This document shows, piece by piece, positions 1 to 64,000 of a DNA stretch of 64,000 bases; the first letter of the stretch is position 1, and every line of letters begins with the position of its first letter. Origin of the DNA: Roseateles subflavus (GTDB taxonomy: Bacteria; Pseudomonadota; Gammaproteobacteria; Burkholderiales; Burkholderiaceae_C); the NCBI RefSeq assembly GCF_030285365.1, contig NZ_JASVDS010000005.1, forward strand, positions 248,001 through 312,000, given 5' to 3'. The translations under genes were made by a program, and so were the position numbers. The notes under the pieces were generated by a model. The model was not told the origin of the DNA and did no database searches. It worked only from the letters and a program-made list of their open reading frames with translations.

Positions 1-3
1 TCG

Positions 4-17
4 GCAAGTGCCATGCC
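4..17 (-). promoter_or_regulatory. sigma-54 promoter, reads out of the window
   Basis: On the - strand the sequence is GGCATGGCACTTGC, an excellent -24/-12 match. It reads leftward to a gene beyond the window edge and is divergent to the promoter at 70-83. Confidence 0.6.
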
Positions 18-35
18 ATGGCGCCAGGGCGGTGT

Positions 36-50
36 CGGCAAGATTTGCCG
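36..50. promoter_or_regulatory. dyad element, candidate activator site
   Basis: CGGCAA-GAT-TTGCCG is a perfect inverted repeat midway between two divergent sigma-54 promoters (4-17 and 70-83). The same dyad recurs at 28820-28834 and, degenerate, at 44219-44233 and 52652-52669. Confidence 0.5.
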
Positions 51-69
51 CAGAGCGTCGGGCGCGGCG

Positions 70-83
70 GGCACTGCACTTGC
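70..83 (+). promoter_or_regulatory. sigma-54 promoter of the glycosyltransferase operon
   Basis: GGCACTGCACTTGC, near-consensus. The predicted start site is about 95, giving a 23-nt leader that carries the CGGAGG ribosome site before the ATG at 118. Confidence 0.7.
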
Positions 84-117
84 CTTGGCTGGGCACGACA
101 CACAGCACGGAGGCGCC

Positions 118-1536
118 ATGGCAGCCCGGTCCCTACGCATCGTCCTCATCAGCGAACATGCCTCGCCCCTGGCCCAGGCCGGCAGCGTGGACGCCGGCGG
201 GCAGAACATCTACGTCGCCCACGTCGCGGCGGCGCTGGCCCGGCGCGGCCATGAGGTGGAGGTGCTCACCCGGCGCGACAGCCCCGAGCTGCCCGCGGTG
301 CAGCCGATGGGAGAGGGCGTGCGCGTGCACCACCTGGACGCCGGCCCGGCGCAGTTCATTCCGAAGGAGCAGCTGCTGCCGCATGTGCGCGACTTCGAGC
401 TCCAGGCCCGCGCGCTGCTGCGGCGGCTGCCGCCCTGCGACCTCGTGCACGCGAACTTCTTCATGTCGGGCCTAGCCGGGCTGCAGCTGCAGCGGCGTCT
501 GGGCCTGCCGCTGGTCGTGACCTTCCACGCGCTGGGCGCGGTGCGCCGCCTGCATCAGGCCGGGGCCGACAGCTTTCCGGTGGAACGTGTGGACCTGGAG
601 CGCCAGGTGGCGCACGGCGCGGACCGCGTGATCGCCGAGTGCCCCCAGGACCGGCAGGACCTGATGACCCACTACCACCTGCCCGAGCGCCAGATCACCG
701 AGGTGCCCTGCGGTGTGGACCTGCACGAGTTCCGCCCTGGCGACCTGCAGGCGGCGCGGGCCCGTCTGGGCCTGTCGCCGCGGGACTTCATCGTGCTGCA
801 GCTGGGCCGGCTCGTGCCGCGCAAGGGCATCGACAACGTCATCCGCGCGCTGTCCCGCCTGCCGGGCATCCACAACGACGAGTGCCCGCGCCGGGCGCGT
901 CTGCTGGTCGTGGGCGGTGAGTCGGAGCAGCCGGACGAGCGCCTCACGCCGGAGATCGGGCGGCTGCGCCGGCTGGCGCAGTCGCTGGGCGTGAAGGACC
1001 GCGTGCAGTTCATCGGGCGCCGCAGTCGGCCGGAGCTGGCGAGCTACTACCAGGCTGCCGATGTGTTCGTCAGCACGCCCTGGTACGAGCCCTTCGGCAT
1101 CACGCCGCTGGAGAGCATGGCCTGTGCCCGCCCGGTGATCGGCAGCGCCGTGGGCGGCATCCAGCACACCGTGGTGGACGGCGTCACCGGCTATCTCGTG
1201 CCGCCCATGGACGCCGACACGTTGGCCGCCCATCTGGACTGGCTGCGCCAGCATCCGCAGCAGGCGGAGGCCATGGGGCGCGCCGGGCTCGGGCGCGTGC
1301 GCCGCATGTTCACCTGGGACCAGGTCGCCGCGCGGCTGGAGGCGGTCTATCGCCGCGTGATGGCCGAGCGCAGCCAGCCCGTGACCGCAACCGCGGCCCA
1401 CGGCCTGGGGCTGCTGCCGGCGGGGCTGGGCCGGGTGCCGGCGGGGGCGGTGGGCATGAAGCCTCTGCTGCCCGCGCGGACGCCCTTGTGGTCCGAGCCC
1501 GCATCGGCCGTCGCGGCCTGGGGAGCCAAGGCATGA
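118..1536 (+). CDS. Glycosyltransferase family 4 (sucrose-phosphate-synthase-like)
   Basis: A 472-residue retaining GT-B glycosyltransferase, probably cytoplasmic and acting on a nucleotide sugar in surface-glycan assembly. The N-terminal domain begins RIVLISEHASPL and carries the DAGGQNIYVA loop typical of sucrose-phosphate-synthase-like GT4 enzymes. The donor domain holds LGRLVPRKGID (about residue 230) and the EPFGITPLESMACARPV E-x7-E signature (about 325). The ATG at 118 is chosen because CGGAGG lies 5 nt upstream and a sigma-54 promoter ends at 83; an in-frame ATG at 13 would sit upstream of that promoter. First gene of a seven-gene operon joined by 4-nt overlaps. The sugar specificity cannot be read from sequence. 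Confidence 0.88.
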   Translation: MAARSLRIVLISEHASPLAQAGSVDAGGQNIYVAHVAAALARRGHEVEVLTRRDSPELPAVQPMGEGVRVHHLDAGPAQFIPKEQLLPHVRDFELQARALLRRLPPCDLVHANFFMSGLAGLQLQRRLGLPLVVTFHALGAVRRLHQAGADSFPVERVDLERQVAHGADRVIAECPQDRQDLMTHYHLPERQITEVPCGVDLHEFRPGDLQAARARLGLSPRDFIVLQLGRLVPRKGIDNVIRALSRLPGIHNDECPRRARLLVVGGESEQPDERLTPEIGRLRRLAQSLGVKDRVQFIGRRSRPELASYYQAADVFVSTPWYEPFGITPLESMACARPVIGSAVGGIQHTVVDGVTGYLVPPMDADTLAAHLDWLRQHPQQAEAMGRAGLGRVRRMFTWDQVAARLEAVYRRVMAERSQPVTATAAHGLGLLPAGLGRVPAGAVGMKPLLPARTPLWSEPASAVAAWGAKA

Positions 1537-2204
1537 ACGGCGACGCGCTGCATGGCATGCGGACCGACCAGTACGGTCACCGCGCGAGCCGCCGCAAGCC
1601 GCTGCCGGGGCGCGCTGCGGTCTTCGTGCCCGAGGCCTGCGTGCTGGACTGGCACCTGCCCGACGCGGCCGATGTCGAGGCCGTGCACTGGCGTCCCCGG
1701 GCGCTCGCCGCGCTGCAGACGCTGGAGCTGCGGGGCTATCGCGTGGTGCTGGTCAACGGGGCGGAGATGGCGGAGCCCGGCGCGCAGGACCCGGCGGCAC
1801 AGGCGATGCGCTCCGCCGGCGCGAACCGGGCCTTGCTGCAGCGCCTGGCCGAGGAAGGCCAGGTGCATCCGGCCGGCATCCTCGCACCGGTGACCCCGAA
1901 GGAGCTGCCCGACGTGCTGCAGCACACGGCGCAATGCCATCGCCTGGACCTGCGCCGGGGCTGGTTCCTGAGCTGGGAGGAGGGCCTGGGTGCGGCCAGC
2001 CGGCGGGCGGGTTGCCGCAGCGTCCGGCTGATCGAGCCGGGGCGCCCCCTGCGCCGCCGCTGGCCGCTGCTGCGCGGGCATGTGCCCATGAAGTTCGTCG
2101 ATGCGGCGGCCTTCATCCTCCGCTGCGACGGGCATCCGCCCGCGGAGTTCGAGGGCGAGGGGCCCACCGCGCCGGCCGCCACCCCCTGCGCCTGCCGTCC
2201 ATGA
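1533..2204 (+). CDS. Degenerate HAD-like protein (GmhB-related), probably non-catalytic
   Basis: A 223-residue protein overlapping the previous gene by ATGA. Its plan follows heptose-bisphosphate phosphatases: AVFVPEACVLDW occupies the place of the catalytic AVFLDRDGTL motif, and LRGYRVVLVNG the place of the second (VVVTNQ) motif. The nucleophilic DxD aspartates and the later K and GD motifs are not visible, so phosphatase activity is unlikely. A canonical GmhB is present at 20764-21393, so this copy may be a scaffold, a regulator or a decaying gene. The HAD relationship is inferred from motif layout only. Co-translated with heptosyltransferase-like genes. Confidence 0.65.
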   Translation: MNGDALHGMRTDQYGHRASRRKPLPGRAAVFVPEACVLDWHLPDAADVEAVHWRPRALAALQTLELRGYRVVLVNGAEMAEPGAQDPAAQAMRSAGANRALLQRLAEEGQVHPAGILAPVTPKELPDVLQHTAQCHRLDLRRGWFLSWEEGLGAASRRAGCRSVRLIEPGRPLRRRWPLLRGHVPMKFVDAAAFILRCDGHPPAEFEGEGPTAPAATPCACRP

Positions 2205-3304
2205 GCGGCACCGCGACGACGCCGCGCTGGCAGCAGGCCCGGCGGGTCCTGCTGGTCCGGCTCGATGGCCTGGGTGACGTGCTGATGTGCACGCCCGCCA
2301 TGGCGGCGGTCCGTGCGGCGCTGCCCGGGGCGCGCCTGACCTTGCTGACCTCGCCCGCCGCGGCCGGCCTCCTGCCGCACCTGCCGGAGCTGGACCAGGT
2401 GATCCCCTTCGAGGCGCCCTGGGTGCGGGGGCCCGTCGAGGCCGTCACCGGCCACGCCGAGCGCGCGCTGCTGCGGCATCTGCGGCGGGCGCGATTCGAC
2501 GCCGCCCTCATCTTCAGCACCTGCACGCAGAGCGCGCTGCCCGCGGCGCTGCTGTGCCGCCTGGCGGGCATTCCGCTGCGCCTGGCTCACAGCCGCGAGC
2601 CGGCCTATGGGCTGTTGAGCGATCGCCTGCCGGAGTCGGATGTGCTGGGGCCGGACATGCGGCATGAGGTGCAGCGGCAGCTCGATCTCGTGGCGAGTGT
2701 CGGCTTCGAAGCCCGGGACGCCCGCCTGCGGTTCACGCGCCAGCCGGCGGACGATGAGCGGATGCGGCAGCGGCTGGAGGCACTCGGGCTCGGCGCCGGA
2801 CAGGCCTATGTCCTGCTGCATCCGGGCGCCACCGCACCGTCGCGGCGCTATCCCTCCGAAGCCTTTGCGGCGGCGATGGCGCAGCTGCGCGCGAGCGCGC
2901 CGACGGGCCTCGCGCTCGTGGTGTGTGCGGGGGCGGGCGAGTCGTCGCTGCTGGCGCCGCTGCGAGAGCCCGTGCCGGGATGGGCGCCCCTCGTGGTCTC
3001 CGAGCCGCTGAGCATCGGGGAGCTGGCCGCCCTGGTGGCAGGCGCCCGGGTGCTTGTCGCCAACAACAGCGGGCCGGTGCACCTGGCCGCGGCGCTGGGC
3101 ACGCCGGTCGTGGACGTGTATGCCCTGACCAATCCCCAGCACACGCCCTGGCGCGTGCGCTCCCGCGTGCTGAGCCACGAGGTGCCCTGCCGCGACTGCC
3201 TGCGCAGCCGCTGTCCGCTGCCCCAGCATCCCTGCCTGCGCGGCGTGCCGCCCGCGGCGGTGGCGCAGGCCGCCCTGGAGCTGCTGGCGGGGGCACCGTC
3301 ATGA
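2201..3304 (+). CDS. Glycosyltransferase family 9 (heptosyltransferase-like)
   Basis: A 367-residue GT9 protein; family members transfer heptose from ADP-heptose to LPS core or related acceptors. The N-terminus RRVLLVRLDGLGDVLMCTPA is the diagnostic GT9 start. LLHPGATAPSRRYP (about 205) and VANNSGPVHLAAALGTPVVDVYA (about 285) form the donor-binding C-terminal domain. A Cys-rich tail (CRDCLRSRCPLPQHPC) matches many GT9 proteins. The ATG at 2201 overlaps the preceding frame by 4 nt, as elsewhere in this operon. With hldC-hldA-gmhA nearby, ADP-heptose is a plausible donor (inference). Confidence 0.9.
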   Translation: MSGTATTPRWQQARRVLLVRLDGLGDVLMCTPAMAAVRAALPGARLTLLTSPAAAGLLPHLPELDQVIPFEAPWVRGPVEAVTGHAERALLRHLRRARFDAALIFSTCTQSALPAALLCRLAGIPLRLAHSREPAYGLLSDRLPESDVLGPDMRHEVQRQLDLVASVGFEARDARLRFTRQPADDERMRQRLEALGLGAGQAYVLLHPGATAPSRRYPSEAFAAAMAQLRASAPTGLALVVCAGAGESSLLAPLREPVPGWAPLVVSEPLSIGELAALVAGARVLVANNSGPVHLAAALGTPVVDVYALTNPQHTPWRVRSRVLSHEVPCRDCLRSRCPLPQHPCLRGVPPAAVAQAALELLAGAPS

Positions 3305-4320
3305 GCATGCGCTCGGAAGGCCCGCCGCTGCAGGTGCCTCTGCCGCTGCTCGTGTCCGTTGTCGTGCCCACCTACCGGCGGCCGGCGCTGCTGGAGCGCT
3401 GTCTGGCGGCGCTGCTGGACCAGACGCTGGCGACGGCCTGCTACGAGGTCCTCGTCGTCGACGATGGCCACGAGGACGCGGTGCTGCGCCTGGTGGAGCG
3501 CCTGGCGCAGCGGCCGGGCGCGCCGGCCTTGCACTGCCTGCGCCCGTCGACGGGACGTGGGCCCGCCGTGGCGCGCAACTGCGGCTGGCGTGCCGCGCGG
3601 GCGCCGCTCGTGGCCTTCACCGACGACGACACCATTGCGGACCGCCACTGGCTGCACCACGGCCTCGTCGGCATGCGGCCGGAGTGGCTCGCGCAGGCGG
3701 GGCGCGTGCGCGTGCCGCGCCGACGCGCCCGGGAGCGCCCGCCGACGGACCACGAGCTGATGACGCGGGGCCTCGAACGTGCCGAGTTCGTGACCGCCAA
3801 TGCCTTCGTCTGGCGGGCCGCCTTAGTCCTTGTCGGCGGCTTCGACGAGCGCTTCCAGCGCCCCTGGCGCGAGGACGCCGACCTGCAGTTCCGCCTCGAG
3901 GCGCTGGGCACGGTCGGCCGCTGCGAGCAGGCGTTGGTGTGGCATCCCGTGCGGCGCGAGTCCTGGGGCGTGTCGCTTCGTCAGCAGCGCAATGTCTTCT
4001 TCGACGCGCTGCTGTACCGCAAGCATCCGCAGCTCTACCGCGTGCGGGTGCGGCAGCGGCCGCCCTGGGACTACTACCTGATCGTGGCGCTGACGGTCCT
4101 CGGCGCGCTGCTGATGTCGACCGGGCCCGCCTGGGGCGCGGCGGCGGCGCTGGCGGCGGCCCTGGCGCTGGTGCTGGCCTTCGCGGCCCGCCGCCTGCGC
4201 CACACGGCGCGCACGCCCTCGCATGTGGGCGAGGTGCTGCTGACCTCGGCGCTGATCCCGTTTCTCTCGGTGTACTGGCGTCTGCGCGGCGCCCTGCATT
4301 TCAAGGTGTTGTTCCTATGA
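3301..4320 (+). CDS. Glycosyltransferase family 2 with C-terminal membrane segments
   Basis: A 339-residue inverting GT-A enzyme. LVSVVVPTYRRPALLERCLAAL opens the fold, LVVDDG follows, and FTDDDTIAD (about residue 105) is the DxD metal/nucleotide-sugar site. GGFDERFQRPWREDADLQFRL (about 180-200) is the acceptor-side ED motif. Two hydrophobic stretches at about 260-300 (LIVALTVLGALLM and the alanine-rich run after it) should anchor the enzyme in the inner membrane. ATGA overlaps on both sides show translational coupling to the two GT9 genes. Acceptor unknown. Confidence 0.88.
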   Translation: MSMRSEGPPLQVPLPLLVSVVVPTYRRPALLERCLAALLDQTLATACYEVLVVDDGHEDAVLRLVERLAQRPGAPALHCLRPSTGRGPAVARNCGWRAARAPLVAFTDDDTIADRHWLHHGLVGMRPEWLAQAGRVRVPRRRARERPPTDHELMTRGLERAEFVTANAFVWRAALVLVGGFDERFQRPWREDADLQFRLEALGTVGRCEQALVWHPVRRESWGVSLRQQRNVFFDALLYRKHPQLYRVRVRQRPPWDYYLIVALTVLGALLMSTGPAWGAAAALAAALALVLAFAARRLRHTARTPSHVGEVLLTSALIPFLSVYWRLRGALHFKVLFL

Positions 4321-5510
4321 GCCATTCCCTGGCCGTGCCCGGCGAGGTGCGCCGCATCGTGGTGCTGCGCGCCCTGGGGCTCGGCGATCTGCTGTGCGCA
4401 GGGCCGGCCCTGCGTGCCTTGCGGGCGGGCTTTCCCGAGGCCGACATCGCGCTGCTGGGTCTGCCCTGGGCACAGGGCTTCGTGACGCGGCACGAGGTCG
4501 TCGACCGCTGGATCGGCCTCCCCGGCTGGCCCGGGCTCGACGAACAGCCCCTGCGGCCCGAGGCGCTGCCGGCCTTCCTGACCGACATGCAGCGCCAGCG
4601 CTTCGACCTGGCCGTGCAGTTGCACGGCAGCGGCACGGCGAGCAATGGCCTCGTGGCGCTGCTGGGGGCGCGTCTGTGCGCGGGCTTCCACCGCGCGGGC
4701 GGCTGGGTGCCGCCCGGTCAGGAACTTCGTTTCAGGCCCTGGCCGGAGCACGGGCACGAGAGCCAGCGCCTGCTGGCGCTGTGCCGTCACCTCGGGATGC
4801 CCGCCGTGGACGAGCGCCTGAGCTTTCCCCTGCGGCCCGGGGACCGCGAGGCCCTGGGGCAGGTGTGGCCCGGCCTCGCTGCGGACGCGCCCTATGTGTG
4901 CCTGCACGCCGGCGCGCAGCTGGCTTCGCGGCGCTGGCCGGCCCAGCGCTTCGCGGCCGTGGCGGACGCGCTGTACGACGCGGGCTACCGCATCGTGCTG
5001 AGCGGCAGCGCCGCGGAACTGCCACTCGCCCGGCAGCTGGAGGACCTGATGCGGGCGCCCTGCGACAACCTCGTCGGCCTGACCAGCCTGTGGACCCTGG
5101 GCGCGCTGATCGCCGGGGCGCGCGGCCTCATCGCCAATGACACGGGCGTCTCGCACATCGCGGCGGCGCTGGCCGTGCCCAGCCTGATCGTCTCGAGTGG
5201 CGGCGACGTGTCGCGCTGGGCCCCCCCCGACCCGGCGCTGCATCGCGTGCTGAGCAAGCCCGCGCCCTGCCGCCCCTGCGCCCACCGCGAGTGCCCCACG
5301 GGCCATGGCTGCGCGCACGCGCTGAGTGTCTACGAGGTGCTCGAGGCGCTGCAGTCCGTGCTGGACCTGCCGCCGATCACGGCCGCCCCGGCGGCCGTCC
5401 CCCTGTCCCTCTCCACCTTCAAGGGAGCCACCCATGGCGCGTCGTCTGCGCATCCTGACCTGGCACGTGCATGGCAACTACCTCTACAACCTCAGCCAGG
5501 TCCCGCATGA
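4317..5510 (+). CDS. Glycosyltransferase family 9, second copy
   Basis: A 397-residue GT9 protein distinct from the one at 2201. RRIVVLRALGLGDLLCAGPAL is the N-terminal signature; VCLHAGAQLASRRWP and IANDTGVSHIAAALAVPSLIV form the donor domain; the Cys-rich tail CRPCAHRECPTGHGC is family-typical. The ATG at 4317 overlaps the GT2 stop. The 3' end runs 77 nt into the next gene, an unusually long same-strand overlap: the last 25 or so residues lie beyond the recognisable GT9 fold. Probably transfers heptose or a related sugar. Confidence 0.88.
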   Translation: MSHSLAVPGEVRRIVVLRALGLGDLLCAGPALRALRAGFPEADIALLGLPWAQGFVTRHEVVDRWIGLPGWPGLDEQPLRPEALPAFLTDMQRQRFDLAVQLHGSGTASNGLVALLGARLCAGFHRAGGWVPPGQELRFRPWPEHGHESQRLLALCRHLGMPAVDERLSFPLRPGDREALGQVWPGLAADAPYVCLHAGAQLASRRWPAQRFAAVADALYDAGYRIVLSGSAAELPLARQLEDLMRAPCDNLVGLTSLWTLGALIAGARGLIANDTGVSHIAAALAVPSLIVSSGGDVSRWAPPDPALHRVLSKPAPCRPCAHRECPTGHGCAHALSVYEVLEALQSVLDLPPITAAPAAVPLSLSTFKGATHGASSAHPDLARAWQLPLQPQPGPA

Positions 5511-6384
5511 CTTCTTCCTGGTGAAGGACAGCTCCGGCCTGCCGTCCCGCAGCGGCCGCTGCGGAGACCTGCCCTTCGGTGCCAATGTGCACGACGCGCC
5601 GGCCGAGGCGCTGCATGCGATGGCCTTCGACGCCGTGCTCTACCAGTCTCGCCAGGCCTGGGAGGAGGACCGCCTGAGCCTGCTGAGCCCGGCACAGCAG
5701 CGCCTGCCGCGCCTGGTGCTGGAGCACGATCCCCCGCAGGCCCATCCGACCGCCACCGTCCACTGGGCCGACGATCCGCAGACCATGCTGGTGCACGTCA
5801 CGCCCTTCAACGCGCTGATGTGGGACGCCGGGCGCTGCCCGGTCCGCGTGATCGAGCATGGCGTGACCCCGCTGGAGGACATCCCCTGGCAGGGGCGCTG
5901 GGCGCGCGGGCTGGTGGTCGTCAACCATCTCCAGCGACGCGGTCGGCGCCTGGGGGCCGATCTCTACCTCACGCTGCAGTCGTCGGTGCCGCTGAGCCTC
6001 GCGGGCATGGGCAGCGAGGGCCTGCCCGGCGGGCTCGGCGAGATCGGCCACCGGCAGCTGCCGCGCCTGATGGCGGCGCACCGCTTCTTCTTCCACCCGG
6101 CGCGCTACACCAGCCTCGGCCTCGCCCTCATCGAGGCCATGATGCTGGGCATGCCGGTGGTGGGGCTGGCGACGACCGAGCTGTCCACGGTGATCCGCAG
6201 CGGCGAGAACGGCTTCATCGACACACGCGTCGAGCGGGTCGCCGCCGCGATGCAGGCGCTGCTGGAGGACCACGCGCTCGCGGCGCAATGGGGGCGTGCC
6301 GGCCGGCAGCTGGCGCGGGAGCGCTTCGGCATCGAGCGCTTCGTTCGTGACTGGCAGCAGCTGCTGGCCGAGGTCTGCCGATGA
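5434..6384 (+). CDS. Glycosyltransferase family 1/4-like
   Basis: A 316-residue GT-B-type protein. RILTWHVHGNYLYNLSQVPHD is a start seen in glycosyltransferases of exopolysaccharide clusters; RVIEHGVTPLEDIPW is a linker, and the donor domain has FFHPARYTSLGLALIEAMMLGMPVVGL (about 205-235), the E-x7-E-like signature. It lacks a clear central KGxD motif and is shorter than typical GT4 enzymes. The start at 5434 follows AAGGGAG at 5421-5427 and lies inside the tail of the preceding GT9 gene. The last codon overlaps the ATGA at 6381. Confidence 0.82.
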   Translation: MARRLRILTWHVHGNYLYNLSQVPHDFFLVKDSSGLPSRSGRCGDLPFGANVHDAPAEALHAMAFDAVLYQSRQAWEEDRLSLLSPAQQRLPRLVLEHDPPQAHPTATVHWADDPQTMLVHVTPFNALMWDAGRCPVRVIEHGVTPLEDIPWQGRWARGLVVVNHLQRRGRRLGADLYLTLQSSVPLSLAGMGSEGLPGGLGEIGHRQLPRLMAAHRFFFHPARYTSLGLALIEAMMLGMPVVGLATTELSTVIRSGENGFIDTRVERVAAAMQALLEDHALAAQWGRAGRQLARERFGIERFVRDWQQLLAEVCR

Positions 6385-7435
6385 GCCCGACCTCCGCACC
6401 CCCCCCCCGCTGGCGCCCCTGCGACCGGGCGAGCGCGTGCTCGTGACGGGGGGCGCCGGCTTCCTGGGCAGCCACCTGTGCGAGCAGCTGCTGGCGCTCG
6501 GCTGCGAGGTGATGGCGCTGGACGATCTCAGCAGCGGCGACCTCCAGCACCTCGCGCCCCTGCTCGAGCATCCGCGCCTGCGCTTCGTGCACGGCGACGT
6601 CTGCCTCCCGCCCCCGCCCGAGGCCGAAGGGGTGAGCCGCATCTTCAACCTCGCCTGCCCCGCGAGCCCCGCGCTCTACCAGCGCCAGCCGGTGCAGACG
6701 GTGCTCGCCAGTGTGCTGGGCGTCTGGCAGCTCCTGGAGCTGGCCCGTCGCAGCGGGGCGCGGCTGCTGCAGGCCTCGACGAGCGAGGTCTACGGCGACG
6801 CGCTGCGGCATCCGCAGCAGGAGGAGGACTGGGGCCATGTGAACCCGGTCGGCCCGCGCGCCTGCTACGACGAAGGCAAGCGCTGCGCGGAGGCGATGCT
6901 GCTGTCCTACGCGCAGCAGCTGGGCACCGATGTGGGCATCGCCCGCCTGTTCAACACCTACGGTCCGCGGCTGAACCCGGGCGACGGGCGCGTGGTGTGC
7001 AACTTCATCGTGCAGGCCCTGCGCGGCGAACCGCTGACCCTCTACGGCAACGGCACCCAGACCCGCAGCTTCTGCTATGTGGACGACACGGTGCGCGGCC
7101 TGATCGCCCTGATGGCCTCCGGGCTGCGCGGCCCGGTGAACCTCGGCAATCCCGAGGAATGCAGCATGGCGACGCTGGCCGCGCGGGTGCAGGCGGTGAC
7201 GGGCAGTGCCTCGGGCGTGGTCTGCCGGCCGCTGCCGCCGGACGATCCCCGCCGCCGCCGGCCGGACATCCGGCTGGCGCGCCAGTGGCTGGGCTGGACG
7301 CCGCAGGTCGATCTGGACACGGGCCTGCGGCGCACGGTGGACTACTTCAGGGCCCGCCTGGGCGTGGACGGGCCGCGTCCGGCTCCCGGGTCGCGACCGC
7401 TGCCGCCTGCGCCAGCACGTCCGCCAGGGCCGTGA
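6381..7435 (+). CDS. NAD-dependent epimerase/decarboxylase (UXS-like), start interrupted by a C-tract frameshift
   Basis: An extended SDR of the UDP-glucuronate decarboxylase/epimerase type. RVLVTGGAGFLGSHLCEQLL binds NAD; the active site is S-S/T-E-V-YG (QASTSEVYGD) with Y-x3-K as CYDEGKRCAE; RLFNTYGPR and RSFCYVDD are typical UXS motifs. The operon-style ATGA start at 6381 is out of frame with this domain: a run of ten Cs (6399-6408) follows, and one more C would give MSPTSAPPPPLAPLRPGERV in frame. As written, the nearest in-frame start is a GTG at 6437. Either a homopolymer sequencing error or a phase-variable tract. The last 89 nt overlap the convergent gene. Confidence 0.8.
6399..6408. 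repeat. Homopolymer run of ten C residues
   Basis: C10 within codons 7-10 after the ATG at 6381. It decides the reading frame of the epimerase gene; eleven (or eight) Cs would place the ATGA start in frame. Confidence 0.9.
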
Positions 7436-9611
7436 ACAGCCGGGTCTGCGCGGCCCGGTAGGCGCGGGTGTGGGCCGCACGCCGCCGGCGCCACGCCCCA
7501 TGGACCCGGCGTTCGGTCGAGCGCGGGCGTCCGATCCCCTGTGCGATGACGTCAGCCAGGGCCGGGGTCAGGTCTTGCCCGCTGAGGGCGGGCAGGCGCA
7601 GCACCGGCAGCCCCGCGGCCCGGGCCAGCGCGAGCAGCTCGGGCCGGCCACGGGCCGGGAGCAGTGCCGCATCGCAGGCCCACAGCACGCCGGGCAGGAG
7701 CTCGGGCGCCAGCTCACCCAGGGCCGTGATGGGCGCGGGCTCCGGCGCCGGGCCGGGCGGCCCGAGCCGGTAGAGCCGGCAGCCCGGCAGTGCCGTCAGC
7801 AGCAGGTCCACCAGCGAGGGCAGCAGGGCCGGGTCGGGCGCGGCGTCGGCCATGGCCGGGAGCAGCAGACGCGGCCCGGTGCGCGGCCCGAGCAGGCGCT
7901 CGGCCTCCTGCGCCTCGTAGCTGCCCGCCGGCGGCGGCCGCAGCTGGTCCGCGGGCAGGCCCCGGGGCAGCGGCAGCGTCCGGGGATGGCGCGCGGCCCA
8001 GGCGCGGCGCAGGCCGGGGGACTCGCACAAGAGCAGGTCCCGGGCGGCGAGTCCCGGCGGAAGCGCCACCGCCGCCTGCGGCCGCGGCTGCCAGATCAGC
8101 GCGGCGTCCGGGAAGGCGGCCCGGGCCAGCCGCGCCATCGGGATGCCGTCGGGAGGGCGCATGAGCCAGACGGCCGTGCCGCCGGACGGGCCCGGCCCGA
8201 GCGCCGCGCGCAGACTGGCGAGGGCCGGGCCGGCCTGCAGGGCCCAGCCCCCGGGGCCGAGGCCGTGGAGCACGAGCAGGCTCATCGCCGGACCGAGCGC
8301 ATGGCGGCGGATCTCGGCGGGTCCCGGGGACGGCCCGGGGGGCTCGGCCACCAGCACCTCGAAGGACGCCGCCGCCAGCTGCCGCAACAGCCGCTGCAGG
8401 CCCGCCTCCAGCCGCTCCCATCGGGCGGGCAGCAGCACGAGCAGGCGGCGTTCGTGGGGGGAGGCCTGCCGCTGCCAGTCGCGCAGCGCGCCCGCGCAGG
8501 CCTGGACGAGATGGCGCTGGCCGCCCGCCGCCGCATCGTCCACGTGCCACAGGCCGCAGCGGTGCCAGCGCGTGGCGTCCTGCCAGTCCGGCCGGTCCAG
8601 CAGCGGGTAGAGGCAGACGCCGGCCAGTGGCACGCCCTTGGCCCGGGCCTGGCGGGCCTCGCCCGCGACCTCGTGCAGCCAGGCGGCGCGGCCCATGCCC
8701 ACGTGGCCGGTCTCGGCGAGGGCCAGCGGCCGCCCGTAGCGCCGCCAGGCCTCGTGCAGGAGCGCGTGCAGCGGCAGGCGGCGCGGGTCGCGCAGATGCC
8801 AGGCCAGTCGTGCCTCGCTGGGCGCCTCCCACTGGCTGCTGTGGTAGTGGTTGAAGCCCAGGCAGTCCAGCGCCTGGGGGTGCCCGCCGAGTGCCGGCTC
8901 CAGGCGCCCGCACAGCAGGTCCAGGGTCTGCCACTGGTAGTCGCGGATCTGCTGCGCGAGTGGGGCCAGATCGGGGCGGTCGAGGGGCGGGGCCACGTGC
9001 ACCAGCGGCTCCACGTGCAGGAAGCGCGCCTCGGGATCCTCGGCGCGGATGGCCGCCATCGCTGCCAGCGCCGCGCGGGCGAGCCGGCGCTTGACGTCGT
9101 AGCCGCTGTGCGCCGTGCTGGCCGCATCCAGGCCACGCAGGGCCTCGGGCGCGCCCGGGTCCCGCAGCAGGCCGCCGCTGGTGGCGGCCCAGGCGAGGAA
9201 GCTGATCTCGTTGATCGGCGTGTACACGCGGGGGCCGGGCATCAGCGGGCGCAGCGTGCGCGCCACCGCCGCGGCGAAACGGGCGAAGCGCGCGATGAGG
9301 GCGTCGTCGAAGAGCGAGAGGTCGGTGGGCACGCCGTAGTGCATCAGTGTCCACAGCGGCTGGACGCCGGCTCGCCGCGCGGCCTGCGCCACGCGGTGCA
9401 CCCGGCGCAGGTCCAGCGTGCCGCCGGGCGCCTCGCTCAGGCGCCAGCCGATGCTTTCCCGCAGCGTGCGCAGGCCCAGGCGTGCGGCGCGGCGGTAGTC
9501 CTCGTCGAGGCGGTCCAGGTGACCGCTCGCCCGCCCCATGTCCAGCGCCTGCCCCTGCGCGTTCACGTGGTCCGCGCCCTCGTAGCCGCCCATCCAGAAG
9601 GAGCTGAACAC
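7347..9611 (-). CDS. Family-1-like glycoside hydrolase fused to a glycosyltransferase-like domain
   Basis: A 754-residue two-part protein. Residues 1-370 resemble GH1/GH-A beta-glycosidases: FSSFWMGGYEGADHVN at the N-terminus, VYTPINEISFLAW (acid/base Glu of the NE motif) and LALAETGHVGMG (nucleophile-type E-T-G). The remainder (about 400 residues, LLVLLPARWERLEAGLQRLL onward) looks like a GT-B glycosyltransferase half with LRLPALSGQDL near the end. No signal peptide, so a cytoplasmic role in glycan building or trimming is likely. The GTG at 9611 is selected because gmhA ends at 9631. The 3' end overlaps the convergent epimerase gene by 89 nt. The start codon and C-terminal assignment are uncertain. 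Confidence 0.75.
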   Translation of the reverse strand: MFSSFWMGGYEGADHVNAQGQALDMGRASGHLDRLDEDYRRAARLGLRTLRESIGWRLSEAPGGTLDLRRVHRVAQAARRAGVQPLWTLMHYGVPTDLSLFDDALIARFARFAAAVARTLRPLMPGPRVYTPINEISFLAWAATSGGLLRDPGAPEALRGLDAASTAHSGYDVKRRLARAALAAMAAIRAEDPEARFLHVEPLVHVAPPLDRPDLAPLAQQIRDYQWQTLDLLCGRLEPALGGHPQALDCLGFNHYHSSQWEAPSEARLAWHLRDPRRLPLHALLHEAWRRYGRPLALAETGHVGMGRAAWLHEVAGEARQARAKGVPLAGVCLYPLLDRPDWQDATRWHRCGLWHVDDAAAGGQRHLVQACAGALRDWQRQASPHERRLLVLLPARWERLEAGLQRLLRQLAAASFEVLVAEPPGPSPGPAEIRRHALGPAMSLLVLHGLGPGGWALQAGPALASLRAALGPGPSGGTAVWLMRPPDGIPMARLARAAFPDAALIWQPRPQAAVALPPGLAARDLLLCESPGLRRAWAARHPRTLPLPRGLPADQLRPPPAGSYEAQEAERLLGPRTGPRLLLPAMADAAPDPALLPSLVDLLLTALPGCRLYRLGPPGPAPEPAPITALGELAPELLPGVLWACDAALLPARGRPELLALARAAGLPVLRLPALSGQDLTPALADVIAQGIGRPRSTERRVHGAWRRRRAAHTRAYRAAQTRLFTALADVLAQAAAVATREPDAARPRPGGP

Positions 9612-9630
9612 GGCGGCCGCTGCGGGAGGC

Positions 9631-10260
9631 TCAGCCGGCCAGGCCGAGCTGCTGCTCGATCTGCGCGCACAGGGCGTGGCCGACGAACAGGTGGGCTTCC
9701 TGGATCCGCGCCGTGTCCTCGTGGGGCACGACAAGACACTGGTCGCAGAAGCTGGGCATGTAGCCGCCGTCGCGACCCGTGAGTCCCAGGGTGTGCAGAC
9801 CGGCTGCGCGGGCGACGGCCAGGGCGCGCAGCACGCTGCGGGACTTGCCCGACGTCGAGATGCCGACGGCGCAGTCGCCCGGGCGGCCCAGTGCGGCGAC
9901 CTGGCGCGCGAAGACCTCGTCGTAGCCATAGTCGTTGGCCACGCAGGTGAGGACCGAGGTGTCGGTCGTGAGCGCGAGCGCGGCCAGCGGCCGGCGCTCG
10001 CGGCGGAAGCGGCCGGCGAACTCCGCGGCGAGATGCTGGCAGTCGGCGGCCGAGCCGCCATTGCCGAAGAAGAGCAGCTTGTGACCCGCGCGCAGGGCGG
10101 CGCTCATCTGCCAGGCCATGCGGCCGACGAGCATCTGCTGCCGGTGCAGCGCCACGAAGACCTCGAGGTGCTCGCGCAGCAGCGTGTCGAAGAGGGGCGG
10201 GCGCCCGTCCGTCTGCGCGCTGGCCGGTGCCGTCGCCTGGGAGCTGGGGACTTCGTTCAT
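9631..10260 (-). CDS. gmhA: Sedoheptulose-7-phosphate isomerase GmhA
   Basis: A 209-residue SIS-domain enzyme converting sedoheptulose 7-phosphate to D-glycero-D-manno-heptose 7-phosphate, the first step to ADP-heptose. KLLFFGNGGSAADCQHLAAEF is the GmhA phosphosugar signature, followed by FRRERRPLAALALTTDTS and GISTSGKSRSVLRAL. The C-terminal AHLFVGHALC contains the family His. The start codon overlaps the hldA stop (ATGA). Order hldC-hldA-gmhA gives three of the four ADP-heptose steps; gmhB is 10 kb away at 20764-21393. Confidence 0.93.
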   Translation of the reverse strand: MNEVPSSQATAPASAQTDGRPPLFDTLLREHLEVFVALHRQQMLVGRMAWQMSAALRAGHKLLFFGNGGSAADCQHLAAEFAGRFRRERRPLAALALTTDTSVLTCVANDYGYDEVFARQVAALGRPGDCAVGISTSGKSRSVLRALAVARAAGLHTLGLTGRDGGYMPSFCDQCLVVPHEDTARIQEAHLFVGHALCAQIEQQLGLAG

Positions 10261-11189
10261 GCGAGGTCGTCCTCGAAGATGCCCAGTTCGGCCAGGCTCA
10301 GCCGCGCGGTGCCGAACTTGCCGACCACGATGCCGGCCGCCCGGTTGGCCATGCGCACCGCCTGCTCCAGTCCTGCGCCGCGCACCAGGAAGCAGGCCAG
10401 CGCGGCGAGCGCCGTGTCGCCCGCGCCGCTGACGTCGTAGACCTCGCGGGTCTCGGCCGGCACCTGCAGCACCGCACCGCCGCGGCAGTACAGCGTCATG
10501 CCTTCGGCGCCGCGCGTCACCAGCAGGTGCTCGATCTCGAGGCTCGCCAGCAGCGCATCGACCCGGCGCCGCAGCGCCGCCTCGTCGGCCCAGTCGCCCA
10601 GCGCCGCCTGCAGCTCGGCCAGATTGGGCTTGAGGAGCCAGGCCCCGCGGTAGGCCCCGAGGTCGGGGTTCTTGGGATCGACCAGCGTCCGGCAGCCGGC
10701 CCGGCGCGCGTCGAGCAGCAGTTGCGCACTCTCGTGCAGGGTGCCCTTGCCGTAGTCGGACAGCAGCAGGTAGCGGTGCCGTGGCAGCAGCGGCCGTACG
10801 AGTGACATCAGCGCCTCCGCCACCGGCGCGGGCACCGGCTGCTCGATGTCCATGCGCAGCAGCTGCTGGCGCTGGCTCACCAGGCGGATCTTCTGCGTCG
10901 TGGGGAAGAGCGGGCTGCGCACCCAGTGGCGCTTGATGTGCGGGTGGTCCAGCAGCTGCTCCAGGCAGAAGCCGGCGGCGTCCTCGCCCAGCGAGCTGGC
11001 CAGGCTGCAGGGACACCCGAGGCTCGCGAGGTTGAGGGCCACATTGGAGGCCCCGCCGGCGCGTGGCGAACGCCGCTGCATGCGCAGCACGGGCACGGGC
11101 GCCTCGGGCGAGATGCGCTGCACGGCGCCTTCGAGGTAGAGGTCCAGCATGCAGTCCCCGACGACCAGCACCTGCGGTTCGGCCCTCAT
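10257..11189 (-). CDS. hldA: D-glycero-beta-D-manno-heptose-7-phosphate kinase (RfaE1/HldA type)
   Basis: A 310-residue PfkB-family (ribokinase) enzyme corresponding to the kinase half of E. coli HldE. The N-terminal VLVVGDCMLDLYLEG and RAGGASNVALNLASLG bind the sugar; LVDPKNPDLGAYRGAWLLKPN is typical of HldE kinases; DVSGAGDTALAALAC (about residue 255) is the PfkB catalytic signature with the base Asp. Overlaps hldC and gmhA by ATGA on each side. The split kinase/nucleotidyltransferase arrangement is common in betaproteobacteria. Confidence 0.93.
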   Translation of the reverse strand: MRAEPQVLVVGDCMLDLYLEGAVQRISPEAPVPVLRMQRRSPRAGGASNVALNLASLGCPCSLASSLGEDAAGFCLEQLLDHPHIKRHWVRSPLFPTTQKIRLVSQRQQLLRMDIEQPVPAPVAEALMSLVRPLLPRHRYLLLSDYGKGTLHESAQLLLDARRAGCRTLVDPKNPDLGAYRGAWLLKPNLAELQAALGDWADEAALRRRVDALLASLEIEHLLVTRGAEGMTLYCRGGAVLQVPAETREVYDVSGAGDTALAALACFLVRGAGLEQAVRMANRAAGIVVGKFGTARLSLAELGIFEDDLA

Positions 11190-11707
11190 GGCACCTCCTG
11201 CCGACGGCGGTCGGGGTCGCCCGACCGGTGCCGCAGCCGCGCCAGCATCGCGGTGGTCGAGTGGCCGTCCAGATAGGGCTCGATGAGGGTGCGCCCGCCC
11301 CAGCGCGCGATCTGCCGGGTCTCCGGCAGCGCCTCTGCGCGGTAGTCGCCGCCCTTCACGTAGACCTCGGGCCGCAGCACCTCGATCAGCAGGGCCGGCG
11401 TGGGCGCGTCGAACCAGCTCACCCAGCGCACGCAGCCCAGCGCCGCGACGAGCCGCGCCCGCTGCGCCAGCGGCAGGACCGGCCGCTCGCCCGGCTTGCC
11501 CAGGCCGCGGGCCGAGGCGTCCGCATTGAGCGCCACCACGAGGCAGGCGCCGTGCCGCCGGGCGCGCTCCAGGCAGGCCACATGGCCCACGTGGAGCAGG
11601 TCGAAGACGCCGTTGGTGAAGACCAGCGGCCGCGGCAGAGCGGAGGCCAGGACCGCCAGTGCGGCCGGTTCCAGGCATTTGCTTGAGCTGTCCCAGGCGT
11701 GCTGCAC
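11186..11707 (-). CDS. hldC: Heptose-1-phosphate adenylyltransferase (RfaE2/HldC type)
   Basis: A cytidylyltransferase-fold enzyme forming ADP-heptose from heptose 1-phosphate and ATP. PLVFTNGVFDLLHVGHVACLE contains the HxGH nucleotidyltransferase motif; VVALNADASARGLGKPGERP and VKGGDYRAEALPE complete the family pattern; the C-terminal GHSTTAML is the ISST-like loop. The start is uncertain: the GTG at 11707 gives 173 residues, close to family length, while an ATG at 11764 would add about 19. No convincing sigma-54 site precedes it; the nearest GG/GC pair has N9 spacing. Confidence 0.9.
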   Translation of the reverse strand: MQHAWDSSSKCLEPAALAVLASALPRPLVFTNGVFDLLHVGHVACLERARRHGACLVVALNADASARGLGKPGERPVLPLAQRARLVAALGCVRWVSWFDAPTPALLIEVLRPEVYVKGGDYRAEALPETRQIARWGGRTLIEPYLDGHSTTAMLARLRHRSGDPDRRRQEVP

Positions 11708-12024
11708 GATGCCCCGTCTGCGTGAAGGAGTGATCCCGGCCCTGGGCACGCGCCGTGCCTGCATGGACCGGCCGCTGGCCCTTCGGGAGATGCGGGGCCC
11801 CGCCGGCGGCCGGGTAGAACTTGCGGCAAGCCCCAGCCGGCCCGAGCGGTCACCGCGGCACGTCAAATCCGGTTACGCCAGCTTTCAACTGCAGGGCAGG
11901 AATCCGCGGGTGGGTCGGTCATAGTGCTGGCTTCGGCAACGCAGGGGCGGGCGGCTGGCGACGGCAGCGGCGTCGTGAGAGCGGCTTGAGAAGCGCCTGT
12001 GAAGGGCTTGAGAAGGGCTTGAGA

Positions 12025-14241
<2,217 letters not shown>

Positions 14242-14255
14242 GCCCGGCTCACGGC

Positions 14256-17174
14256 TCACGGCGAGGGCATCGAGGCGGCCTCGGCCCCCGGCGCTTGCGC
14301 GATCAGGCGCAGCACCAGCTCGGGGTCCACGGGCTTGGTGAGGTGGTGGTCGAAGCCGGCTGCGATCGCCTCCCGGCGGTCCGCCTCCTGGCCCCAGCCG
14401 GTGATGGCGATCAGCACGGGCCGCTCCCCGCCCGGCAACGCCCGGATCGCGCGGGCCACCTCCTTGCCGTCCTGCAGCGGCATGCCGATGTCCAGCAGGC
14501 AGACATCGGCGGCGTCGGCGCGGAACGCCGCCACGGCCTGCTCGCCGTTGTAGGCGCACGTGACGCGGTGGCCGTGCATCTGCAGCAGCGCGGACAGGGT
14601 CTGGGCCGCCTCCTCGTTGTCGTCGGCGATCAGCACGTGGCGGGCGCGTGTCGGCGGCGTCGTCTCGTCGCTGGCGTGCGGCGCCGGCTCTCGCGCGGCG
14701 GGCTGGCTGATGTGCAGCAAGGGAATGCGCACCGTGAAGTGGCTGCCGCAGCCGGGGCCCGCGCTGAAGGCGCTGATGCGGCCGCCGTGCAGGCTCACCA
14801 GCCCGCGCGCGAGCGCCAGGCCGATGCCCAGGCCGCCGCCGGGCTTCCCCTCGTCGCCGCTGCCCAGGCGCGTGTACATGTGGAAGACCTCCGACAGCGA
14901 CTGCGGCGGCATGCCGATGCCGTTGTCGCTCACCTCGATGCACAGCGAGCCGTGCGCAGCCTCGGCCCGCAGTCGGATCACGCCGCCGGCGTCCGTGTAC
15001 TTGGCGGCGTTGCTCAGCAGGTTGGCGATCACCTGCGACAGTCGCAAGGCATCCGCATCGAAGCGCAGCGGCTGTGGTGGCAGCTCGACCAGCAGCTGGT
15101 GCTGCTTGGCATCGATCAGGGGGCGCACGGCCTCGACCGCATGGGAGACGATGCTGCCGAGCTCCGCGCGCTCCAGGCGCAGCAGCAGGGCGCCGCGGGC
15201 GATGCGCGAGATGTCGAGCAGATCGTCGAGCAGCAGTGCCATGTGGCGGACCTGCCGGTCGATCAGCTCGTTGCCCCAGCGCTTCTGCTCCTCGCTGGCA
15301 CCGGTCGCGCTGGAGAGATGGGCGGCCTGCCGGATGGGCGCGAGCAGGTTGCGCAGCTCGTGCGCCAGCGTGGCGATGAACTCGTCCTTGCGCCGGTCGG
15401 CGTCGCGCAGCAGCTGATCGTGATGCATGCGATCGCTGACGTTGGCGGCCCACAGGGCCACGGAGGAACCCATGGGCGAGGCGATGCAGTGGAAGGTCTG
15501 GCCGGGCCCGCGGCCCGCGGGGTCGGCAGGGAGCGTGAATTCGAACTCGCAGGGTTCGCCCTGGCGCAACGCCCGCCGGGCATGGGTCAGCACGTCCGGC
15601 CGCTGTTGCCAGAAGCCCGGGTGAATGCTCAGCACCGGCCGTCCGATGACCTGCTCGCGCGTGCGCCGCAGGACCCGGGTCGCGGCGGTGTTGAGGTAGT
15701 CCAGGCGGAAATCCTCGACCTCACCCCGCGTGCCGTGCAGCGGGCTGAACACGGCGAAGGGCACGGCCGACGCATCCAGCACCGACTCGAAGCGCAGCTC
15801 CGAGGCCTCCAGCTCCGCCCGCGAGCGGGCGCGCTCGATGAAGTGCGCGGCCTTGTTGGCGCACATGTCCATGGCCGCCCGCTCCCGGGCGCTCGGCAGG
15901 CGCGCCTCGGGCAGGAAGACGCTCATGGCGCCCATCAGCTCGCCGCGGTCGTTGAGCAGGGGCAGGGCATGGACGGCATGGAGCTGATGCCGGGCCATGA
16001 GTTCGCGCATGGCATGGCAGCGCGGGTCGCGCTGGAGGTCGCTGACCAGCACGCGGGTGCGCTCCCGCATGGCGATGCCGCAGAGGCCGCCCTCCGTGGC
16101 CATGCGGTCGAGCGCCTCGCCCGGCACGTCGGAGAAGCCGATCTGGACCGAGCGCCGCGGCAGGTTTGCCTCCTGCACCGTGATCATCCCGTGCTGGCTG
16201 CCATGGATCTGCAGCGCCGTGGCCAGCACCTGCTGCAGCTGGGTGTCGAGCGTGCCGGGCACCAGCAGGCGCATGCTCAGCTCGTGCAGCCGATGCAGGT
16301 CCTCGAGCTGGGCGCCCAGCGAGGCCTTGACGCCGAGCAGGTCCGCCTCGGCCCGCTTGCGGGCGGTGATGTCGATGGCGGCGGCCTGCACATGGCGCGC
16401 GCCATCCTGCGCGTCGGCGCGGACCTGCCCGCTCAGGAGGATCCAGTAGGGCAGGCCGTCGGCGTCGGTCAGGTTCAGCTCATGGAGGAAGACCGGCTCG
16501 CGGCGGGACCCGAGCTCGTCGAGCAGCAGGTGCAGACGCTGGGCGCTCGGCGCGGGGAGCTGGCGCAGCCACTCGTCCAGCGGCACGGCGGTCGCCTGCC
16601 AGGGCAGCTGCAGCATCTCGGCGAAGCGGGCCGAGGCCTGTACGCTGCGCCGCTGCAGGTCGATCTCGACGAGACCCAGCCCGGCGTTCTCGATGTGCAG
16701 GCGCTCGGTGGACGCGGCCCGGTCGCGCGCCGCGTCCTGCCGCCTCGTGTGCCGGGCCACCAGCCCGATCAGGAGCACACCGCACAAGGCCTTCACCAGC
16801 AGCTCGGCGGGCGGCGTCGGCGGGCCGGGGCTGGAGAGGGTCAGGCTCAGCAGCCAGGGCAGGGCCCAGGAGGCGCTCAGGAGCGTGAGGCCGGCGGCAG
16901 CGCCGAAGTACAGCGAGAACACCAGCGCCAGGGGCAGCACCGCCCCGTCGAGAAGCCGGGCGGGCAGATCGGGCGTCCATCCGTCGAGGGCCAGGCCGAG
17001 CTCCCAGCCCAGGAAGTGGCTGACGGCGGTCAGCGCGCGGCCTGGCAGACCGCCACCGGCGTCGGTGCTCGGCCCGTGCCGGGCCAGGTACAGCTGAAGG
17101 GCGGTGACGAGCAGGGCTGTCGTCAGCGCGTAGGCGTGCGCTTGCCAGCGCTTCGGGCTCCCTGCGGTTGGCAT
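14256..17174 (-). CDS. Hybrid sensor histidine kinase with PAS-GAF-PAS sensing modules
   Basis: A 972-residue protein. Several N-terminal hydrophobic segments (residues about 15-30, 80-125, 128-142) make a membrane module. It is followed by a PAS domain ending VQAAAIDITARKRAEADL (about 150-275), a GAF domain (about 295-445), a second PAS (about 455-590), HisKA with TLAHELRNLLAP (about 605), HATPase with NLLSNAAKYTDAGG and DNGIGMPP, and a receiver with LLDIGMP (about 895). It ends 14 nt from the convergent hybrid kinase. Two hybrid kinases back to back suggests a phosphorelay, but no separate Hpt protein is visible in the window. Confidence 0.88.
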   Translation of the reverse strand: MPTAGSPKRWQAHAYALTTALLVTALQLYLARHGPSTDAGGGLPGRALTAVSHFLGWELGLALDGWTPDLPARLLDGAVLPLALVFSLYFGAAAGLTLLSASWALPWLLSLTLSSPGPPTPPAELLVKALCGVLLIGLVARHTRRQDAARDRAASTERLHIENAGLGLVEIDLQRRSVQASARFAEMLQLPWQATAVPLDEWLRQLPAPSAQRLHLLLDELGSRREPVFLHELNLTDADGLPYWILLSGQVRADAQDGARHVQAAAIDITARKRAEADLLGVKASLGAQLEDLHRLHELSMRLLVPGTLDTQLQQVLATALQIHGSQHGMITVQEANLPRRSVQIGFSDVPGEALDRMATEGGLCGIAMRERTRVLVSDLQRDPRCHAMRELMARHQLHAVHALPLLNDRGELMGAMSVFLPEARLPSARERAAMDMCANKAAHFIERARSRAELEASELRFESVLDASAVPFAVFSPLHGTRGEVEDFRLDYLNTAATRVLRRTREQVIGRPVLSIHPGFWQQRPDVLTHARRALRQGEPCEFEFTLPADPAGRGPGQTFHCIASPMGSSVALWAANVSDRMHHDQLLRDADRRKDEFIATLAHELRNLLAPIRQAAHLSSATGASEEQKRWGNELIDRQVRHMALLLDDLLDISRIARGALLLRLERAELGSIVSHAVEAVRPLIDAKQHQLLVELPPQPLRFDADALRLSQVIANLLSNAAKYTDAGGVIRLRAEAAHGSLCIEVSDNGIGMPPQSLSEVFHMYTRLGSGDEGKPGGGLGIGLALARGLVSLHGGRISAFSAGPGCGSHFTVRIPLLHISQPAAREPAPHASDETTPPTRARHVLIADDNEEAAQTLSALLQMHGHRVTCAYNGEQAVAAFRADAADVCLLDIGMPLQDGKEVARAIRALPGGERPVLIAITGWGQEADRREAIAAGFDHHLTKPVDPELVLRLIAQAPGAEAASMPSP

Positions 17175-17471
17175 GGGTTCGTGCCCCTATGGATGCTCTG
17201 TGGTCTTGTCAGGCTCCGGGTCTCCGGATGCTTGCGGGGGGGGAGAGACGCCTGGCGCGCTATTGAAGCACATCGATGGTGGGTGTGTGTAGGGAAGCGT
17301 CGGGGCTCCGGGCCTCCCCGTGAATGCACGGTGGCTCACGGGGCGGACCCGATCAAGGGATGGGCGGGAGAGGCCGCCCCGCAGACCGCGATGGGGCGCG
17401 CGATGCGCAGGGCGGCGTGGGCGTCGGCACCAGCGGCGGGAACGCCGATTGCCGTGTGGGCCGGGCAGCCG
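17175..17471. other. Intergenic region without a supported gene
   Basis: About 300 nt upstream of the - strand hybrid kinase. No reading frame with a ribosome site or recognisable domain, and no sigma-54 motif in the orientation of the kinase. Probably holds its unidentified promoter. Confidence 0.5.
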
Positions 17472-17630
17472 TCAGCGGTCGAGGCTCCGCCGTCGGTGTG
17501 TGCGCCAGACGCAGCAGGCGCTGCCGAGTCCGAGGACCCACAGGCCGACCCAGGTCATGCAGCGTTGCAGGCGGTGATCGCACGGCAGCGCCGGCACGGA
17601 CTTGCAAGGAGGACGCTCGGTGATCAGCAT
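17472..17630 (-). CDS. 52-residue cysteine-rich single-pass membrane protein
   Basis: A short gene supported by context rather than homology. It encodes MLITERPPCKSVPALPCDHR, then TWVGLWVLGLGSACCVW (one membrane span, about residues 26-42) and a basic end RTHRRRSLDR, giving an N-out/C-in prediction by the positive-inside rule. Five cysteines: C9, C17, C24, C39 and C40. GGAG lies 8 nt before the ATG, and a near-perfect sigma-54 promoter (17665-17678) would start transcription 23 nt upstream. It sits between the hybrid kinases and the NtrC-type regulator, so it could modulate signalling. Function unknown. Confidence 0.6.
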   Translation of the reverse strand: MLITERPPCKSVPALPCDHRLQRCMTWVGLWVLGLGSACCVWRTHRRRSLDR

Positions 17631-17664
17631 GGAAGGCTCCGTGGACAGTCAATGACCGAGGAGG

Positions 17665-17678
17665 GCAACGCGCGTGCC
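17665..17678 (-). promoter_or_regulatory. sigma-54 promoter of the 52-residue membrane protein
   Basis: GGCACGCGCGTTGC on the - strand, near-consensus. Predicted start about 17653, leader 23 nt. Confidence 0.68.
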
Positions 17679-17691
17679 TGCCGTGCCATGC

Positions 17692-17740
17692 GAGGGCTTG
17701 TCATCTTGATGCATCGCAGGGCTTGTCACAAGCTGATGCA
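17692..17740. promoter_or_regulatory. Direct repeat with internal dyad upstream of the NtrC-type regulator
   Basis: AGGGCTTGTCA followed 4-6 nt later by GATGCA occurs twice (from 17693 and 17718). The second copy contains the perfect dyad GCTTGT-C-ACAAGC and the first ends in the palindrome GATGCATC. It lies between the 17472-17630 promoter and the regulator gene: a plausible operator for one or both. Confidence 0.45.
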
Positions 17741-17856
17741 AATACCCGTGGGTGGGGCGTGCATTTGAGGCGCTGGCGCTGCAAGATGCACTCGCCCCGG
17801 CGGGGATCGGGGGCCTGATTCGAGGCACCGGCTCGGACTTCAAGAAGGGGAATGGT

Positions 17857-19428
17857 GTGGCACATGCGCTGATCGTGGATGACGATGGCGACGCGGCGGA
17901 ATCCTTGCAGGCGCTGATCGCGGCGGAGCACTTCACGGTGTCTGTCGCCTACAGCCTGCGCGATGCCCGGCGGCATGTCGCGATGCAGCCCCCGGATCTG
18001 GTGCTGCTGGACCTCGAACTGCCGGACGGCAACGGCATGGACCTCTTCACGGACGCCCAGCTGGTCGCCAACTCCGAGATTGTGCTCATCACCGGGCACG
18101 CCTCGCTCGAGACCTCCATCCAGGCGCTGCGCCTCGGGGCGGCGGACTACCTCGTCAAGCCCATCAACCTGCGCCATCTGCAGGGCGTGCTCTCGCGCGT
18201 GATGCGCCCGGCCGTCCTTCAGGCCGAAGTGGCGGACCTCCATGCCCACCTGGCGCAGGCCGGCAATTTCGGCCACCTGTGGGGCCGCGCCCCGGCCATG
18301 CTGCCGGTCTACGAGCAGATCTCGCGCGTGGCGGGCACGGGGGTGTCGGTCTTCATCCAGGGTGAGAGCGGCACCGGCAAGGAGCTCGTGGCCCAGACGG
18401 TGCACGACCTGAGCCGGCGCCGCAAGAAGCCCTTCCTGGCGGTGAACTGCGGCGCCATCTCGCCCAACCTCATCGAGAGCGAGATCTTCGGCCACGAGAA
18501 GGGCGCCTTCACGGGCGCGGACCACCAGCATCAGGGCTTCTTCGAGCGCGCCTCCGGCGGCACGCTCTTCCTTGACGAGCTGACGGAGATGCCGCTGGAG
18601 CTGCAGGTCAAGCTGCTGCGCGTGCTCGAGACGGGCCGCTACATGCGCGTGGGCTCGACGCAGACGATGGAGGCCGACGTCCGCGTGATCGCGGCCTCGA
18701 ACCGGCCGCTGATCCAGGCGGTCGAGGCGGGGAAGCTGCGCGAGGACCTGCTGTACCGGCTCAACGTCTTCCCGATCGAGCTGCCGCCGCTGCGCGACCG
18801 CCTGAGCGACGTCCCCCTGCTCGCCGGCCACTTCCTGCGGGCCATCTCGGCCAAGGAGGGGCAAGCCAAGCAGTTCAATGCCGCGGCCATGGAGCGCCTG
18901 TGCCGCTACCGCTGGCCGGGCAATGTGCGCGAGCTGCGCAACGCCGTGCAGCGGGCCTATGTGATGGCCAGGGGCGAGATCATCAACGAGCAATGGCTGC
19001 CGGCGGCGGACCTGCCGCCGCCCGAGGGCGCCGAGGCAGGGCTGGCGGTGGACCTCGCACCGGTGCCGGTGCCGCCGGCGGTGTCGGCCGCCTTCCCGAC
19101 GGAGCCCGCGGCGGTCCCGGCGGAGTCTGCCGGCCTGGGCGTGCCCGGTCTGCCGGCCCGGGGCGTCGCAGGCCGGGAGTCGGAGCCGGGCCCTGCCCCT
19201 GGCGCCAGCGTGCCGGACGCCCTGGTGCTGCCCATCGGCTGCTCCATGGCGGAGATCGAGCGGCGCTTCATCCTGGCCACGCTGCAGCACTACAAGCAGC
19301 ACAAGGAGCGCACCGCCGCCGTGCTGGGCATCAGCCTGAAGACGCTTTACAACCGCCTCAAGGAGTATGCGGCGGCGGACGGCGGCGCGGCCTCGTCCAG
19401 TGATGCGGAGCTCGGCGGGCGATCCTGA
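17857..19428 (+). CDS. NtrC-family sigma-54-dependent response regulator
   Basis: A 523-residue bacterial enhancer-binding protein. Receiver (1-120): LIVDDDGD acidic pocket, phospho-acceptor D52 in LVLLDLELPDG, K in YLVKPI. AAA+ domain (about 140-380): Walker A GESGTGKE (168), the sigma-54-contacting GAFTGA loop (about 216), Walker B GGTLFLDEL (about 233) and WPGNVREL. A proline/alanine-rich linker of about 75 residues precedes a C-terminal Fis-type helix-turn-helix (TAAVLGISLKTLYNRLKEY). The GTG at 17857 follows AAGAAGGGG; another in-frame GTG at 17752 is possible. Its 3' end overlaps the convergent GT gene by 82 nt. Likely activator of the many sigma-54 promoters in this window (inference). 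Confidence 0.92.
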   Translation: MAHALIVDDDGDAAESLQALIAAEHFTVSVAYSLRDARRHVAMQPPDLVLLDLELPDGNGMDLFTDAQLVANSEIVLITGHASLETSIQALRLGAADYLVKPINLRHLQGVLSRVMRPAVLQAEVADLHAHLAQAGNFGHLWGRAPAMLPVYEQISRVAGTGVSVFIQGESGTGKELVAQTVHDLSRRRKKPFLAVNCGAISPNLIESEIFGHEKGAFTGADHQHQGFFERASGGTLFLDELTEMPLELQVKLLRVLETGRYMRVGSTQTMEADVRVIAASNRPLIQAVEAGKLREDLLYRLNVFPIELPPLRDRLSDVPLLAGHFLRAISAKEGQAKQFNAAAMERLCRYRWPGNVRELRNAVQRAYVMARGEIINEQWLPAADLPPPEGAEAGLAVDLAPVPVPPAVSAAFPTEPAAVPAESAGLGVPGLPARGVAGRESEPGPAPGASVPDALVLPIGCSMAEIERRFILATLQHYKQHKERTAAVLGISLKTLYNRLKEYAAADGGAASSSDAELGGRS

Positions 19429-20717
19429 TCCGGTGCCGGCGCAGGGGCGGGGGCCGCCTCGGCGGGCCGGCGGCCCTGCAGCAGGGCGGCATAGCGCTGG
19501 CGCATCAGCGCGGTGACGGCCGTCCAGTCCAGGGCGCGGGCCCGCGCGAGTGCGCGTTGGCGGCGGGCGGGGTCGGGAGCGTCCAGCGCCGCGCGCATGG
19601 CCTCGGCCCACACGCCCGGCCGGTCCCCCCGGACGGTGAGGGCCAGGTCCGCCCCCAGCTCGCCCAGGCCCGCCTGGTCGCACAGCACGACCGGCACCCC
19701 GCAGGCCATCGCCTCCAGCGCCGCCAGGCCGAAGGTCTCCTGGTCGCCGGCATGGACGAAGGCATCGCAGCTGGCCATCAGCTGCGCCAGGCGCGCCGGC
19801 TCGCGCTCGGGCGGCAGCACGCGCACCTGCGGGCCTTCGGGCACGCAGGGACCGGCACCGACGCACACCAGCAGATGGCCCGGCCCCAGGGCGCGCACCG
19901 CGGCGGCCAGCAGCGGCAGGCGCTTCTCCGGGGCGAAGCGGCCACAGTAGAGCAGCAGACGCGTGTCGGCATGAACACCGAGCGCCTGCTTCAGCCAGCG
20001 CGCGCAGGTCTGCGGATGGGCGGCCGGGCGGAAGATGCGACCGTCCACCCCCAGCGGCTGGTAGTCCGCCTGGGGCAGGCCCCAGTCCTGCAGCTGGGCG
20101 ACCAGCGCAGGGCTGGGGGCCAGGACGGCATCGAAGCCGCCGTACAGCGCCACCAGGTAGCGCCGGGCGCGCTGCGCCGCCCAGCGCGCCGCGTGCCGGC
20201 CGAGGGTGGCATGCCCCCAGCGTTCCAGCAGCGCGGGCAGGTGGCTGTGGCAGAAGGCGACGGCGGGAATGCCCAGCCGCTGGGCGGCCTCGCGGGCGCC
20301 CCAGCCGAGCACATAGGGATCGGCGGCCTCGATCACATCCGGACGCGCCTGCACCATCCGCTGGACCGCGCCGGCACGGTCGAGCACGAAACGGTAGCCG
20401 CCCGAGCGCGGCAGCCGCAGGCCGCCGCAGCACAGCACCTGCCCGGCGTCCTGCGCGCTGGCGGCCAGCAGGACCGGGTCGCCGGCAAGGTCCGGCACGA
20501 GCAGCGTGTGCCGCCAGCCGGCGGCGATCAGGTGCTGCCGCTTGGCACACAGCACGCGACGCACACCGCCCGTCGCCTGGCTGCTCCAGAACATCGTGGC
20601 ATCGAGCACATGCGGCGCGGCGTGAGGGGAGGCGAGGGCCCGCGGCACCGGGCCGGCGGGGCAGGGCAGCGGGGCGGTGGCGCCCCGTGCGGGCATCGGG
20701 GGAGGAGGCAAGGGCAT
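19347..20717 (-). CDS. Glycosyltransferase family 4
   Basis: A 456-residue GT-B enzyme. LDATMFWSSQATGGVRRVLCAKRQHL begins the acceptor domain, PSPALVAQLQDWGL precedes the linker PLGVDGRIFRPA, and the donor domain carries LLYCGRFAPEKRLPLLAAAV and DQETFGLAALEAMACGVPVVL (E-x7-E, about 350-370). Resembles glycosyltransferases that use GDP-mannose or UDP-sugars in glycolipid or exopolysaccharide synthesis; donor unknown. A sigma-54 motif at 20730-20743 places the start site 1 nt before the ATG and there is no Shine-Dalgarno sequence, so the mRNA may be leaderless. The C-terminal 25 residues overlap the convergent regulator gene. Confidence 0.85.
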   Translation of the reverse strand: MPLPPPPMPARGATAPLPCPAGPVPRALASPHAAPHVLDATMFWSSQATGGVRRVLCAKRQHLIAAGWRHTLLVPDLAGDPVLLAASAQDAGQVLCCGGLRLPRSGGYRFVLDRAGAVQRMVQARPDVIEAADPYVLGWGAREAAQRLGIPAVAFCHSHLPALLERWGHATLGRHAARWAAQRARRYLVALYGGFDAVLAPSPALVAQLQDWGLPQADYQPLGVDGRIFRPAAHPQTCARWLKQALGVHADTRLLLYCGRFAPEKRLPLLAAAVRALGPGHLLVCVGAGPCVPEGPQVRVLPPEREPARLAQLMASCDAFVHAGDQETFGLAALEAMACGVPVVLCDQAGLGELGADLALTVRGDRPGVWAEAMRAALDAPDPARRQRALARARALDWTAVTALMRQRYAALLQGRRPAEAAPAPAPAPDQDRPPSSASLDEAAPPSAAAYSLRRL

Positions 20718-20729
20718 GGGGAGCCGTCA

Positions 20730-20743
20730 GCAAGTGCCGTTCC
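20730..20743 (-). promoter_or_regulatory. sigma-54 promoter, leaderless configuration (GT4)
   Basis: GGAACGGCACTTGC on the - strand. Twelve nt separate the -12 GC from the ATG at 20717, so the transcript would begin at about 20718. Confidence 0.55.
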
Positions 20744-20763
20744 CAGTGCTGCCGGCGCCCGGC

Positions 20764-21393
20764 TCAGCGCCATCCCCGGGCGTCTGCGAGGATCAGCGCC
20801 CCGGCCGTGCTCCAGTGCGTCACGCGCTGCTGGGGCTCCCGCAGCGGGCCGGCCCGCCAGAGTGTCTCGCCGCCGCTGTCGAACAGCAGGGCGCGGCAGC
20901 CGGCGCGATGCCCGGCCTCCACGTCGTCCAGGGTGTCGCCGATCATCCAGGAGCGCCGCAGGTCCAGCGCCAGCAGTGCGGCCGCCTGCAGCAGCAGGCC
21001 GGGCGCCGGCTTGCGGCAGGCGCAGGCCGGCGCGCCGCGGGCATCGGGGAGATGCGGGCAGCTGAGCATGGCGTCGAGGTCGACGCCATGCGCCTCGAGC
21101 AGGCGCAGCCGCAGCGCGGCCTCCAGCCTCAGCAGGTCGGCCGCCGTGAACAGGCCGCGCGCGATGCCGCTCTGGTTGCTCACCACCACGAGCGCGAAGC
21201 CCGCATCGGCCAGCCGCCGCAGCACCCGGCCCGCCTGTGGCATGAAGCGCAGCCGCGCCGGGTCGACGTTGTAGGGCACGTTCTCGACGAGGGTGCCGTC
21301 CTTGTCGATGAACACGGCCGGGCGCAGCACGCGGCGTGTGCCGGCCGGTGGCCCGTCCAGGCGCCCGCTGCGCTCGACCAGCGGCGCCCTCAT
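20764..21393 (-). CDS. gmhB: D-glycero-D-manno-heptose 1,7-bisphosphate phosphatase GmhB
   Basis: A 209-residue HAD phosphatase removing the C7 phosphate during ADP-heptose synthesis. PAVFIDKDGTLVENVPYNVDP contains the nucleophile DxDGT motif, VVVSNQSGIARG the second motif, CACRKPAPGLL the Cys-rich zinc loop plus catalytic Lys, and MIGDTLDDVEAGHRAG the Mg-binding aspartates. The ATG at 21393 overlaps the stop of the SDR gene (ATGA). Completes the hldC-hldA-gmhA pathway at 9.6-11.7 kb. Could alternatively be a histidinol-phosphate-type HAD, but the zinc loop and context favour GmhB. Confidence 0.88.
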   Translation of the reverse strand: MRAPLVERSGRLDGPPAGTRRVLRPAVFIDKDGTLVENVPYNVDPARLRFMPQAGRVLRRLADAGFALVVVSNQSGIARGLFTAADLLRLEAALRLRLLEAHGVDLDAMLSCPHLPDARGAPACACRKPAPGLLLQAAALLALDLRRSWMIGDTLDDVEAGHRAGCRALLFDSGGETLWRAGPLREPQQRVTHWSTAGALILADARGWR

Positions 21394-22211
21394 GGCCAGG
21401 AGGTCTCCCGCTCGGGCAGCACGGTGATCTCGGCGACGCAGCTGCCGGCCGGCTGCGAGAGGACGTGGCGGATGGCCCGCGCCACGGCGGCCGGCTCCTG
21501 CAGCAGTGCCGGGTCCAGCGTCGGAAAGCGGTCCAGCAGGAAGGGCGTGCGCATGCCGCCCGCCACGACGGCGCACACATGGATGCCTTGCGGCCGCAGC
21601 TCGGCGTGCAGCGCATGGGACAGGCCGAGCAGGCCCCACTTGCTGGCGTGGTAGGCGCTGGCGTTGGGCCAGGCGCGCTTGGAGGCGGTCGAGGCGATGT
21701 TGACGATGTGGCCGCCGCCGTGGTCGGCCATCCGGGCGGCGGCGTACTTGCTCAGCACGAAAGGCCCCGTGAGGTTGGTGTGCAGGATGCGCAGCCAGTC
21801 CGGCACCGTCAGCTCGTCCATCGGCGCGGTGACGTCCGTGGCGGCGTTGTTGACCAGCACGTCGAGCCGGCCGAAGTGCTGGTCGACGCGGGTCACGACG
21901 TCGATGCATTGGGCGGGGTCGGCCACGTCCAGCGCATAGGCGCGGGCCTCGATGCCGGCGCCGGCCAGGGCGGCGGACTCGTCCTCGGCGCGCTGCGGGT
22001 GCTGGTCGGCCAGCGCGAGCCGCGCGCCCTGCGCCCCCAGCTCCCGGGCGAGCGCGGCGCCGAGCCCCTGTCCGGCGCCCGTGATCAGGACCACGCGGCC
22101 GCGCAGCGGGCGGTCCTGCGTGGCCGGGCGCGCCGCCTCGCGGGCGAGGTCGTCGGGGGCCGCTGGGGTGTGGGTGTCGACCGGGGCGGTGATGGACAGG
22201 GGGCTGTTCAT
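21390..22211 (-). CDS. Short-chain dehydrogenase/reductase
   Basis: A 273-residue classical SDR. The Rossmann motif is GRVVLITGAGQGLGAALARE (about 38-57), LDVLVNNAAT is the NNAG equivalent, IVNIASTASK holds the catalytic Ser and AYHASKWG the YxxxK pair. About 35 extra residues at the N-terminus are low-complexity. It resembles sugar or 3-oxoacyl-type reductases; the position upstream of gmhB by ATGA coupling suggests carbohydrate metabolism, but the substrate cannot be inferred. No clear sigma-54 site is visible before it. Confidence 0.85.
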   Translation of the reverse strand: MNSPLSITAPVDTHTPAAPDDLAREAARPATQDRPLRGRVVLITGAGQGLGAALARELGAQGARLALADQHPQRAEDESAALAGAGIEARAYALDVADPAQCIDVVTRVDQHFGRLDVLVNNAATDVTAPMDELTVPDWLRILHTNLTGPFVLSKYAAARMADHGGGHIVNIASTASKRAWPNASAYHASKWGLLGLSHALHAELRPQGIHVCAVVAGGMRTPFLLDRFPTLDPALLQEPAAVARAIRHVLSQPAGSCVAEITVLPERETSWP

Positions 22212-22331
22212 GATCGGGCGATGCGCGCTCAGGCGTGGAGTTCAGGACGGCGGCAGGGGAGCAGGGCGCGTGCCCGGCCCTCGCCTCGCACGCGGCCCCG
22301 CGGCGCCGGGCGGGCGTTGCCCCCGGGCCTC

Positions 22332-22345
22332 GGCATGCGCCTTGC
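22332..22345 (+). promoter_or_regulatory. sigma-54 promoter of the DUF883/holin-X operon
   Basis: GGCATGCGCCTTGC. Predicted start about 22357, with a comparatively long 119-nt leader to the ATG at 22476. Confidence 0.6.
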
Positions 22346-22475
22346 CGATCGGGGCTGCCGGTGGCCAGGGCCTCCGGCCGCGCGGGGGCCGCCGGTGGGG
22401 CAGCTGATGCCCCGGTCGTCACGGCGAGCCCGCCGCGTGCTACTGCAATCCGCACACCACCGAAAGGACATCACG

Positions 22476-22796
22476 ATGGCCATGAACCACAAGCAGGGGG
22501 GCGCCGAGTCAGCGTCCGAGGACCGTTCGCAATCGCCCGCCGACCTGGTGCACCGCGCCGCCGAGGGGGCTCACCACACGATCGATCGCCTGGAGGAACA
22601 GACCGCGCCGGCCGCCGAGAAGCTGCGGGACCAGCTGGACACCACGGGCGAGATGCTCCATGCCCGCGCCGACCAGATGCGGCAGCTGGGCCGCGAATGG
22701 CGGGATGGCGTGCGCAGCAGCGTGCGCGAGCATCCGCTCACCACCATCGCCGCGGCGCTGGCCCTGGGCGTGCTCCTCGCCAGGCTCTCCCGGTGA
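22476..22796 (+). CDS. DUF883 family (ElaB/YqjD-like) membrane-anchored protein
   Basis: A 106-residue protein with a hydrophilic, helix-forming N-terminal part (HHTIDRLEEQTAPAAEKLRD onward) and a C-terminal membrane anchor HPLTTIAAALALGVLLARLSR, the arrangement of ElaB/YqjD, which bind ribosomes at the inner membrane under stress in E. coli. AAAGGA precedes the ATG at 22476. First gene of a three-gene operon (GTGA then ATGA overlaps) that parallels E. coli yqjD-yqjE-yqjK, here apparently under sigma-54. A longer relative is at 49875-50447. Confidence 0.82.
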   Translation: MAMNHKQGGAESASEDRSQSPADLVHRAAEGAHHTIDRLEEQTAPAAEKLRDQLDTTGEMLHARADQMRQLGREWRDGVRSSVREHPLTTIAAALALGVLLARLSR

Positions 22797-23305
22797 GGCC
22801 GTCGGCGGGCGAGACGGACGCCGCCCAGGCCCCACCGTCCGGGCAGGCGCAGGCGCCGCACGATGACTCGGCGCCGGGCGAGTCCGGTTGGCTCGGCGGG
22901 CTGCAGACCCTGGTCCTGAGCGTGCTGGGGCTGCTGGGGGACGGTCTGGAGCTGCTGTCGCTCGAACTTCAGCGGGCGTGGCAGGTGATGGAGCGGCTTC
23001 TGTGGCTCACGCTGCTGGCCTGGGCGGCCTTGCTCACCGCCTGGCTCTCCTTCTGGGCCGGGCTGGCCGTCGTGCTGACCGAGGCGGGACTGAGCGTGCC
23101 GCTGGCCTGCGCCGTCGTCGTGCTTGCGAATGCGGGCGTGCTGGCGCTGTGCCTGTCGCAGGCGCGCCTGCTGCGGTCGCTGCTGACGTGGGAGTCGCTG
23201 CGGCGGCAGCTGGTCCCGGACCCGGAATCCGGAGCGCCGGACGAGCACGCACCGCTGCGGCAGGAGGCAGGCCAGGGCGCGCGGCAGGGGAGGTCGACAC
23301 CATGA
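22793..23305 (+). CDS. Holin-X/YqjE family membrane protein
   Basis: A 170-residue protein with two adjacent membrane helices (LLWLTLLAWAALLTAWLSFW and PLACAVVVLANAGVLALCL, about 65-125) preceded by an amphipathic LLGDGLELLSLELQRA, the Phage_holin_3_6/YqjE pattern. Despite the family name it is not a phage gene. It starts at a GTG whose last bases form the stop of the DUF883 gene (GTGA), so the pair is translationally coupled. Charged C-terminal tail. Probably a partner of the DUF883 protein at the inner membrane. Confidence 0.8.
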   Translation: MRPSAGETDAAQAPPSGQAQAPHDDSAPGESGWLGGLQTLVLSVLGLLGDGLELLSLELQRAWQVMERLLWLTLLAWAALLTAWLSFWAGLAVVLTEAGLSVPLACAVVVLANAGVLALCLSQARLLRSLLTWESLRRQLVPDPESGAPDEHAPLRQEAGQGARQGRSTP

Positions 23306-23847
23306 GCGCAGTGCCTGGGCATGGGCCTGACCGCCAGGGCCGCCCCCCTCGCAACGCCGCCCTCGGCGAAGCGCCCTGGGACCTGCAGCTCCAGGCCGTG
23401 GAGCAGCGCATGGCGCGACGACGGCGGGAGATCCGGCACGCCTGGGGGGCGCTCGAACAGCAGACCTCTCCCCTGCGATGGGCCCGGTCCGCCCTCGTGC
23501 CCGGGGTCATCGGGCTGGCCGGCGGCGCGCTGCTGGCGCTGCTGTGGCGGCGCCGGGGGCCGGGGCCGAGTGAGGGGCCGAGCGGGGGGCGGCGTTCCTG
23601 GCGGGAACCGGCGGCCGAAGCGCCGCACCCCCTGCCGGGGCTCGGTGCCGTCCTGGTGGCCGCTGCGTGGCCCCTGCTGCGGCAAATGGTGCAGCCCGCG
23701 ATCGAGCGCGCCGCCGAGGCCCAGCTGGCCGCCCTGGCGGAGCGCTGGCTTCGCCCCCATGCTGCCGGCGGGCAGGGCGACCGGCCCCCGTCGAGCGCGG
23801 GGCCCGGCGCAGCCGCTCCCTCGCACGACGCCAAAGGCAAGACATGA
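23302..23847 (+). CDS. Hypothetical membrane protein of the yqjD-yqjE-like operon
   Basis: A 181-residue protein starting by ATGA overlap. An Arg-rich helix (LQLQAVEQRMARRRREIRHA) leads into SALVPGVIGLAGGALLALLW, a membrane segment at about 62-82. A second weaker hydrophobic stretch, LPGLGAVLVAAAWPLLRQMV (about 113-132), follows. The first half resembles YqjK-like proteins in position and composition, but I cannot assign a family. The C-terminal tail is Gly/Pro/Ser-rich. Likely co-expressed with its neighbours. Confidence 0.65.
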   Translation: MSAVPGHGPDRQGRPPRNAALGEAPWDLQLQAVEQRMARRRREIRHAWGALEQQTSPLRWARSALVPGVIGLAGGALLALLWRRRGPGPSEGPSGGRRSWREPAAEAPHPLPGLGAVLVAAAWPLLRQMVQPAIERAAEAQLAALAERWLRPHAAGGQGDRPPSSAGPGAAAPSHDAKGKT

Positions 23848-23899
23848 CCCCCGCCTGGCCGCCGCCGCCGGCCTGGGCGGAGGTGTTGAGCCGCCCGCC

Positions 23900-24070
23900 A
23901 TGCTGCTGGTGCGGCGGGGGGAGGTGCTGCAGGCCCATCTGCGGCGCGAGATGATCACGCGGGAGGCGCTGATGGCCGCGCTGCACCGGGCAGGTCTGCG
24001 AGCGCTGGACCAGGTGGACAGCGCCCGCAGGGAGAGCGACGGCCGCATCACCGTCGTGCCGAAGGACTGA
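23900..24070 (+). pseudogene. Fragment matching the C-terminal domain of DUF421 (YetF-like) proteins
   Basis: Fifty-six residues (LLVRRGEVLQAHLRREMITR to DGRITVVPKD) resemble the cytosolic C-terminal domain of DUF421/YetF membrane proteins, including the L-x2-LDQ-x6-ESDGRI pattern. The three N-terminal membrane helices of the family are absent. An ATGA start at 23844, coupled to the preceding gene, lies in another frame and closes after about 36 codons. GGAGG at 23879 is 16 nt from the ATG at 23900. Most likely a truncated relic; translation as a small protein is possible. Confidence 0.5.
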
Positions 24071-24101
24071 GCGGCCGCGGGGCGTTCCAAGCCCGCGGGA
24101 C

Positions 24102-24563
24102 TCAGCCGCCGTGCTCGTGCTGACGGGCTTCGTCGCGCAGCCGGCGGATCTGGTCGTGGTTGCGCTGCACGCCGCTCATCTGGCGCTGCACCACCAGCAG
24201 CACGTCGGCCGGCAATTCCTGCTGCAAGGCCTTGCGATAGCGGGCCAGCGCCGCGTCCTCGCCCCGCTCGCATTCCTCGAGCATGGCCAGGTCGGTGTAG
24301 CCCGCCAGCGTGCCCTTGACGCTGACCCAGCCGCGGTGCATGGCGCCGGCGACGCTGCCTTCATCTTCGGCCTTGCCCCCGTACTCCCGCACCAGGCGCT
24401 GCAACTCCAGCGCGCCTTCGCGGCACTCCATCGCCCGGGCAGCGAAGATCTGCCGCACCGTGGCGCTGCGCACGTGCTCGGCGCAGGCGGTGAAGCCGTG
24501 CTCGCCGTCCTTGCTGGTCTCGATCAGGGTGTTGAGCGTGTCGATGACATCGTCCTTGTCCAT
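24102..24563 (-). CDS. PA2169/DUF2383 family four-helix-bundle protein
   Basis: A 153-residue, all-helical, ferritin-like-fold protein. DVIDTLNTLIETSKDGEHGF is the characteristic first helix; MECREGALELQRLVREYGGK and AMHRGWVSVKGTLAG match the family centre, and ECERGEDAALARYRKALQ the third helix. Such proteins are stress-induced in many proteobacteria; the biochemical role is unknown. GGAGG precedes the ATG at 24563; an in-frame upstream ATG at 24590 is less likely. A sigma-54 promoter at 24644-24657 precedes it. Confidence 0.85.
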   Translation of the reverse strand: MDKDDVIDTLNTLIETSKDGEHGFTACAEHVRSATVRQIFAARAMECREGALELQRLVREYGGKAEDEGSVAGAMHRGWVSVKGTLAGYTDLAMLEECERGEDAALARYRKALQQELPADVLLVVQRQMSGVQRNHDQIRRLRDEARQHEHGG

Positions 24564-24643
24564 GGCTGGGCCTCCGGATAGTGGATTCAAGAGTGGATCA
24601 AGGGCATCGGGTCTTCATGCGCCCGGCGCCCGCCTGTCGGGCA

Positions 24644-24657
24644 GCAAGCCTCATGCC
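24644..24657 (-). promoter_or_regulatory. sigma-54 promoter of the PA2169-family gene
   Basis: GGCATGAGGCTTGC on the - strand. Predicted start about 24632, leader 69 nt. Confidence 0.62.
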
Positions 24658-24677
24658 CGCGGCGGGCGGGCGTTCGC

Positions 24678-27080
24678 TCAGTGCGCCTCGGCGTCGGCGG
24701 ACGGGCGGTGGCTGGCCATGGCCCGGCGCAGGGCGTCCAGCAGCTGGGACGGCGAGCAGGGCTTGCGCAGGATGATGACTCCCGGCGCCTCGCGCTGGAC
24801 GTCGCTGTAGCCGCTGATCAGCACGGCGGGCAGCTCCGGGCGCAGGGCGCGCAGGGCCTGCACGAGGGTCGGGCCATCCATGCGGCCGGGCATCATGACG
24901 TCCGACAGCACCACGTCGATGCCGGCGCCGGTGCCGAAGCGGCGCAGGGCCTCGTCGGCATTGAAGACGCAGATGACCTGGCAGGAGAAGGACCGCAGCA
25001 GCGAGGCCGTGATGCGGCTGAGCTCCTCGTTGTCCTCCACCAGCAGCACGCGCGCGCCGGCCAGGCTGCCATTGGCCGGCGGGCCGCCGGCCGGCCCGGT
25101 GCCGTGGCGGTTCTGCGTGGCCGGCAGCAGCAGGGACACCACGGTGCCGCCCTCGGGCGGGCTTGCGATGCAGGCCGTCCCGCCGGCCTGCACGCAGAAG
25201 CCGAGGACCTGGCTCAGGCCGAGGCCGGTGGCGCGTCCGGCCGGCTTGCTGGTGAAGAAGGGCTCGAAGACGCGCGGCAGGATGTCCGCCGGAATCCCGG
25301 GACCGTTGTCGGCCACTTCGATCAGCACGTACTCGCCCGGTGCCAGCCCCTGAGTCTCCTCCGGGCGGGCGTAGCGCAGCGCGAAGTGCACGCGCCCGCT
25401 GCTGTTCAGGGCGTCCCGCGCGTTCAGCGCGATGTTGATGAGGGCCAGCTCCAGCTCGGACGGGTCGACCGTCACGAGCAGCAGGCTCGGCTGCAGGTCC
25501 ATGCTGAGCTCGACCCGCTTGCCCAGCACGGTGCTGAGCAGCACCCGCAGGTCGTTCAACATGCTGGCGAGGTCCAGCGCCTGCGGATGCACGGACTGCT
25601 GGCCGGCGAAGCGCAGCAGGTGCTGCGTCAGCCGGCTGCCGATCTCCACCGAGCGGCGGATCGCGCCCAGCGGCACCTGCACGCCCTCGGCCTGGACATG
25701 CCGCTGGATGAGGTGGGCGCTGTTGCTGATGATGCCCAGCAGGTTGTTGAAGTCGTGCGCCACACCGCCGGTGAGGCGGCCCAGCGCGGCGATGCGCTGG
25801 CTGCGCGAGCTGAGCTGCTCGTTGGCGCGCGTGCGCTCCACGGCCTCGCTCACCCGGCGCTCCAGCTCGCTGCGGGCCTGGCGCATCGTCTCGCTGGCGC
25901 TGACCAGGGCGCGCGAGACGTTGTCCCACTCCGCGATGCCGGTCTGGCGCTCGCGCAGCGGCCGGCCCGACTGCAGGGACTGGGCCATCGAGGTCAGTTC
26001 GTCCAGCGGCCGGGCGATGCGCCGGCTCAGCCACAGGGCGCCCGCGATCCCCGTGGCCATCAGGACCAGGGCCGTGGCGAGGATGGGCACGAGCGGCTGC
26101 GCGGCCGGTGCACCGAGGCCGCCGGGCGGCGCGATGAGCAGCACGCTCCACCCCTGCGGCGAGGTGCTGAAGAAGGCCGTTACGGGCGCGCCGGCGGGAT
26201 CGGCCCCCCGGAACAGCGCCTCGTCGTGCGCCTGCATCTGCGCCTGCAGCGCCGGCCAGGTGCCGAGGTCGACGCGCGGGGAGTCGGCCCCGGCGACATG
26301 CGTGAGGTCCTGACCGCGGCTGTCGAGCACGGCGGCCCGCCAGCCCGGCGGCAGCTCCTGGCGATCGACCAGGCGCCGGATCTCCTGCGGCAGGAGCGTG
26401 ACCTCGACGTTGGCCAGCACCTGCCCCCGGCGCTCGACCGGCTGCAGGAGCGAGAGATGCGCCGGCACGCCGGGGGGCAGGGCCTGGCCCTCGACGAGCC
26501 CGTCCACCACCGGCCGGTTCGCCAGCGGCGACGCGCCCGGTGCGCGCGGCTGGCGCGAGCCCGGTGGCGCGGCGGCTGGTGTGTCACCCCCGACGCCGCG
26601 GGTGCTGAACAGCACCTCGTCGGCCGTGTTCAGCTGCACCCAGCCCTCCAGGCCCTGCATGGCCCGTGCGGCCTGCTCCTGCAGGCGCTGCAGCGGCACG
26701 GCGTCGAGGGACGGGAGATGGTCCAGCTCGCCGGACAGCGCCAGCACACGGGCGATGGTCGCGCGCTGCGCCAGCTCGCGGTCCACGCTCATGGCGAGCG
26801 CCCGCGCGTCGTCCCTCAGCTGGCGGGCCTGGCGTTCCTCGCTGGCGCCCCAGGCCGTCCAGAGGGAGGCCACGGTGCCGGGCAGGGCGACGGCCAGGAC
26901 CAGCCACACCAGGCGCGCCCGCAGCGACAGCGCCGGCGTGACGGCGCGGCCGAGCAGATGCTTCAGCCGCTGGCCGAGCCGGCGCCAGCCCGGCACCCGC
27001 AGGGGGCTCATCGGGCGATCGACATCATCGCGTTCAAGCATGGGCCGATATCCAACACGCCAGGAGGTGACCCACTTCAA
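24678..27080 (-). CDS. Hybrid sensor histidine kinase/response regulator
   Basis: An 800-residue membrane kinase. TM1 (LVWLVLAVALPGTVASLWTAW) at about 56-76, a periplasmic sensor of about 250 residues, TM2 (ILATALVLMATGIAGALWLS) near 330-350, then HAMP (RRIARPLDELTSMA). A NtrB-like HisKA follows, GRLTGGVAHDFNNLLGI (phospho-His about 446), then HATPase with NIALNARDAL, DNGPGIP and GLGLSQV, and a receiver (VLLVEDNEELS) with Asp in VVLSDVMMP (about 725). The TTG at 27080 overlaps the upstream stop (TTGA) and is favoured by coupling; ATG at 27041 is an alternative. Last gene of the sigma-54-driven BON-permease-kinase operon, so signalling may feed back on itself. Confidence 0.86.
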   Translation of the reverse strand: MKWVTSWRVGYRPMLERDDVDRPMSPLRVPGWRRLGQRLKHLLGRAVTPALSLRARLVWLVLAVALPGTVASLWTAWGASEERQARQLRDDARALAMSVDRELAQRATIARVLALSGELDHLPSLDAVPLQRLQEQAARAMQGLEGWVQLNTADEVLFSTRGVGGDTPAAAPPGSRQPRAPGASPLANRPVVDGLVEGQALPPGVPAHLSLLQPVERRGQVLANVEVTLLPQEIRRLVDRQELPPGWRAAVLDSRGQDLTHVAGADSPRVDLGTWPALQAQMQAHDEALFRGADPAGAPVTAFFSTSPQGWSVLLIAPPGGLGAPAAQPLVPILATALVLMATGIAGALWLSRRIARPLDELTSMAQSLQSGRPLRERQTGIAEWDNVSRALVSASETMRQARSELERRVSEAVERTRANEQLSSRSQRIAALGRLTGGVAHDFNNLLGIISNSAHLIQRHVQAEGVQVPLGAIRRSVEIGSRLTQHLLRFAGQQSVHPQALDLASMLNDLRVLLSTVLGKRVELSMDLQPSLLLVTVDPSELELALINIALNARDALNSSGRVHFALRYARPEETQGLAPGEYVLIEVADNGPGIPADILPRVFEPFFTSKPAGRATGLGLSQVLGFCVQAGGTACIASPPEGGTVVSLLLPATQNRHGTGPAGGPPANGSLAGARVLLVEDNEELSRITASLLRSFSCQVICVFNADEALRRFGTGAGIDVVLSDVMMPGRMDGPTLVQALRALRPELPAVLISGYSDVQREAPGVIILRKPCSPSQLLDALRRAMASHRPSADAEAH

Positions 27081-28216
27081 CCCGGGACCTTGGGCGCCGA
27101 TCGGCCGGGGCCCAGCAAGCTTCGCAGGCTTGCACAGGGGCGGCTGCTGGCAGAGAGGTAGAGTGCCACGATGCGCAGTTTACGGTTGCGACGACAGATG
27201 CAGCGCAGGCTGATCAGCAAGGGGACGGCAATCAGAGCACCCGCCAGGCCCCACAGCCATCCCCAGAAGAGCACCGACAGGAATACCGACAGCGGATTGA
27301 TCGCCAGCCGGCTCCCGATCAGCCAGGGGCTCACGAGATTGCTCTCCACCGCATGGATGGCCAGGAAGCCCAGTGCCGGATGCAGCAGGGCGAGGCCGCT
27401 GGACTCCGCCATGGCCCCCGCCAGCGTCAGGGCGCCAGCCGTGGCCCAGGGGCCGATGTAAGGCACGAAGTTGAGCAAGGCCGCGGCCACGCCCCAGAGG
27501 CCGGGATTGGGCAGCGCCAGCAGGCTCATCACCAGGGCCGTGGCGAAGCCGACGCCGAGGTTGATGAGCGTCAGCGTGAGCACATAGCGGGAGAGGTCGC
27601 GCTGAAAGGCCCGCAGACCGCCCAGCACGAGCGCGCGCAGACGCCGCCGCGCGGGCAGGGCCTCGATGCAGCGGGACAGCAGCCAGTGCTCCGACGCCAG
27701 CAGGAAATAGAGCAGGATGACCGTGGATGCGGCCGACAAGGTGAAGCCCACGCCCTGAGTCAGCAGCGATCCGGTCAGGGCCACGCCTTCGCTGGCGAGC
27801 TTGGCCTTCACCGAGTCCGCGGCCTCGAGGCTCGCACCGGGGCGTCCGCTCACCCAGGGCACCAGCCCCGGCAGTTCGCCGCGCCAGCGGTCGATGCGGG
27901 ACAGCACCGCGCCGATCGTCCGCGGCGCGCGGTCCCACCACTGCGCCGCCGGTTCCGCCAGCAGCGCCACGACCGTGCCGCCCACCGCCAGCAGCGCCCC
28001 CACCAAGATCGCCGCACCCAGCGGCTGGGCGATGCCCCGCCGGTGCAGCCAGCGGATCGCCGGCGTCAGCACGATGGCCAGCAGCAGGGCGATCACGACG
28101 GGCACCAGCAAGGAGCGGGCCTCCCGCAGCGCAAAGACCAGGGCCAGCAGGAACAGCCCCCGGACCGCCCACGCGTGACGCAGGACGGTCCAGGCGGTCA
28201 GGCGCTCCTGCGGCAC
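27077..28216 (-). CDS. AI-2E family transporter (PF01594-type permease)
   Basis: A 379-residue polytopic inner-membrane protein with about eight hydrophobic segments. The N-terminal pair FLLALVFALREARSLLVPVVIALLLAIVLTPAI, the soluble mid-region and the C-terminal GVAAALLNFVPYIGPWA and NPLSVFLSVLFWGWLWGLAGALIAVPLL are diagnostic for the family, which includes TqsA/YdiK exporters and Na+/H+ exchanging members. The substrate is not predictable. The start is a GTG at 28216, 71 nt after the BON lipoprotein gene, and the stop overlaps the kinase start. Confidence 0.88.
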   Translation of the reverse strand: MPQERLTAWTVLRHAWAVRGLFLLALVFALREARSLLVPVVIALLLAIVLTPAIRWLHRRGIAQPLGAAILVGALLAVGGTVVALLAEPAAQWWDRAPRTIGAVLSRIDRWRGELPGLVPWVSGRPGASLEAADSVKAKLASEGVALTGSLLTQGVGFTLSAASTVILLYFLLASEHWLLSRCIEALPARRRLRALVLGGLRAFQRDLSRYVLTLTLINLGVGFATALVMSLLALPNPGLWGVAAALLNFVPYIGPWATAGALTLAGAMAESSGLALLHPALGFLAIHAVESNLVSPWLIGSRLAINPLSVFLSVLFWGWLWGLAGALIAVPLLISLRCICRRNRKLRIVALYLSASSRPCASLRSLLGPGRSAPKVPG

Positions 28217-28286
28217 TGCGCAGCGTCCACGGGCGGCGGCCGAGGGGCGGCGGGCCCGGCCATGACGAGGGCTAGGCGCAGGGCGG

Positions 28287-28688
28287 TCATTGGTCCGGCT
28301 TGCTCACGACGATGCTGTTGCGCACCCCCTTCACATCGGGCACCGCGGCCGCGATGGCACCGGCCTTGTCCTTCTCCGCCTGGCTGGTGGCGAAGCCGGA
28401 GAGCTGGACCTCGCCCTTGAGCGTCTCCACCTTGATGCGCATCGCGGCCACCGTCGGGTCCTCGGCCATGCGGGCCTTGACGCGCGTCGTGATGGTGGCG
28501 TCGTCCACATACTGGCCGACGGAGCTCTGGCCGCTGGTGACGGCGCAGCCCTGCAGCCCGCCGAGGGCGAGCGCGAGGACGGCGGTCGCCACGGCAGCGG
28601 CGCGGACGGCCCCGGCAGCGCGGGGGGCCCGGCGGAGGGGGGCGTGAGATGTCAGGGTGGACCGGCCGAGGGCCTCGAGATGCTTCAT
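28287..28688 (-). CDS. BON-domain lipoprotein (OsmY/DolP-like)
   Basis: A 133-residue envelope lipoprotein. A basic N-region and hydrophobic core end in the lipobox GGLQGC (Cys about 48). One BON domain follows: VDDATITTRVKARMAEDPTV and KVETLKGEVQLSGFATSQAEKDKAG. BON proteins bind phospholipids and protect membranes under osmotic or envelope stress. AGGAG lies 7 nt before the ATG. The leader shares CCCTCAACTTC followed by GGAG with the PRC-barrel gene at 32478. Sigma-54 promoter at 28739-28752, divergent to rpoN. Confidence 0.87.
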   Translation of the reverse strand: MKHLEALGRSTLTSHAPLRRAPRAAGAVRAAAVATAVLALALGGLQGCAVTSGQSSVGQYVDDATITTRVKARMAEDPTVAAMRIKVETLKGEVQLSGFATSQAEKDKAGAIAAAVPDVKGVRNSIVVSKPDQ

Positions 28689-28738
28689 GCGTGTGCTCCT
28701 GAAGTTGAGGGAGCGGGACAGGCCCGCCGCCGGCTCGG

Positions 28739-28752
28739 GCAAACGCCGCGCC
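28739..28752 (-). promoter_or_regulatory. sigma-54 promoter of the BON-permease-kinase operon
   Basis: GGCGCGGCGTTTGC on the - strand. Predicted start about 28727, leader 39 nt. Confidence 0.6.
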
Positions 28753-28819
28753 CGTGCCGCTGTCTTCGCGGGCGGGGGATGAGAGGAAGCGAGGCGCGGC
28801 GGCGGGCCAGCAGAAGTTG

Positions 28820-28834
28820 CGGCAAATCTTGCCG
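28820..28834. promoter_or_regulatory. dyad element, candidate activator site
   Basis: CGGCAA-ATC-TTGCCG, a perfect inverted repeat. The 16 nt TGCGGCAAATCTTGCC are shared exactly with the opposite strand of the element at 36-50. Confidence 0.55.
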
Positions 28835-29046
28835 GTGTCGCCGGCGGCGGCGCTGGCGCTGGCGGCCCTTGTCCACGAAGCGAACGGCGGGGCCTCACCG
28901 CGACGCCGGGCTACGCCTGCTTACACACGGGACATCGACCGTCAGTGGCCCCGCGCCGCGCCCGGCAGAGCGGGCAAATCCGGCACCTGCGGCGCGGGCT
29001 GGCACGCGGTCCGCAGCGCCGGTCATCGGCCGTTGCGGAGCGGGTC

Positions 29047-29060
29047 GGCATGGGACTTGC
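29047..29060 (+). promoter_or_regulatory. sigma-54 promoter of rpoN (autoregulation)
   Basis: GGCATGGGACTTGC followed by AAA, a very good match. Predicted start about 29072, leader 46 nt to the ATG at 29118. Confidence 0.7.
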
Positions 29061-29117
29061 AAATCACCGGCCACACGGCGCCCCTGGCGGGCGCTCCCTC
29101 ACTCACACGACTGGAGC

Positions 29118-30638
29118 ATGCCCTTGATGATCTTCCACGAACTCCGCACGGCGCAGCGGCAGACGCAGGCGCTGTCGCCCCGCCTCCAGCATGCCGTCCG
29201 GCTGCTGCAGATGTCCTCACTCGACTTCAGCGCCATGGTGCACGACCTGCTCGGGCGCAACCCCTTCCTGGAAACGGCCGAGGGGGCGGAGGAGGGCGCG
29301 CCGCTGCCGGCGATGGCCTCGATGGCCGAGACGCGGGCGGTCGATGGACACCACGACACGGCGGCCGACGTGCCGACCGAGGTCGGGCTGGACCGCCCCT
29401 TCGAGGACCGGCTCGAGAGCGTGGCGCCAGTGAGCTCCGATCTGCCGGACGGCGAGGGCGAGGGGCTGGATGACCGCGAGATCTGGCGGGCCGAGAGCGG
29501 TGGCAGCGGGCGTGCGGACGACGGCGAGTTCGGCGCGCTGGACCTCACGCCCGTGCCCATCAATCTGCACGAGCACCTGCTGGGCCAGCTGCGGGTGCTG
29601 AAGCTGAGCGTGCGCGACCGCGTGCTGGCGAGCATCGTGGCGGAGTCCGTCGATGACGATGGCTACCTGCGCACGCCGCTGGAGGAGCTGGCGCCGCTCA
29701 GTGGCCTGGACCCGGCGGCGGACGAGGACGAGATGAACATCGCCCTGCGTCGCGTGCAGGCCCTGGACCCGCCCGGCGTCGGCGCCCGCAGCGTGGCCGA
29801 GAGCCTTTGCCTGCAGCTGCCCGGCATTCCCTGCGAGCACACGCGCCGCCTGGCGGAGCGCATCGTGCGCGAGCACATCGCGCTGCTGGCCTCGCGGGAC
29901 ATGAACGGCCTGGCCGAGCGTCTGGGCATCACGCCGGCCGAGGCCGAGGCGGTGTGCCTGCGCCTGCGCCGCCTGGACCCGCGCCCGGGATGGCGCTTCA
30001 GCAGCAGCCATGCCGGCTACATCGTGCCCGACGTGCTGACGTCCAAGGTGGGCGGCCGCTGGCGCGTGCAGCTCAATCCGGCGGTCATCCCCAAGGTGCG
30101 CATGAACCAGATCTACGCCGAGCTCTTCCAGCGCCACCGGCGCCAGGGCGATGGCGAGATGGCCAGCCACCTGCAGGAGGCGCGCTGGACGCTGCGCAAC
30201 ATCGACCAGCGCTTCGCGACCATCCTCGATGTCGCGGAGGCCATCGTGAAGCGGCAGCGGCACTTCCTCGAGTTCGGGGCCATGGCCATGAAGCCGCTCG
30301 GGCTGAAGGAGATCGCCGATGAAGTGGGCATCCACGAGTCCACCGTGTCCCGGGTCACGAACAACAAGTACCTCGCCACGCCCAGCGGCGTCTATGAGCT
30401 CAAGTACTTCTTCTCGCGCGCCATCGTCAGCAGCAACGGCAGCCCCTGCTCGGGCACGGCCATCCGGGGGCTCATCAAGGACATCATCGAGGCCGAGAAA
30501 CCCTCGGCGCCGCTGTCGGATGCCGACATCACCCGGCTGCTCGCCCGTCAGGGCCTCGTCGTCGCGCGGCGCACCGTCACCAAGTACCGGCAGATGCTGA
30601 AGATCGACGCGGTCGAGCGGCGACGACAGCACCACTGA
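29118..30638 (+). CDS. rpoN: RNA polymerase sigma-54 factor (RpoN), probable paralogue
   Basis: A 506-residue sigma-54. Region I is Gln/Leu-rich (RTAQRQTQALSPRLQHAVRL), which contacts the activator. An acidic region II (about 50-140) follows, then the core-binding domain (LHEHLLGQLRVLKLSVRDR onward), the helix-turn-helix (LKEIADEVGIHESTVSRVTNNK) and the C-terminal RpoN box ARRTVTKYRQ (about 484-493) that reads the -24 element. GGAG sits directly before the ATG at 29118; the in-frame ATG at 29127 has better spacing. The neighbours are not lptB, hpf or ptsN, which flank the housekeeping rpoN in most proteobacteria, so this is probably a second copy. Its own promoter is sigma-54 type. Confidence 0.95.
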   Translation: MPLMIFHELRTAQRQTQALSPRLQHAVRLLQMSSLDFSAMVHDLLGRNPFLETAEGAEEGAPLPAMASMAETRAVDGHHDTAADVPTEVGLDRPFEDRLESVAPVSSDLPDGEGEGLDDREIWRAESGGSGRADDGEFGALDLTPVPINLHEHLLGQLRVLKLSVRDRVLASIVAESVDDDGYLRTPLEELAPLSGLDPAADEDEMNIALRRVQALDPPGVGARSVAESLCLQLPGIPCEHTRRLAERIVREHIALLASRDMNGLAERLGITPAEAEAVCLRLRRLDPRPGWRFSSSHAGYIVPDVLTSKVGGRWRVQLNPAVIPKVRMNQIYAELFQRHRRQGDGEMASHLQEARWTLRNIDQRFATILDVAEAIVKRQRHFLEFGAMAMKPLGLKEIADEVGIHESTVSRVTNNKYLATPSGVYELKYFFSRAIVSSNGSPCSGTAIRGLIKDIIEAEKPSAPLSDADITRLLARQGLVVARRTVTKYRQMLKIDAVERRRQHH

Positions 30639-30653
30639 TCCCGGGCCGTCGCG

Positions 30654-31076
30654 TCATCCGCGGCGCTTGGAGGGCGTGACGGGCGGGGTGGCGGGCGGTG
30701 TGGCCGGTGTGGCGGGCGCCAGCAGCGCGTCGCGCCGTTCGGCGTCGAGCCCGGGGGGGGCATGCAGGTCGGTGTCGACCTGCCCCTGGGCGAGGTCGTC
30801 CGCGGCCTGCTGCATCACACGCCGCTGCCGGCGCCCGGCCTCGCCGCGGCCACCCTGGCCCGTCGAGGCAGAACCCGTGGACTCGTCCCGCTCGTGCGGC
30901 AGCGCCAGCTCGTGGTCATCGGCCGGCTCTGGGGAGCCGGGCGCGACCGGGCCATGGCCGCGCAGACGTGCCGGCGGGTCGGGCGGGCCGGCCTGGGGGT
31001 GGGGCTGGGGCATGACGGCCGGCGGCCGCCGGTCCGGCGCGGCGGGCTTGCGCGGTCGGTCGCTGGGGTGCGTCAT
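30654..31076 (-). CDS. Proline-rich hypothetical protein
   Basis: A 140-residue hydrophilic protein with no recognised domain. Pro/Arg/Ala-rich N-terminal half (PRKPAAPDRRPPAVMPQPHP), an acidic-basic centre (RRQRRVMQQAADDLAQGQVD) and a PATPATPPATPPVTPSKRRG end: probably disordered, soluble, highly charged. GAAGGA precedes the ATG at 31076. A weak sigma-54 promoter (31124-31137) is back to back with the promoter of the divergent lipoprotein gene. The codon usage fits its neighbours. Confidence 0.6.
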   Translation of the reverse strand: MTHPSDRPRKPAAPDRRPPAVMPQPHPQAGPPDPPARLRGHGPVAPGSPEPADDHELALPHERDESTGSASTGQGGRGEAGRRQRRVMQQAADDLAQGQVDTDLHAPPGLDAERRDALLAPATPATPPATPPVTPSKRRG

Positions 31077-31123
31077 CGGAGGTCCTTCGATGTGACGGAC
31101 GGGGCATGTCCAGCCCGTGCCAG

Positions 31124-31137
31124 GCAAGCCGGACCCC
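31124..31137 (-). promoter_or_regulatory. sigma-54-like promoter (weaker -24)
   Basis: GGGGTCCGGCTTGC on the - strand; good -12, poor -24. Predicted start about 31112, leader 36 nt. Confidence 0.42.
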
Positions 31138-31149
31138 GGGGGCGGGCAG

Positions 31150-31163
31150 GGCACACGGCTTGC
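31150..31163 (+). promoter_or_regulatory. sigma-54 promoter of the small lipoprotein gene
   Basis: GGCACACGGCTTGC followed by T, essentially consensus. Predicted start about 31175, leader 35 nt. Its -24 is 12 bp from that of the divergent promoter. Confidence 0.7.
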
Positions 31164-31209
31164 TCCCGTCGGGGCGACGGCAATGGCGCCGTGCCCTGAG
31201 GAGATCGAC

Positions 31210-31479
31210 ATGATGCAAGTGAAGGTGAATGAGCTGGGTGCTGCACCGGGTCAGCCGCCGGGCGTGCCCGCGAAGGGCAAGACCTGCCCCCCGTCCACGG
31301 CGGCGCGCCCGGCGCGCGTACTCATCGTCTGTGCGCTGGCCGTGGCCTCGCTGTCGGCCTGCCAGCGCCGCAGCGAGGTGCCGGCCCCCGACAACCGGAG
31401 CGTCCAGCCCGACCTGCCCGCCTCGTCGCCCATGCCCCAGCCGACCGTGCCGGCCTCCGGCGCGAGCGCGACGCCCTGA
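31210..31479 (+). CDS. Small predicted lipoprotein
   Basis: An 89-residue protein. ARVLIVCALAVASLSACQRR is a hydrophobic segment ending in the lipobox LSAC (Cys about 52), preceded by an unusually long N-region of about 33 residues. The mature part is short, Pro/Ser-rich and acidic (PAPDNRSVQPDLPASSPMPQ). GAGGAG lies 5 nt before the ATG at 31210; a second ATG follows immediately. Near-consensus sigma-54 promoter and a strong terminator downstream make it a one-gene unit. Function unknown. Confidence 0.72.
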   Translation: MMQVKVNELGAAPGQPPGVPAKGKTCPPSTAARPARVLIVCALAVASLSACQRRSEVPAPDNRSVQPDLPASSPMPQPTVPASGASATP

Positions 31480-31501
31480 CGCCTCCCGCCCTGTCTTCGA
31501 A

Positions 31502-31540
31502 AGAAAGCCGGCACTCCGATGCGTGAGGCCGGCTTTCTTC
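31502..31540. terminator. Bidirectional intrinsic terminator
   Basis: AAGAAAGCCGGC (31502-31513) pairs with GCCGGCTTTCTT (31529-31540), a perfect 12-bp stem with a 15-nt loop, between the convergent lipoprotein and PRC-barrel genes. Confidence 0.8.
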
Positions 31541-31599
31541 ATGACGCCACGCCCCGGGCCGTCGCGTCCCCGGGGCGTGGCGAGCTTCGGCGTGCGTCG

Positions 31600-32478
31600 T
31601 CAGCGCACGGCGGCGCCCAGGCGCTCCAGCGAGCTGTCCACCTGGCGGCGGAAGGTCGGGTCGTTGACGTCCGGCCACTGGCGCTTCTCGAAGCCCTGCT
31701 TGGCGTCGAGCTGCTCGCGCGGCACCAGCAGCACGACATTGGCCCGCTCCTGCGCCGGGAAGCGCAGGGCCTTCATCGGCAGGGTCAGCAGCTTGTCGTT
31801 CATGTTCCAGGCGCGGTCGAACTCCAGCACGGCGTAGCGCAGCCGCCCGGTGGACATCGACACGACCAGGTCCTGGATCTCGCCCGCGCCGCGGCCGTTG
31901 TTGTCATCGACGTTCTTGCCCATCAGCTTGCTCGCGCGGAGCAGATGCGCATTGGGTCGCGGCGTCATCCGGTCGGCCTCGCCGAAATGGCGGCGCACCG
32001 AGTTGCTGTAGTCGGGCGAGCCCCAGTCCGGCCAGTGGTTGCGGGCGAAGCCAGGCGCGCGGCGCAGCCTCTCCTTGTCGATGTCCAGCACCAGCTCGTC
32101 CTTGTCGGAGGCATGCCGGAACACATTGAGCGGGTAGGCGAAGAGCTTGTCGCCCACGCCCAGGAATCCGCCGAAGGAGAGGATGGCGTAGTGCACCACC
32201 TCGTTGTTGACGTCGACGATGAGGTCGTTGATCTCCCCGAGCTTCTCGCCCTGCGGATTGCGCACGTCCTTGCCGATCAGCTGGCTGACGCGGGCATCCC
32301 GGGCGGTGGCCGGTGTGGCCGGTGGGGTGGCGGACGTCTGCGGGGCGGGATGGCCGGGAACGGAGGCGGCCTGCGCGAGGGCGGCCGAGGTCGAGAGCGA
32401 GGCAGCGCCGAGGGCCAGGGCCGTCAGCAGGAAGCGGCAGCGCCCACGGCCAGGGGCTCGATGGAAGTGGTCATGCAT
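31600..32478 (-). CDS. Secreted protein with two PRC-barrel domains
   Basis: A 292-residue protein with a cleavable signal peptide (FLLTALALGAASLSTSAALAQA). Two PRC-barrel repeats follow: SQLIGKDVRNPQGEKLGEINDLIVD (about 65-150) and ASKLMGKNVDDNNGRGAGEIQDLVV (about 180-260). Secreted PRC-barrel proteins are common in stress regulons of proteobacteria; the barrel binds partners or ligands, but the role here is unknown. Ribosome site CGGAG precedes the ATG at 32478; its leader shares CCCTCAACTTC with the BON gene. Sigma-54 promoter at 32541-32554. Confidence 0.88.
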   Translation of the reverse strand: MHDHFHRAPGRGRCRFLLTALALGAASLSTSAALAQAASVPGHPAPQTSATPPATPATARDARVSQLIGKDVRNPQGEKLGEINDLIVDVNNEVVHYAILSFGGFLGVGDKLFAYPLNVFRHASDKDELVLDIDKERLRRAPGFARNHWPDWGSPDYSNSVRRHFGEADRMTPRPNAHLLRASKLMGKNVDDNNGRGAGEIQDLVVSMSTGRLRYAVLEFDRAWNMNDKLLTLPMKALRFPAQERANVVLLVPREQLDAKQGFEKRQWPDVNDPTFRRQVDSSLERLGAAVR

Positions 32479-32540
32479 GGGGGACTCCGAAGTTGAGGGG
32501 CTTGACCGCCGCGCGCTGGCGAGGCGGTCCCCGTTCTCCG

Positions 32541-32554
32541 GCAAGTCCCATTCC
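32541..32554 (-). promoter_or_regulatory. sigma-54 promoter of the PRC-barrel gene
   Basis: GGAATGGGACTTGC on the - strand. Predicted start about 32529, leader 51 nt. Confidence 0.6.
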
Positions 32555-32610
32555 CATGCCCCCGTTCTTCTTCGCGGACGCATCGCGCCCGTGCACGAGA
32601 TCGGCAGCCC

Positions 32611-33120
32611 TCAGGAACCGACCTGCTGCGACGGATCCTTCGCCGTGCCGCCCCTCGTGGTCCCGCGGGTGCGCGGGCCGGCGCGGGACGTGGCGGGAGG
32701 CCGGGCGGTGTCCGACAGCGCCTCGCCGGCGCGCGCCGCGCCGAGGCGCTTCACGGCCTTGGCCGCCACATCGCGCAGGGTGACCATGCCGACCAGGTGC
32801 TGGGACCCGTCCAGCACGGGCAGGCGCCGCATGCCGGTGTCCGCCATGCGCTGGAGCACGTCGTCCAGCGCGTCGTCCTCGTGGCAGCTCTGGACCTGCC
32901 GGGAGATGAGACCGTCCAGGCGCGTGGCGGGCGGGTAGCCCTGGGCCAGACCGCGCAGCACGAGGTCGCGGTCGGTCACCATGCCGACGAGGCGCCCGCC
33001 CTCGCACACGGGCAGCGCGCCCACCTCCAGCATCTCCATCGCCTGCGCGGCCTGCAGCATGCTGTCATCCGGCGTCAGGGGCTGTACCCCGCGCGTCATC
33101 ACATCCGATACCTTGTTCAT
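32611..33120 (-). CDS. Two-CBS-domain protein
   Basis: A 169-residue cytoplasmic protein made of a CBS pair: VSDVMTRGVQPLTPDDSM to GMVTDRDLVLRGLAQ, then ISRQVQSCHEDDALDD to GMVTLRDVAAKAVKRL. CBS pairs bind adenine nucleotides (AMP, ATP, SAM) and sense energy state. A basic, Gly/Thr/Arg-rich tail of about 35 residues follows. GGGAGACTCC lies before the ATG at 33120. Fourth gene of the - strand operon starting at 35026. A paralogue lies at 52063-52548. Confidence 0.87.
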   Translation of the reverse strand: MNKVSDVMTRGVQPLTPDDSMLQAAQAMEMLEVGALPVCEGGRLVGMVTDRDLVLRGLAQGYPPATRLDGLISRQVQSCHEDDALDDVLQRMADTGMRRLPVLDGSQHLVGMVTLRDVAAKAVKRLGAARAGEALSDTARPPATSRAGPRTRGTTRGGTAKDPSQQVGS

Positions 33121-33148
33121 GGAGTCTCCCGGGGCGATGGCGCCGCCA

Positions 33149-34069
33149 TCAACGCGAACGGCTGGCGAGACGCGCGCCGAGGGTCCGCGCCTGCTGCAGA
33201 TGCGCCTGCAGGCTCGGCAGCGTCTGCTGGGCAAAGCGCCGGACGTCGCTGTCCGAGGCCCTGGCAGCCGCGCGCTGGAAGTCGGCGACGGCGCGCTTGT
33301 GGTCGCTGACCATCTGCTGGACGAAGGCGTGGTCGAAGTCCGCGCCACTCAGGCCCTGCAGCCGCTCCATCGTGCGCTGCGCCGAGGCGGACAGCGCGGG
33401 CGTGCCCATGCCGGCGCTCCCGCTGCTCCCGCTGTTCACGGCCGTGCCGGGTGTCGTCCGCAGGCCAGCCCCGGGCGGCGCCCCGGAGGCGGCATCGGAC
33501 GGCAGGGGCGAGGCGCTGGCGGACGAGGAGGCCATGGCGGCGCCCGCGGGGCCGCTCCCGCTCGTGCTGCCCGACGGCATCCCGCGGTTCTCGGGCCAGT
33601 CCAGGCCGGCGCGGCTGCCGAGCGCCCGCAGCTCCCCGTTCACGCGGGTGTGGTCCTCCACGAGGTGCTCGGCGAAGCGCTGGAGTTCGGCGTTCTGCGC
33701 GCGGCTCTGCGCCAGACGGGCCAGCTCGACCTCCGCCGTGCCCGAGGCCAGCGCCTGGGTCAGGAACTGCTGGTCCGCGCGCTTGAGCCGGCCCCCCGAG
33801 GCGTTGTCGGCGCGCTGGCGGTCCGTCAGCACGGCGTCCGCGCCGTCGGAATGCGGCCCGGAGGCCGCGGGCGCGCGCGTCGGCTTGGACGCGCGCGGCT
33901 GCCCCTGGGTGGATGGGGGGGTGGACTGCAGGGCGGGTGCGCCCGTCAGCGGCGCGGCGACGGCGCCCGGCCACGGGCCGGCGGTGACGCCGACCAGGCT
34001 CACCACCGCGGCGGTGATGAGCCAGCGGGCCAGCGGGGTCAGACGGTGCGTTCGATGGGATGGCTTCAT
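33149..34069 (-). CDS. DUF4142 secreted protein with low-complexity insert
   Basis: A 306-residue exported protein (signal peptide around residues 16-39, ending AVAA). The DUF4142 four-helix bundle is split: ADQQFLTQALASGTAEVELARLAQ and RFAEHLVEDHTRVNGELRAL form the first half, FDHAFVQQMVSDHKRAVADFQ and RRFAQQTLPSLQAHLQQA the second. About 80 Gly/Ser/Ala-rich residues lie between, much longer than the usual linker. DUF4142 is ferritin-like and often stress-induced. GGAGGGAT precedes the ATG at 34069. In the operon with the CBS gene. Confidence 0.87.
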   Translation of the reverse strand: MKPSHRTHRLTPLARWLITAAVVSLVGVTAGPWPGAVAAPLTGAPALQSTPPSTQGQPRASKPTRAPAASGPHSDGADAVLTDRQRADNASGGRLKRADQQFLTQALASGTAEVELARLAQSRAQNAELQRFAEHLVEDHTRVNGELRALGSRAGLDWPENRGMPSGSTSGSGPAGAAMASSSASASPLPSDAASGAPPGAGLRTTPGTAVNSGSSGSAGMGTPALSASAQRTMERLQGLSGADFDHAFVQQMVSDHKRAVADFQRAAARASDSDVRRFAQQTLPSLQAHLQQARTLGARLASRSR

Positions 34070-34085
34070 CGGATCCCTCCTGTCA

Positions 34086-34649
34086 TCAGCTTTCAACATG
34101 AAGCTGGCGCGTGCCGGGAGGCAATCGGTGTGCGCGCCGGCCGCGCGCCCCGCCCCAGGCCAGCCCGATCCCGAAGGCGAGGTAGACGCGGCACAGGCTG
34201 GCGTCGCTCAGGTGCCGCTCGAAGCCCGGGCTGAGGCGCGGCGGCACCAGCACCAGGTCGACCCAGGCGGCGATGGCGCTGAGGGCGAGGGCGTTGACGA
34301 GGTCGTGGCTCGGCACCTCGCTCGCCGGCGCCGGCGGCCTCCGGCTGGGCGGGCGCGCGCGCGGCGGCGGTGCACCGGCCTGGCGGTGGCCCTCGTAGAT
34401 CGCGCTCCAGAAGCACGAGGCGCCCCAGTGGATGATCGCGCCCACCAGCGTGTAGCGCGCACTCAGCCCGCACTGGCGCAGCGCGCTCTCGGGCCAGAGC
34501 CAGTGGCTGATGGCATTGAGCGGTGCTGCCCCGCTGCAGGCGTCCCGCCGGCCCTGGCGCACCAGCAGGAGGCCCGAGACCAGCGCCGCGCAGGCGCCGC
34601 GCTGCAGGATGCGGCGCAGCAGCGGGGCCGGGCCTGCCGGCCGGCTCAT
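34086..34649 (-). CDS. Hypothetical integral membrane protein
   Basis: A 187-residue protein with hydrophobic stretches at CAALVSGLLLV, YTLVGAIIHWGASCFWSAIYE (about 70-90), LVNALALSAIAAWVDLVLVP (about 120-140) and CRVYLAFGIGLAWGG (about 155-170), so three or four membrane spans. No family recognised. The ATG at 34649 overlaps the stop of the proline-rich gene (ATGA), which supports both frames. It is followed 17 nt later by the DUF4142 gene and appears to belong to the same sigma-54 operon. Confidence 0.7.
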   Translation of the reverse strand: MSRPAGPAPLLRRILQRGACAALVSGLLLVRQGRRDACSGAAPLNAISHWLWPESALRQCGLSARYTLVGAIIHWGASCFWSAIYEGHRQAGAPPPRARPPSRRPPAPASEVPSHDLVNALALSAIAAWVDLVLVPPRLSPGFERHLSDASLCRVYLAFGIGLAWGGARGRRAHRLPPGTRQLHVES

Positions 34650-35026
34650 GCGCCGTTCGGCGGCCGCGGAGCGCGGCCGGCGCCGCATGCCCGAAGCGGC
34701 ACACCTGTCGGCAAATCCTGCGGCAGAGCGGGGGACGCGTCCCGGCGGGCCCGGGCATCGCCGCGCCGCCCCATCGGCGCCGGAATCTCCGGGGGCTCCC
34801 GCACGGGGGGCGGCCTCTCGATGGGCTCCGGCTCGTCGATCTCCGGCGGCGGCGGGTCGGGCGAGCGCTGCGGCCCATGCGGCGGCGGTGACAGCGGCGG
34901 CAGCTCGGGCGGGATCGGCGGATTGATGTGGGCCTCCCACGCCGGCGGGGGGGGCAGCAGCGGGGTGATGAGCAGGGCCATGGGCATGGCCACCGGCTGG
35001 GCGAGGGGCAAGGGGGTGGTGGGCAT
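34646..35026 (-). CDS. Proline-rich protein with N-terminal hydrophobic segment
   Basis: A 126-residue protein. LPLAQPVAMPMALLITPLLPPPP is a short hydrophobic start, then a region about one-third proline (PPIPPELPPLSPPPHGPQRS, DPPPPEIDEPEPIERPPP) and a basic end. It could be an extended periplasm-spanning or surface segment. AGGAG lies 6 nt before the ATG at 35026 and a sigma-54 promoter 30 nt upstream of it. First gene of a four-gene operon with ATGA coupling to the next frame. No homologue recognised. Confidence 0.65.
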   Translation of the reverse strand: MPTTPLPLAQPVAMPMALLITPLLPPPPAWEAHINPPIPPELPPLSPPPHGPQRSPDPPPPEIDEPEPIERPPPVREPPEIPAPMGRRGDARARRDASPALPQDLPTGVPLRACGAGRAPRPPNGA

Positions 35027-35067
35027 CGGCTTCTCCTGCCACCCGGGACGGGGCGGCTCGACGGCCT

Positions 35068-35081
35068 GCAATCTCCGCACC
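35068..35081 (-). promoter_or_regulatory. sigma-54 promoter of the proline-rich/DUF4142/CBS operon
   Basis: GGTGCGGAGATTGC on the - strand. Predicted start about 35056, leader 30 nt. Back to back with 35094-35107, 12 bp between -24 elements. Confidence 0.52.
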
Positions 35082-35093
35082 CGCGCCGACTCC

Positions 35094-35107
35094 GGCGCGC
35101 GCCTTGC
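35094..35107 (+). promoter_or_regulatory. sigma-54 promoter of the SDR gene
   Basis: GGCGCGCGCCTTGC. Predicted start about 35119, leader 23 nt containing GAGGAG. Confidence 0.58.
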
Positions 35108-35141
35108 CCCCACCCGCCTGATGCCTCTGAGGAGTCCCGCC

Positions 35142-36140
35142 ATGGCCGATCCCCGCTCCCGGCACCCGCCGGCGCCTGCCGCCACCCCTGCCGCCACGCC
35201 AGCCCGCACAGCAGCCCCCACAGCAGCCCCCACAGCAGCCCCCACGTCGTCGAGCGCCAGGGACGAGGCGATCCAGACGGGCCCCACGCCTCATCCGTCC
35301 GCCCTGCCGCCTCAGCACCTGGCGGGTTCGGGGGCGGAATCGGCGCTGGAGCCGCCCCCGCGCTATCGGGCCGAGCACTACCGCGGCAGCGGCAAGCTCG
35401 AGGGCATGGTGGCGCTCATCACCGGGGCGGACTCGGGCATCGGCCGGGCCGTGGCCGTGCTGTTCGCGCGCGAGGGCGCGGACGTCTGCATCGTCTACCA
35501 CCGCTCCCACGATGACGCCCGGGAGACCGCCCTCCACGTGGAGGCCGAGGGCCGGCGCTGCGTGCTGATGGCGGGGGACGTGCGGGACCCCGATTTCTGC
35601 GAGCTGGCCGTGCGCGGCTGCGTGACGGAGCTCGGGCGGCTCGACGTGCTGGTGAACAACGCCGCCTACCAGCGTCACGCCGACTCGCTGCTGGAGATCG
35701 ACCGCGAGCAGCTGGCCCTGACCTTCCAGACGAACATCGATGGCTATCTGCAGATGGCCCGGGCCGCGCTGCCGCACCTGAAGCGCGGCGCCTGCATCAT
35801 CAACACGGGCTCCTCCACCGGCCTGCGCGGCAACCCCAGGCTCCTGGACTACGCCACGAGCAAGGGCGCGATCCACGCCTTCGCCAAGTCGCTGGCCCTG
35901 AACCTGCTGCCGCAGGGCATCCGCGTCAATGCCGTGGCGCCGGGGCCGGTCTGGACGCCGCTCAATCCCGCGGACCTGAGCGCCGAGCAGGTCGCCGAGT
36001 TCGGCCGCCACAGCGACATGAAGCGGCCCGCGCAGCCCGAAGAGCTGTCCCCCGCCTATGTCTTCCTGGCCTCGCCCGTGTGCGCCTCCTACATCACGGG
36101 CCTGGTGCTGCCGGTGACCGGCAGCGTCGGCGCGATCTGA
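35142..36140 (+). CDS. SDR family oxidoreductase (YghA-like)
   Basis: A 332-residue classical SDR with an 80-residue low-complexity N-terminal extension that includes the repeat TAAPTAAPTAAPT. The core: GMVALITGADSGIGRAVAVL (NAD(P) binding), LDVLVNNAAYQ, IINTGSSTGLRG (Ser) and DYATSKGAI (YxxxK), ending YITGLVLPVTGSVGAI. The PPPRYRAEHYRGSGKLEG lead-in resembles E. coli YghA and Bacillus stress dehydrogenases. GAGGAG precedes the ATG. Sigma-54 promoter immediately upstream. Substrate unknown; the family includes glucose and general-stress dehydrogenases. Confidence 0.87.
   Translation: MADPRSRHPPAPAATPAATPARTAAPTAAPTAAPTSSSARDEAIQTGPTPHPSALPPQHLAGSGAESALEPPPRYRAEHYRGSGKLEGMVALITGADSGIGRAVAVLFAREGADVCIVYHRSHDDARETALHVEAEGRRCVLMAGDVRDPDFCELAVRGCVTELGRLDVLVNNAAYQRHADSLLEIDREQLALTFQTNIDGYLQMARAALPHLKRGACIINTGSSTGLRGNPRLLDYATSKGAIHAFAKSLALNLLPQGIRVNAVAPGPVWTPLNPADLSAEQVAEFGRHSDMKRPAQPEELSPAYVFLASPVCASYITGLVLPVTGSVGAI
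35209..35244 (+). repeat. Three tandem copies of a 12-nt unit
   Basis: CAGCAGCCCCCA repeated exactly three times inside the SDR gene, coding for APTA-type repeats; in frame, so copy-number change would not disrupt the protein. Confidence 0.8.
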
Positions 36141-36169
36141 GCGGCTGAACGCCCCGGGCCGCGGGGGCA

Positions 36170-36183
36170 GGCGCACGGATTGC
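36170..36183 (+). promoter_or_regulatory. sigma-54 promoter of the GT4 gene
   Basis: GGCGCACGGATTGC. Predicted start about 36195, leader 35 nt with AAGGAG. Confidence 0.6.
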
Positions 36184-36229
36184 CGCCTGAGGCCTTCTGT
36201 CCGCCCCTCCCCGAACGCAAGGAGCGTCC

Positions 36230-37405
36230 GTGCGCATCGCCTACGTCACCGAAACCTATCCGCCCGAAGTCAATGGGGTGGCCCTCAGCGTCGAGCGGGT
36301 GGTGCGCCACCTGCGGACCCGCGGCCATCTGGTGGACCTCATCCGGCCCGCGCAGGCCCACGAGCGGCCCGGGCCGGCGGAGGCGGGCGCGGGGGGCGAG
36401 GGAGACCAGTGGCTCACTCGCGGCTGCCCGATCCCGGTCTATCCCGACCTGCGCTTCGGGCTGGCCAGCGTCGCGTCCCTCGCGGCGCGGATGCAGGCCA
36501 TGCAGGTCGAGCAGGTGCACCTCGCCACCCCCGGCCCGCTGGCCTGGGCCGCACTGCTGGCCGCCCGGCGCCTGGGCCTGCCCGCGAGCGCGGACTTCCG
36601 CACCAACTTCCACCAGTACACGCGCTACTACGGCCTGGGCTGGCTGAGCCCGCTCGTGGAGGCCGGCCTGCGGCAGCTGCACCAGCGCACGCAGCGCACC
36701 TTCGTGCCCTCGATGACGACCTACCGCCACCTGGCCTCGCGGGGCTTCACGCAGCTGCAGTGGCTGGGGCGTGGGGTCGACACCGAGGGCTTCTCGCCCG
36801 CCTGGCGATCGGACGCCCTGCGGCAGGACTGGCAGGCGCAGCGGGGCATCGTGCTGCTGTACGTCGGACGCCTGGCGGCGGAGAAGAACGTGGAGCTGGC
36901 GCTGAGGGCCCACGCGCTGCTGAGCCGGGCCCGCCCCGACTGCCGCATGGTCGTCGCGGGCGACGGGCCGCTGCGGGCGCGCCTGGAGCGGCGCTATCCG
37001 GCGGTCCGCTTCCTGGGCACCTTGCGCGGCGAGGCGCTGTCGCGCTGCTATGCCAGTGCCGATGCCTTCCTGTTCCCGAGCCTGTCGGACACCTTCGGCA
37101 ACGTCACGCTGGAGGCCATGGCCTCGGGCCTGCCGGTGCTGGCCTTCAACACGGCGGCCGCGGGCGATCTCATCGTGCCGCGCGTCAACGGCTTCCTGGC
37201 GACCGTGGGGGATGACACGGCCTTCCTCGACGGCGTGCTGCGCTTCGCCGCGCCGCCGAGCGTGTACGAGTCGCTGCGGCGGCAGGCACGCGCCACGGCC
37301 CTCAAGCATCCGCACGCCGGCGTGCTGGCGGCCTTCGAGGCGGCGCTGCTGGCCCTGCGCGAGGCCCCGGCGCCCGCCGAGGCGCTCAAGGCCCCGGCCG
37401 TCTGA
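36230..37405 (+). CDS. Glycosyltransferase family 4 (GDP-mannose-type, MgtA-like)
   Basis: A 391-residue GT-B enzyme. RIAYVTETYPPEVNGVALSV is the typical start of the MgtA-like alpha-mannosyl/glucosyltransferase subgroup; FRTNFHQYTRYYGLG, GRGVDTEGFSPAWR, LLYVGRLAAEKNVELAL and DTFGNVTLEAMASGLPVLAF (E-x7-E-like motif) follow in order. Family members glycosylate diacylglycerol or glycan acceptors; sugar uncertain. The start is a GTG at 36230 with AAGGAG 5 nt upstream. It follows the SDR and converges on the deacetylase gene. Confidence 0.88.
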   Translation: MRIAYVTETYPPEVNGVALSVERVVRHLRTRGHLVDLIRPAQAHERPGPAEAGAGGEGDQWLTRGCPIPVYPDLRFGLASVASLAARMQAMQVEQVHLATPGPLAWAALLAARRLGLPASADFRTNFHQYTRYYGLGWLSPLVEAGLRQLHQRTQRTFVPSMTTYRHLASRGFTQLQWLGRGVDTEGFSPAWRSDALRQDWQAQRGIVLLYVGRLAAEKNVELALRAHALLSRARPDCRMVVAGDGPLRARLERRYPAVRFLGTLRGEALSRCYASADAFLFPSLSDTFGNVTLEAMASGLPVLAFNTAAAGDLIVPRVNGFLATVGDDTAFLDGVLRFAAPPSVYESLRRQARATALKHPHAGVLAAFEAALLALREAPAPAEALKAPAV

Positions 37406-37414
37406 GTCCCTCTC

Positions 37415-37438
37415 ACAGGGCCTGTCAGGCCCTGTCAG
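37415..37438. terminator. Possible hairpin between convergent genes
   Basis: AGGGCC-TGTCA-GGCCCT near 37417-37433 is a perfect 6-bp stem inside a duplicated CCTGTCAGGC, with no T-run. Lies between the convergent GT4 and deacetylase genes. Confidence 0.35.
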
Positions 37439-38253
37439 GCCGTGTCGGCCAGCAGATCGGCCAGCTGCTCCAGGCGGACGGCCTGCCGCCGCTGGCCCAT
37501 GGCCGCGATGGCGACGTCGCGCCAGGACGCCCAGGTCGAGGCGTGGCCGGCATCGGCCGGGTGCAGCTCCAGGCGCAGCAGCAGGCGGTCGGACTGCAGT
37601 CGGCGCAGCGCGCCGTTCCAGGCGATGGAGGCCGCCCGCCGCCAGGCCGAGCGGCTGCTCCAGACCTGCGCCGTGCACCGCAGCGAGGGCCCCTGCGGCA
37701 GGAGCGTCACCTCGCGCAGCGTGCAGGTGTAGCGCAGCGGCTGCTCGCGCAGCGCCTCCCACGTCCCGCGGCTCATCAGCCAGGCGGGCGCCACAAAGCC
37801 GGCCGGCCGCACGCCCAGCGAGCCCATCCAGTCGCGACCCGCCCGCAGCCGGCGCAGGGCCTCGTCGTGGTCGAGCGCCGCGAACTCGCCCTCCCCGGCG
37901 GTGTAGACGCGCCGCAGCCAGCGCTGCGCGGGGCCCTGGGGCGTCAGCGGGTCCCGGTGGTCGTAGCCATGCAGCACGAGCTCGTCGCCCAGGGCGGCCC
38001 GCTGCAGCAGCCAGCGCTCGAAGGCCACGTTGCGGGGCCCGCCGTGGTAATGCGGCACGACGAGCAGGCTGAGCGGCGCGATGCCCAGGCCCTCCAGCGC
38101 CGCCACGAGGATGCGGCAGCGGGACCAGGTCTCCGGGGCGACGTCGTGGATGACGGCGGCCAGCAGCTTCTGCCCGGGCAGCAGGGCATCGGCCAGGGGG
38201 CGGGCCGGACCGGCCGCGGCGCTCCGATGGGGGGCGGGGGTGGGAGCAGTCAT
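37435..38253 (-). CDS. DUF2334 polysaccharide-deacetylase-like protein
   Basis: A 272-residue NodB-fold protein. LLAAVIHDVAPETW supplies the HD-type metal/catalytic start, LSLLVVPHYHGG the second, ELVLHGYDHRDP (H-x3-H-like) the metal site, and VRPAGFVAPAWLM and LELHPADAG the later motifs. Likely deacetylates a glycan or is a related hydrolase; no signal peptide is seen, so cytoplasmic action is possible. A sigma-54 promoter places the start site exactly on the ATG at 38253 and no ribosome site exists: predicted leaderless. Confidence 0.82.
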   Translation of the reverse strand: MTAPTPAPHRSAAAGPARPLADALLPGQKLLAAVIHDVAPETWSRCRILVAALEGLGIAPLSLLVVPHYHGGPRNVAFERWLLQRAALGDELVLHGYDHRDPLTPQGPAQRWLRRVYTAGEGEFAALDHDEALRRLRAGRDWMGSLGVRPAGFVAPAWLMSRGTWEALREQPLRYTCTLREVTLLPQGPSLRCTAQVWSSRSAWRRAASIAWNGALRRLQSDRLLLRLELHPADAGHASTWASWRDVAIAAMGQRRQAVRLEQLADLLADTA

Positions 38254-38264
38254 GGGCGCCACCG

Positions 38265-38278
38265 GCAAGGCGTGCGCC
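38265..38278 (-). promoter_or_regulatory. sigma-54 promoter, leaderless configuration (DUF2334)
   Basis: GGCGCACGCCTTGC on the - strand. Eleven nt separate the -12 GC from the ATG, so +1 coincides with the A of the start codon. Confidence 0.55.
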
Positions 38279-38291
38279 CAGGGGCGGGCCG

Positions 38292-40817
<2,526 letters not shown>

Positions 40818-40856
40818 GGAAGTCCTTTGGGATGGCCCTGCAAAGAGGGCGGGCAG

Positions 40857-40870
40857 GGTATGGCGATTGC
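40857..40870 (+). promoter_or_regulatory. sigma-54 promoter of the DUF6496 gene
   Basis: GGTATGGCGATTGC. Predicted start about 40882, leader 50 nt. Confidence 0.5.
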
Positions 40871-40931
40871 CGCTCCTGCCCAGGCCCGTCGCGGTTGACA
40901 GGCCACAGCACAGGACAGGCAGGAGCGAACC

Positions 40932-41165
40932 ATGAGCAAGGCATCCACGCTGGCAAGCAAGAGTCCCGCCTCCCCGACCGGGCGCACGTACGGCCCGCGG
41001 GCCCAGCAGGAGGTCGCCAAGGCCCTGCACGAGGAAAAGCAGGGCGACCTGCACAGCGGGCGCAGTGGCAAGGTGGTGACGGACCCGAAACAGGCCATCG
41101 CCATCGGGCTGTCGCGGGCACGCAAGGCGGGGGCGAAGGTGCCCCCGCCGCCGGGCAAGACCTGA
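40932..41165 (+). CDS. DUF6496 domain protein
   Basis: A 77-residue basic protein. The core QEVAKALHEEKQGDLHSGRS followed by GKVVTDPKQAIAIGLSRARKAGAKVP matches the DUF6496 family pattern (K-V-M-H-E-x-K-x-G-x-L-x-SGRSGKKV-x2-KQAIAIGLSEARKAGAKVP). The high positive charge suggests nucleic-acid binding, but no function is established. AGGAG precedes the ATG. Stand-alone gene divergent from katE, with a sigma-54 promoter. Confidence 0.82.
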   Translation: MSKASTLASKSPASPTGRTYGPRAQQEVAKALHEEKQGDLHSGRSGKVVTDPKQAIAIGLSRARKAGAKVPPPPGKT

Positions 41166-41188
41166 CCCCAGCAGCTTGCAGGGCCGCC

Positions 41189-41875
41189 TCAGCCCTGCTC
41201 GCTCAGCAGGATCTCGACGCGGCGGTTGCGCTCGCGCCCCTGTTCGCTGTCATTGCTGGCCAGCGGCTCGCGGGAGCCCCGGCCGGCGACCACCATCTGG
41301 GAGGTGGGCACGCCACGGGCGGCCAGGTAGTCCCGGACCGTCTCCGCGCGTTGCAGGGACAGCGGCTGGTTCAGCGCGTCGTTGCCGCTGCTGTCGGTGT
41401 GGCCGACGATGGTGACGCGCATGCCGCCGGAGAACTCGCGCGCGAACCGGTCGAGCACCGGGCGCATGCCGGGCCGCAGGTCGGCGCGCCCGGTGTCGAA
41501 GGAGACATCGCCTGGCACGTGCAGGCGCAGCTGGTTGTCCGCGGTGCGGCTCACCTCGATGCCGGTGCCGGCGCTGGCCTGCTCCAGCGCCCGCTGCTTG
41601 TCTTCCATGCGGCGGGACCAGGCATGCCCGGCGATGGCCCCCAGCGCGCCGCCGATGACGGCGCCGGTGCCGGTGCTGCCGCCGGTGGCGGAACTCAGCA
41701 CCGCGCCGGTGGCGGCCCCGACGGCGGCGCCCGTGGCGGTGCGCCGGCCGGTGTCGTCCATGGAGGCGCAGGCCCCCAGCAGGCTGCTCGCGGCCACGGT
41801 GGACCAGAGGGCAGGCCGCCAGCCCGTGCGGGCCGGGCGGGCGCAAAGGGTGAGGGGTCGGGATGGTTCGAACAT
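41189..41875 (-). CDS. OmpA-family lipoprotein with glycine zipper
   Basis: A 228-residue outer-membrane lipoprotein. The lipobox is SLLGAC (Cys about 37), then a glycine-zipper segment TGAAVGAATGAVLSSATGGS and VIGGALGAIAG (about 48-85), then the OmpA-like peptidoglycan-binding domain: VSFDTGRADLRPGMRPVLDR, VTIVGHTDSSGNDALNQPLS, and GRGSREPLASN with R-x2-NRRVEI at the end. This architecture (YiaD/Pal-like) ties outer membrane to peptidoglycan. GGGAG precedes the ATG at 41875. A strong terminator for the upstream gene sits 36 nt before it, so it needs its own promoter or read-through. Confidence 0.9.
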   Translation of the reverse strand: MFEPSRPLTLCARPARTGWRPALWSTVAASSLLGACASMDDTGRRTATGAAVGAATGAVLSSATGGSTGTGAVIGGALGAIAGHAWSRRMEDKQRALEQASAGTGIEVSRTADNQLRLHVPGDVSFDTGRADLRPGMRPVLDRFAREFSGGMRVTIVGHTDSSGNDALNQPLSLQRAETVRDYLAARGVPTSQMVVAGRGSREPLASNDSEQGRERNRRVEILLSEQG

Positions 41876-41910
41876 GGCAGCACTCCCGGGCCCGCCAGGG
41901 GACCCATCAA

Positions 41911-41942
41911 ATAAAAAGGGCCCGGACCCTGCGGTCCGGGCC
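41911..41942 (-). terminator. Intrinsic terminator (- strand)
   Basis: GGCCCGGACC-CTGC-GGTCCGGGCC, a perfect 10-bp stem with a 4-nt loop, followed on the - strand by TTTTTATTTG. Terminates the 42048-42254 transcript and lies in the leader zone of the OmpA gene. Confidence 0.85.
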
Positions 41943-42047
41943 AAGAGGGCGCGCACACGAGCGCCCGGGGGAGGGGTGACGGGCGCGGCGGGCCGAGCGA
42001 GGGCCGCCGCGCCAGGCCCGCAGGCATGGCGGCAATGCCAGCGTCGC

Positions 42048-42254
42048 TTACTCGCCGTCCTGTTGGGCCGGTGTCTGGCGGCTCTTGCCTTCGGCTTCCT
42101 GCTTGGTGGCGCCGGCCTGCGACTTGCGCGGCTCGTCCTGGCCCTTGCGGGCCTCGGTGCCGGGCTTCTTCTCGGCCTGGCCGTCGTTGCGGGTGTCCTT
42201 GCGGCCGTCGTGGGGGCTGTCGCTGTGGCTGTCGTTGCGGTTCTGTTGAGTCAT
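42048..42254 (-). CDS. Small highly charged hypothetical protein
   Basis: A 68-residue, almost wholly polar protein (QNRNDSHSDSPHDGRKDTRN and GQAEKKPGTEARKGQDEPRK) with no hydrophobic segment: very likely intrinsically disordered, comparable in composition to hydrophilin/KGG-type stress proteins though no motif is exact. AAAGGATC lies before the ATG at 42254. A strong sigma-54 promoter (42304-42317) and intrinsic terminator bracket it as a single-gene unit, which supports it being real. Confidence 0.7.
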   Translation of the reverse strand: MTQQNRNDSHSDSPHDGRKDTRNDGQAEKKPGTEARKGQDEPRKSQAGATKQEAEGKSRQTPAQQDGE

Positions 42255-42303
42255 GGCGGATCCTTTGCGTGGCGTCGGTCCCTGCGCCGACAGTCCCGGG
42301 GCG

Positions 42304-42317
42304 GCAAGCCCCATGCC
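42304..42317 (-). promoter_or_regulatory. sigma-54 promoter of the small charged protein
   Basis: GGCATGGGGCTTGC on the - strand. Predicted start about 42292, leader 38 nt. Confidence 0.65.
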
Positions 42318-42323
42318 CGGGTG

Positions 42324-44162
42324 TCAGGCCGCCGCGGGCAGCTTCTGCCGCAAGTCCGGCTTCACCACCAGGAAGCGGCCGATCACCAGCGCGTCCAGCG
42401 GCGTGCTGGCAAACGCCTCGAGGGCGTGGCGCGGCGTGCAGACGATGGGCTGGCCCCGGACGTTGAAGGAGGTGTTGATGAGCACCGGCACGCCGCCATG
42501 CCGCTCGAAGGCCAGGAGCAGCGCATGGAGCCGCGGCTGGTCCTCGCGGCGGACGGTCTGCACGCGGGCGCTCTGGTCCGTGTGGCAGGCGGAGGGGATG
42601 CGCTCGCGCCGGCCCGGGCGCAGGCGATGGGTGAAGAGCATGAAGGGCGATTCGCCGCCGCGGGCCTGCGAGGGCTCGAACCAGTCGCCCAGCCGTTCCA
42701 GCGGCAGCACGGGCGCCACCGGCCGGAAGTCCTCGCGGTCCTTGAGCTCGTTGAGCCGCGCCTGCATGGCCGGATCGATGGGCGAGGCCAGGATGGAGCG
42801 CGCCCCCAGCGCGCGCGGCCCGAACTCCATGCGCCCCTGGAACCATCCCACGATGCGGTTGGCGGCGAGCAGCTCCGCGGTGCGCTCGGCGATGTCGTCC
42901 AGCGGCTCGTAGTCCAGCCGGGCCCACTGCAGCAGGGCCTCGATCTCCTGGTCCTCGTAGGCCGGGCCGAGGAAGGCGTCACGCATCTCCCATCGCCGCG
43001 GCGCCAGCGGGTAGACGAGGCCGGTCGCGTGCGGCTGGGCGTCGCTGCGGTCGAGACTGGCGTCCGCAGCGCCTTCGGTGAGCCGCTCGCGGGCATCGAC
43101 CCACAGCGCGGCGCCGAGCGCGGTGCCGGCGTCTCCGGCCGCCGGCTGCACCCAGACGGCATCGTAGAGACCGCTGTCCCGCAGCCGGGCGTTCATCACG
43201 CAGTTCAAGGCCACGCCGCCGGCCAGGGCGAGGCGGGTCTCGCCGCTGGCCTCGCGCAGCCAGCGGGCGAGCTGCAGCACGGCGTCCTCCAGCAGGTCCT
43301 GCAGCGAGGCGGCGAGGTCCAGGTGGCGCTCCTCAAGCCGTTCGCCGGGGCCGCGCGGCGGGCCGAACGCCTGGGCCAGGTCGAGGGGCAGCAGCTCGAA
43401 CTGCCCCTGCTCGCCGAGCTGCAGGTGCGCGCGCAGCACCGCCGCATGGCGCGGGCTGCCGAGCGCCGCCAGCGCCATCACCTTGTACTCGTCGCTCGAA
43501 TGCACAAAGCCGAGGTGGGCCGTCACGCGCTCGTACAGCAGGCCCAGGGAATGCGGGACATGCACCTCGCCCAGCGCGCCATAGCGGTGCTCGCGGTAGA
43601 CGCCGTAGCTGGTGGTGGCCCGCTCGCCCCGGCCGTCCAGCGTCATCACGGCGCAGCGCTCGAAGGGCGCGGCGAGAAAGGCGCTGGCCTGGTGGCACAG
43701 GTGGTGGGCGACGAAGTGCCATTCGTAGGGCGCCTGCTCGTGGCGCACACCGGCGAAGCGCGCCCGCAGGTGATGCGGCACGGCGTCCACCAGCAGCCGC
43801 GGCGCGCAGCTCACATAGCTCGCGAAGAGGGGGTCCCAGGGGTTCTCCCAGGGCCCGCGCCCGGCGGCCGAGGGCTCCAGCGGGAGCCGCAGGCCGCCGT
43901 GCTCCCGTGCCCTGCCATCGATGAAGCGATGGGGGTTGAAGCTGTAGGCCACGTGATCGACGTCCGCCAGCCCAAGGCCCGCTTCGCCCAGGCAGTAGTC
44001 GATGGCATGCCAGGGCAGCTCCCAGGCCGTGAAGGGCAGCGGACGCTTGCCGTGCTTGATGCGGGTGAAGCGTTCTTCCTCCGCGGCGGCCACGACGCGG
44101 CCGTCGCGCACGAGCGCCGCCGCGGGGTCGTGGAAGCAGGCGTTGATTCCCAGAGTGATCAT
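42324..44162 (-). CDS. Carbamoyltransferase (NodU/CmcH family)
   Basis: A 612-residue enzyme that O-carbamoylates sugars or antibiotics from carbamoyl phosphate and ATP. The N-terminal Kae1-like domain has MITLGINACFHDPAAALVRD, EEERFTRIKHGKR and the metal site HHLCHQASAFLAAPFE; ALAGGVALNCVMNARL and RMEFGPRALGARSILA mark the adenylation core; the C-terminal carbamoyltransferase domain ends with LINTSFNVRGQPIV. In this context it probably decorates the surface glycan. A sigma-54 promoter (44198-44211) gives a 24-nt leader. Confidence 0.9.
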   Translation of the reverse strand: MITLGINACFHDPAAALVRDGRVVAAAEEERFTRIKHGKRPLPFTAWELPWHAIDYCLGEAGLGLADVDHVAYSFNPHRFIDGRAREHGGLRLPLEPSAAGRGPWENPWDPLFASYVSCAPRLLVDAVPHHLRARFAGVRHEQAPYEWHFVAHHLCHQASAFLAAPFERCAVMTLDGRGERATTSYGVYREHRYGALGEVHVPHSLGLLYERVTAHLGFVHSSDEYKVMALAALGSPRHAAVLRAHLQLGEQGQFELLPLDLAQAFGPPRGPGERLEERHLDLAASLQDLLEDAVLQLARWLREASGETRLALAGGVALNCVMNARLRDSGLYDAVWVQPAAGDAGTALGAALWVDARERLTEGAADASLDRSDAQPHATGLVYPLAPRRWEMRDAFLGPAYEDQEIEALLQWARLDYEPLDDIAERTAELLAANRIVGWFQGRMEFGPRALGARSILASPIDPAMQARLNELKDREDFRPVAPVLPLERLGDWFEPSQARGGESPFMLFTHRLRPGRRERIPSACHTDQSARVQTVRREDQPRLHALLLAFERHGGVPVLINTSFNVRGQPIVCTPRHALEAFASTPLDALVIGRFLVVKPDLRQKLPAAA

Positions 44163-44197
44163 GCGGACGTCCGTCAGTGCGTGAAGCCGCGCCTGGG

Positions 44198-44211
44198 GCA
44201 AGCGCCTCGCC
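44198..44211 (-). promoter_or_regulatory. sigma-54 promoter of the carbamoyltransferase gene
   Basis: GGCGAGGCGCTTGC on the - strand. Predicted start about 44186, leader 24 nt. Confidence 0.52.
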
Positions 44212-44218
44212 CGCGCGG

Positions 44219-44233
44219 CGGCAAGTTCTGCGG
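44219..44233. promoter_or_regulatory. dyad-like element, candidate activator site
   Basis: CGGCAA-GTT-CTGCGG, two mismatches from the perfect dyad, followed by a further GCAAATC half. Lies between divergent promoters 44198-44211 and 44287-44300. Confidence 0.42.
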
Positions 44234-44286
44234 CAAATCCGGGCGGACCGTCGGCCCCGGGAACGCAGCGGCCGGTGCCCGCGCCG

Positions 44287-44300
44287 GGAACGCCAGCTGC
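44287..44300 (+). promoter_or_regulatory. sigma-54-like promoter, leaderless configuration (ugd)
   Basis: GGAACGCCAGCTGC; CTGC rather than TTGC at -12. Twelve nt separate it from the ATG at 44313, so transcription would begin 1 nt before the start codon. Confidence 0.45.
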
Positions 44301-44312
44301 CGCGGCCGGCGC

Positions 44313-45854
44313 ATGCAACGCCTGCTGCCTGAAGTCCGACTCCCGCTGCCCCCGAGGGCGAGCCCGCCCGCGGCCGGGCTGCCGGGGCGGCCGCTCGCCG
44401 TCTTCGGTGCGGGCTATGTGGGCCTCGTGACCGCGACGTGCCTGGCCTGGCTGGGGCACCGCGTGGACGTCATCGAGCCCGAGCCGCGCCGCCTGCGCCA
44501 GCTGCGCCAGGGGCGGGTGCCCTTTCATGAGCCGATGCTCGCCGAGCTGCTGCACGAGCAGCTGCGGGCGGGCCGGCTGCGGATCGCGAGCGGGCCGCGG
44601 GCGACGCTGGCGGCCCTGGCCGGCGACGGGCTCGCGCCGCCGGCGCTGCTCTTCGTGGCCGTGGGCACGCCGATGCAGGCCGACGGCAGCGCCGCGCTGA
44701 CGCAGGTGATGGCGGCCGCCGACGACATCGCCCGCCACCTCGCCGGGCCGGCGCAGGTCGTCATCAAGAGCACCGTGCCCGTCGGCACGGGCGAGCGGGT
44801 GCAGGCGCGGCTGCGCGAGGGGCTGCGGCGGCGCCAACGGGACTGGCCCGTCAGCGTGGCGTCCAACCCGGAGTTCCTGCGCGAAGGGCTGGCGGTGCAG
44901 GACTTTCTGCGGCCGGCGCGCGTGGTCGCGGGCAGCGAGGATGCGGCCCTGCTGGACGTGCTGCGCGCGCTGCATGCGCCCTTGACCTGCGCTCAGCGGC
45001 CCTTCCTGGCGATGGACCTGCGCAGCGCCGAGCTGTGCAAGTACGCCTCGAACGTGATGCTGGCCGCCCGGCTGAGCCTGATGAACGAGCTGGCGCTGCT
45101 CGCGGAGCCGCTCGGCGCGGACATCGAACAGGTGCGCGCGGCCGTCGGCCTGGACCCGCGCATCGGGGCGCAGTTCCTGCGGGTGGGCTGCGGCTTCGGC
45201 GGCTCCTGCCTGCCCAAGGATCTGCAGGCCCTGCGCCATGCCGCTGCGGCGCTCGGGGAGGCCACGCCCATGCTGGACGCCATCGCCCGCAGCAACGAGC
45301 GCATGGTGGGCCTGCTGGAGCGTCGGCTGTGCGAGGCGCTGGGTGAGGACCTGCGCGGGCGCTGCGTGGCCGTGTGGGGCCTGGCGTTCAAGCCGCACAC
45401 GGACGACGTGCGGGATGCGCCCGCGCTGGCGCTGGTGCGCGCCCTGTGTCGGCGCGGCGCGCAGGTGCAGGCCTACGACCCGCTCGCCGGCATCAGCGCC
45501 CGCGAGGCCCTCGGCGACGCACCGGGCTTCCGGCTGGCCCCCACCGCCTTGCGGGCGCTGCATCAGGCGGATGCGCTGCTGCTGGTCACCGAGTGGCCGC
45601 AGTTCACCGAAGTGCACGCCGGCCAGCTGCGCGCCCGCATGCGCGGCGCGCTGGTGCTGGACGGTCGCAATGCACTGGCCGGCCCGCTGCTCGCGGCGGC
45701 GGGGCTGGACTACCGCGGCATCGGGCGCGGCGCCGGCAGGGCACAGGCGGCCGAGCGCATGGCGCAGGACGGGAACCCGTGCCCTGACGCCGCACGGCCG
45801 GACCCGGCACCCTCCCGCCGGCCCGCCGGCGCGAGCCTGCTGCCGGCGGGCTGA
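44313..45854 (+). CDS. ugd: UDP-glucose/GDP-mannose dehydrogenase family (Ugd-like)
   Basis: A 513-residue NAD-dependent dehydrogenase forming UDP-glucuronate (or a related uronate). LAVFGAGYVGLVTATCLAWL binds NAD; FVAVGTPMQADGSA, STVPVGTGERV and SNPEFLREGLAVQDF are family motifs; the catalytic Cys lies in GCGFGGSCLPKDLQAL (about residue 297). The C-terminal domain has GLAFKPHTDDVRDAPAL. A 25-residue N-terminal extension and a 45-residue Pro/Arg-rich tail exceed the usual 440-450 residues. No ribosome site before the ATG at 44313. Supplies uronate for the glycan locus (inference). Confidence 0.92.
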   Translation: MQRLLPEVRLPLPPRASPPAAGLPGRPLAVFGAGYVGLVTATCLAWLGHRVDVIEPEPRRLRQLRQGRVPFHEPMLAELLHEQLRAGRLRIASGPRATLAALAGDGLAPPALLFVAVGTPMQADGSAALTQVMAAADDIARHLAGPAQVVIKSTVPVGTGERVQARLREGLRRRQRDWPVSVASNPEFLREGLAVQDFLRPARVVAGSEDAALLDVLRALHAPLTCAQRPFLAMDLRSAELCKYASNVMLAARLSLMNELALLAEPLGADIEQVRAAVGLDPRIGAQFLRVGCGFGGSCLPKDLQALRHAAAALGEATPMLDAIARSNERMVGLLERRLCEALGEDLRGRCVAVWGLAFKPHTDDVRDAPALALVRALCRRGAQVQAYDPLAGISAREALGDAPGFRLAPTALRALHQADALLLVTEWPQFTEVHAGQLRARMRGALVLDGRNALAGPLLAAAGLDYRGIGRGAGRAQAAERMAQDGNPCPDAARPDPAPSRRPAGASLLPAG

Positions 45855-45895
45855 AGAGGGCGACGAGGGATGGTGGCGCCCCGTCGACCCGCTGC

Positions 45896-47563
45896 GTGCC
45901 ACGTGCCCGAGGCCTCGCGGTGGGGACGCTCCTGCTTCTGCTGACGGGCGCCGTGCTGCTGGCGCTGGCGGTGTCTCACCGATGGCGCCGGCGCCTGCCG
46001 CTCACGGCGGCGGTGGTGTACCTCGTCGCGGGCTGGCTGGCCGGCCTGCTGGTCGGTGCGCTGCCTGTGGGGGACTGGAAAGTGGCCGTGCCCGCGCTGC
46101 ACCTGGCGACGGAGTTCGCGCTGCTGATGTCGCTGTTCGGCATCGGCCTGCGCCTGCGGCGGCGCCTCGACCGGGGCAGCTGGCGGGCCGCAGCGCGGAT
46201 GGCGGGGCCGGGCATGGTGCTCGCGATCCTCGCGGGCGGCATCGCGGCCACCCAGTGGCTGGGGCTGCCGTGGCCGGCGGCCCTGCTGCTCGCCGCCATC
46301 CTCGCGCCCACGGACCCGGTGCTGGCCTCCGAGGTCCAGATGCGCTCGGACACGGACGGCGATGCCGTGCGGCGCGTGCTCACCGCCGAGGGCGCCCTCA
46401 ACGACGCCACGGCCTTCCCGGCCGTGATGCTGGCCCTGGGCTGGCTGGGCCTGCATGCGCTGGGCGTGGGCGGCCCGGCAGGCAGTCCGCGCTGGTGGCT
46501 GCAGGACCTGCTGTGGCCCATCGTGGGCGGCGGGCTGCTCGGCCTCGGCCTGGGGCGCCTGCTGGGCGCCTGGCTGCGCTGGTGCGTGGGACGCGGCGAA
46601 CTGCTGGCGCGAGACGAGCTGCTGTTCGTCGGCACCGTGGCGCTGGCCAGCGGCCTGGCGCGTGCCACCGAGGCGTCGGCCTTCCTGCTCGTCTTCTGCG
46701 CGGGGCTGGTGCTGCTGCCGTCGTCGTCGCGCAGCCCGGACACGGAGGGGGATCTGGCGTCGCTGTCCCTGCCGGATCGCATCGACGGCTTCGGCTCGCG
46801 CGTGGAGCGGCTGGTGGAGGCCGCCTCCGTGCTGGCGCTGGGGCTGGCGCTGCACAGCGTGCGCATCAGTGCGGCGATGCTGGGCTTTGCGCTGACGCTG
46901 CTGCTGCTCGTGCGGCCGTTGTCGGTGCGGCTGGTGCTGCCGGGGACGGGCTTGCTGCGCCGTCAGCGCCGCCTGCTGGCGTGGTTCGGCATCCGCGGGC
47001 TGGGCTCGCTGTTCTACCTGTGCCATGCGCTGCAGGCGGGGCTGGTGGGGGCGGTGGCGGAGGGGGTGGCCGGGGCGACGCTGGTGAGCATCGCCCTGTC
47101 GATCCTGCTGCACGGCGTGTCGGTGACGCCGCTCATGACGGCGTACCGGCATCAGCGCGCGCGCCCGCCGCGCGGGCCGGATGAGCCCTCAGCGCGGGCG
47201 GCCGCGCCGGAACAGGTTGACGATGGCCAGCAGGATCACCGCGCCCAGCAGGGACACCAGCAGCGCGCCCACGCTGAAGACGCCCTGGTTGATCGTGGGA
47301 ATGCCCAGGATGGGCGTGATGAAGATGCCGGCGATCGCGGCCCCGACGATGCCCACGACCACGTTCAGCAGGAGGCCCTGCTGCCCGTCCGTGCGCATCA
47401 ACAGGCTGGCGACCCAGCCGATCAGGCCGCCCATGACGAGCAGCACGATGAGATTGACCATGAAGAAGCCTCCTATACGGCCCGACGGGGCCAGGCAGGG
47501 CCTTGCGGCAAACGCTGTGCCATCGAGGGCGTGGCCCTGAGCCCGGACAGGCGGGTCGCATGA
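45896..47563 (+). CDS. CPA1-type sodium/proton antiporter, with unusual 3' extension
   Basis: An integral membrane protein with about twelve helices. AAILAPTDPVLASEVQMRSD is the NhaP/CPA1 transport motif with the conserved Asp, and LTAEGALNDATAFPAVML is the second conserved site; the fold ends near residue 420 (LHGVSVTPLMTAYRHQRARP). The frame then stays open for about 130 hydrophilic residues antisense to the yeaQ-like gene at 47189-47461 and stops by ATGA overlap with the next gene at 47560. Whether the extension is translated as a real tail is unclear. The start is a GTG at 45896 (alternative GTG 45920). Confidence 0.78.
   Translation: MPRARGLAVGTLLLLLTGAVLLALAVSHRWRRRLPLTAAVVYLVAGWLAGLLVGALPVGDWKVAVPALHLATEFALLMSLFGIGLRLRRRLDRGSWRAAARMAGPGMVLAILAGGIAATQWLGLPWPAALLLAAILAPTDPVLASEVQMRSDTDGDAVRRVLTAEGALNDATAFPAVMLALGWLGLHALGVGGPAGSPRWWLQDLLWPIVGGGLLGLGLGRLLGAWLRWCVGRGELLARDELLFVGTVALASGLARATEASAFLLVFCAGLVLLPSSSRSPDTEGDLASLSLPDRIDGFGSRVERLVEAASVLALGLALHSVRISAAMLGFALTLLLLVRPLSVRLVLPGTGLLRRQRRLLAWFGIRGLGSLFYLCHALQAGLVGAVAEGVAGATLVSIALSILLHGVSVTPLMTAYRHQRARPPRGPDEPSARAAAPEQVDDGQQDHRAQQGHQQRAHAEDALVDRGNAQDGRDEDAGDRGPDDAHDHVQQEALLPVRAHQQAGDPADQAAHDEQHDEIDHEEASYTARRGQAGPCGKRCAIEGVALSPDRRVA
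47189..47461 (-). CDS. GlsB/YeaQ/YmgE family stress membrane protein
   Basis: A 90-residue protein with three membrane helices: VNLIVLLVMGGLIGWVASLL, GLLLNVVVGIVGAAIAGIFI and SVGALLVSLLGAVILLAIVN; the GLIGWVASLLMRTD turn is diagnostic of the transglycosylase-associated/YeaQ family. AGGAGG precedes the ATG at 47461. A consensus sigma-54 promoter (47508-47521) gives a 35-nt leader. The whole gene is antisense to the 3' extension of the antiporter frame, so the two transcripts would interfere. Confidence 0.9.
   Translation of the reverse strand: MVNLIVLLVMGGLIGWVASLLMRTDGQQGLLLNVVVGIVGAAIAGIFITPILGIPTINQGVFSVGALLVSLLGAVILLAIVNLFRRGRPR
47508..47521 (-). promoter_or_regulatory. sigma-54 promoter of the YeaQ-like gene
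   Basis: GGCACAGCGTTTGC preceded by T, essentially consensus, on the - strand. Predicted start about 47496, leader 35 nt. Confidence 0.7.
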
Positions 47564-48453
47564 GCGCCGGGCCCTGGCGTCCGCTGCGTCGCGTCCTGCA
47601 GGTGCTGCGGGAGGCGGGCGAGTCCTGGCTCGACGACTACGCGCCGAGCATGGGCGCGGCGATCGCCTTCTACACCCTGTTCTCGCTCACGCCGCTGCTG
47701 CTGATCGTGATCTCGCTCGCCGGGCTGGTGGTGGGCGTGCCCGCGGCGCGCGAGGCGGTGCTCGCGCAGTTCGGCGGGGTCGCGGGCTCGGACATCGCCC
47801 GGCTGCTCGACGCCATGATCAGCAGCCTCGACCGCCCCGCGGCGGGGCTCGCGGGCGTCGGGCTGGGCGTGCTGAGCCTGCTGGTCGGTGCGACCTCCGT
47901 CTTCGGTGAGCTGCAGAACGCGATGGACCGCATCTGGCACGTGCCGCCGCAGGCCCGGGGCGGGGTCTGGAAGATCCTGCGCTCGCGCGTGCGCGCCCTG
48001 GGGCTGGTGCTGAGCCTGGGCTTCCTGCTGATCGTCTCGCTGCTGCTCAGCGCGGCGCTGGCGGCCCTGCGTGCGCGCTGGGAGGCCGGGCTCGAGTCCC
48101 TGCTCGTGCTTGCGCAGCTGGCCGATCTGCTGCTCAGCGCGGGCCTGGTGAGCCTGCTGTTCGGCATGATCTACAAATGGGTGCCCCAGGTGCCGCTGCG
48201 CTGGCGGGACGTGCTGCCGGGCGCGATGGTCGGCGCGCTGCTGTTCACGCTGGGCAAGTCGCTCATCGCGCTGTACATCGCCCGCAGCGGCGTGACCTCC
48301 CCCTATGGCGCCGCGGCCTCGCTGGTCGTGCTGCTGCTGTGGGTCTACTACGCGGCGCTGATCTTCCTGCTGGGTGCGGAGATCACCCGCGCGGTGGTGG
48401 TCCCGAAGGTGCCGGCCGGGCCGGATCGCGGGGGGCGTCGGCCGGGGGCGTGA
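47560..48453 (+). CDS. YihY/BrkB family inner-membrane protein
   Basis: A 297-residue protein with six predicted helices. SMGAAIAFYTLFSLTPLLLIVISLAG is the family-defining first segment; VLSLLVGATSVFGELQNAMDRIW, LVLSLGFLLIVSLLLSAALAAL, LPGAMVGALLFTLGKSLIALYI and ASLVVLLLWVYYAALIFLLGAEITRA follow. Once annotated as ribonuclease BN, the family has no confirmed enzymatic activity; transport or envelope roles are suspected. ATG at 47560 overlaps the stop of the antiporter frame. The 3' end overlaps a small convergent gene by 71 nt. Confidence 0.9.
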   Translation: MSAGPWRPLRRVLQVLREAGESWLDDYAPSMGAAIAFYTLFSLTPLLLIVISLAGLVVGVPAAREAVLAQFGGVAGSDIARLLDAMISSLDRPAAGLAGVGLGVLSLLVGATSVFGELQNAMDRIWHVPPQARGGVWKILRSRVRALGLVLSLGFLLIVSLLLSAALAALRARWEAGLESLLVLAQLADLLLSAGLVSLLFGMIYKWVPQVPLRWRDVLPGAMVGALLFTLGKSLIALYIARSGVTSPYGAAASLVVLLLWVYYAALIFLLGAEITRAVVVPKVPAGPDRGGRRPGA

Positions 48454-48586
48454 CCAGGGAGTCGAGCGCGGAGCCCGGGTCTTCCTCGCCGGCCACGGAG
48501 GGCGTGCTGTCGGCCGCCGTGGCGGCGTCGGCGGCGGGAACCGGGGTGGACCGTGCCGGCGTCCTCGGCGATCGCGGGTCGTTCAT
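48383..48586 (-). CDS. Small hypothetical protein downstream of glf
   Basis: A 67-residue Pro/Ala/Asp-rich protein (PRSPRTPARSTPVPAADAAT onward) with no hydrophobic segment or known domain. Kept because TGAGGAG lies 8 nt before the ATG at 48586 and the gene follows glf by 11 nt on the same strand. Composition resembles the other disordered small proteins of this region. It overlaps the end of the convergent YihY gene. Could be spurious. Confidence 0.42.
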   Translation of the reverse strand: MNDPRSPRTPARSTPVPAADAATAADSTPSVAGEEDPGSALDSLVTPPADAPRDPARPAPSGPPPRG

Positions 48587-48597
48587 GGCGTCTCTCC

Positions 48598-49764
<1,167 letters not shown>

Positions 49765-49775
49765 GCGGCGCTTCG

Positions 49776-49789
49776 GCAGGCCGCATGCC
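49776..49789 (-). promoter_or_regulatory. sigma-54 promoter, leaderless configuration (glf)
   Basis: GGCATGCGGCCTGC on the - strand. Eleven nt separate the -12 GC from the ATG, the same geometry as at 38265-38278. Confidence 0.52.
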
Positions 49790-49808
49790 CGCGGCACCGG
49801 CAGGACCC

Positions 49809-49822
49809 GGCATGAGGATTGC
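49809..49822 (+). promoter_or_regulatory. sigma-54 promoter of the long DUF883-like gene
   Basis: GGCATGAGGATTGC. Predicted start about 49834, leader 41 nt. Confidence 0.62.
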
Positions 49823-49874
49823 CGCCGCGGCAGCCTCCGTGGCCGCTGTCCACACCCTGACCCTGAGGTGATCC

Positions 49875-50447
49875 ATGACGCCATCGTCTCCCGCTTCCTC
49901 CCCGTCCTCCCCGTCCTCTCCGCCTCCTTCGGCTTCTTCGCCTTCTTCGCCTTCTTCGCCTTCTTCGACGCGTTCGTCTCCTTCGGCTCCTTCGTCGGCC
50001 GCTCCGTCGCCTGCCTCGTCCTCGCCCGCCCGCGTGTCGATCGGCGACGACCTGCTGAGCGCCGGCGGCGAGGCCCGCCCCCGAGCCTCCGGGGCATCGA
50101 CCGGCTCGACCGGCTCGACCGGCTCGACCGGCTCGACCGCCTCGACGGATCCGGGCGACGCGTCGAAGCTCGATGTCGACCCCACGGACCAGGAGCGCCT
50201 GGACCGCTGGGTGGAGCGCCTGCACGCCGGCATCGACCATCTGGCCGATGCGGCGGTGCCGCGGCTGCTGCGTCTGCAAAGCGGCTTGCGGGCCACGCGT
50301 GGCACGGTGCGCCGGCAGGCCGGGATGGTCCGCGAAGACGGCGAAGCCTGGGCCGAGAGCCTGCGCTGCACGGTTCGCGAGCATCCGGTGAAGGCCATTG
50401 CCGTCGCCGCGGCCTTCGGGCTGCTGCTGGCGCGGCTGAGCCGCTGA
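49875..50447 (+). CDS. DUF883-like membrane-anchored protein with Ser/Pro repeat domain
   Basis: A 190-residue protein. Residues 1-55 are almost only Ser, Pro and Ala (SSPASSPSSPSSPPPSASSP); GSTGSTGSTGST follows near 75-88; then a helical segment (QERLDRWVERLHAGIDHLAD) and a C-terminal anchor REHPVKAIAVAAAFGLLLARLSR nearly identical in pattern to the anchor at 22476-22796. Probably an inner-membrane tether with an extended flexible arm. The nine-nucleotide tandem repeats that encode the arm may vary in number. Sigma-54 promoter upstream. Confidence 0.75.
   Translation: MTPSSPASSPSSPSSPPPSASSPSSPSSPSSTRSSPSAPSSAAPSPASSSPARVSIGDDLLSAGGEARPRASGASTGSTGSTGSTGSTASTDPGDASKLDVDPTDQERLDRWVERLHAGIDHLADAAVPRLLRLQSGLRATRGTVRRQAGMVREDGEAWAESLRCTVREHPVKAIAVAAAFGLLLARLSR
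49930..49968 (+). repeat. Tandem 9-nt repeats (CTTCTTCGC)
   Basis: About four copies coding for SPS/ASSP repeats in the DUF883-like gene. Confidence 0.6.
50098..50148 (+). repeat. Tandem 9-nt repeats (GGCTCGACC)
   Basis: Four to five copies coding for GSTGSTGST in the same gene; unit length is a multiple of three, so changes stay in frame. Confidence 0.75.
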
Positions 50448-50524
50448 GGCACTCGAGGCGGGCCGGGCGCCGCGGACGCCCGGCCCGCCGGGGCGCCCGC
50501 CTCGGGGCGCCCGTCAAGGCCCGT

Positions 50525-51307
50525 TCAGGCGCTTTCCTTCTCGTCGCCGTGGCCCGCTGCGTGCCCACCGGGCGAGCGGCTGGCCTGGCCCGAGGCGGCG
50601 CGGGCGGACTTCCCCGTCCGGCCGGTCTGTGCCTCGGGCGGCGGCGTGGCCGCGTCGTCGCTGCCGCCGTCCGCCGCTTCGGGCGGCTCGTCGGTGCCGA
50701 TGCCCAGGCGGCCCACGCCGTCATCGCGCGAGCGGTCTTGGGGCGTGGCGTCGCCCTCCTCGCCGCCGTCCGAGCAGTAGGCCGCACGCCGCTCCCCGAA
50801 CTCGCGGGCCATCTGCAGCCAGTCGAGCTTCACCTTCATCAGCTGAGGGAACATCTCGCGCTCCTCTTCCTTCACGTGGTGCAGGGTGTACTCGCACAGG
50901 ACGGTGAAGCGCGCCTGGTGCTCGTCGGTGCCGGGCGGCAGGCCCCGCAGCTGGCCGATCAGCAGGTGCAGCATCTCGTGCTCCACCACGGCCTCGCTGA
51001 TCTGATCCGTGTCTTCCAGGACCTCCCGGGCCGCCGGGTAGAGCAGCGTCTCCTCCAGGCGGGCGTGAAGCTCCAGCTCGTCCAGCACCTGCGTCACGAG
51101 GGCCGCGCGCGTGTCGGCGTCCTGCTCGGCGTCGAGCCGCCGGTACCTGGAGTAGGCCTTCTTGACCCGCTGGTGGTCGTCCTTGAGCTGGGAGATGAGT
51201 TCGTTGCGCGCCTTCGACAGGGCGCGGCTGCTGGTGCCGCTGCGGGAGCGGCTGACGCGGCTGCTGGTGCCGGCACGGGCGGTGTCACCGGACGGGGCTG
51301 TGGGCAT
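50525..51307 (-). CDS. Hemerythrin-domain protein with long polar tails
   Basis: A 260-residue protein. Residues about 35-175 form a hemerythrin-like di-iron four-helix bundle: LKDDHQRVKKAYSRY, LELHARLEETLLYPA, VVEHEMLHLLIGQL and YTLHHVKEEEREMFPQLMKV give the His/Glu ligands. About 35 Ser/Arg-rich residues precede and about 85 acidic, Gly-rich residues follow, both probably disordered. Members bind oxygen, NO or sense oxidative stress. GGAGG lies before the ATG at 51307; sigma-54 promoter with a 22-nt leader. Confidence 0.87.
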   Translation of the reverse strand: MPTAPSGDTARAGTSSRVSRSRSGTSSRALSKARNELISQLKDDHQRVKKAYSRYRRLDAEQDADTRAALVTQVLDELELHARLEETLLYPAAREVLEDTDQISEAVVEHEMLHLLIGQLRGLPPGTDEHQARFTVLCEYTLHHVKEEEREMFPQLMKVKLDWLQMAREFGERRAAYCSDGGEEGDATPQDRSRDDGVGRLGIGTDEPPEAADGGSDDAATPPPEAQTGRTGKSARAASGQASRSPGGHAAGHGDEKESA

Positions 51308-51340
51308 GAGGGCCTCCAAGACTAGGGTGTGGGCGGCAAG

Positions 51341-51354
51341 GCAATCCACATGCC
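51341..51354 (-). promoter_or_regulatory. sigma-54 promoter of the hemerythrin gene
   Basis: GGCATGTGGATTGC on the - strand. Predicted start about 51329, leader 22 nt. Confidence 0.62.
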
Positions 51355-51380
51355 GGGATGGGCGTGACGGGCGGGGGGCC

Positions 51381-51394
51381 GGCACGGCATTTGC
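51381..51394 (+). promoter_or_regulatory. sigma-54 promoter of the glycine-zipper gene
   Basis: GGCACGGCATTTGC, near-consensus. Predicted start about 51406, leader 67 nt. Divergent to 51341-51354. Confidence 0.68.
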
Positions 51395-51472
51395 CTCACG
51401 GGCCCCACCACACGCCGGGCCAGCGGCCCTCGCGTGCGCCTTCCTCCCTCGTTCCCATCGGAGACCCTCGCC

Positions 51473-52036
51473 ATGACCGACATCACCACGCCCCACACGC
51501 CCGCCTCCGCGAGCGCCCACACGCCGCCGCATGTCACGGCGCTCTTCCCCGACCGCGACGCCGCGGAGCGCGCCTACCAGGTGGTCGTCGACCGGGGCTA
51601 CCGCCGGGAGGACGTCAATGTGCTGATGTCCGAATCCACCCGCCACCGGCTCTTCCCGGCCGACGAGGCCCGTCCCACCGAGCTGGGCACCAAGGCGGCC
51701 GAAGGCACGGGCGTGGGCGCGAGCATCGGCGGCGCGCTGGGGGCGCTCGTCGCGGGGATTGCGGCGGCCGGCACCACGCTGGCCATCCCGGGGCTGGGCC
51801 TCGTCATCGCCGGCCCGCTGGCCGCCGCCCTGGCCGGTGCCGGCCTGGGGGGCACGGCGGGTGGCCTGGTCGGCGCCCTCATCGGCTGGAACATCCCGGA
51901 GGAGCGCGTCAAGGCCTATGAATCGGGCCTGCGCGACGGCGGCATCCTGCTCAGCCTGCGGCCGCGCAGCGAGGAGGACGCGCGTTACGTCGAGGCGCAG
52001 TGGCAGGCGATGCAGGGCCGCACCGCGGGCATCTGA
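51473..52036 (+). CDS. Glycine-zipper general-stress-type protein
   Basis: A 187-residue protein. TALFPDRDAAERAYQVVVDRGYRREDVNVLM resembles the YflT/heat-induced stress domain (about 20-65). A long Gly/Ala zipper follows (GASIGGALGALVAGIAAAGT and AALAGAGLGGTAGGLVGALI, about 82-140), likely membrane-inserting, then RVKAYESGLRDGGILLSLRP, a repeat of the ferredoxin-like strand pattern. The family is common in stress regulons and has no known biochemical activity. GGAG lies 9 nt before the ATG. Confidence 0.75.
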   Translation: MTDITTPHTPASASAHTPPHVTALFPDRDAAERAYQVVVDRGYRREDVNVLMSESTRHRLFPADEARPTELGTKAAEGTGVGASIGGALGALVAGIAAAGTTLAIPGLGLVIAGPLAAALAGAGLGGTAGGLVGALIGWNIPEERVKAYESGLRDGGILLSLRPRSEEDARYVEAQWQAMQGRTAGI

Positions 52037-52062
52037 AGCCCGGACCGGCCCGGGCGCCCGGC

Positions 52063-52548
52063 TCAGCCCAGAGAGGCGGCCGGGGCCCGCACGGCTTCGG
52101 CGCCCGGGCGCCCCGCGCTGCGCCGCTCGGGCCGTGCCGGCAGCGAGATGGCGCGCAGCGTGGACTCCACGCCGGCCGGGTAGCGCGCCGCGAAGTCGCC
52201 CAGCGAGACCACGCCCACCAGCCGGTGGTCGCCATCGACGACCAGCAGCCGCCGGATCTGCACGCGCGCCATTTCAGCCAGCACGTCGCGCGCATCCGCA
52301 TCGCCCGCACACACGCGCACGGTGCCGCTCATGATGTCGCCCACGCGCGTGGCGGCCGGGTCCAGACCGGCCGCCACGGCCCGCACGGCGATGTCCCGGT
52401 CCGTGATGATGCCCAGCACCTCGCCCTGCTCGCAGACGGGCAGGGCGCCCACATTGAGCTCGTCCATGAGCTGTGCAGCCCGCTGCAGCGTCTCGCGCGG
52501 GCCGATGGAGACGGGGTCCGGCGTCATGATCTCGGCGGCTTGGGTCAT
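52063..52548 (-). CDS. Two-CBS-domain protein, second copy
   Basis: A 161-residue paralogue of 32611-33120. The CBS pair is AAEIMTPDPVSIGPRETLQR to GIITDRDIAVRAVAAG, then VGDIMSGTVRVCAGDADARD to GVVSLGDFAARYPAGV. Probably binds an adenine nucleotide. The C-terminal 30 residues are basic and unstructured. GGAGGA precedes the ATG at 52548 and a consensus sigma-54 promoter gives a 23-nt leader. Divergent to the DUF2789 gene. Confidence 0.88.
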   Translation of the reverse strand: MTQAAEIMTPDPVSIGPRETLQRAAQLMDELNVGALPVCEQGEVLGIITDRDIAVRAVAAGLDPAATRVGDIMSGTVRVCAGDADARDVLAEMARVQIRRLLVVDGDHRLVGVVSLGDFAARYPAGVESTLRAISLPARPERRSAGRPGAEAVRAPAASLG

Positions 52549-52582
52549 GGGTCCTCCTGCAATGTCCGTGAACCGCACAGGG

Positions 52583-52596
52583 GCAAGGCCCGTGCC
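52583..52596 (-). promoter_or_regulatory. sigma-54 promoter of the second CBS gene
   Basis: GGCACGGGCCTTGC, near-consensus, on the - strand. Predicted start about 52571, leader 23 nt. Confidence 0.68.
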
Positions 52597-52651
52597 CGCC
52601 CGCCCGGACGGCGGTGGCGCGACTTCGCGGCCGCGCCACCGGCACGGTCAG

Positions 52652-52669
52652 CGGCAGTTCTTGCGGCAG
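52652..52669. promoter_or_regulatory. dyad-like element, candidate activator site
   Basis: CGGCAG-TTC-TTGCGG plus a following CAG, a degenerate form of CGGCAA-N3-TTGCCG between divergent promoters 52583-52596 and 52696-52709. Confidence 0.42.
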
Positions 52670-52695
52670 CCCCTGCAAAGGGCCTGGCATGCCAT

Positions 52696-52709
52696 GGCAC
52701 GCGGCCTGC
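52696..52709 (+). promoter_or_regulatory. sigma-54 promoter of the DUF2789 gene
   Basis: GGCACGCGGCCTGC preceded by T. Predicted start about 52721, leader 25 nt. Last such site seen going rightward. Confidence 0.6.
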
Positions 52710-52745
52710 CGCAGGCACGGGCGACGGCACACAGGACTTCCCGCC

Positions 52746-53015
52746 ATGACCCCCATGAACCACCGCTTCTCGGAACTCTTCGCCCAGCTCGGCCTGCCGG
52801 ACCACCCCGAGGAGATCCGGCACTTCCTCTGGCAGCACTCGCCGCTGGACCCCGGCCTGCGCCTCCACGAGGCGCCGTTCTGGACGACCTCCCAGGCCCA
52901 GCTGCTGAGCGAGGAGCTGGCCGCCAATGCCGACTGGGCGCAATTGGTGGACCAGCTCAGCACCGCCCTGCGCACCGCGCACCTCTCGGGGGATGAGGAC
53001 GAGGCGCTGGAATGA
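52746..53015 (+). CDS. DUF2789 family protein
   Basis: An 89-residue small soluble protein. MNHRFSELFAQLGLPDHPEE, then IRHFLWQHSPLDPGLRLHEA, FWTTSQAQLLSEELAANADW and AQLVDQLSTALR match the DUF2789 pattern found across proteobacteria; no function is known. Start at 52746, with an in-frame ATG at 52755. No strong ribosome site (ACTTCCCGCC). Sigma-54 promoter with a 25-nt leader. Confidence 0.82.
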   Translation: MTPMNHRFSELFAQLGLPDHPEEIRHFLWQHSPLDPGLRLHEAPFWTTSQAQLLSEELAANADWAQLVDQLSTALRTAHLSGDEDEALE

Positions 53016-53025
53016 GGTGCGGCGC

Positions 53026-53580
53026 TCAGCCCTGCAGCAGCTTGTGCACGAGCTCGGGCGTCGTCGCCGCCTCGTACTTCTTCATCAGCCGCGCCCGGTA
53101 GACGTCCACGGTGCGCGGGCTGATCTCCAGGCGACGGCCGATCAGCTTGCTCGTGAGCCCCTCGATCAGCAGCGCGGCGATCTCGCGTTCGCGCGGGGTC
53201 AGGTCTCCGGTGATGCGGCGCCGCGCGGAGAGGTCCTCGAAGCTCCAGATGCCCTGGGCATGCGGCTCCTCGGGCCGCAGCGCGCGGCCGGCCACATGGC
53301 ACCAGAAGAGCTCGCCGATCCCGGTGCCGCCCACGCGCTTCATCACCCGGTCATCGGCGTAGTAGCCGCGGGCGTCGAGGCTGGCGGCGATGCGCTCGCC
53401 CATGCGCTCGAACTCGTCCGGGCTCGGGTAGAGCAGGGCGAAGCTCTGGCCGATGAGCTGCTCGCGCGTCGCGCCGAAGATGGCCAGGGCCTGCTCGTTG
53501 CAGTCCACGATGAGGCGGCGCTCCGAGAGCATCAGCCCCACGGGCGCCTGGTGGAAGGCGGTGCGGTAGTCGAGGCCCAT
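53026..53580 (-). CDS. PAS-LuxR transcriptional regulator
   Basis: A 184-residue regulator. The N-terminal PAS domain (DYRTAFHQAPVGLMLSERRL to IWSFEDLSARR, about 3-115) may bind a small ligand; the C-terminal GerE/LuxR helix-turn-helix is LTPREREIAALLIEGLTSKLIGRRLEISPRTVD (about 122-155). No receiver domain, so not a classical two-component regulator. Lies 11 nt downstream of the thioesterase gene, so co-transcription is likely. It could control the thioesterase or the divergent scoAB genes (inference). Confidence 0.87.
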   Translation of the reverse strand: MGLDYRTAFHQAPVGLMLSERRLIVDCNEQALAIFGATREQLIGQSFALLYPSPDEFERMGERIAASLDARGYYADDRVMKRVGGTGIGELFWCHVAGRALRPEEPHAQGIWSFEDLSARRRITGDLTPREREIAALLIEGLTSKLIGRRLEISPRTVDVYRARLMKKYEAATTPELVHKLLQG

Positions 53581-53591
53581 GCGTGGGGCGC

Positions 53592-53993
53592 TCAGAGCAG
53601 GGCGTAGGTCGTCGTGGCCTGCACGGCCAGGCGGCCCTGCTCGTCGAGGAGGTCGATGCTGCCGAAGGCCAGGCTGCGGCCACTGCGCAGCACCGTCGCC
53701 TTCACGGTGGCATGCGAGCCGCTCAGCGGGCGCAGAAAGCTCGTCTGCAGCTGCACGGTCGTCATGGGCTTGAAGGCGCCGAGCTGGCTCATCATCGCCA
53801 GCACCATCGCGGTGTCGGCCGCGGCCATGGCCGTCTGCCCGCACAGGACACCCCCCACATGCACGAACGCCGGGCGGATCGGCAGGCGCAGCTGCACGGT
53901 CCCGGCCTCCGCCTGCTCGACCTCCAGGCCCATGGCCGCGATCCAGGGCGCGAAGATCTCGGGGATGGCGGCTTGCAGGGCTTCGGCGTTCAT
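53592..53993 (-). CDS. PaaI-family hotdog thioesterase
   Basis: A 133-residue single hotdog-fold acyl-CoA thioesterase. RPAFVHVGGVLCGQTAMAAADTAM corresponds to the HGG-containing active-site helix of the PaaI/4HBT family (here H-V-G-G), and MTTVQLQTSFLRPLSGSHAT to the following strand. Probably hydrolyses a medium or aryl acyl-CoA. Start ATG at 53993; the upstream 175 nt hold the TACGTA operator shared with scoA. Confidence 0.87.
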   Translation of the reverse strand: MNAEALQAAIPEIFAPWIAAMGLEVEQAEAGTVQLRLPIRPAFVHVGGVLCGQTAMAAADTAMVLAMMSQLGAFKPMTTVQLQTSFLRPLSGSHATVKATVLRSGRSLAFGSIDLLDEQGRLAVQATTTYALL

Positions 53994-54080
53994 GGCGTCT
54001 CCGGGGGGAAGGGGCAGGGACAGGGGGAGGGGGCAGGGCGGCCGGATGACCGGGCCCGAGCGGACCTGACGATAGTCAAT

Positions 54081-54111
54081 TTTACGTAACGACTACGTAA
54101 AGGCTTACGTA
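54081..54111. promoter_or_regulatory. Triple TACGTA operator upstream of scoAB
   Basis: TTTACGTA-ACGAC-TACGTAAA (54081-54101) is a perfect inverted repeat; a third TACGTA lies at 54106-54111, so sites are spaced 11 and 12 bp. AT-rich island in GC-rich DNA. The geometry suggests a MerR-type (for example LiuR-like) regulator of acyl-CoA catabolism; this assignment is inference. Confidence 0.6.
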
Positions 54112-54168
54112 GTACGCTTCGGCGCTGTTGCCGCGGGCTGCGGCGCGCCTTTCCACCAGGAGATCCCG

Positions 54169-54870
54169 ATGAACAAGCTTTACCCCAGCGCCGCCGCGGC
54201 CCTGGACGGCATCGTCAAGGACGGCCAGTTGCTGGCCGTGGGCGGTTTCGGTCTGTGCGGCATTCCCGAAGCCCTGATCGCCGCGCTGCGCGACAGCGGC
54301 GTCAAGGACCTCACCGTCATCTCCAACAACGCCGGCGTGGACGGCTTCGGCCTCGGCCAGCTGCTGGAGACGCGCCAGATCAAGAAGATGATCTCCAGCT
54401 ACGTGGGCGAGAACAAGGAATTCGAGCGCCAGTACCTGGCGGGCGAGCTGGAGCTGGAATTCACGCCCCAGGGCACGCTGGCCGAGAAGCTGCGCGCCGG
54501 CGGCGCCGGCATCCCGGCCTTCTTCACGCGCACCGGCGTCGGCACCCTCGTGGCCGAGGGCAAGGAGCTGCGCGAGTTCGACGGGCAGACCTACGTGATG
54601 GAGCGCGCCCTCACGCCCGCGGTGTCGCTGGTCAAGGCGCACATCGCCGACAAGAGCGGCAACCTCGTGTTCCGCCGCACCGCGCGCAACTTCAACCCGG
54701 CCGTCGCGATGGCCGGCCAGCTGACCGTGGTCGAGGTGGAGCAGGTCGTGGAGATCGGCGAGCTCGATCCGGACGCCATCCACCTGCCCGGGATCTATGT
54801 GCACCGCATCGTGCACAACCCCACGCCCGAGAAGCGCATCGAGAAGCGCACCACCCGGAGCGCCGCGTGA
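54169..54870 (+). CDS. scoA: Succinyl-CoA:3-ketoacid CoA-transferase subunit A
   Basis: A 233-residue family I CoA-transferase alpha subunit, transferring CoA between succinyl-CoA and acetoacetate for ketone-body or acetoacetate use. KDGQLLAVGGFGLCGIPEALI is the N-terminal signature; ISNNAGVDGFGLGQLL, SSYVGENKEFERQYLAGELE and YVMERALTPAVSLVKAHIAD follow in the canonical order. AGGAG lies before the ATG at 54169. Forms an operon with scoB 39 nt downstream. Length is typical. Controlled probably through the TACGTA sites upstream. Confidence 0.95.
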   Translation: MNKLYPSAAAALDGIVKDGQLLAVGGFGLCGIPEALIAALRDSGVKDLTVISNNAGVDGFGLGQLLETRQIKKMISSYVGENKEFERQYLAGELELEFTPQGTLAEKLRAGGAGIPAFFTRTGVGTLVAEGKELREFDGQTYVMERALTPAVSLVKAHIADKSGNLVFRRTARNFNPAVAMAGQLTVVEVEQVVEIGELDPDAIHLPGIYVHRIVHNPTPEKRIEKRTTRSAA

Positions 54871-54909
54871 CCCCGCGGCTCAGCGCACTGCCCTTTTTGG
54901 AGATTTGAC

Positions 54910-55548
54910 ATGGCCTGGACCCAAGACCAGATGGCAGCACGCGCTGCCCAGGAACTGCAAGACGGCTTCTACGTGAACCTCGGCATCGGCATCCCGACGC
55001 TGGTGGCCAACCATGTGCCCTCGCACATGGACGTGTGGCTGCAGAGCGAGAACGGCATGCTGGGCATCGGCCCCTTCCCGACGGAGGACGAGGTCGACGC
55101 CGACCTCATCAACGCCGGCAAGCAGACCGTCACCACGCTGCCGGGCTCGTCGATCTTCGGCAGCCACGACTCCTTCGCCATGATCCGCGGCGGCAAGATC
55201 AACCTGTCCATCCTCGGCGCCATGCAGGTCACGGCCCAGGGCGACCTGGCCAACTGGATGATCCCCGGCAAGATGGTCAAGGGCATGGGCGGCGCGATGG
55301 ACCTCGTGGCCGGCGTCAAGCGCGTCATCGTGCTGATGGAGCACGTCGCGAAGAAGAAGGACGGCACCGAGGACCTCAAGATCCTGCCGCAGTGCACCCT
55401 GCCGCTGACGGGCAAGGGCGTCGTGAACCGCATCATCACCGACCTCGCCGTGATGGACGTGACGCCGGACGGCCTCAAGCTCGTCGAACTGGCGGATGGC
55501 GTGACGCGTGAGTTCGTGCAGAGCCGCACGGGCGTCCCGCTGATCTGA
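54910..55548 (+). CDS. scoB: Succinyl-CoA:3-ketoacid CoA-transferase subunit B
   Basis: A 212-residue beta subunit. [20 protein letters not shown] and [15 protein letters not shown] carry the family I motif with the catalytic Glu (SENG). [20 protein letters not shown] and [19 protein letters not shown] complete the domain. ScoA and ScoB together form the heterotetrameric enzyme that activates acetoacetate. A weak ribosome site, TTTTTGGAG, precedes the ATG at 54910. Followed by an intrinsic terminator. Confidence 0.95.
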
Positions 55549-55570
55549 GCCCGCAGCCTCCTGCATGACA

Positions 55571-55593
55571 GCCGGCCCTCGGGCCGGTTTTTT
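55571..55593 (+). terminator. Intrinsic terminator after scoB
   Basis: GCCGGCCC-TC-GGGCCGG followed by six T residues, 23 nt after the scoB stop. Confidence 0.85.
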
Positions 55594-55815
55594 CATGCCT
55601 GAAGGCCGGCCCCGGCAGGGAGCAGGTAAAGAAGCGTCAAGCCGCCCGGCGCCTGTCCCCCGCCAAGTGCTTGTCAGCGTTGGCATTCGGATCGGTTGCG
55701 CGCCGGGACATCGTTAACGAATGCTTGCGAGTTGACTCCCATGATTCGCATGGCGGACAAACAGATGCCCTAGGCTGCGCGGGTTGTGCCTCCCTCCTCC
55801 TGCCTGGAGCCCGTC

Positions 55816-57573
<1,758 letters not shown>

Positions 57574-57584
57574 GGAGCGCCGCC

Positions 57585-58973
57585 ATGCATCCCAGCAAGC
57601 TTCCCCAGCTGCAGCGCCGCGAGTTCCTGCGCCGCGCCTCCGCCCTCGGCCTGGCCGGCACCGCCGCGCCCTTTGCGCTCAACCTCGCCGCGCTCGGCGA
57701 GGCTGCCGCCCAGACGGCCGGCAATGACTACAAGGCGCTGGTCTGCGTCTTCCTCTACGGCGGCAACGACTACGGCAACACGCTCGTGCCCTACGACGCC
57801 ACGAGCTACGCGTCCTATGCCACGATCCGCGGGGCCATCGCCACGCCGCGGGACCAGCTGGCCGCCACGGCGCTCACGCCGCGCATTGCCCTGCCGGATG
57901 CCCGCCAGATGGCGCTGGCGCCGCAGATGGGCCGGCTCAAGACGCTCTTCGACAGCGGCCGCCTGGGCGTGCAGCTCAACGTCGGCACGCTGATCCAGCC
58001 GACCACGCTGGCCCAGTACAAGGCCCAGAGCGTGCCCCTGCCGCCCAAGCTCTTCTCCCACAACGACCAGCAGAGCGTCTGGCAGGCGTCGAGTCCCGAA
58101 GGTGCCGTCACCGGCTGGGGCGGGCGCATGGGCGACCGTTTCCTGTCCGGCAACGGCAACACCACCTTCACCTGCATCAACGCCTCCGGCAATGCGGTCT
58201 TCATGGCCGGCCAGCAGGCGGTGCAGTACCAGGTCGCCACCAACGGCGCCGTGGCCGTCAATGCCGTCACCAAGCCGCTCTACGGCTCCCAGCAGTGCGC
58301 CGATGCGCTGCGCACGCTGATCACCGCGCCGCGCTCGCACTGGATGGAGCAGGAGCTCAACCGGGTGGTGTCCCGCTCGCTGTCGGCCCAGACCATCGTT
58401 TCGAGCGCGCTCAATGCGCTGCCGCCGCTCACCACCGTCTTCGACCCCAACAACGGCCTGGCGCAGCAGCTGCAGATCGTGGCGAAGCTGATCGGCTCGC
58501 GCGCCAGCCTCGGGGTCAAGCGGCAGGTCTTCTTCGTCTCCATGGGCGGCTTCGACCTGCACGACTTCCTGCCCAACCAGCACCCGGGCCTGCTGACGGC
58601 CGTGAGCGAGGCGATGGGCGCCTTCTACGACGCGACCGTCGAGCTGGGCATCGCCGACGCCGTGACCACCTTCACCGCCTCGGACTTCGGCCGCACGCTC
58701 AGCAGCAATGGCGACGGCTCCGACCACGGCTGGGGCAGCCACCACTTCGTGATGGGCGGCGCCGTCAAGGGCGGCCGCTTCTGGGGGCAGCTGCCCTCGG
58801 TCACCGTCAACGGGCCGGACGACGTCGGCCAGGGCCGCCTGCTGCCGACCACCTCCGTGGACCAGCTCGGCGCCACGCTCGCGAGCTGGATGGGCGTGAG
58901 CGCCACCGACCTCCCGGGCGTGCTGCCGCAGATCGGCAACTACTCGGTGAAGGATCTGGGTTATTTCGTTTGA
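57585..58973 (+). CDS. DUF1501 (Tat-exported) protein
   Basis: A 462-residue protein with a twin-arginine signal (LQRREFLRRASALGLAGTAA) and cleavage near AAAQ. The DUF1501 alkaline-phosphatase-like fold shows KALVCVFLYGGNDYGNTLVP, LFSHNDQQSVWQA, FVSMGGFDLHDFLPNQHPGL, FTASDFGRTLSSNGDGSDHG and HHFVMGGAVKGG, with the metal-binding-like NDQ, GGFD and SDHGWGSHH residues. Follows the DUF1800 gene in an operon. AGGAG precedes the ATG. Function unknown, possibly a periplasmic hydrolase. Confidence 0.93.
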   Translation: MHPSKLPQLQRREFLRRASALGLAGTAAPFALNLAALGEAAAQTAGNDYKALVCVFLYGGNDYGNTLVPYDATSYASYATIRGAIATPRDQLAATALTPRIALPDARQMALAPQMGRLKTLFDSGRLGVQLNVGTLIQPTTLAQYKAQSVPLPPKLFSHNDQQSVWQASSPEGAVTGWGGRMGDRFLSGNGNTTFTCINASGNAVFMAGQQAVQYQVATNGAVAVNAVTKPLYGSQQCADALRTLITAPRSHWMEQELNRVVSRSLSAQTIVSSALNALPPLTTVFDPNNGLAQQLQIVAKLIGSRASLGVKRQVFFVSMGGFDLHDFLPNQHPGLLTAVSEAMGAFYDATVELGIADAVTTFTASDFGRTLSSNGDGSDHGWGSHHFVMGGAVKGGRFWGQLPSVTVNGPDDVGQGRLLPTTSVDQLGATLASWMGVSATDLPGVLPQIGNYSVKDLGYFV

Positions 58974-59033
58974 GGATGGCAGCGGCGGGCGGCCGGCCTA
59001 CACTGGCCGCCATTCACGGATCCATCGCCTGCC

Positions 59034-61007
59034 ATGAGCCTGATCGCCCCTGACCGCACGCCGTCCCGTCGCGCCACTGCCCGCCCGCGCCCGTCGCCCT
59101 TCAGCCCGGCGCTCGCCGCCGCGTGCCGGCCTGTGCTGCCGGTGATGGCCGCGCTGGCCCTCCTGGGGTCAGGTCTTGCCGGCTGTGCGCAGGCGCCGCT
59201 GACGTCGCCGTCACTGTCGCCGACACCATCGCCGGCGCCGTCGGCGGCCTCCTCAGCGGCAGCGTCCGCGCTCGCGGCCCAGCAGGCCCAGCCCGAGAGC
59301 GAGAGCGGCTGGGAAGACAAGCCGGGCTGGCGGCTCCCGCACGGGGGCGTGGCCGCCGCGAACCCGCTGGCGGTAGATGCCGGCGTGGCCATGCTGCGGG
59401 CGGGGGGCAATGCGCTGGACGCCGCGATTGCCGTGCAGATGGTGCTGACGCTGGTCGAGCCCCAGAGCAGCGGCATCGGCGGCGGCGCCTTCCTGCTGCA
59501 CTGGGACGGCCGCCGTCTGCGCGCCTTCGACGGCCGCGAGACGGCCCCCGCCGCCGCGGACGAGTCGCTCTTCCTGCAGCCCGACGGCAAGCCCATGCCC
59601 TTCATGCAGGCCGTCGTGGGCGGCCGCAGCGTCGGCACCCCCGGCCTCCTGCGCATGCTGGCGCAGGCGCACGCGGTCGAGGGGCGCCTGCCCTGGGCGC
59701 AGCTGTTCGAGCCGGCCATCCGCCTGAGCGAGCAGGGCTTCCCCGTCAGCGCCCGCTTCCAGAAGCTGCTGGCCGAGGACGAGTTCCTGGCGAAGGACCC
59801 CGTGGCGGCCCGCTACTTCCTCGACGCCGCCGGCAAGCCCTGGCCCCGCGGCCATCTGCTGCGCAACCCGGCCCTGGCCGAGGTGTTCCGCCGCATCGCC
59901 CGCGAGGGCGCCGAGGCCTTCTACCGCGGCCCCATCGCCGAGGACCTGGTGCGGCGCGTGCGCAGCCATCCCGTCAATCCCGGCACGCTGGCTTTGTCCG
60001 ACCTTGCGGCCTACCGCCCGAAGGAGCGCGAGCCGCTGTGCACGGACTGGTCCGGTCCGGGCCGCCAGCCCTGGCGCCTGTGCGGCTTCCCGCCGCCTTC
60101 GTCGGGCCATCTCACGATCATGCAGATGCTGGGCATGCTGCCGCCGGTGCCGGCCGCCGAGGCGCTGCAGGCCGGCAAGCCCGGCGCCGACTGGCTGCAC
60201 CGCTACACCGAGGTCGCGCGCCTCGCCTTCGCCGACCGCAACCAGTACATCGCCGACCCGGACTTCGTGCAGGCGCCCGGCGGCCGCTGGGAGACGCTCC
60301 TGGCCCCGGACTACCTCCGCCAGCGCGCCCGCCTTGTGGGCGAGCGCAGCATGGGTCAGGCTCAGCCCGGGCAGCCGGCGCCCCAGCGCAGCGCCTATGC
60401 CCCGATGGCCGCCCAGCCGGAGTACGGCACCAGCCACATCAGCGTGGTGGACCGTGAGGGCCGTGCCGTCGCCATGACGACGACCATCGAGGCCGTCTTC
60501 GGCGCCCACGTCATGAGTGACGGCGGCACCGGCCTGCCGGGCGGCTTCCTGCTCAACAACGAACTGACGGACTTCTCACTGGTGCCGCGTGACGCCCTGG
60601 GCCGGCCCGTGGCCAACCGCGTCGAGCCGGGCAAGCGGCCGCGCTCCAGCATGAGCCCGACCCTGGTCTTCAACCCGCAGGACGGCCGGCTGATGATGAG
60701 CCTGGGCAGCCCGGGCGGGCAGGGCATCATCCATTACGTGGCCAAGAGCCTCATCGGCGTCCAGGACTGGGGCCTGGATCTGCAGCAGGCCTTCGCGCTG
60801 CCGAATGTCGCGAGCTTCAACGGGCCCACGGTGCTCGAGGCCGGCCAGTTCCCGGCGGCCACGAAGGAGGCGCTCAAGGCCCGCGGTCACACGGTGGTTG
60901 AGCGGGACATGACCAGCGGCCTGCATGGCCTGCAGCGCCAGGGCGCCGGCTGGTTCGGCGCCGCGGATCCGCGCCGGGAAGGCGCGGCCCGGGGGGCGGA
61001 TCAATGA
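59034..61007 (+). CDS. ggt: Gamma-glutamyltranspeptidase
   Basis: A 657-residue Ntn-hydrolase precursor that cleaves glutathione and transfers gamma-glutamyl groups in the periplasm. A hydrophobic signal segment ends in a possible lipobox (GSGLAGC, Cys about 43). The large subunit contains GGVAAANPLAVDAGVAMLRAGGNALDAAIAVQMVL and SSGIGGGAFLLHW; autocleavage is expected before the Thr of YGTSHISVVDREGRAVAMTT (about residue 466), creating the catalytic N-terminal Thr. RPRSSMSPTLVF and SLGSPGGQGIIH are the small-subunit substrate motifs. Stop overlaps the next gene (ATGA). Confidence 0.95.
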   Translation: MSLIAPDRTPSRRATARPRPSPFSPALAAACRPVLPVMAALALLGSGLAGCAQAPLTSPSLSPTPSPAPSAASSAAASALAAQQAQPESESGWEDKPGWRLPHGGVAAANPLAVDAGVAMLRAGGNALDAAIAVQMVLTLVEPQSSGIGGGAFLLHWDGRRLRAFDGRETAPAAADESLFLQPDGKPMPFMQAVVGGRSVGTPGLLRMLAQAHAVEGRLPWAQLFEPAIRLSEQGFPVSARFQKLLAEDEFLAKDPVAARYFLDAAGKPWPRGHLLRNPALAEVFRRIAREGAEAFYRGPIAEDLVRRVRSHPVNPGTLALSDLAAYRPKEREPLCTDWSGPGRQPWRLCGFPPPSSGHLTIMQMLGMLPPVPAAEALQAGKPGADWLHRYTEVARLAFADRNQYIADPDFVQAPGGRWETLLAPDYLRQRARLVGERSMGQAQPGQPAPQRSAYAPMAAQPEYGTSHISVVDREGRAVAMTTTIEAVFGAHVMSDGGTGLPGGFLLNNELTDFSLVPRDALGRPVANRVEPGKRPRSSMSPTLVFNPQDGRLMMSLGSPGGQGIIHYVAKSLIGVQDWGLDLQQAFALPNVASFNGPTVLEAGQFPAATKEALKARGHTVVERDMTSGLHGLQRQGAGWFGAADPRREGAARGADQ

Positions 61008-61282
61008 GTGAACCGGCCCCTGCGCGGCCCCTGCGCGGCCTGTGGCATTCCTTGGGCCCCTGGGGCCGCACGATCGCGTGGTGCCTGGCTGCGGAGTTGA
61101 TCGCGGTGCTGGTGATGTCCGTCGGGGTGCGGTGGCTGTTGGCCGGGGACCTGGGGCAGTCCCTGCTGCTGGGCCTGGCCGTGTCCATCGGGACGCTCGG
61201 CCCGGTGTCCCTGTGGCTCGGGCCGGCTTTGCTTGCGCGTGAGCGGCGGGCTCAGCGTCGTCACCCGTTCGCGTCAGTGTGA
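61004..61282 (+). CDS. DUF2798-like small membrane protein
   Basis: A 92-residue protein with two membrane helices, TIAWCLAAELIAVLVMSVGV and GQSLLLGLAVSIGTLGPVSLWLGPA, separated by a short loop, a layout seen in DUF2798 proteins. Basic C-terminal tail. It starts by ATGA overlap with ggt, so it is co-translated. Family assignment is tentative; no function. Confidence 0.65.
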   Translation: MSEPAPARPLRGLWHSLGPWGRTIAWCLAAELIAVLVMSVGVRWLLAGDLGQSLLLGLAVSIGTLGPVSLWLGPALLARERRAQRRHPFASV

Positions 61283-61376
61283 GCTCTGCGGGCCGTCCAC
61301 GGGCCGTCCGCGCAGCCTCCGCGCGCCGGGTGCCGCCCGGACGCGGATCCCCGCGCGCGGCGCGGCCAGCGCGGCC

Positions 61377-62645
61377 TCAGCCCGCCAGCGCCCGGATCTG
61401 CCGCAGCAGCGAGGGGCCCTTGCCCGTGAGCTGCTGGCTGATCAGGGCTTTGAGCGGCGGCAGGTGCGCGGCGCCCTGCAGCACACCCTGGCGCAGGGCG
61501 CGGGCGAGGGGGCGCTCGTCGGTGAAGAGCTTCACCACGGCATTGGTGCCCAGATAGATCGGCCGCGTGGCGCGGCGGTGTTCGCGCTCGAAGCGCTCCA
61601 GGGGCACGGTGTCGCCGAGGTCGGCGCCGGGGCGGTGGCGGCGGGCCATCTGCAGCTCCCGGGCCAGCGTTTCGACGCCATAGAGTCCGAAGTTGTAGCC
61701 ATGGGCCGTGACCGGGTGCATGCCCACGGCGGCGTCCCCGATGAGCGCGAAGCGCCGGGCCACGAAGCGGCGCGCATACGTCGCGACGAGCGGATAGAAG
61801 TGCCGTGGCCCGGCCAGGCGCAGGGTGCCGAGGCGCCCCTGGCTGTGGGTCTGGACCCAGTCGAGGAAGGCCTCATCCGGGAGATCCAGCAGGCCCTGGG
61901 CCTCGTCCGCGTTGACGGTCAGCACCAGCGAGGCCAGGTGCTCCTGAAGCGGCAGCCAGGCCATGGTGTGGCCGTGGTGGAAGCATTCCAGCGCGGTGTG
62001 CTGGTGCGGCAGCTCGTGGTGCATGCGGCACAGGATCACGCTGCGACCGAAGTCCAGCAGGTCGGCGCCGATGCCGGCCAGGCGGCGGCTGGCGGAGAAG
62101 CGGCTGTCCGCGGCGATGACCAGCGGCGCGCTGAGGCGCTCGCCGCTCTCCAGCACCAGCTCGGCGGCCCGCCCGCCCTGGGCCAGCAGGTTGAGCTTGG
62201 CCACGCGGGTGCCGCAGCGCAGGGTCACGAGCTCCTGCCGGCGGCACACGCCCTGGTAGGCGACCTGCCGCAGCCAGTGGTTGGGCACGAGATGGCCGAG
62301 GCGGTCCGTGCCCTGGCCCTCGGCGGTGAACCCCAGGAAGCGCGCATCCTGGCCGTTGAAGACCTGTGCGGCCTTGAGCGGGGAAATCGCCTCGGGGGGC
62401 AGGTCTCCCCAGGCCCCGAGCTGCTGCAGCACGCCCATGCCGCGGTGGGTGAGGGCGATCTCGCGGCCGTCCTCCTGCGGCTCGGCGATGGACGCCAGCG
62501 GCGCCTGCTCCAGCACGGTCGAGGCCATGCCGATGTCGGCCAGTGCCGCGGCCATGGACAGGCCCGCGGGGCCGGCGCCGATGATCAGGACGGAATCGGA
62601 AGGGGTCGAGGTCTGCACGATGCGGGGGGGCACGAGGGCCGGCAT
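61377..62645 (-). CDS. ubiM: UbiH/UbiF/UbiM-family FAD-dependent hydroxylase (UbiM-like)
   Basis: A 422-residue class A flavoprotein monooxygenase in ubiquinone synthesis. SVLIIGAGPAGLSMAAALAD binds FAD; EDGREIALTHRGMGVL and SPLKAAQVFNG are UbiH-family motifs; RFALIGDAAVGMHPVTAHGYNFGL is the GD motif with the Gly-rich end. The start and HP-x-T-A-H-G-x-N variation are closer to UbiM, a hydroxylase of broad regioselectivity in some proteobacteria, than to UbiH or UbiF. ATG at 62645. Confidence 0.85.
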   Translation of the reverse strand: MPALVPPRIVQTSTPSDSVLIIGAGPAGLSMAAALADIGMASTVLEQAPLASIAEPQEDGREIALTHRGMGVLQQLGAWGDLPPEAISPLKAAQVFNGQDARFLGFTAEGQGTDRLGHLVPNHWLRQVAYQGVCRRQELVTLRCGTRVAKLNLLAQGGRAAELVLESGERLSAPLVIAADSRFSASRRLAGIGADLLDFGRSVILCRMHHELPHQHTALECFHHGHTMAWLPLQEHLASLVLTVNADEAQGLLDLPDEAFLDWVQTHSQGRLGTLRLAGPRHFYPLVATYARRFVARRFALIGDAAVGMHPVTAHGYNFGLYGVETLARELQMARRHRPGADLGDTVPLERFEREHRRATRPIYLGTNAVVKLFTDERPLARALRQGVLQGAAHLPPLKALISQQLTGKGPSLLRQIRALAG

Positions 62646-63000
62646 TGGAAGCGCGAGCAGGGTAGCCCAGGGGCGCGGTCGGCGGCTTGATCCTGGTCAG
62701 CGAGGCGGCCGAGAGGCGGGCAGCGTCAGGCGGACGTCCTGACGCCCGGCGTGCGCCGGGCCGCGACCCGGGTAGGCCCTGTCGAGGGGGGGCACAGACG
62801 GGGGGCCGCAGAGACGGGGGCCGCAAAGCGGGGCGGCGAGCGCGTGCTCCCGGGCGGGCGCCGAGCCCGTGCCCGGGATGGCTGCGGTGGCGCCAGGACC
62901 GGTCGACGCATAAAAAACGCCCCGGCCGATGCACGGGCGGGGCGTCGCAGGGGACGGGCGCGCGATGGGTCGGGAGACCCCTGGCGCCGCGGCCGCGGGT
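62646..63000. other. Intergenic region, terminator only
   Basis: 355 nt with a terminator at 62912-62945 and repeated GGGGGCCGCARAG-like stretches (about 62800-62835). No convincing gene on either strand. Confidence 0.5.
62912..62945 (-). terminator. Intrinsic terminator after dsbB
   Basis: ACGCCCC (62917-62923) pairs with GGGGCGT (62939-62945); on the - strand it is followed by TTTTTTA. Lies 56 nt past the dsbB stop. Confidence 0.78.
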
Positions 63001-63513
63001 TCAGCGCTCGTTGCGCAGCGTGCGCAGGCTCCAGACGGCCGCCAGGGCCTGCACCGTGTACAGCAGGCCGCTCCAGACCTCGTAGGGCAGGCCCAGCAGG
63101 CGGTAGGCGGCGGCCTCGTTGCAGCCCGCCGTGGCCATGAAGACCGAGGGCAGGCTCTCATCGAGGTGCAGGGCCATCACGAGCTGGTCCGCGAAGGTCA
63201 TGTTGCAGCTGGCCGACTGCGCGGCCACTTCGTGCTGCCAGACGGCCGCGGCCAGCCCGGCGAGCGCCAGACCCGCCACGAGGACGAGACTCAGCAGCCG
63301 CAGCGGCTTCATCCGGCCCTGCAGGCCCAGCAGCCAGCCGAGACCCGAGACGAGGCCCAGCAGCAGGAACACGCCCCGCTGCATCACACACCACGGGCAG
63401 GGGCGCACGTCGAAGTAGTGCTGGGCCACCAGGGCCATGGCCAGCGAGCCGAAGCTGCTCAGACAGACCAGGGCCAGCACGCGGCCCGGCCAGGGGGAGG
63501 GGCGCAGAAACAT
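63001..63513 (-). CDS. dsbB: Disulfide bond formation protein DsbB
   Basis: A 170-residue inner-membrane quinone reductase that reoxidises DsbA. Four helices; the first periplasmic loop carries the redox pair RPCPWCVMQRG (CxxC about 39-42), the second loop carries ASCNMTFADQ and ATAGCNEAA (the two partner cysteines). WSGLLYTVQALAAVWSL is the last helix. The ATG shares a base with the stop of the RidA gene (TGATG). Length typical for betaproteobacterial DsbB. Confidence 0.93.
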   Translation of the reverse strand: MFLRPSPWPGRVLALVCLSSFGSLAMALVAQHYFDVRPCPWCVMQRGVFLLLGLVSGLGWLLGLQGRMKPLRLLSLVLVAGLALAGLAAAVWQHEVAAQSASCNMTFADQLVMALHLDESLPSVFMATAGCNEAAAYRLLGLPYEVWSGLLYTVQALAAVWSLRTLRNER

Positions 63514-63980
63514 CAGGCCAGCACTTCGGCGACGAGGTCGATCTCGACGCAGGCGCCCATCGGGTTCTGCGCCACGCCGAAGGCGCTGCGGGCGTGCTTG
63601 CCCTGCTCGCCGAAGACCTCGGCCAGCAGCTCGGAGCAGCCGTTGGTGACGAGGTGCTGCTCGGTGAAGTCGGGGGCGCTGTTCACCAGGCTCATCAGCT
63701 TGACGATGCGCACCTTGTTCAGGTCGCCCACGGCGGCGTGCAGGGTGCCCATCAGGTCGATGGCGACGTGGCGCGCGGCCTGCTTGCCGGTGGCGGTGTC
63801 CAGGTCCTGGCCCAGCTTGCCGACCCACACGGCGCCGTCCTTCTTGGCCAGGTGGCCCGACAGGAAGAGCAGGTTGCCGGTCCGCACGAAGGGCACGTAG
63901 GCGGCCACCGGCACGGCCAGCGGCGGCAGGGTGATGCCCAGGGCGTTCAGGCGGTCATACACAGAGTTGGGGGTGCTCAT
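63513..63980 (-). CDS. RidA-family protein (YjgF/YER057c)
   Basis: A 155-residue member of the Rid family, whose archetype hydrolyses reactive enamine/imine intermediates such as 2-aminoacrylate. LLFLSGHLAKKDGAVWVGKLGQD, LMGTLHAAVGDLNKVRIVKL and HARSAFGVAQNPMGACVEID follow the family order, but the canonical Arg of RidA (GRARVGV) is replaced by SAFGVAQ, which suits the longer Rid4-7-type subgroups. Longer than RidA (about 128). ATG at 63978-63980, overlapped stop with dsbB. Confidence 0.88.
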   Translation of the reverse strand: MSTPNSVYDRLNALGITLPPLAVPVAAYVPFVRTGNLLFLSGHLAKKDGAVWVGKLGQDLDTATGKQAARHVAIDLMGTLHAAVGDLNKVRIVKLMSLVNSAPDFTEQHLVTNGCSELLAEVFGEQGKHARSAFGVAQNPMGACVEIDLVAEVLA

Positions 63981-64000
63981 GGCGGCTCTCGCAGGGGATT

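Follow-up and report, generated by a model that had tools for sequence, protein, structure and literature searches.

Several bacteria with sigma-54-dependent regulation offer comparisons for the present locus. For Cereibacter (Rhodobacter) sphaeroides, the cited parts of two reports describe RpoN paralogues that have their own regulons and cognate activators and that discriminate between promoters at position -11 (PMC11999139; PMC3162934), the difference between RpoN1 and RpoN2 at -11 being given in the first of them. The betaproteobacterium Ralstonia solanacearum also has a second rpoN, the expression of which requires rpoN1 and is abolished in an rpoN1 mutant in minimal medium; its role is called enigmatic in the cited part of that report (PMC4371752). 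Another report, in the portion cited, assigns it no metabolic or virulence role and describes how it complements an rpoN mutant of E. coli and, in part, an rpoN1 mutant (PMC4676750). Bradyrhizobium DOA9 possesses two RpoN proteins, RpoNc and RpoNp, the accessory one being assigned to stress adaptation, and the betaproteobacterium Aquincola has a sigma-54-controlled surface function, the RpoN1-dependent PEP-CTERM gene pepA, for which a two-component activator, PrsK-PrsR, was proposed, as far as the excerpts of these reports go (PMC13207237; PMC9850573).

The DNA analysed here, a stretch of 64,000 nucleotides from Roseateles subflavus (the window), contains at positions 1-53,015 an island with about 20 stress-type and cell-surface genes in some 53,000 bases (Table 1). 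Some 20 clustered sigma-54-type promoter sequences precede these stress-type and envelope genes, and we consider it likely that a second sigma-54 factor encoded in the island, RpoN2, transcribes the genes from a variant -24/-12 promoter, probably helped by the activator encoded at 17752-19428. Compared to C. sphaeroides, an alphaproteobacterium in which nif and flagellar genes are concerned, the island of this member of Burkholderiales carries stress-type and envelope genes, with an additional bias at -26, a changed RpoN box and clustering. It also differs from R. solanacearum rpoN2, for which no role was found in the parts of the reports cited (PMC4371752; PMC4676750), and from Bradyrhizobium DOA9, in which RpoNp is encoded on a megaplasmid and has 22 predicted targets, and for which the excerpt cited describes no clustered island (PMC13207237).

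Table 1. Predicted features of the island, in window coordinates; scores are those of the held-out matrices, and G001 and G002 are two congeners.
Feature	Position	Strand	Score and remarks
Sigma-54 site, beta-barrel-like protein gene just outside window (C19:247177-247776)	4..17	-	strict match; 71 or about 227 nt before gene start, by gene model; divergent pair conserved in G001
Candidate enhancer between divergent sites at 17 and 70	33..53	.	21.8
Sigma-54 site, glycosyltransferase operon 118-6384	70..83	+	13.7; 16.2 in G001
Sigma-54 site, heptose-type operon 11707-9631 (nucleotidyltransferase, PfkB, SIS; Pfam and NCBIfam)	11746..11759	-	15.2; 12.0 in G001, 12.1 in G002
Hybrid histidine kinase, candidate sensor	12025..14241	+	Pfam
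Hybrid histidine kinase with GAF and PAS, candidate sensor	14256..17174	-	Pfam
Sigma-54 site upstream of activator gene	17439..17452	+	17.8; 299 nt before start
Sigma-54 site upstream of kinase 14256-17174	17665..17678	-	strict match, 14.2; 490 nt before called start
Response-regulator enhancer-binding protein, predicted activator	17752..19428	+	Pfam: receiver, AAA+, Fis-type HTH
Sigma-54 site, glycosyltransferase 19347-20717 (Pfam GT4)	20730..20743	-	14.8; gene missed by caller, frame conserved in G001 and G002
Sigma-54 site, short-chain dehydrogenase 21390-22211	22261..22274	-	13.3; G001 and G002 sites at other distances
Sigma-54 site, DUF883-like gene 22476-22796 (Pfam below cut-off)	22332..22345	+	16.5; 16.8 in G001
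Sigma-54 site, DUF2383 gene 24102-24563	24644..24657	-	18.1; family-wide presence tracks RpoN2
Hybrid histidine kinase, candidate sensor	24678..27011	-	Pfam
Sigma-54 site, BON-domain gene 28287-28688	28739..28752	-	12.2; family-wide presence tracks RpoN2
Two overlapping candidate enhancers between BON and rpoN2	28805..28837	.	14.2, 21.0
Sigma-54 site of rpoN2, A at -11, C at -26	29047..29060	+	14.7; 66 nt before start
rpoN2, second sigma-54 factor (503 aa)	29127..30638	+	Pfam AID, CBD, DBD all over cut-off
Sigma-54 site, small gene 31210-31479	31150..31163	+	16.9
Sigma-54 site, PRC-barrel gene 31600-32478	32541..32554	-	12.0; congeners 16.4, 15.7
Candidate enhancer, intergenic, no strong sigma-54 site	34706..34726	.	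17.5; nearest sigma-54 site 35094-35107, 10.5
Sigma-54 site, glycosyltransferase 36230-37405	36170..36183	+	14.8; congeners 14.9, 13.2
Sigma-54 site, DUF6496 gene 40932-41165	40857..40870	+	14.9; 15.3 in G001
Sigma-54 site, small gene 42048-42254	42304..42317	-	15.6
Weak sigma-54 site, carbamoyltransferase 42324-44162	44198..44211	-	8.2; 14.5 at 33 nt in both congeners; coordinates derived from 35-nt distance to start
Candidate enhancer between carbamoyltransferase and ugd	44216..44236	.	17.4
Weak sigma-54 site, ugd 44418-45854	44287..44300	+	10.9; congeners 14.1, 13.8
Sigma-54 site, glf 48598-49764	49776..49789	-	15.2; congeners 12.9, 15.8
Sigma-54 site, DUF883-like gene 50034-50447 (Pfam below cut-off)	49809..49822	+	15.8; congeners 14.1, 16.7
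Sigma-54 site, hemerythrin gene 50525-51307	51341..51354	-	18.3; 16.5 in G001
Sigma-54 site, glycine-rich gene 51473-52036 (no Pfam match)	51381..51394	+	16.5; 10.3 in G001
Sigma-54 site, CBS-domain gene 52063-52548	52583..52596	-	15.2; 19.6 in G001
Candidate enhancer between CBS and DUF2789	52649..52669	.	14.3
Sigma-54 site, DUF2789 gene 52746-53015 (last in island)	52696..52709	+	12.2; 14.2 in G001; T at -26

The window has 13 matches to the strict pattern GGCAY-N5-TTGC, compared with a mean of 1.35 and a maximum of 6 in 100 dinucleotide shuffles, and 12 of the 13 matches are intergenic and lie 33-490 nt upstream of a same-strand gene, by the genes called here. The remaining 290 kb of the contig has seven, two of them intergenic, and the whole genome (5.05 Mb) 133, versus 33 for the reversed pattern. 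Using a held-out matrix, for which 12 genomes from other genera served as the training set, we found 25 window matches scoring at least 12, of which 19 are intergenic and within 300 nt upstream of a same-strand start; at a score of at least 10 this applies to 22 of 35. The comparison with shuffled controls, which the earlier note had proposed, gave a site (score at least 12) in 18 of 40 upstream regions of the window, with 0.28 expected. Sited upstream regions number 18/34 in the island versus 20/1048 outside it, within the third of the genome that was covered (Fisher 1e-19).

Pairs of GG and GC ten bases apart are thus placed before starts above chance, as judged from sequence. In 16 of the 19 sites the GC lies 11-80 nt 5' of the start codon, start codons being those of our own gene caller, by which one gene or more was overlooked; a transcription start about 12 nt past the GC would then lie about 0-70 nt before the codon, in agreement with the earlier note. 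That note had also cautioned that GG-N10-GC alone is common in GC-rich DNA, and it indeed occurs 2352 times in the window. The motif excess could on this count be a by-product of composition, but this reading has practically no probability left and is refuted by the controls: neither shuffles nor the reversed pattern show the excess, and it is likewise absent from coding DNA and from the remainder of this genome.

Comparison of orthologous loci, likewise proposed beforehand, revealed that the sites are kept. Footprints precede 15/16 (G001) and 9/10 (G002) orthologues of sited genes, versus 0/31 and 0/16 orthologues of unsited genes. Around RpoN2 relatives, 30 named loci (Roseateles, Pelomonas, Mitsuaria, Aquabacterium, Variovorax, Hydrogenophaga, Comamonas, Delftia and MAGs) contain 157 strict matches, 142 of them intergenic, and only four of the reversed pattern. 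Across 38 related loci, position -11 is a pyrimidine (C or T) in 142/145 island sites and a purine in 28/31 sites of rpoN2 itself (pyrimidine in 3/31); keeping one of twelve Roseateles loci gives 101/104 and 17/20, respectively. Distant RpoN2 loci break the C/T rule, G022 having G in 6/6, and the G117 locus has no strict motif match. The Aquincola pepA promoter, TGGCAC/CTGCTT in the cited excerpt, differs from those of the island (PMC9850573).

The genome encodes two rpoN genes, in addition to RpoS, which is encoded on contig C20 and scores over cut-off; the earlier note places many such stress families in sigma-S or EcfG regulons elsewhere. RpoN2 is 40% identical to the other RpoN on C1, with Pfam scores of 47.2 (PF00309), 169.7 (PF04963) and 195.1 bits (PF04552); it reaches 400.6 against TIGR02395 (cut-off 277.35) and falls into the sigma-54 subfamily NF009118 (PRK12469) with 497.6 bits (cut-off 396). 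Residues are altered in both DNA-reading parts, the RpoN box and the helix-turn-helix. Two of ten residues of the box are changed (ARRTVTKYRQ versus ARRTVAKYRE), RRTVTKYRQ being found in 36/41 RpoN2 rows and RRTVAKYRE in 27/27 RpoN1 rows. In an unrooted tree, RpoN2 and RpoN1 rows lie on opposite sides of one branch with a support of 100/99, a split by which the 41 RpoN2 need not all share one origin; a core of 36 RpoN2 rows is grouped at 100/100.

It might be argued that the island promoters are ordinary ones read by the housekeeping RpoN1, with rpoN2 a mere neighbour or redundant copy. Such a reading, which we regard as improbable, fits the canonical GG-N10-GC core, the presence of a sigma-54 gene in 147/150 family genomes, and the sites elsewhere in the R. 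subflavus genome, which are mixed at -11 (purine 9/16, pyrimidine 7/16). Moreover, R. solanacearum RpoN2 is functional in E. coli, and its complementation counts against strict separation if that gene belongs to the RpoN2 group, as far as the cited portion of that report shows (PMC4676750). However, T at -26 occurs in 9/16 sites elsewhere versus only 11/145 island sites, and the rpoN1 neighbourhood lacks a cluster, with 4 matches in 40 kb, one of them intergenic.

Furthermore, sites before DUF2383 and BON orthologues track RpoN2, although nearly all genomes have sigma-54. The DUF2383 site was found in 11/13 RpoN2-bearing versus 3/17 other genomes (p 0.0006), and the BON site in 6/12 versus 0/18 (p 0.0016), half of the RpoN2-bearing BON rows being without it; 'RpoN2-lacking' here means no match at E<=1e-118. 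Two bearers, G432 and G474, are without the DUF2383 site, and three genomes counted as lacking RpoN2 keep it: G440 (80% complete, no sigma-54 found in it), G497 (76% complete) and G221 (score 10.4). In addition, extra sigma-54 genes that miss the E bar occur in G465 and G466, and both genomes are without the site. Recounting these two as bearers and dropping G440 gives 11/15 versus 2/14 (p 0.0025). By these co-occurrences, island-type predicted sites follow RpoN2, not RpoN1, across the family.

The activator gene is found in 20/21 RpoN2-bearing family genomes versus 4/129 others (p 6e-20). Its product matches Sigma54_activat (229 bits) and HTH_8 (38 bits), with GAFTGA at residue 251. Assignment as NtrC (TIGR01818, 395.6 bits, cut-off 558.6) or as PEP-CTERM PrsR (TIGR02915, 339.1, cut-off 502.6) was rejected, as was that of kinase 24678-27011, the sole one of the three scanned against NCBIfam, as PrsK (TIGR02916, 66.2, cut-off 300); in this the island differs from Aquincola.

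The regions with sites are also enriched for a palindrome, CGGCAA-N3-TTGCCG, which has a log-likelihood of 407 versus 29-48 in four approximate shuffles. At a held-out score of at least 14, six intergenic matches occur in the 8.3 kb of intergenic DNA of the island versus five in 189 kb (C1); they occupy only five intergenic regions, four of which have sigma-54 sites, and 2/8 island matches lie in coding DNA. Many island sites end in TTGCC and can accordingly be read as an imperfect dyad; with this and the enrichment of the related palindrome in its favour, GGCA-N7-TGCC might represent the binding site of another dimeric regulator instead of a promoter. We hold this to be very unlikely: the site is asymmetric and oriented, 19/25 window matches of at least 12 facing a same-strand start within 300 nt, the spacing of the palindrome differs, dyad-breaking T or G at -11 also occurs, and the sites track a sigma-54 gene that in turn tracks an AAA+ activator.

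Altogether, the clustered sigma-54 regulon of stress and surface-glycan genes described in the earlier note is supported by the held-out matrix, the shuffles, the remainder of the genome, the congener footprints, some 40 related loci and the second rpoN with which the sites co-occur. The motif excess, the clustering and the start-proximal placement stood, whereas the count of 26 motifs fell to about 20-22 and several named genes did not hold. One of the two CBS genes is sited, but the second (32611-33120) has no site of at least 10; the site of the DUF4142 gene has a score of 10.3 and falls within the upstream reading frame; those of carbamoyltransferase and ugd are weak here and stronger in both congeners. 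YeaQ was not recovered, 0/50 scanned window proteins matching PF04226; a YeaQ-type family lies behind such sites in 7/26 related loci. Two rpoN genes, a distinct paralogue, its own -26/-11 pattern, a candidate enhancer and a co-inherited activator go beyond that note.

We propose that RpoN2, rather than RpoN1, would read the variant flanks. The rpoN2 promoter, with its purine at -11, may be read by the housekeeping RpoN1, so that one sigma-54 would switch on the other in a cascade; as T at -26 is found in only 11/31 rpoN2-own promoters and sites elsewhere have a purine at -11 in only 9/16, it is chiefly -11 at rpoN2 itself that speaks for the RpoN1-type label. RpoN1 and the activator would likely start rpoN2, and RpoN2 would then read the variant promoter class. 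The activator, possibly receiving input from at least one of the three hybrid kinases, may bind the palindrome, and RpoN2 may boost it through the site before its gene, closing a positive loop. The sited cargo, including hemerythrin, BON, PRC-barrel, DUF2383, CBS, glycosyltransferases and glf, suggests surface or oxidative stress.

By a slight preference, we extend this to Burkholderiales as a second, separate sigma-54 channel, in which RpoN2, with rebuilt -24/-12 reading residues and its own promoter alphabet (not T at -26, C/T at -11), would be turned on by RpoN1 and a dedicated activator, amplify that activator, and run a stress-and-envelope programme from one inherited island. In place of a sigma-70-type factor, this general-stress switch would rely on sigma-54 with its ATP-driven activation. 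The island could point to a function for further second sigma-54 factors, among them R. solanacearum rpoN2, called enigmatic in the cited part of that report (PMC4371752). Such a factor gains a candidate regulon and a promoter pattern distinguished by two flank bases, together with a candidate enhancer, an activator as its partner and a cascade open to testing. Nature would here have kept two sigma-54 factors of the same cell apart through minor alterations of the RpoN box and helix-turn-helix, an example that could help both to understand and to build separate transcription channels.

On the evidence of shuffled controls, the rest of the contig and genome, a held-out matrix and conservation in congeners, the cluster of sigma-54-type sites (the island, window 1-53,015) is real, and its boundary lies near 53,000. 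The window has 13 matches to the strict pattern GGCAY-N5-TTGC, compared to a mean of 1.35 and a maximum of 6 in 100 shuffles, and 12 of the 13 are intergenic and upstream of a same-strand gene. The remaining 290 kb of the contig (C19, 354,016 bases long, one of 23 making up the 5.05-Mb genome) has seven matches, two of them intergenic. To avoid circularity, the matrix was trained outside the genus, on upstream regions near second-rpoN loci of 12 genomes. Of 40 window upstream regions, 18 have a site scoring at least 12, where shuffles predict 0.28; the same holds for 18/34 island regions versus 20/1048 elsewhere (Fisher 1e-19). The background takes in about one third of the genome: all of C19, the first 1.28 Mb of C1 (the contig with the housekeeping rpoN) and the first 80 kb of C12. 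In this DNA, no 54-kb stretch outside the island held more than three sites. Adding a base other than T at -26 and C or T at -11, the positions flanking the GG/GC core, gave 16/34 versus 9/1048. The antisense count was also high (13/40 window upstream regions at ≥12), which is taken to be an effect of divergent promoters within one intergenic region. In two congeners, sites precede 15/16 and 9/10 orthologues of the sited genes, and 0/31 and 0/16 orthologues of the unsited ones. The earlier note had claimed 26 sites; the cluster found here is somewhat smaller. Orientation and asymmetry make the binding site of a dyad regulator, instead of a promoter, very unlikely.

The predicted targets comprise a glycan side and a stress-type side (see table). 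Genes were called with a home-made program; Pfam was run on 50 called window proteins and one uncalled, and NCBIfam was applied to some window proteins. RpoS is present in the genome. At 26 loci of other genera, rpoN2, the gene of the second sigma-54 factor encoded in the island, is itself a target in 18, and the commonest others are BON-like (9), OmpA-type barrel (8) and PF04226 (7) proteins, followed by DUF883-like (5), DUF2383 (5) and hemerythrin (4). Outside the island, the top-scoring site (18.5) belongs to a Crp-type regulator gene on C1, and the GGDEF gene next after it has a weaker site (12.3); both are possible dispersed members of the regulon.

Features of the island and associated loci (window positions unless a contig is named; all targets are predicted)
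Feature	Position	Remark
Glycosyltransferase operon	118-6384	target, glycan side
Uncalled open frame after this operon	6347-7435 (+)	start presumably resembling an NAD-dependent epimerase
Heptose-type operon	11,707-9,631	target, glycan side
Glycosyltransferase	19,347-20,717	target, glycan side
Glycosyltransferase	36,230-37,405	target, glycan side
glf		target, glycan side
ugd, carbamoyltransferase		targets, glycan side, weaker sites
DUF2383, BON, PRC-barrel, hemerythrin		targets, stress-type side
CBS	52,063	target, stress-type side
DUF883-like (two), DUF6496, DUF2789		targets, stress-type side
Catalase	38,292-40,709	inside island; own site ≥10 not found
Activator (predicted)	17752-19428	response regulator
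rpoN2	29127-30638	second sigma-54 factor
Intergenic palindromes	33; 28,805; 28,817; 34,706; 44,216; 52,649	candidate enhancers
Beta-barrel-like protein (from translation)	C19:247177-247776	just beyond window; shares first divergent promoter pair
Crp-type regulator and GGDEF genes	C1:1117014-1119291 (L139:17014-19291)	sites outside island
Truncated second rpoN	G013:C12:61967-62437	open frame of 191 aa

The two rpoN genes of the genome, one on C1 and one in the window, encode proteins (RpoN1 and RpoN2) that are 40% identical. The nearest named relatives of RpoN2 are those of Pelomonas sp. BJYL3 and Mitsuaria sp. WAJ17 (79% identity). A sigma-54 domain was found in 30/30 genomes, our own included, and two in G000, G001, G002, G013 and G022. 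The second-rpoN loci of the last four, of further genera and of 30 named records show the same clustering; the named records contain 157 strict matches, 142 of them intergenic, compared to four of the reversed pattern. The 20-kb locus of genome G117 has no strict match, and that of G404 has three, one of them intergenic. The 40-kb surroundings of the housekeeping rpoN show no cluster (four strict matches, one intergenic). In G013 the second rpoN is truncated, and the adjoining locus keeps four intergenic sites. The R. solanacearum rpoN2 record was not found among the best 40 of 143 matches in the plasmid collection.

RpoN2 of the island type (E≤1e-118) occurs in 21 of 150 family genomes. Since 147 of the 150 have some sigma-54, orthologues in genomes without RpoN2 serve as a control. 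For DUF2383 (40/150 genomes matched, 30 loci listed, strand taken into account), the site is present, among the matches listed, in 11/13 RpoN2-bearing versus 3/17 other genomes (p 0.0006); dropping the incomplete assemblies G440 and G497 reduces the others to 1/15 (p 5e-5). No sigma-54 was found in the G440 assembly, and G465 and G466 carry three and two sigma-54 genes, respectively. Counting G465 and G466 as bearers and dropping G440 gives 11/15 versus 2/14 among the matches listed (p 0.0025). For BON (95/150 genomes matched, 30 loci listed), the corresponding figures among the matches listed are 6/12 versus 0/18 (p 0.0016), and 6/13 versus 0/16 with G465 as a bearer and G440 dropped (p 0.0036). 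Judged by this distribution, the promoters go with RpoN2, not with RpoN1.

In a maximum-likelihood tree, 41 RpoN2 and 27 RpoN1 rows are divided by one branch (support 100/99), and 36 core RpoN2 rows form one group (100/100). Five distant rows (G056, G115, G405, G022 and G157) either fall between core RpoN2 and RpoN1 or have a weakly supported position; one origin for all 41 is therefore not claimed. The RpoN box reads RRTVAKYRE in 27/27 RpoN1 rows and RRTVTKYRQ in 36/41 RpoN2 rows, the other five being RRTVTKYRR, RRTVSKYRG, RRTVTKYRT and RRTVAKYRT (twice). Among rows readable by the search pattern, the helix-turn-helix has TTAKY or TTQKY in 22/23 RpoN1 and TNNKY in 31/32 core RpoN2. By alignment, the changed positions of both elements correspond to residues 386, 387, 459 and 463 of sigma-54 chain 7qv9_M. 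These differences mark RpoN2, at the level of its sequence, as a paralogue of its own whose DNA-reading parts have changed.

The flanks of the core were tabulated from strict intergenic matches within 300 nt of a start at 38 loci, leaving out L150 and L151 as duplicates of G001 and G002, and treating the distant G022, G157, G115 and G405 separately. Among 145 island sites other than rpoN2's own, -11 is C in 120 and T in 22, and -26 is T in only 11; among the 31 sites of rpoN2 itself, -11 is a purine in 28 and -26 is T in 11 (Fisher 7e-26 at -11 and 2e-4 at -26, uncorrected for kinship). Keeping one of twelve close Roseateles loci, a pyrimidine stands at -11 in 101/104 island versus 3/20 rpoN2-own sites. 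In the rest of the genome, 16 strict intergenic sites were counted; they are mixed at -11 (purine in nine) and have T at -26 in nine. The RpoN box and the helix-turn-helix bind -24 and -12, respectively (PMC7057263, in excerpt), and the promoter differences fall at places matching the changed parts of RpoN2. The six sites at the G022:C5 locus (L062-L065), whose distant RpoN2 has the box RRTVAKYRT, carry G at -11 without exception; the -11 rule may therefore differ among RpoN2 groups. Discrimination at -11 is already known for the sigma-54 paralogues of C. sphaeroides (excerpt of PMC11999139).

The putative activator has a receiver, an AAA+ domain with GAFTGA and a Fis-type helix-turn-helix. 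NCBIfam cut-offs rule out PEP-CTERM/PrsK-PrsR as the system. The activator gene occurs in 20/21 RpoN2-bearing family genomes versus 4/129 others. Two of these four are G465 and G466, whose extra sigma-54 genes fall under the RpoN2 bar (E≤1e-118) and which possibly hold a diverged form of the system. The activator alignments at G002:C107:6968-8323 and G463:C132:357506-358720 each have one internal TAG flagged. For the enhancer search, sigma-54 promoters were masked in the upstream regions because divergent promoters contaminate it, GGCA-N7-TGCC being their reverse complement. Common to the masked regions is a palindrome, tgCGGCAA-N3-TTGCCGca, with a log-likelihood of 407, compared to 29-48 in four roughly dinucleotide-preserving shuffles. 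A palindrome matrix trained without the genus gave, at ≥14, eight matches in the island and 14 on C1. Six of the eight lie within the island's 8,306 bases of intergenic DNA, and five of the 14 within the 189,126 such bases of C1. The six island matches fall in five regions, four of which have sigma-54 sites. We infer that the palindrome is bound by the activator.

Cases of multiple sigma-54 paralogues, each serving its own regulon, are already known (excerpts of PMC11999139 and PMC3162934). For Burkholderiales, the literature titles and abstract openings listed yielded no RpoN2 stress regulon, no clustered RpoN2 stress-and-envelope island and no changed RpoN box or -26/-11 pattern; PMC4843759 turned out to concern RpoH. 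In R. solanacearum, according to excerpts, mutation of rpoN1 abolishes rpoN2 expression in minimal medium (PMC4371752), and RpoN1 is partly replaceable by RpoN2 (PMC4676750), so we do not propose that the two factors are fully separate. The promoter classes and the rpoN1-mutant result suggest the order RpoN1, then RpoN2. In the proposed working, a kinase signal would lead to the phosphorylated activator, which together with RpoN1 holoenzyme would initiate transcription of rpoN2 at its promoter with a purine at -11. The promoters with C or T at -11, among them one upstream of the activator gene, would then be opened by RpoN2 holoenzyme together with the activator.
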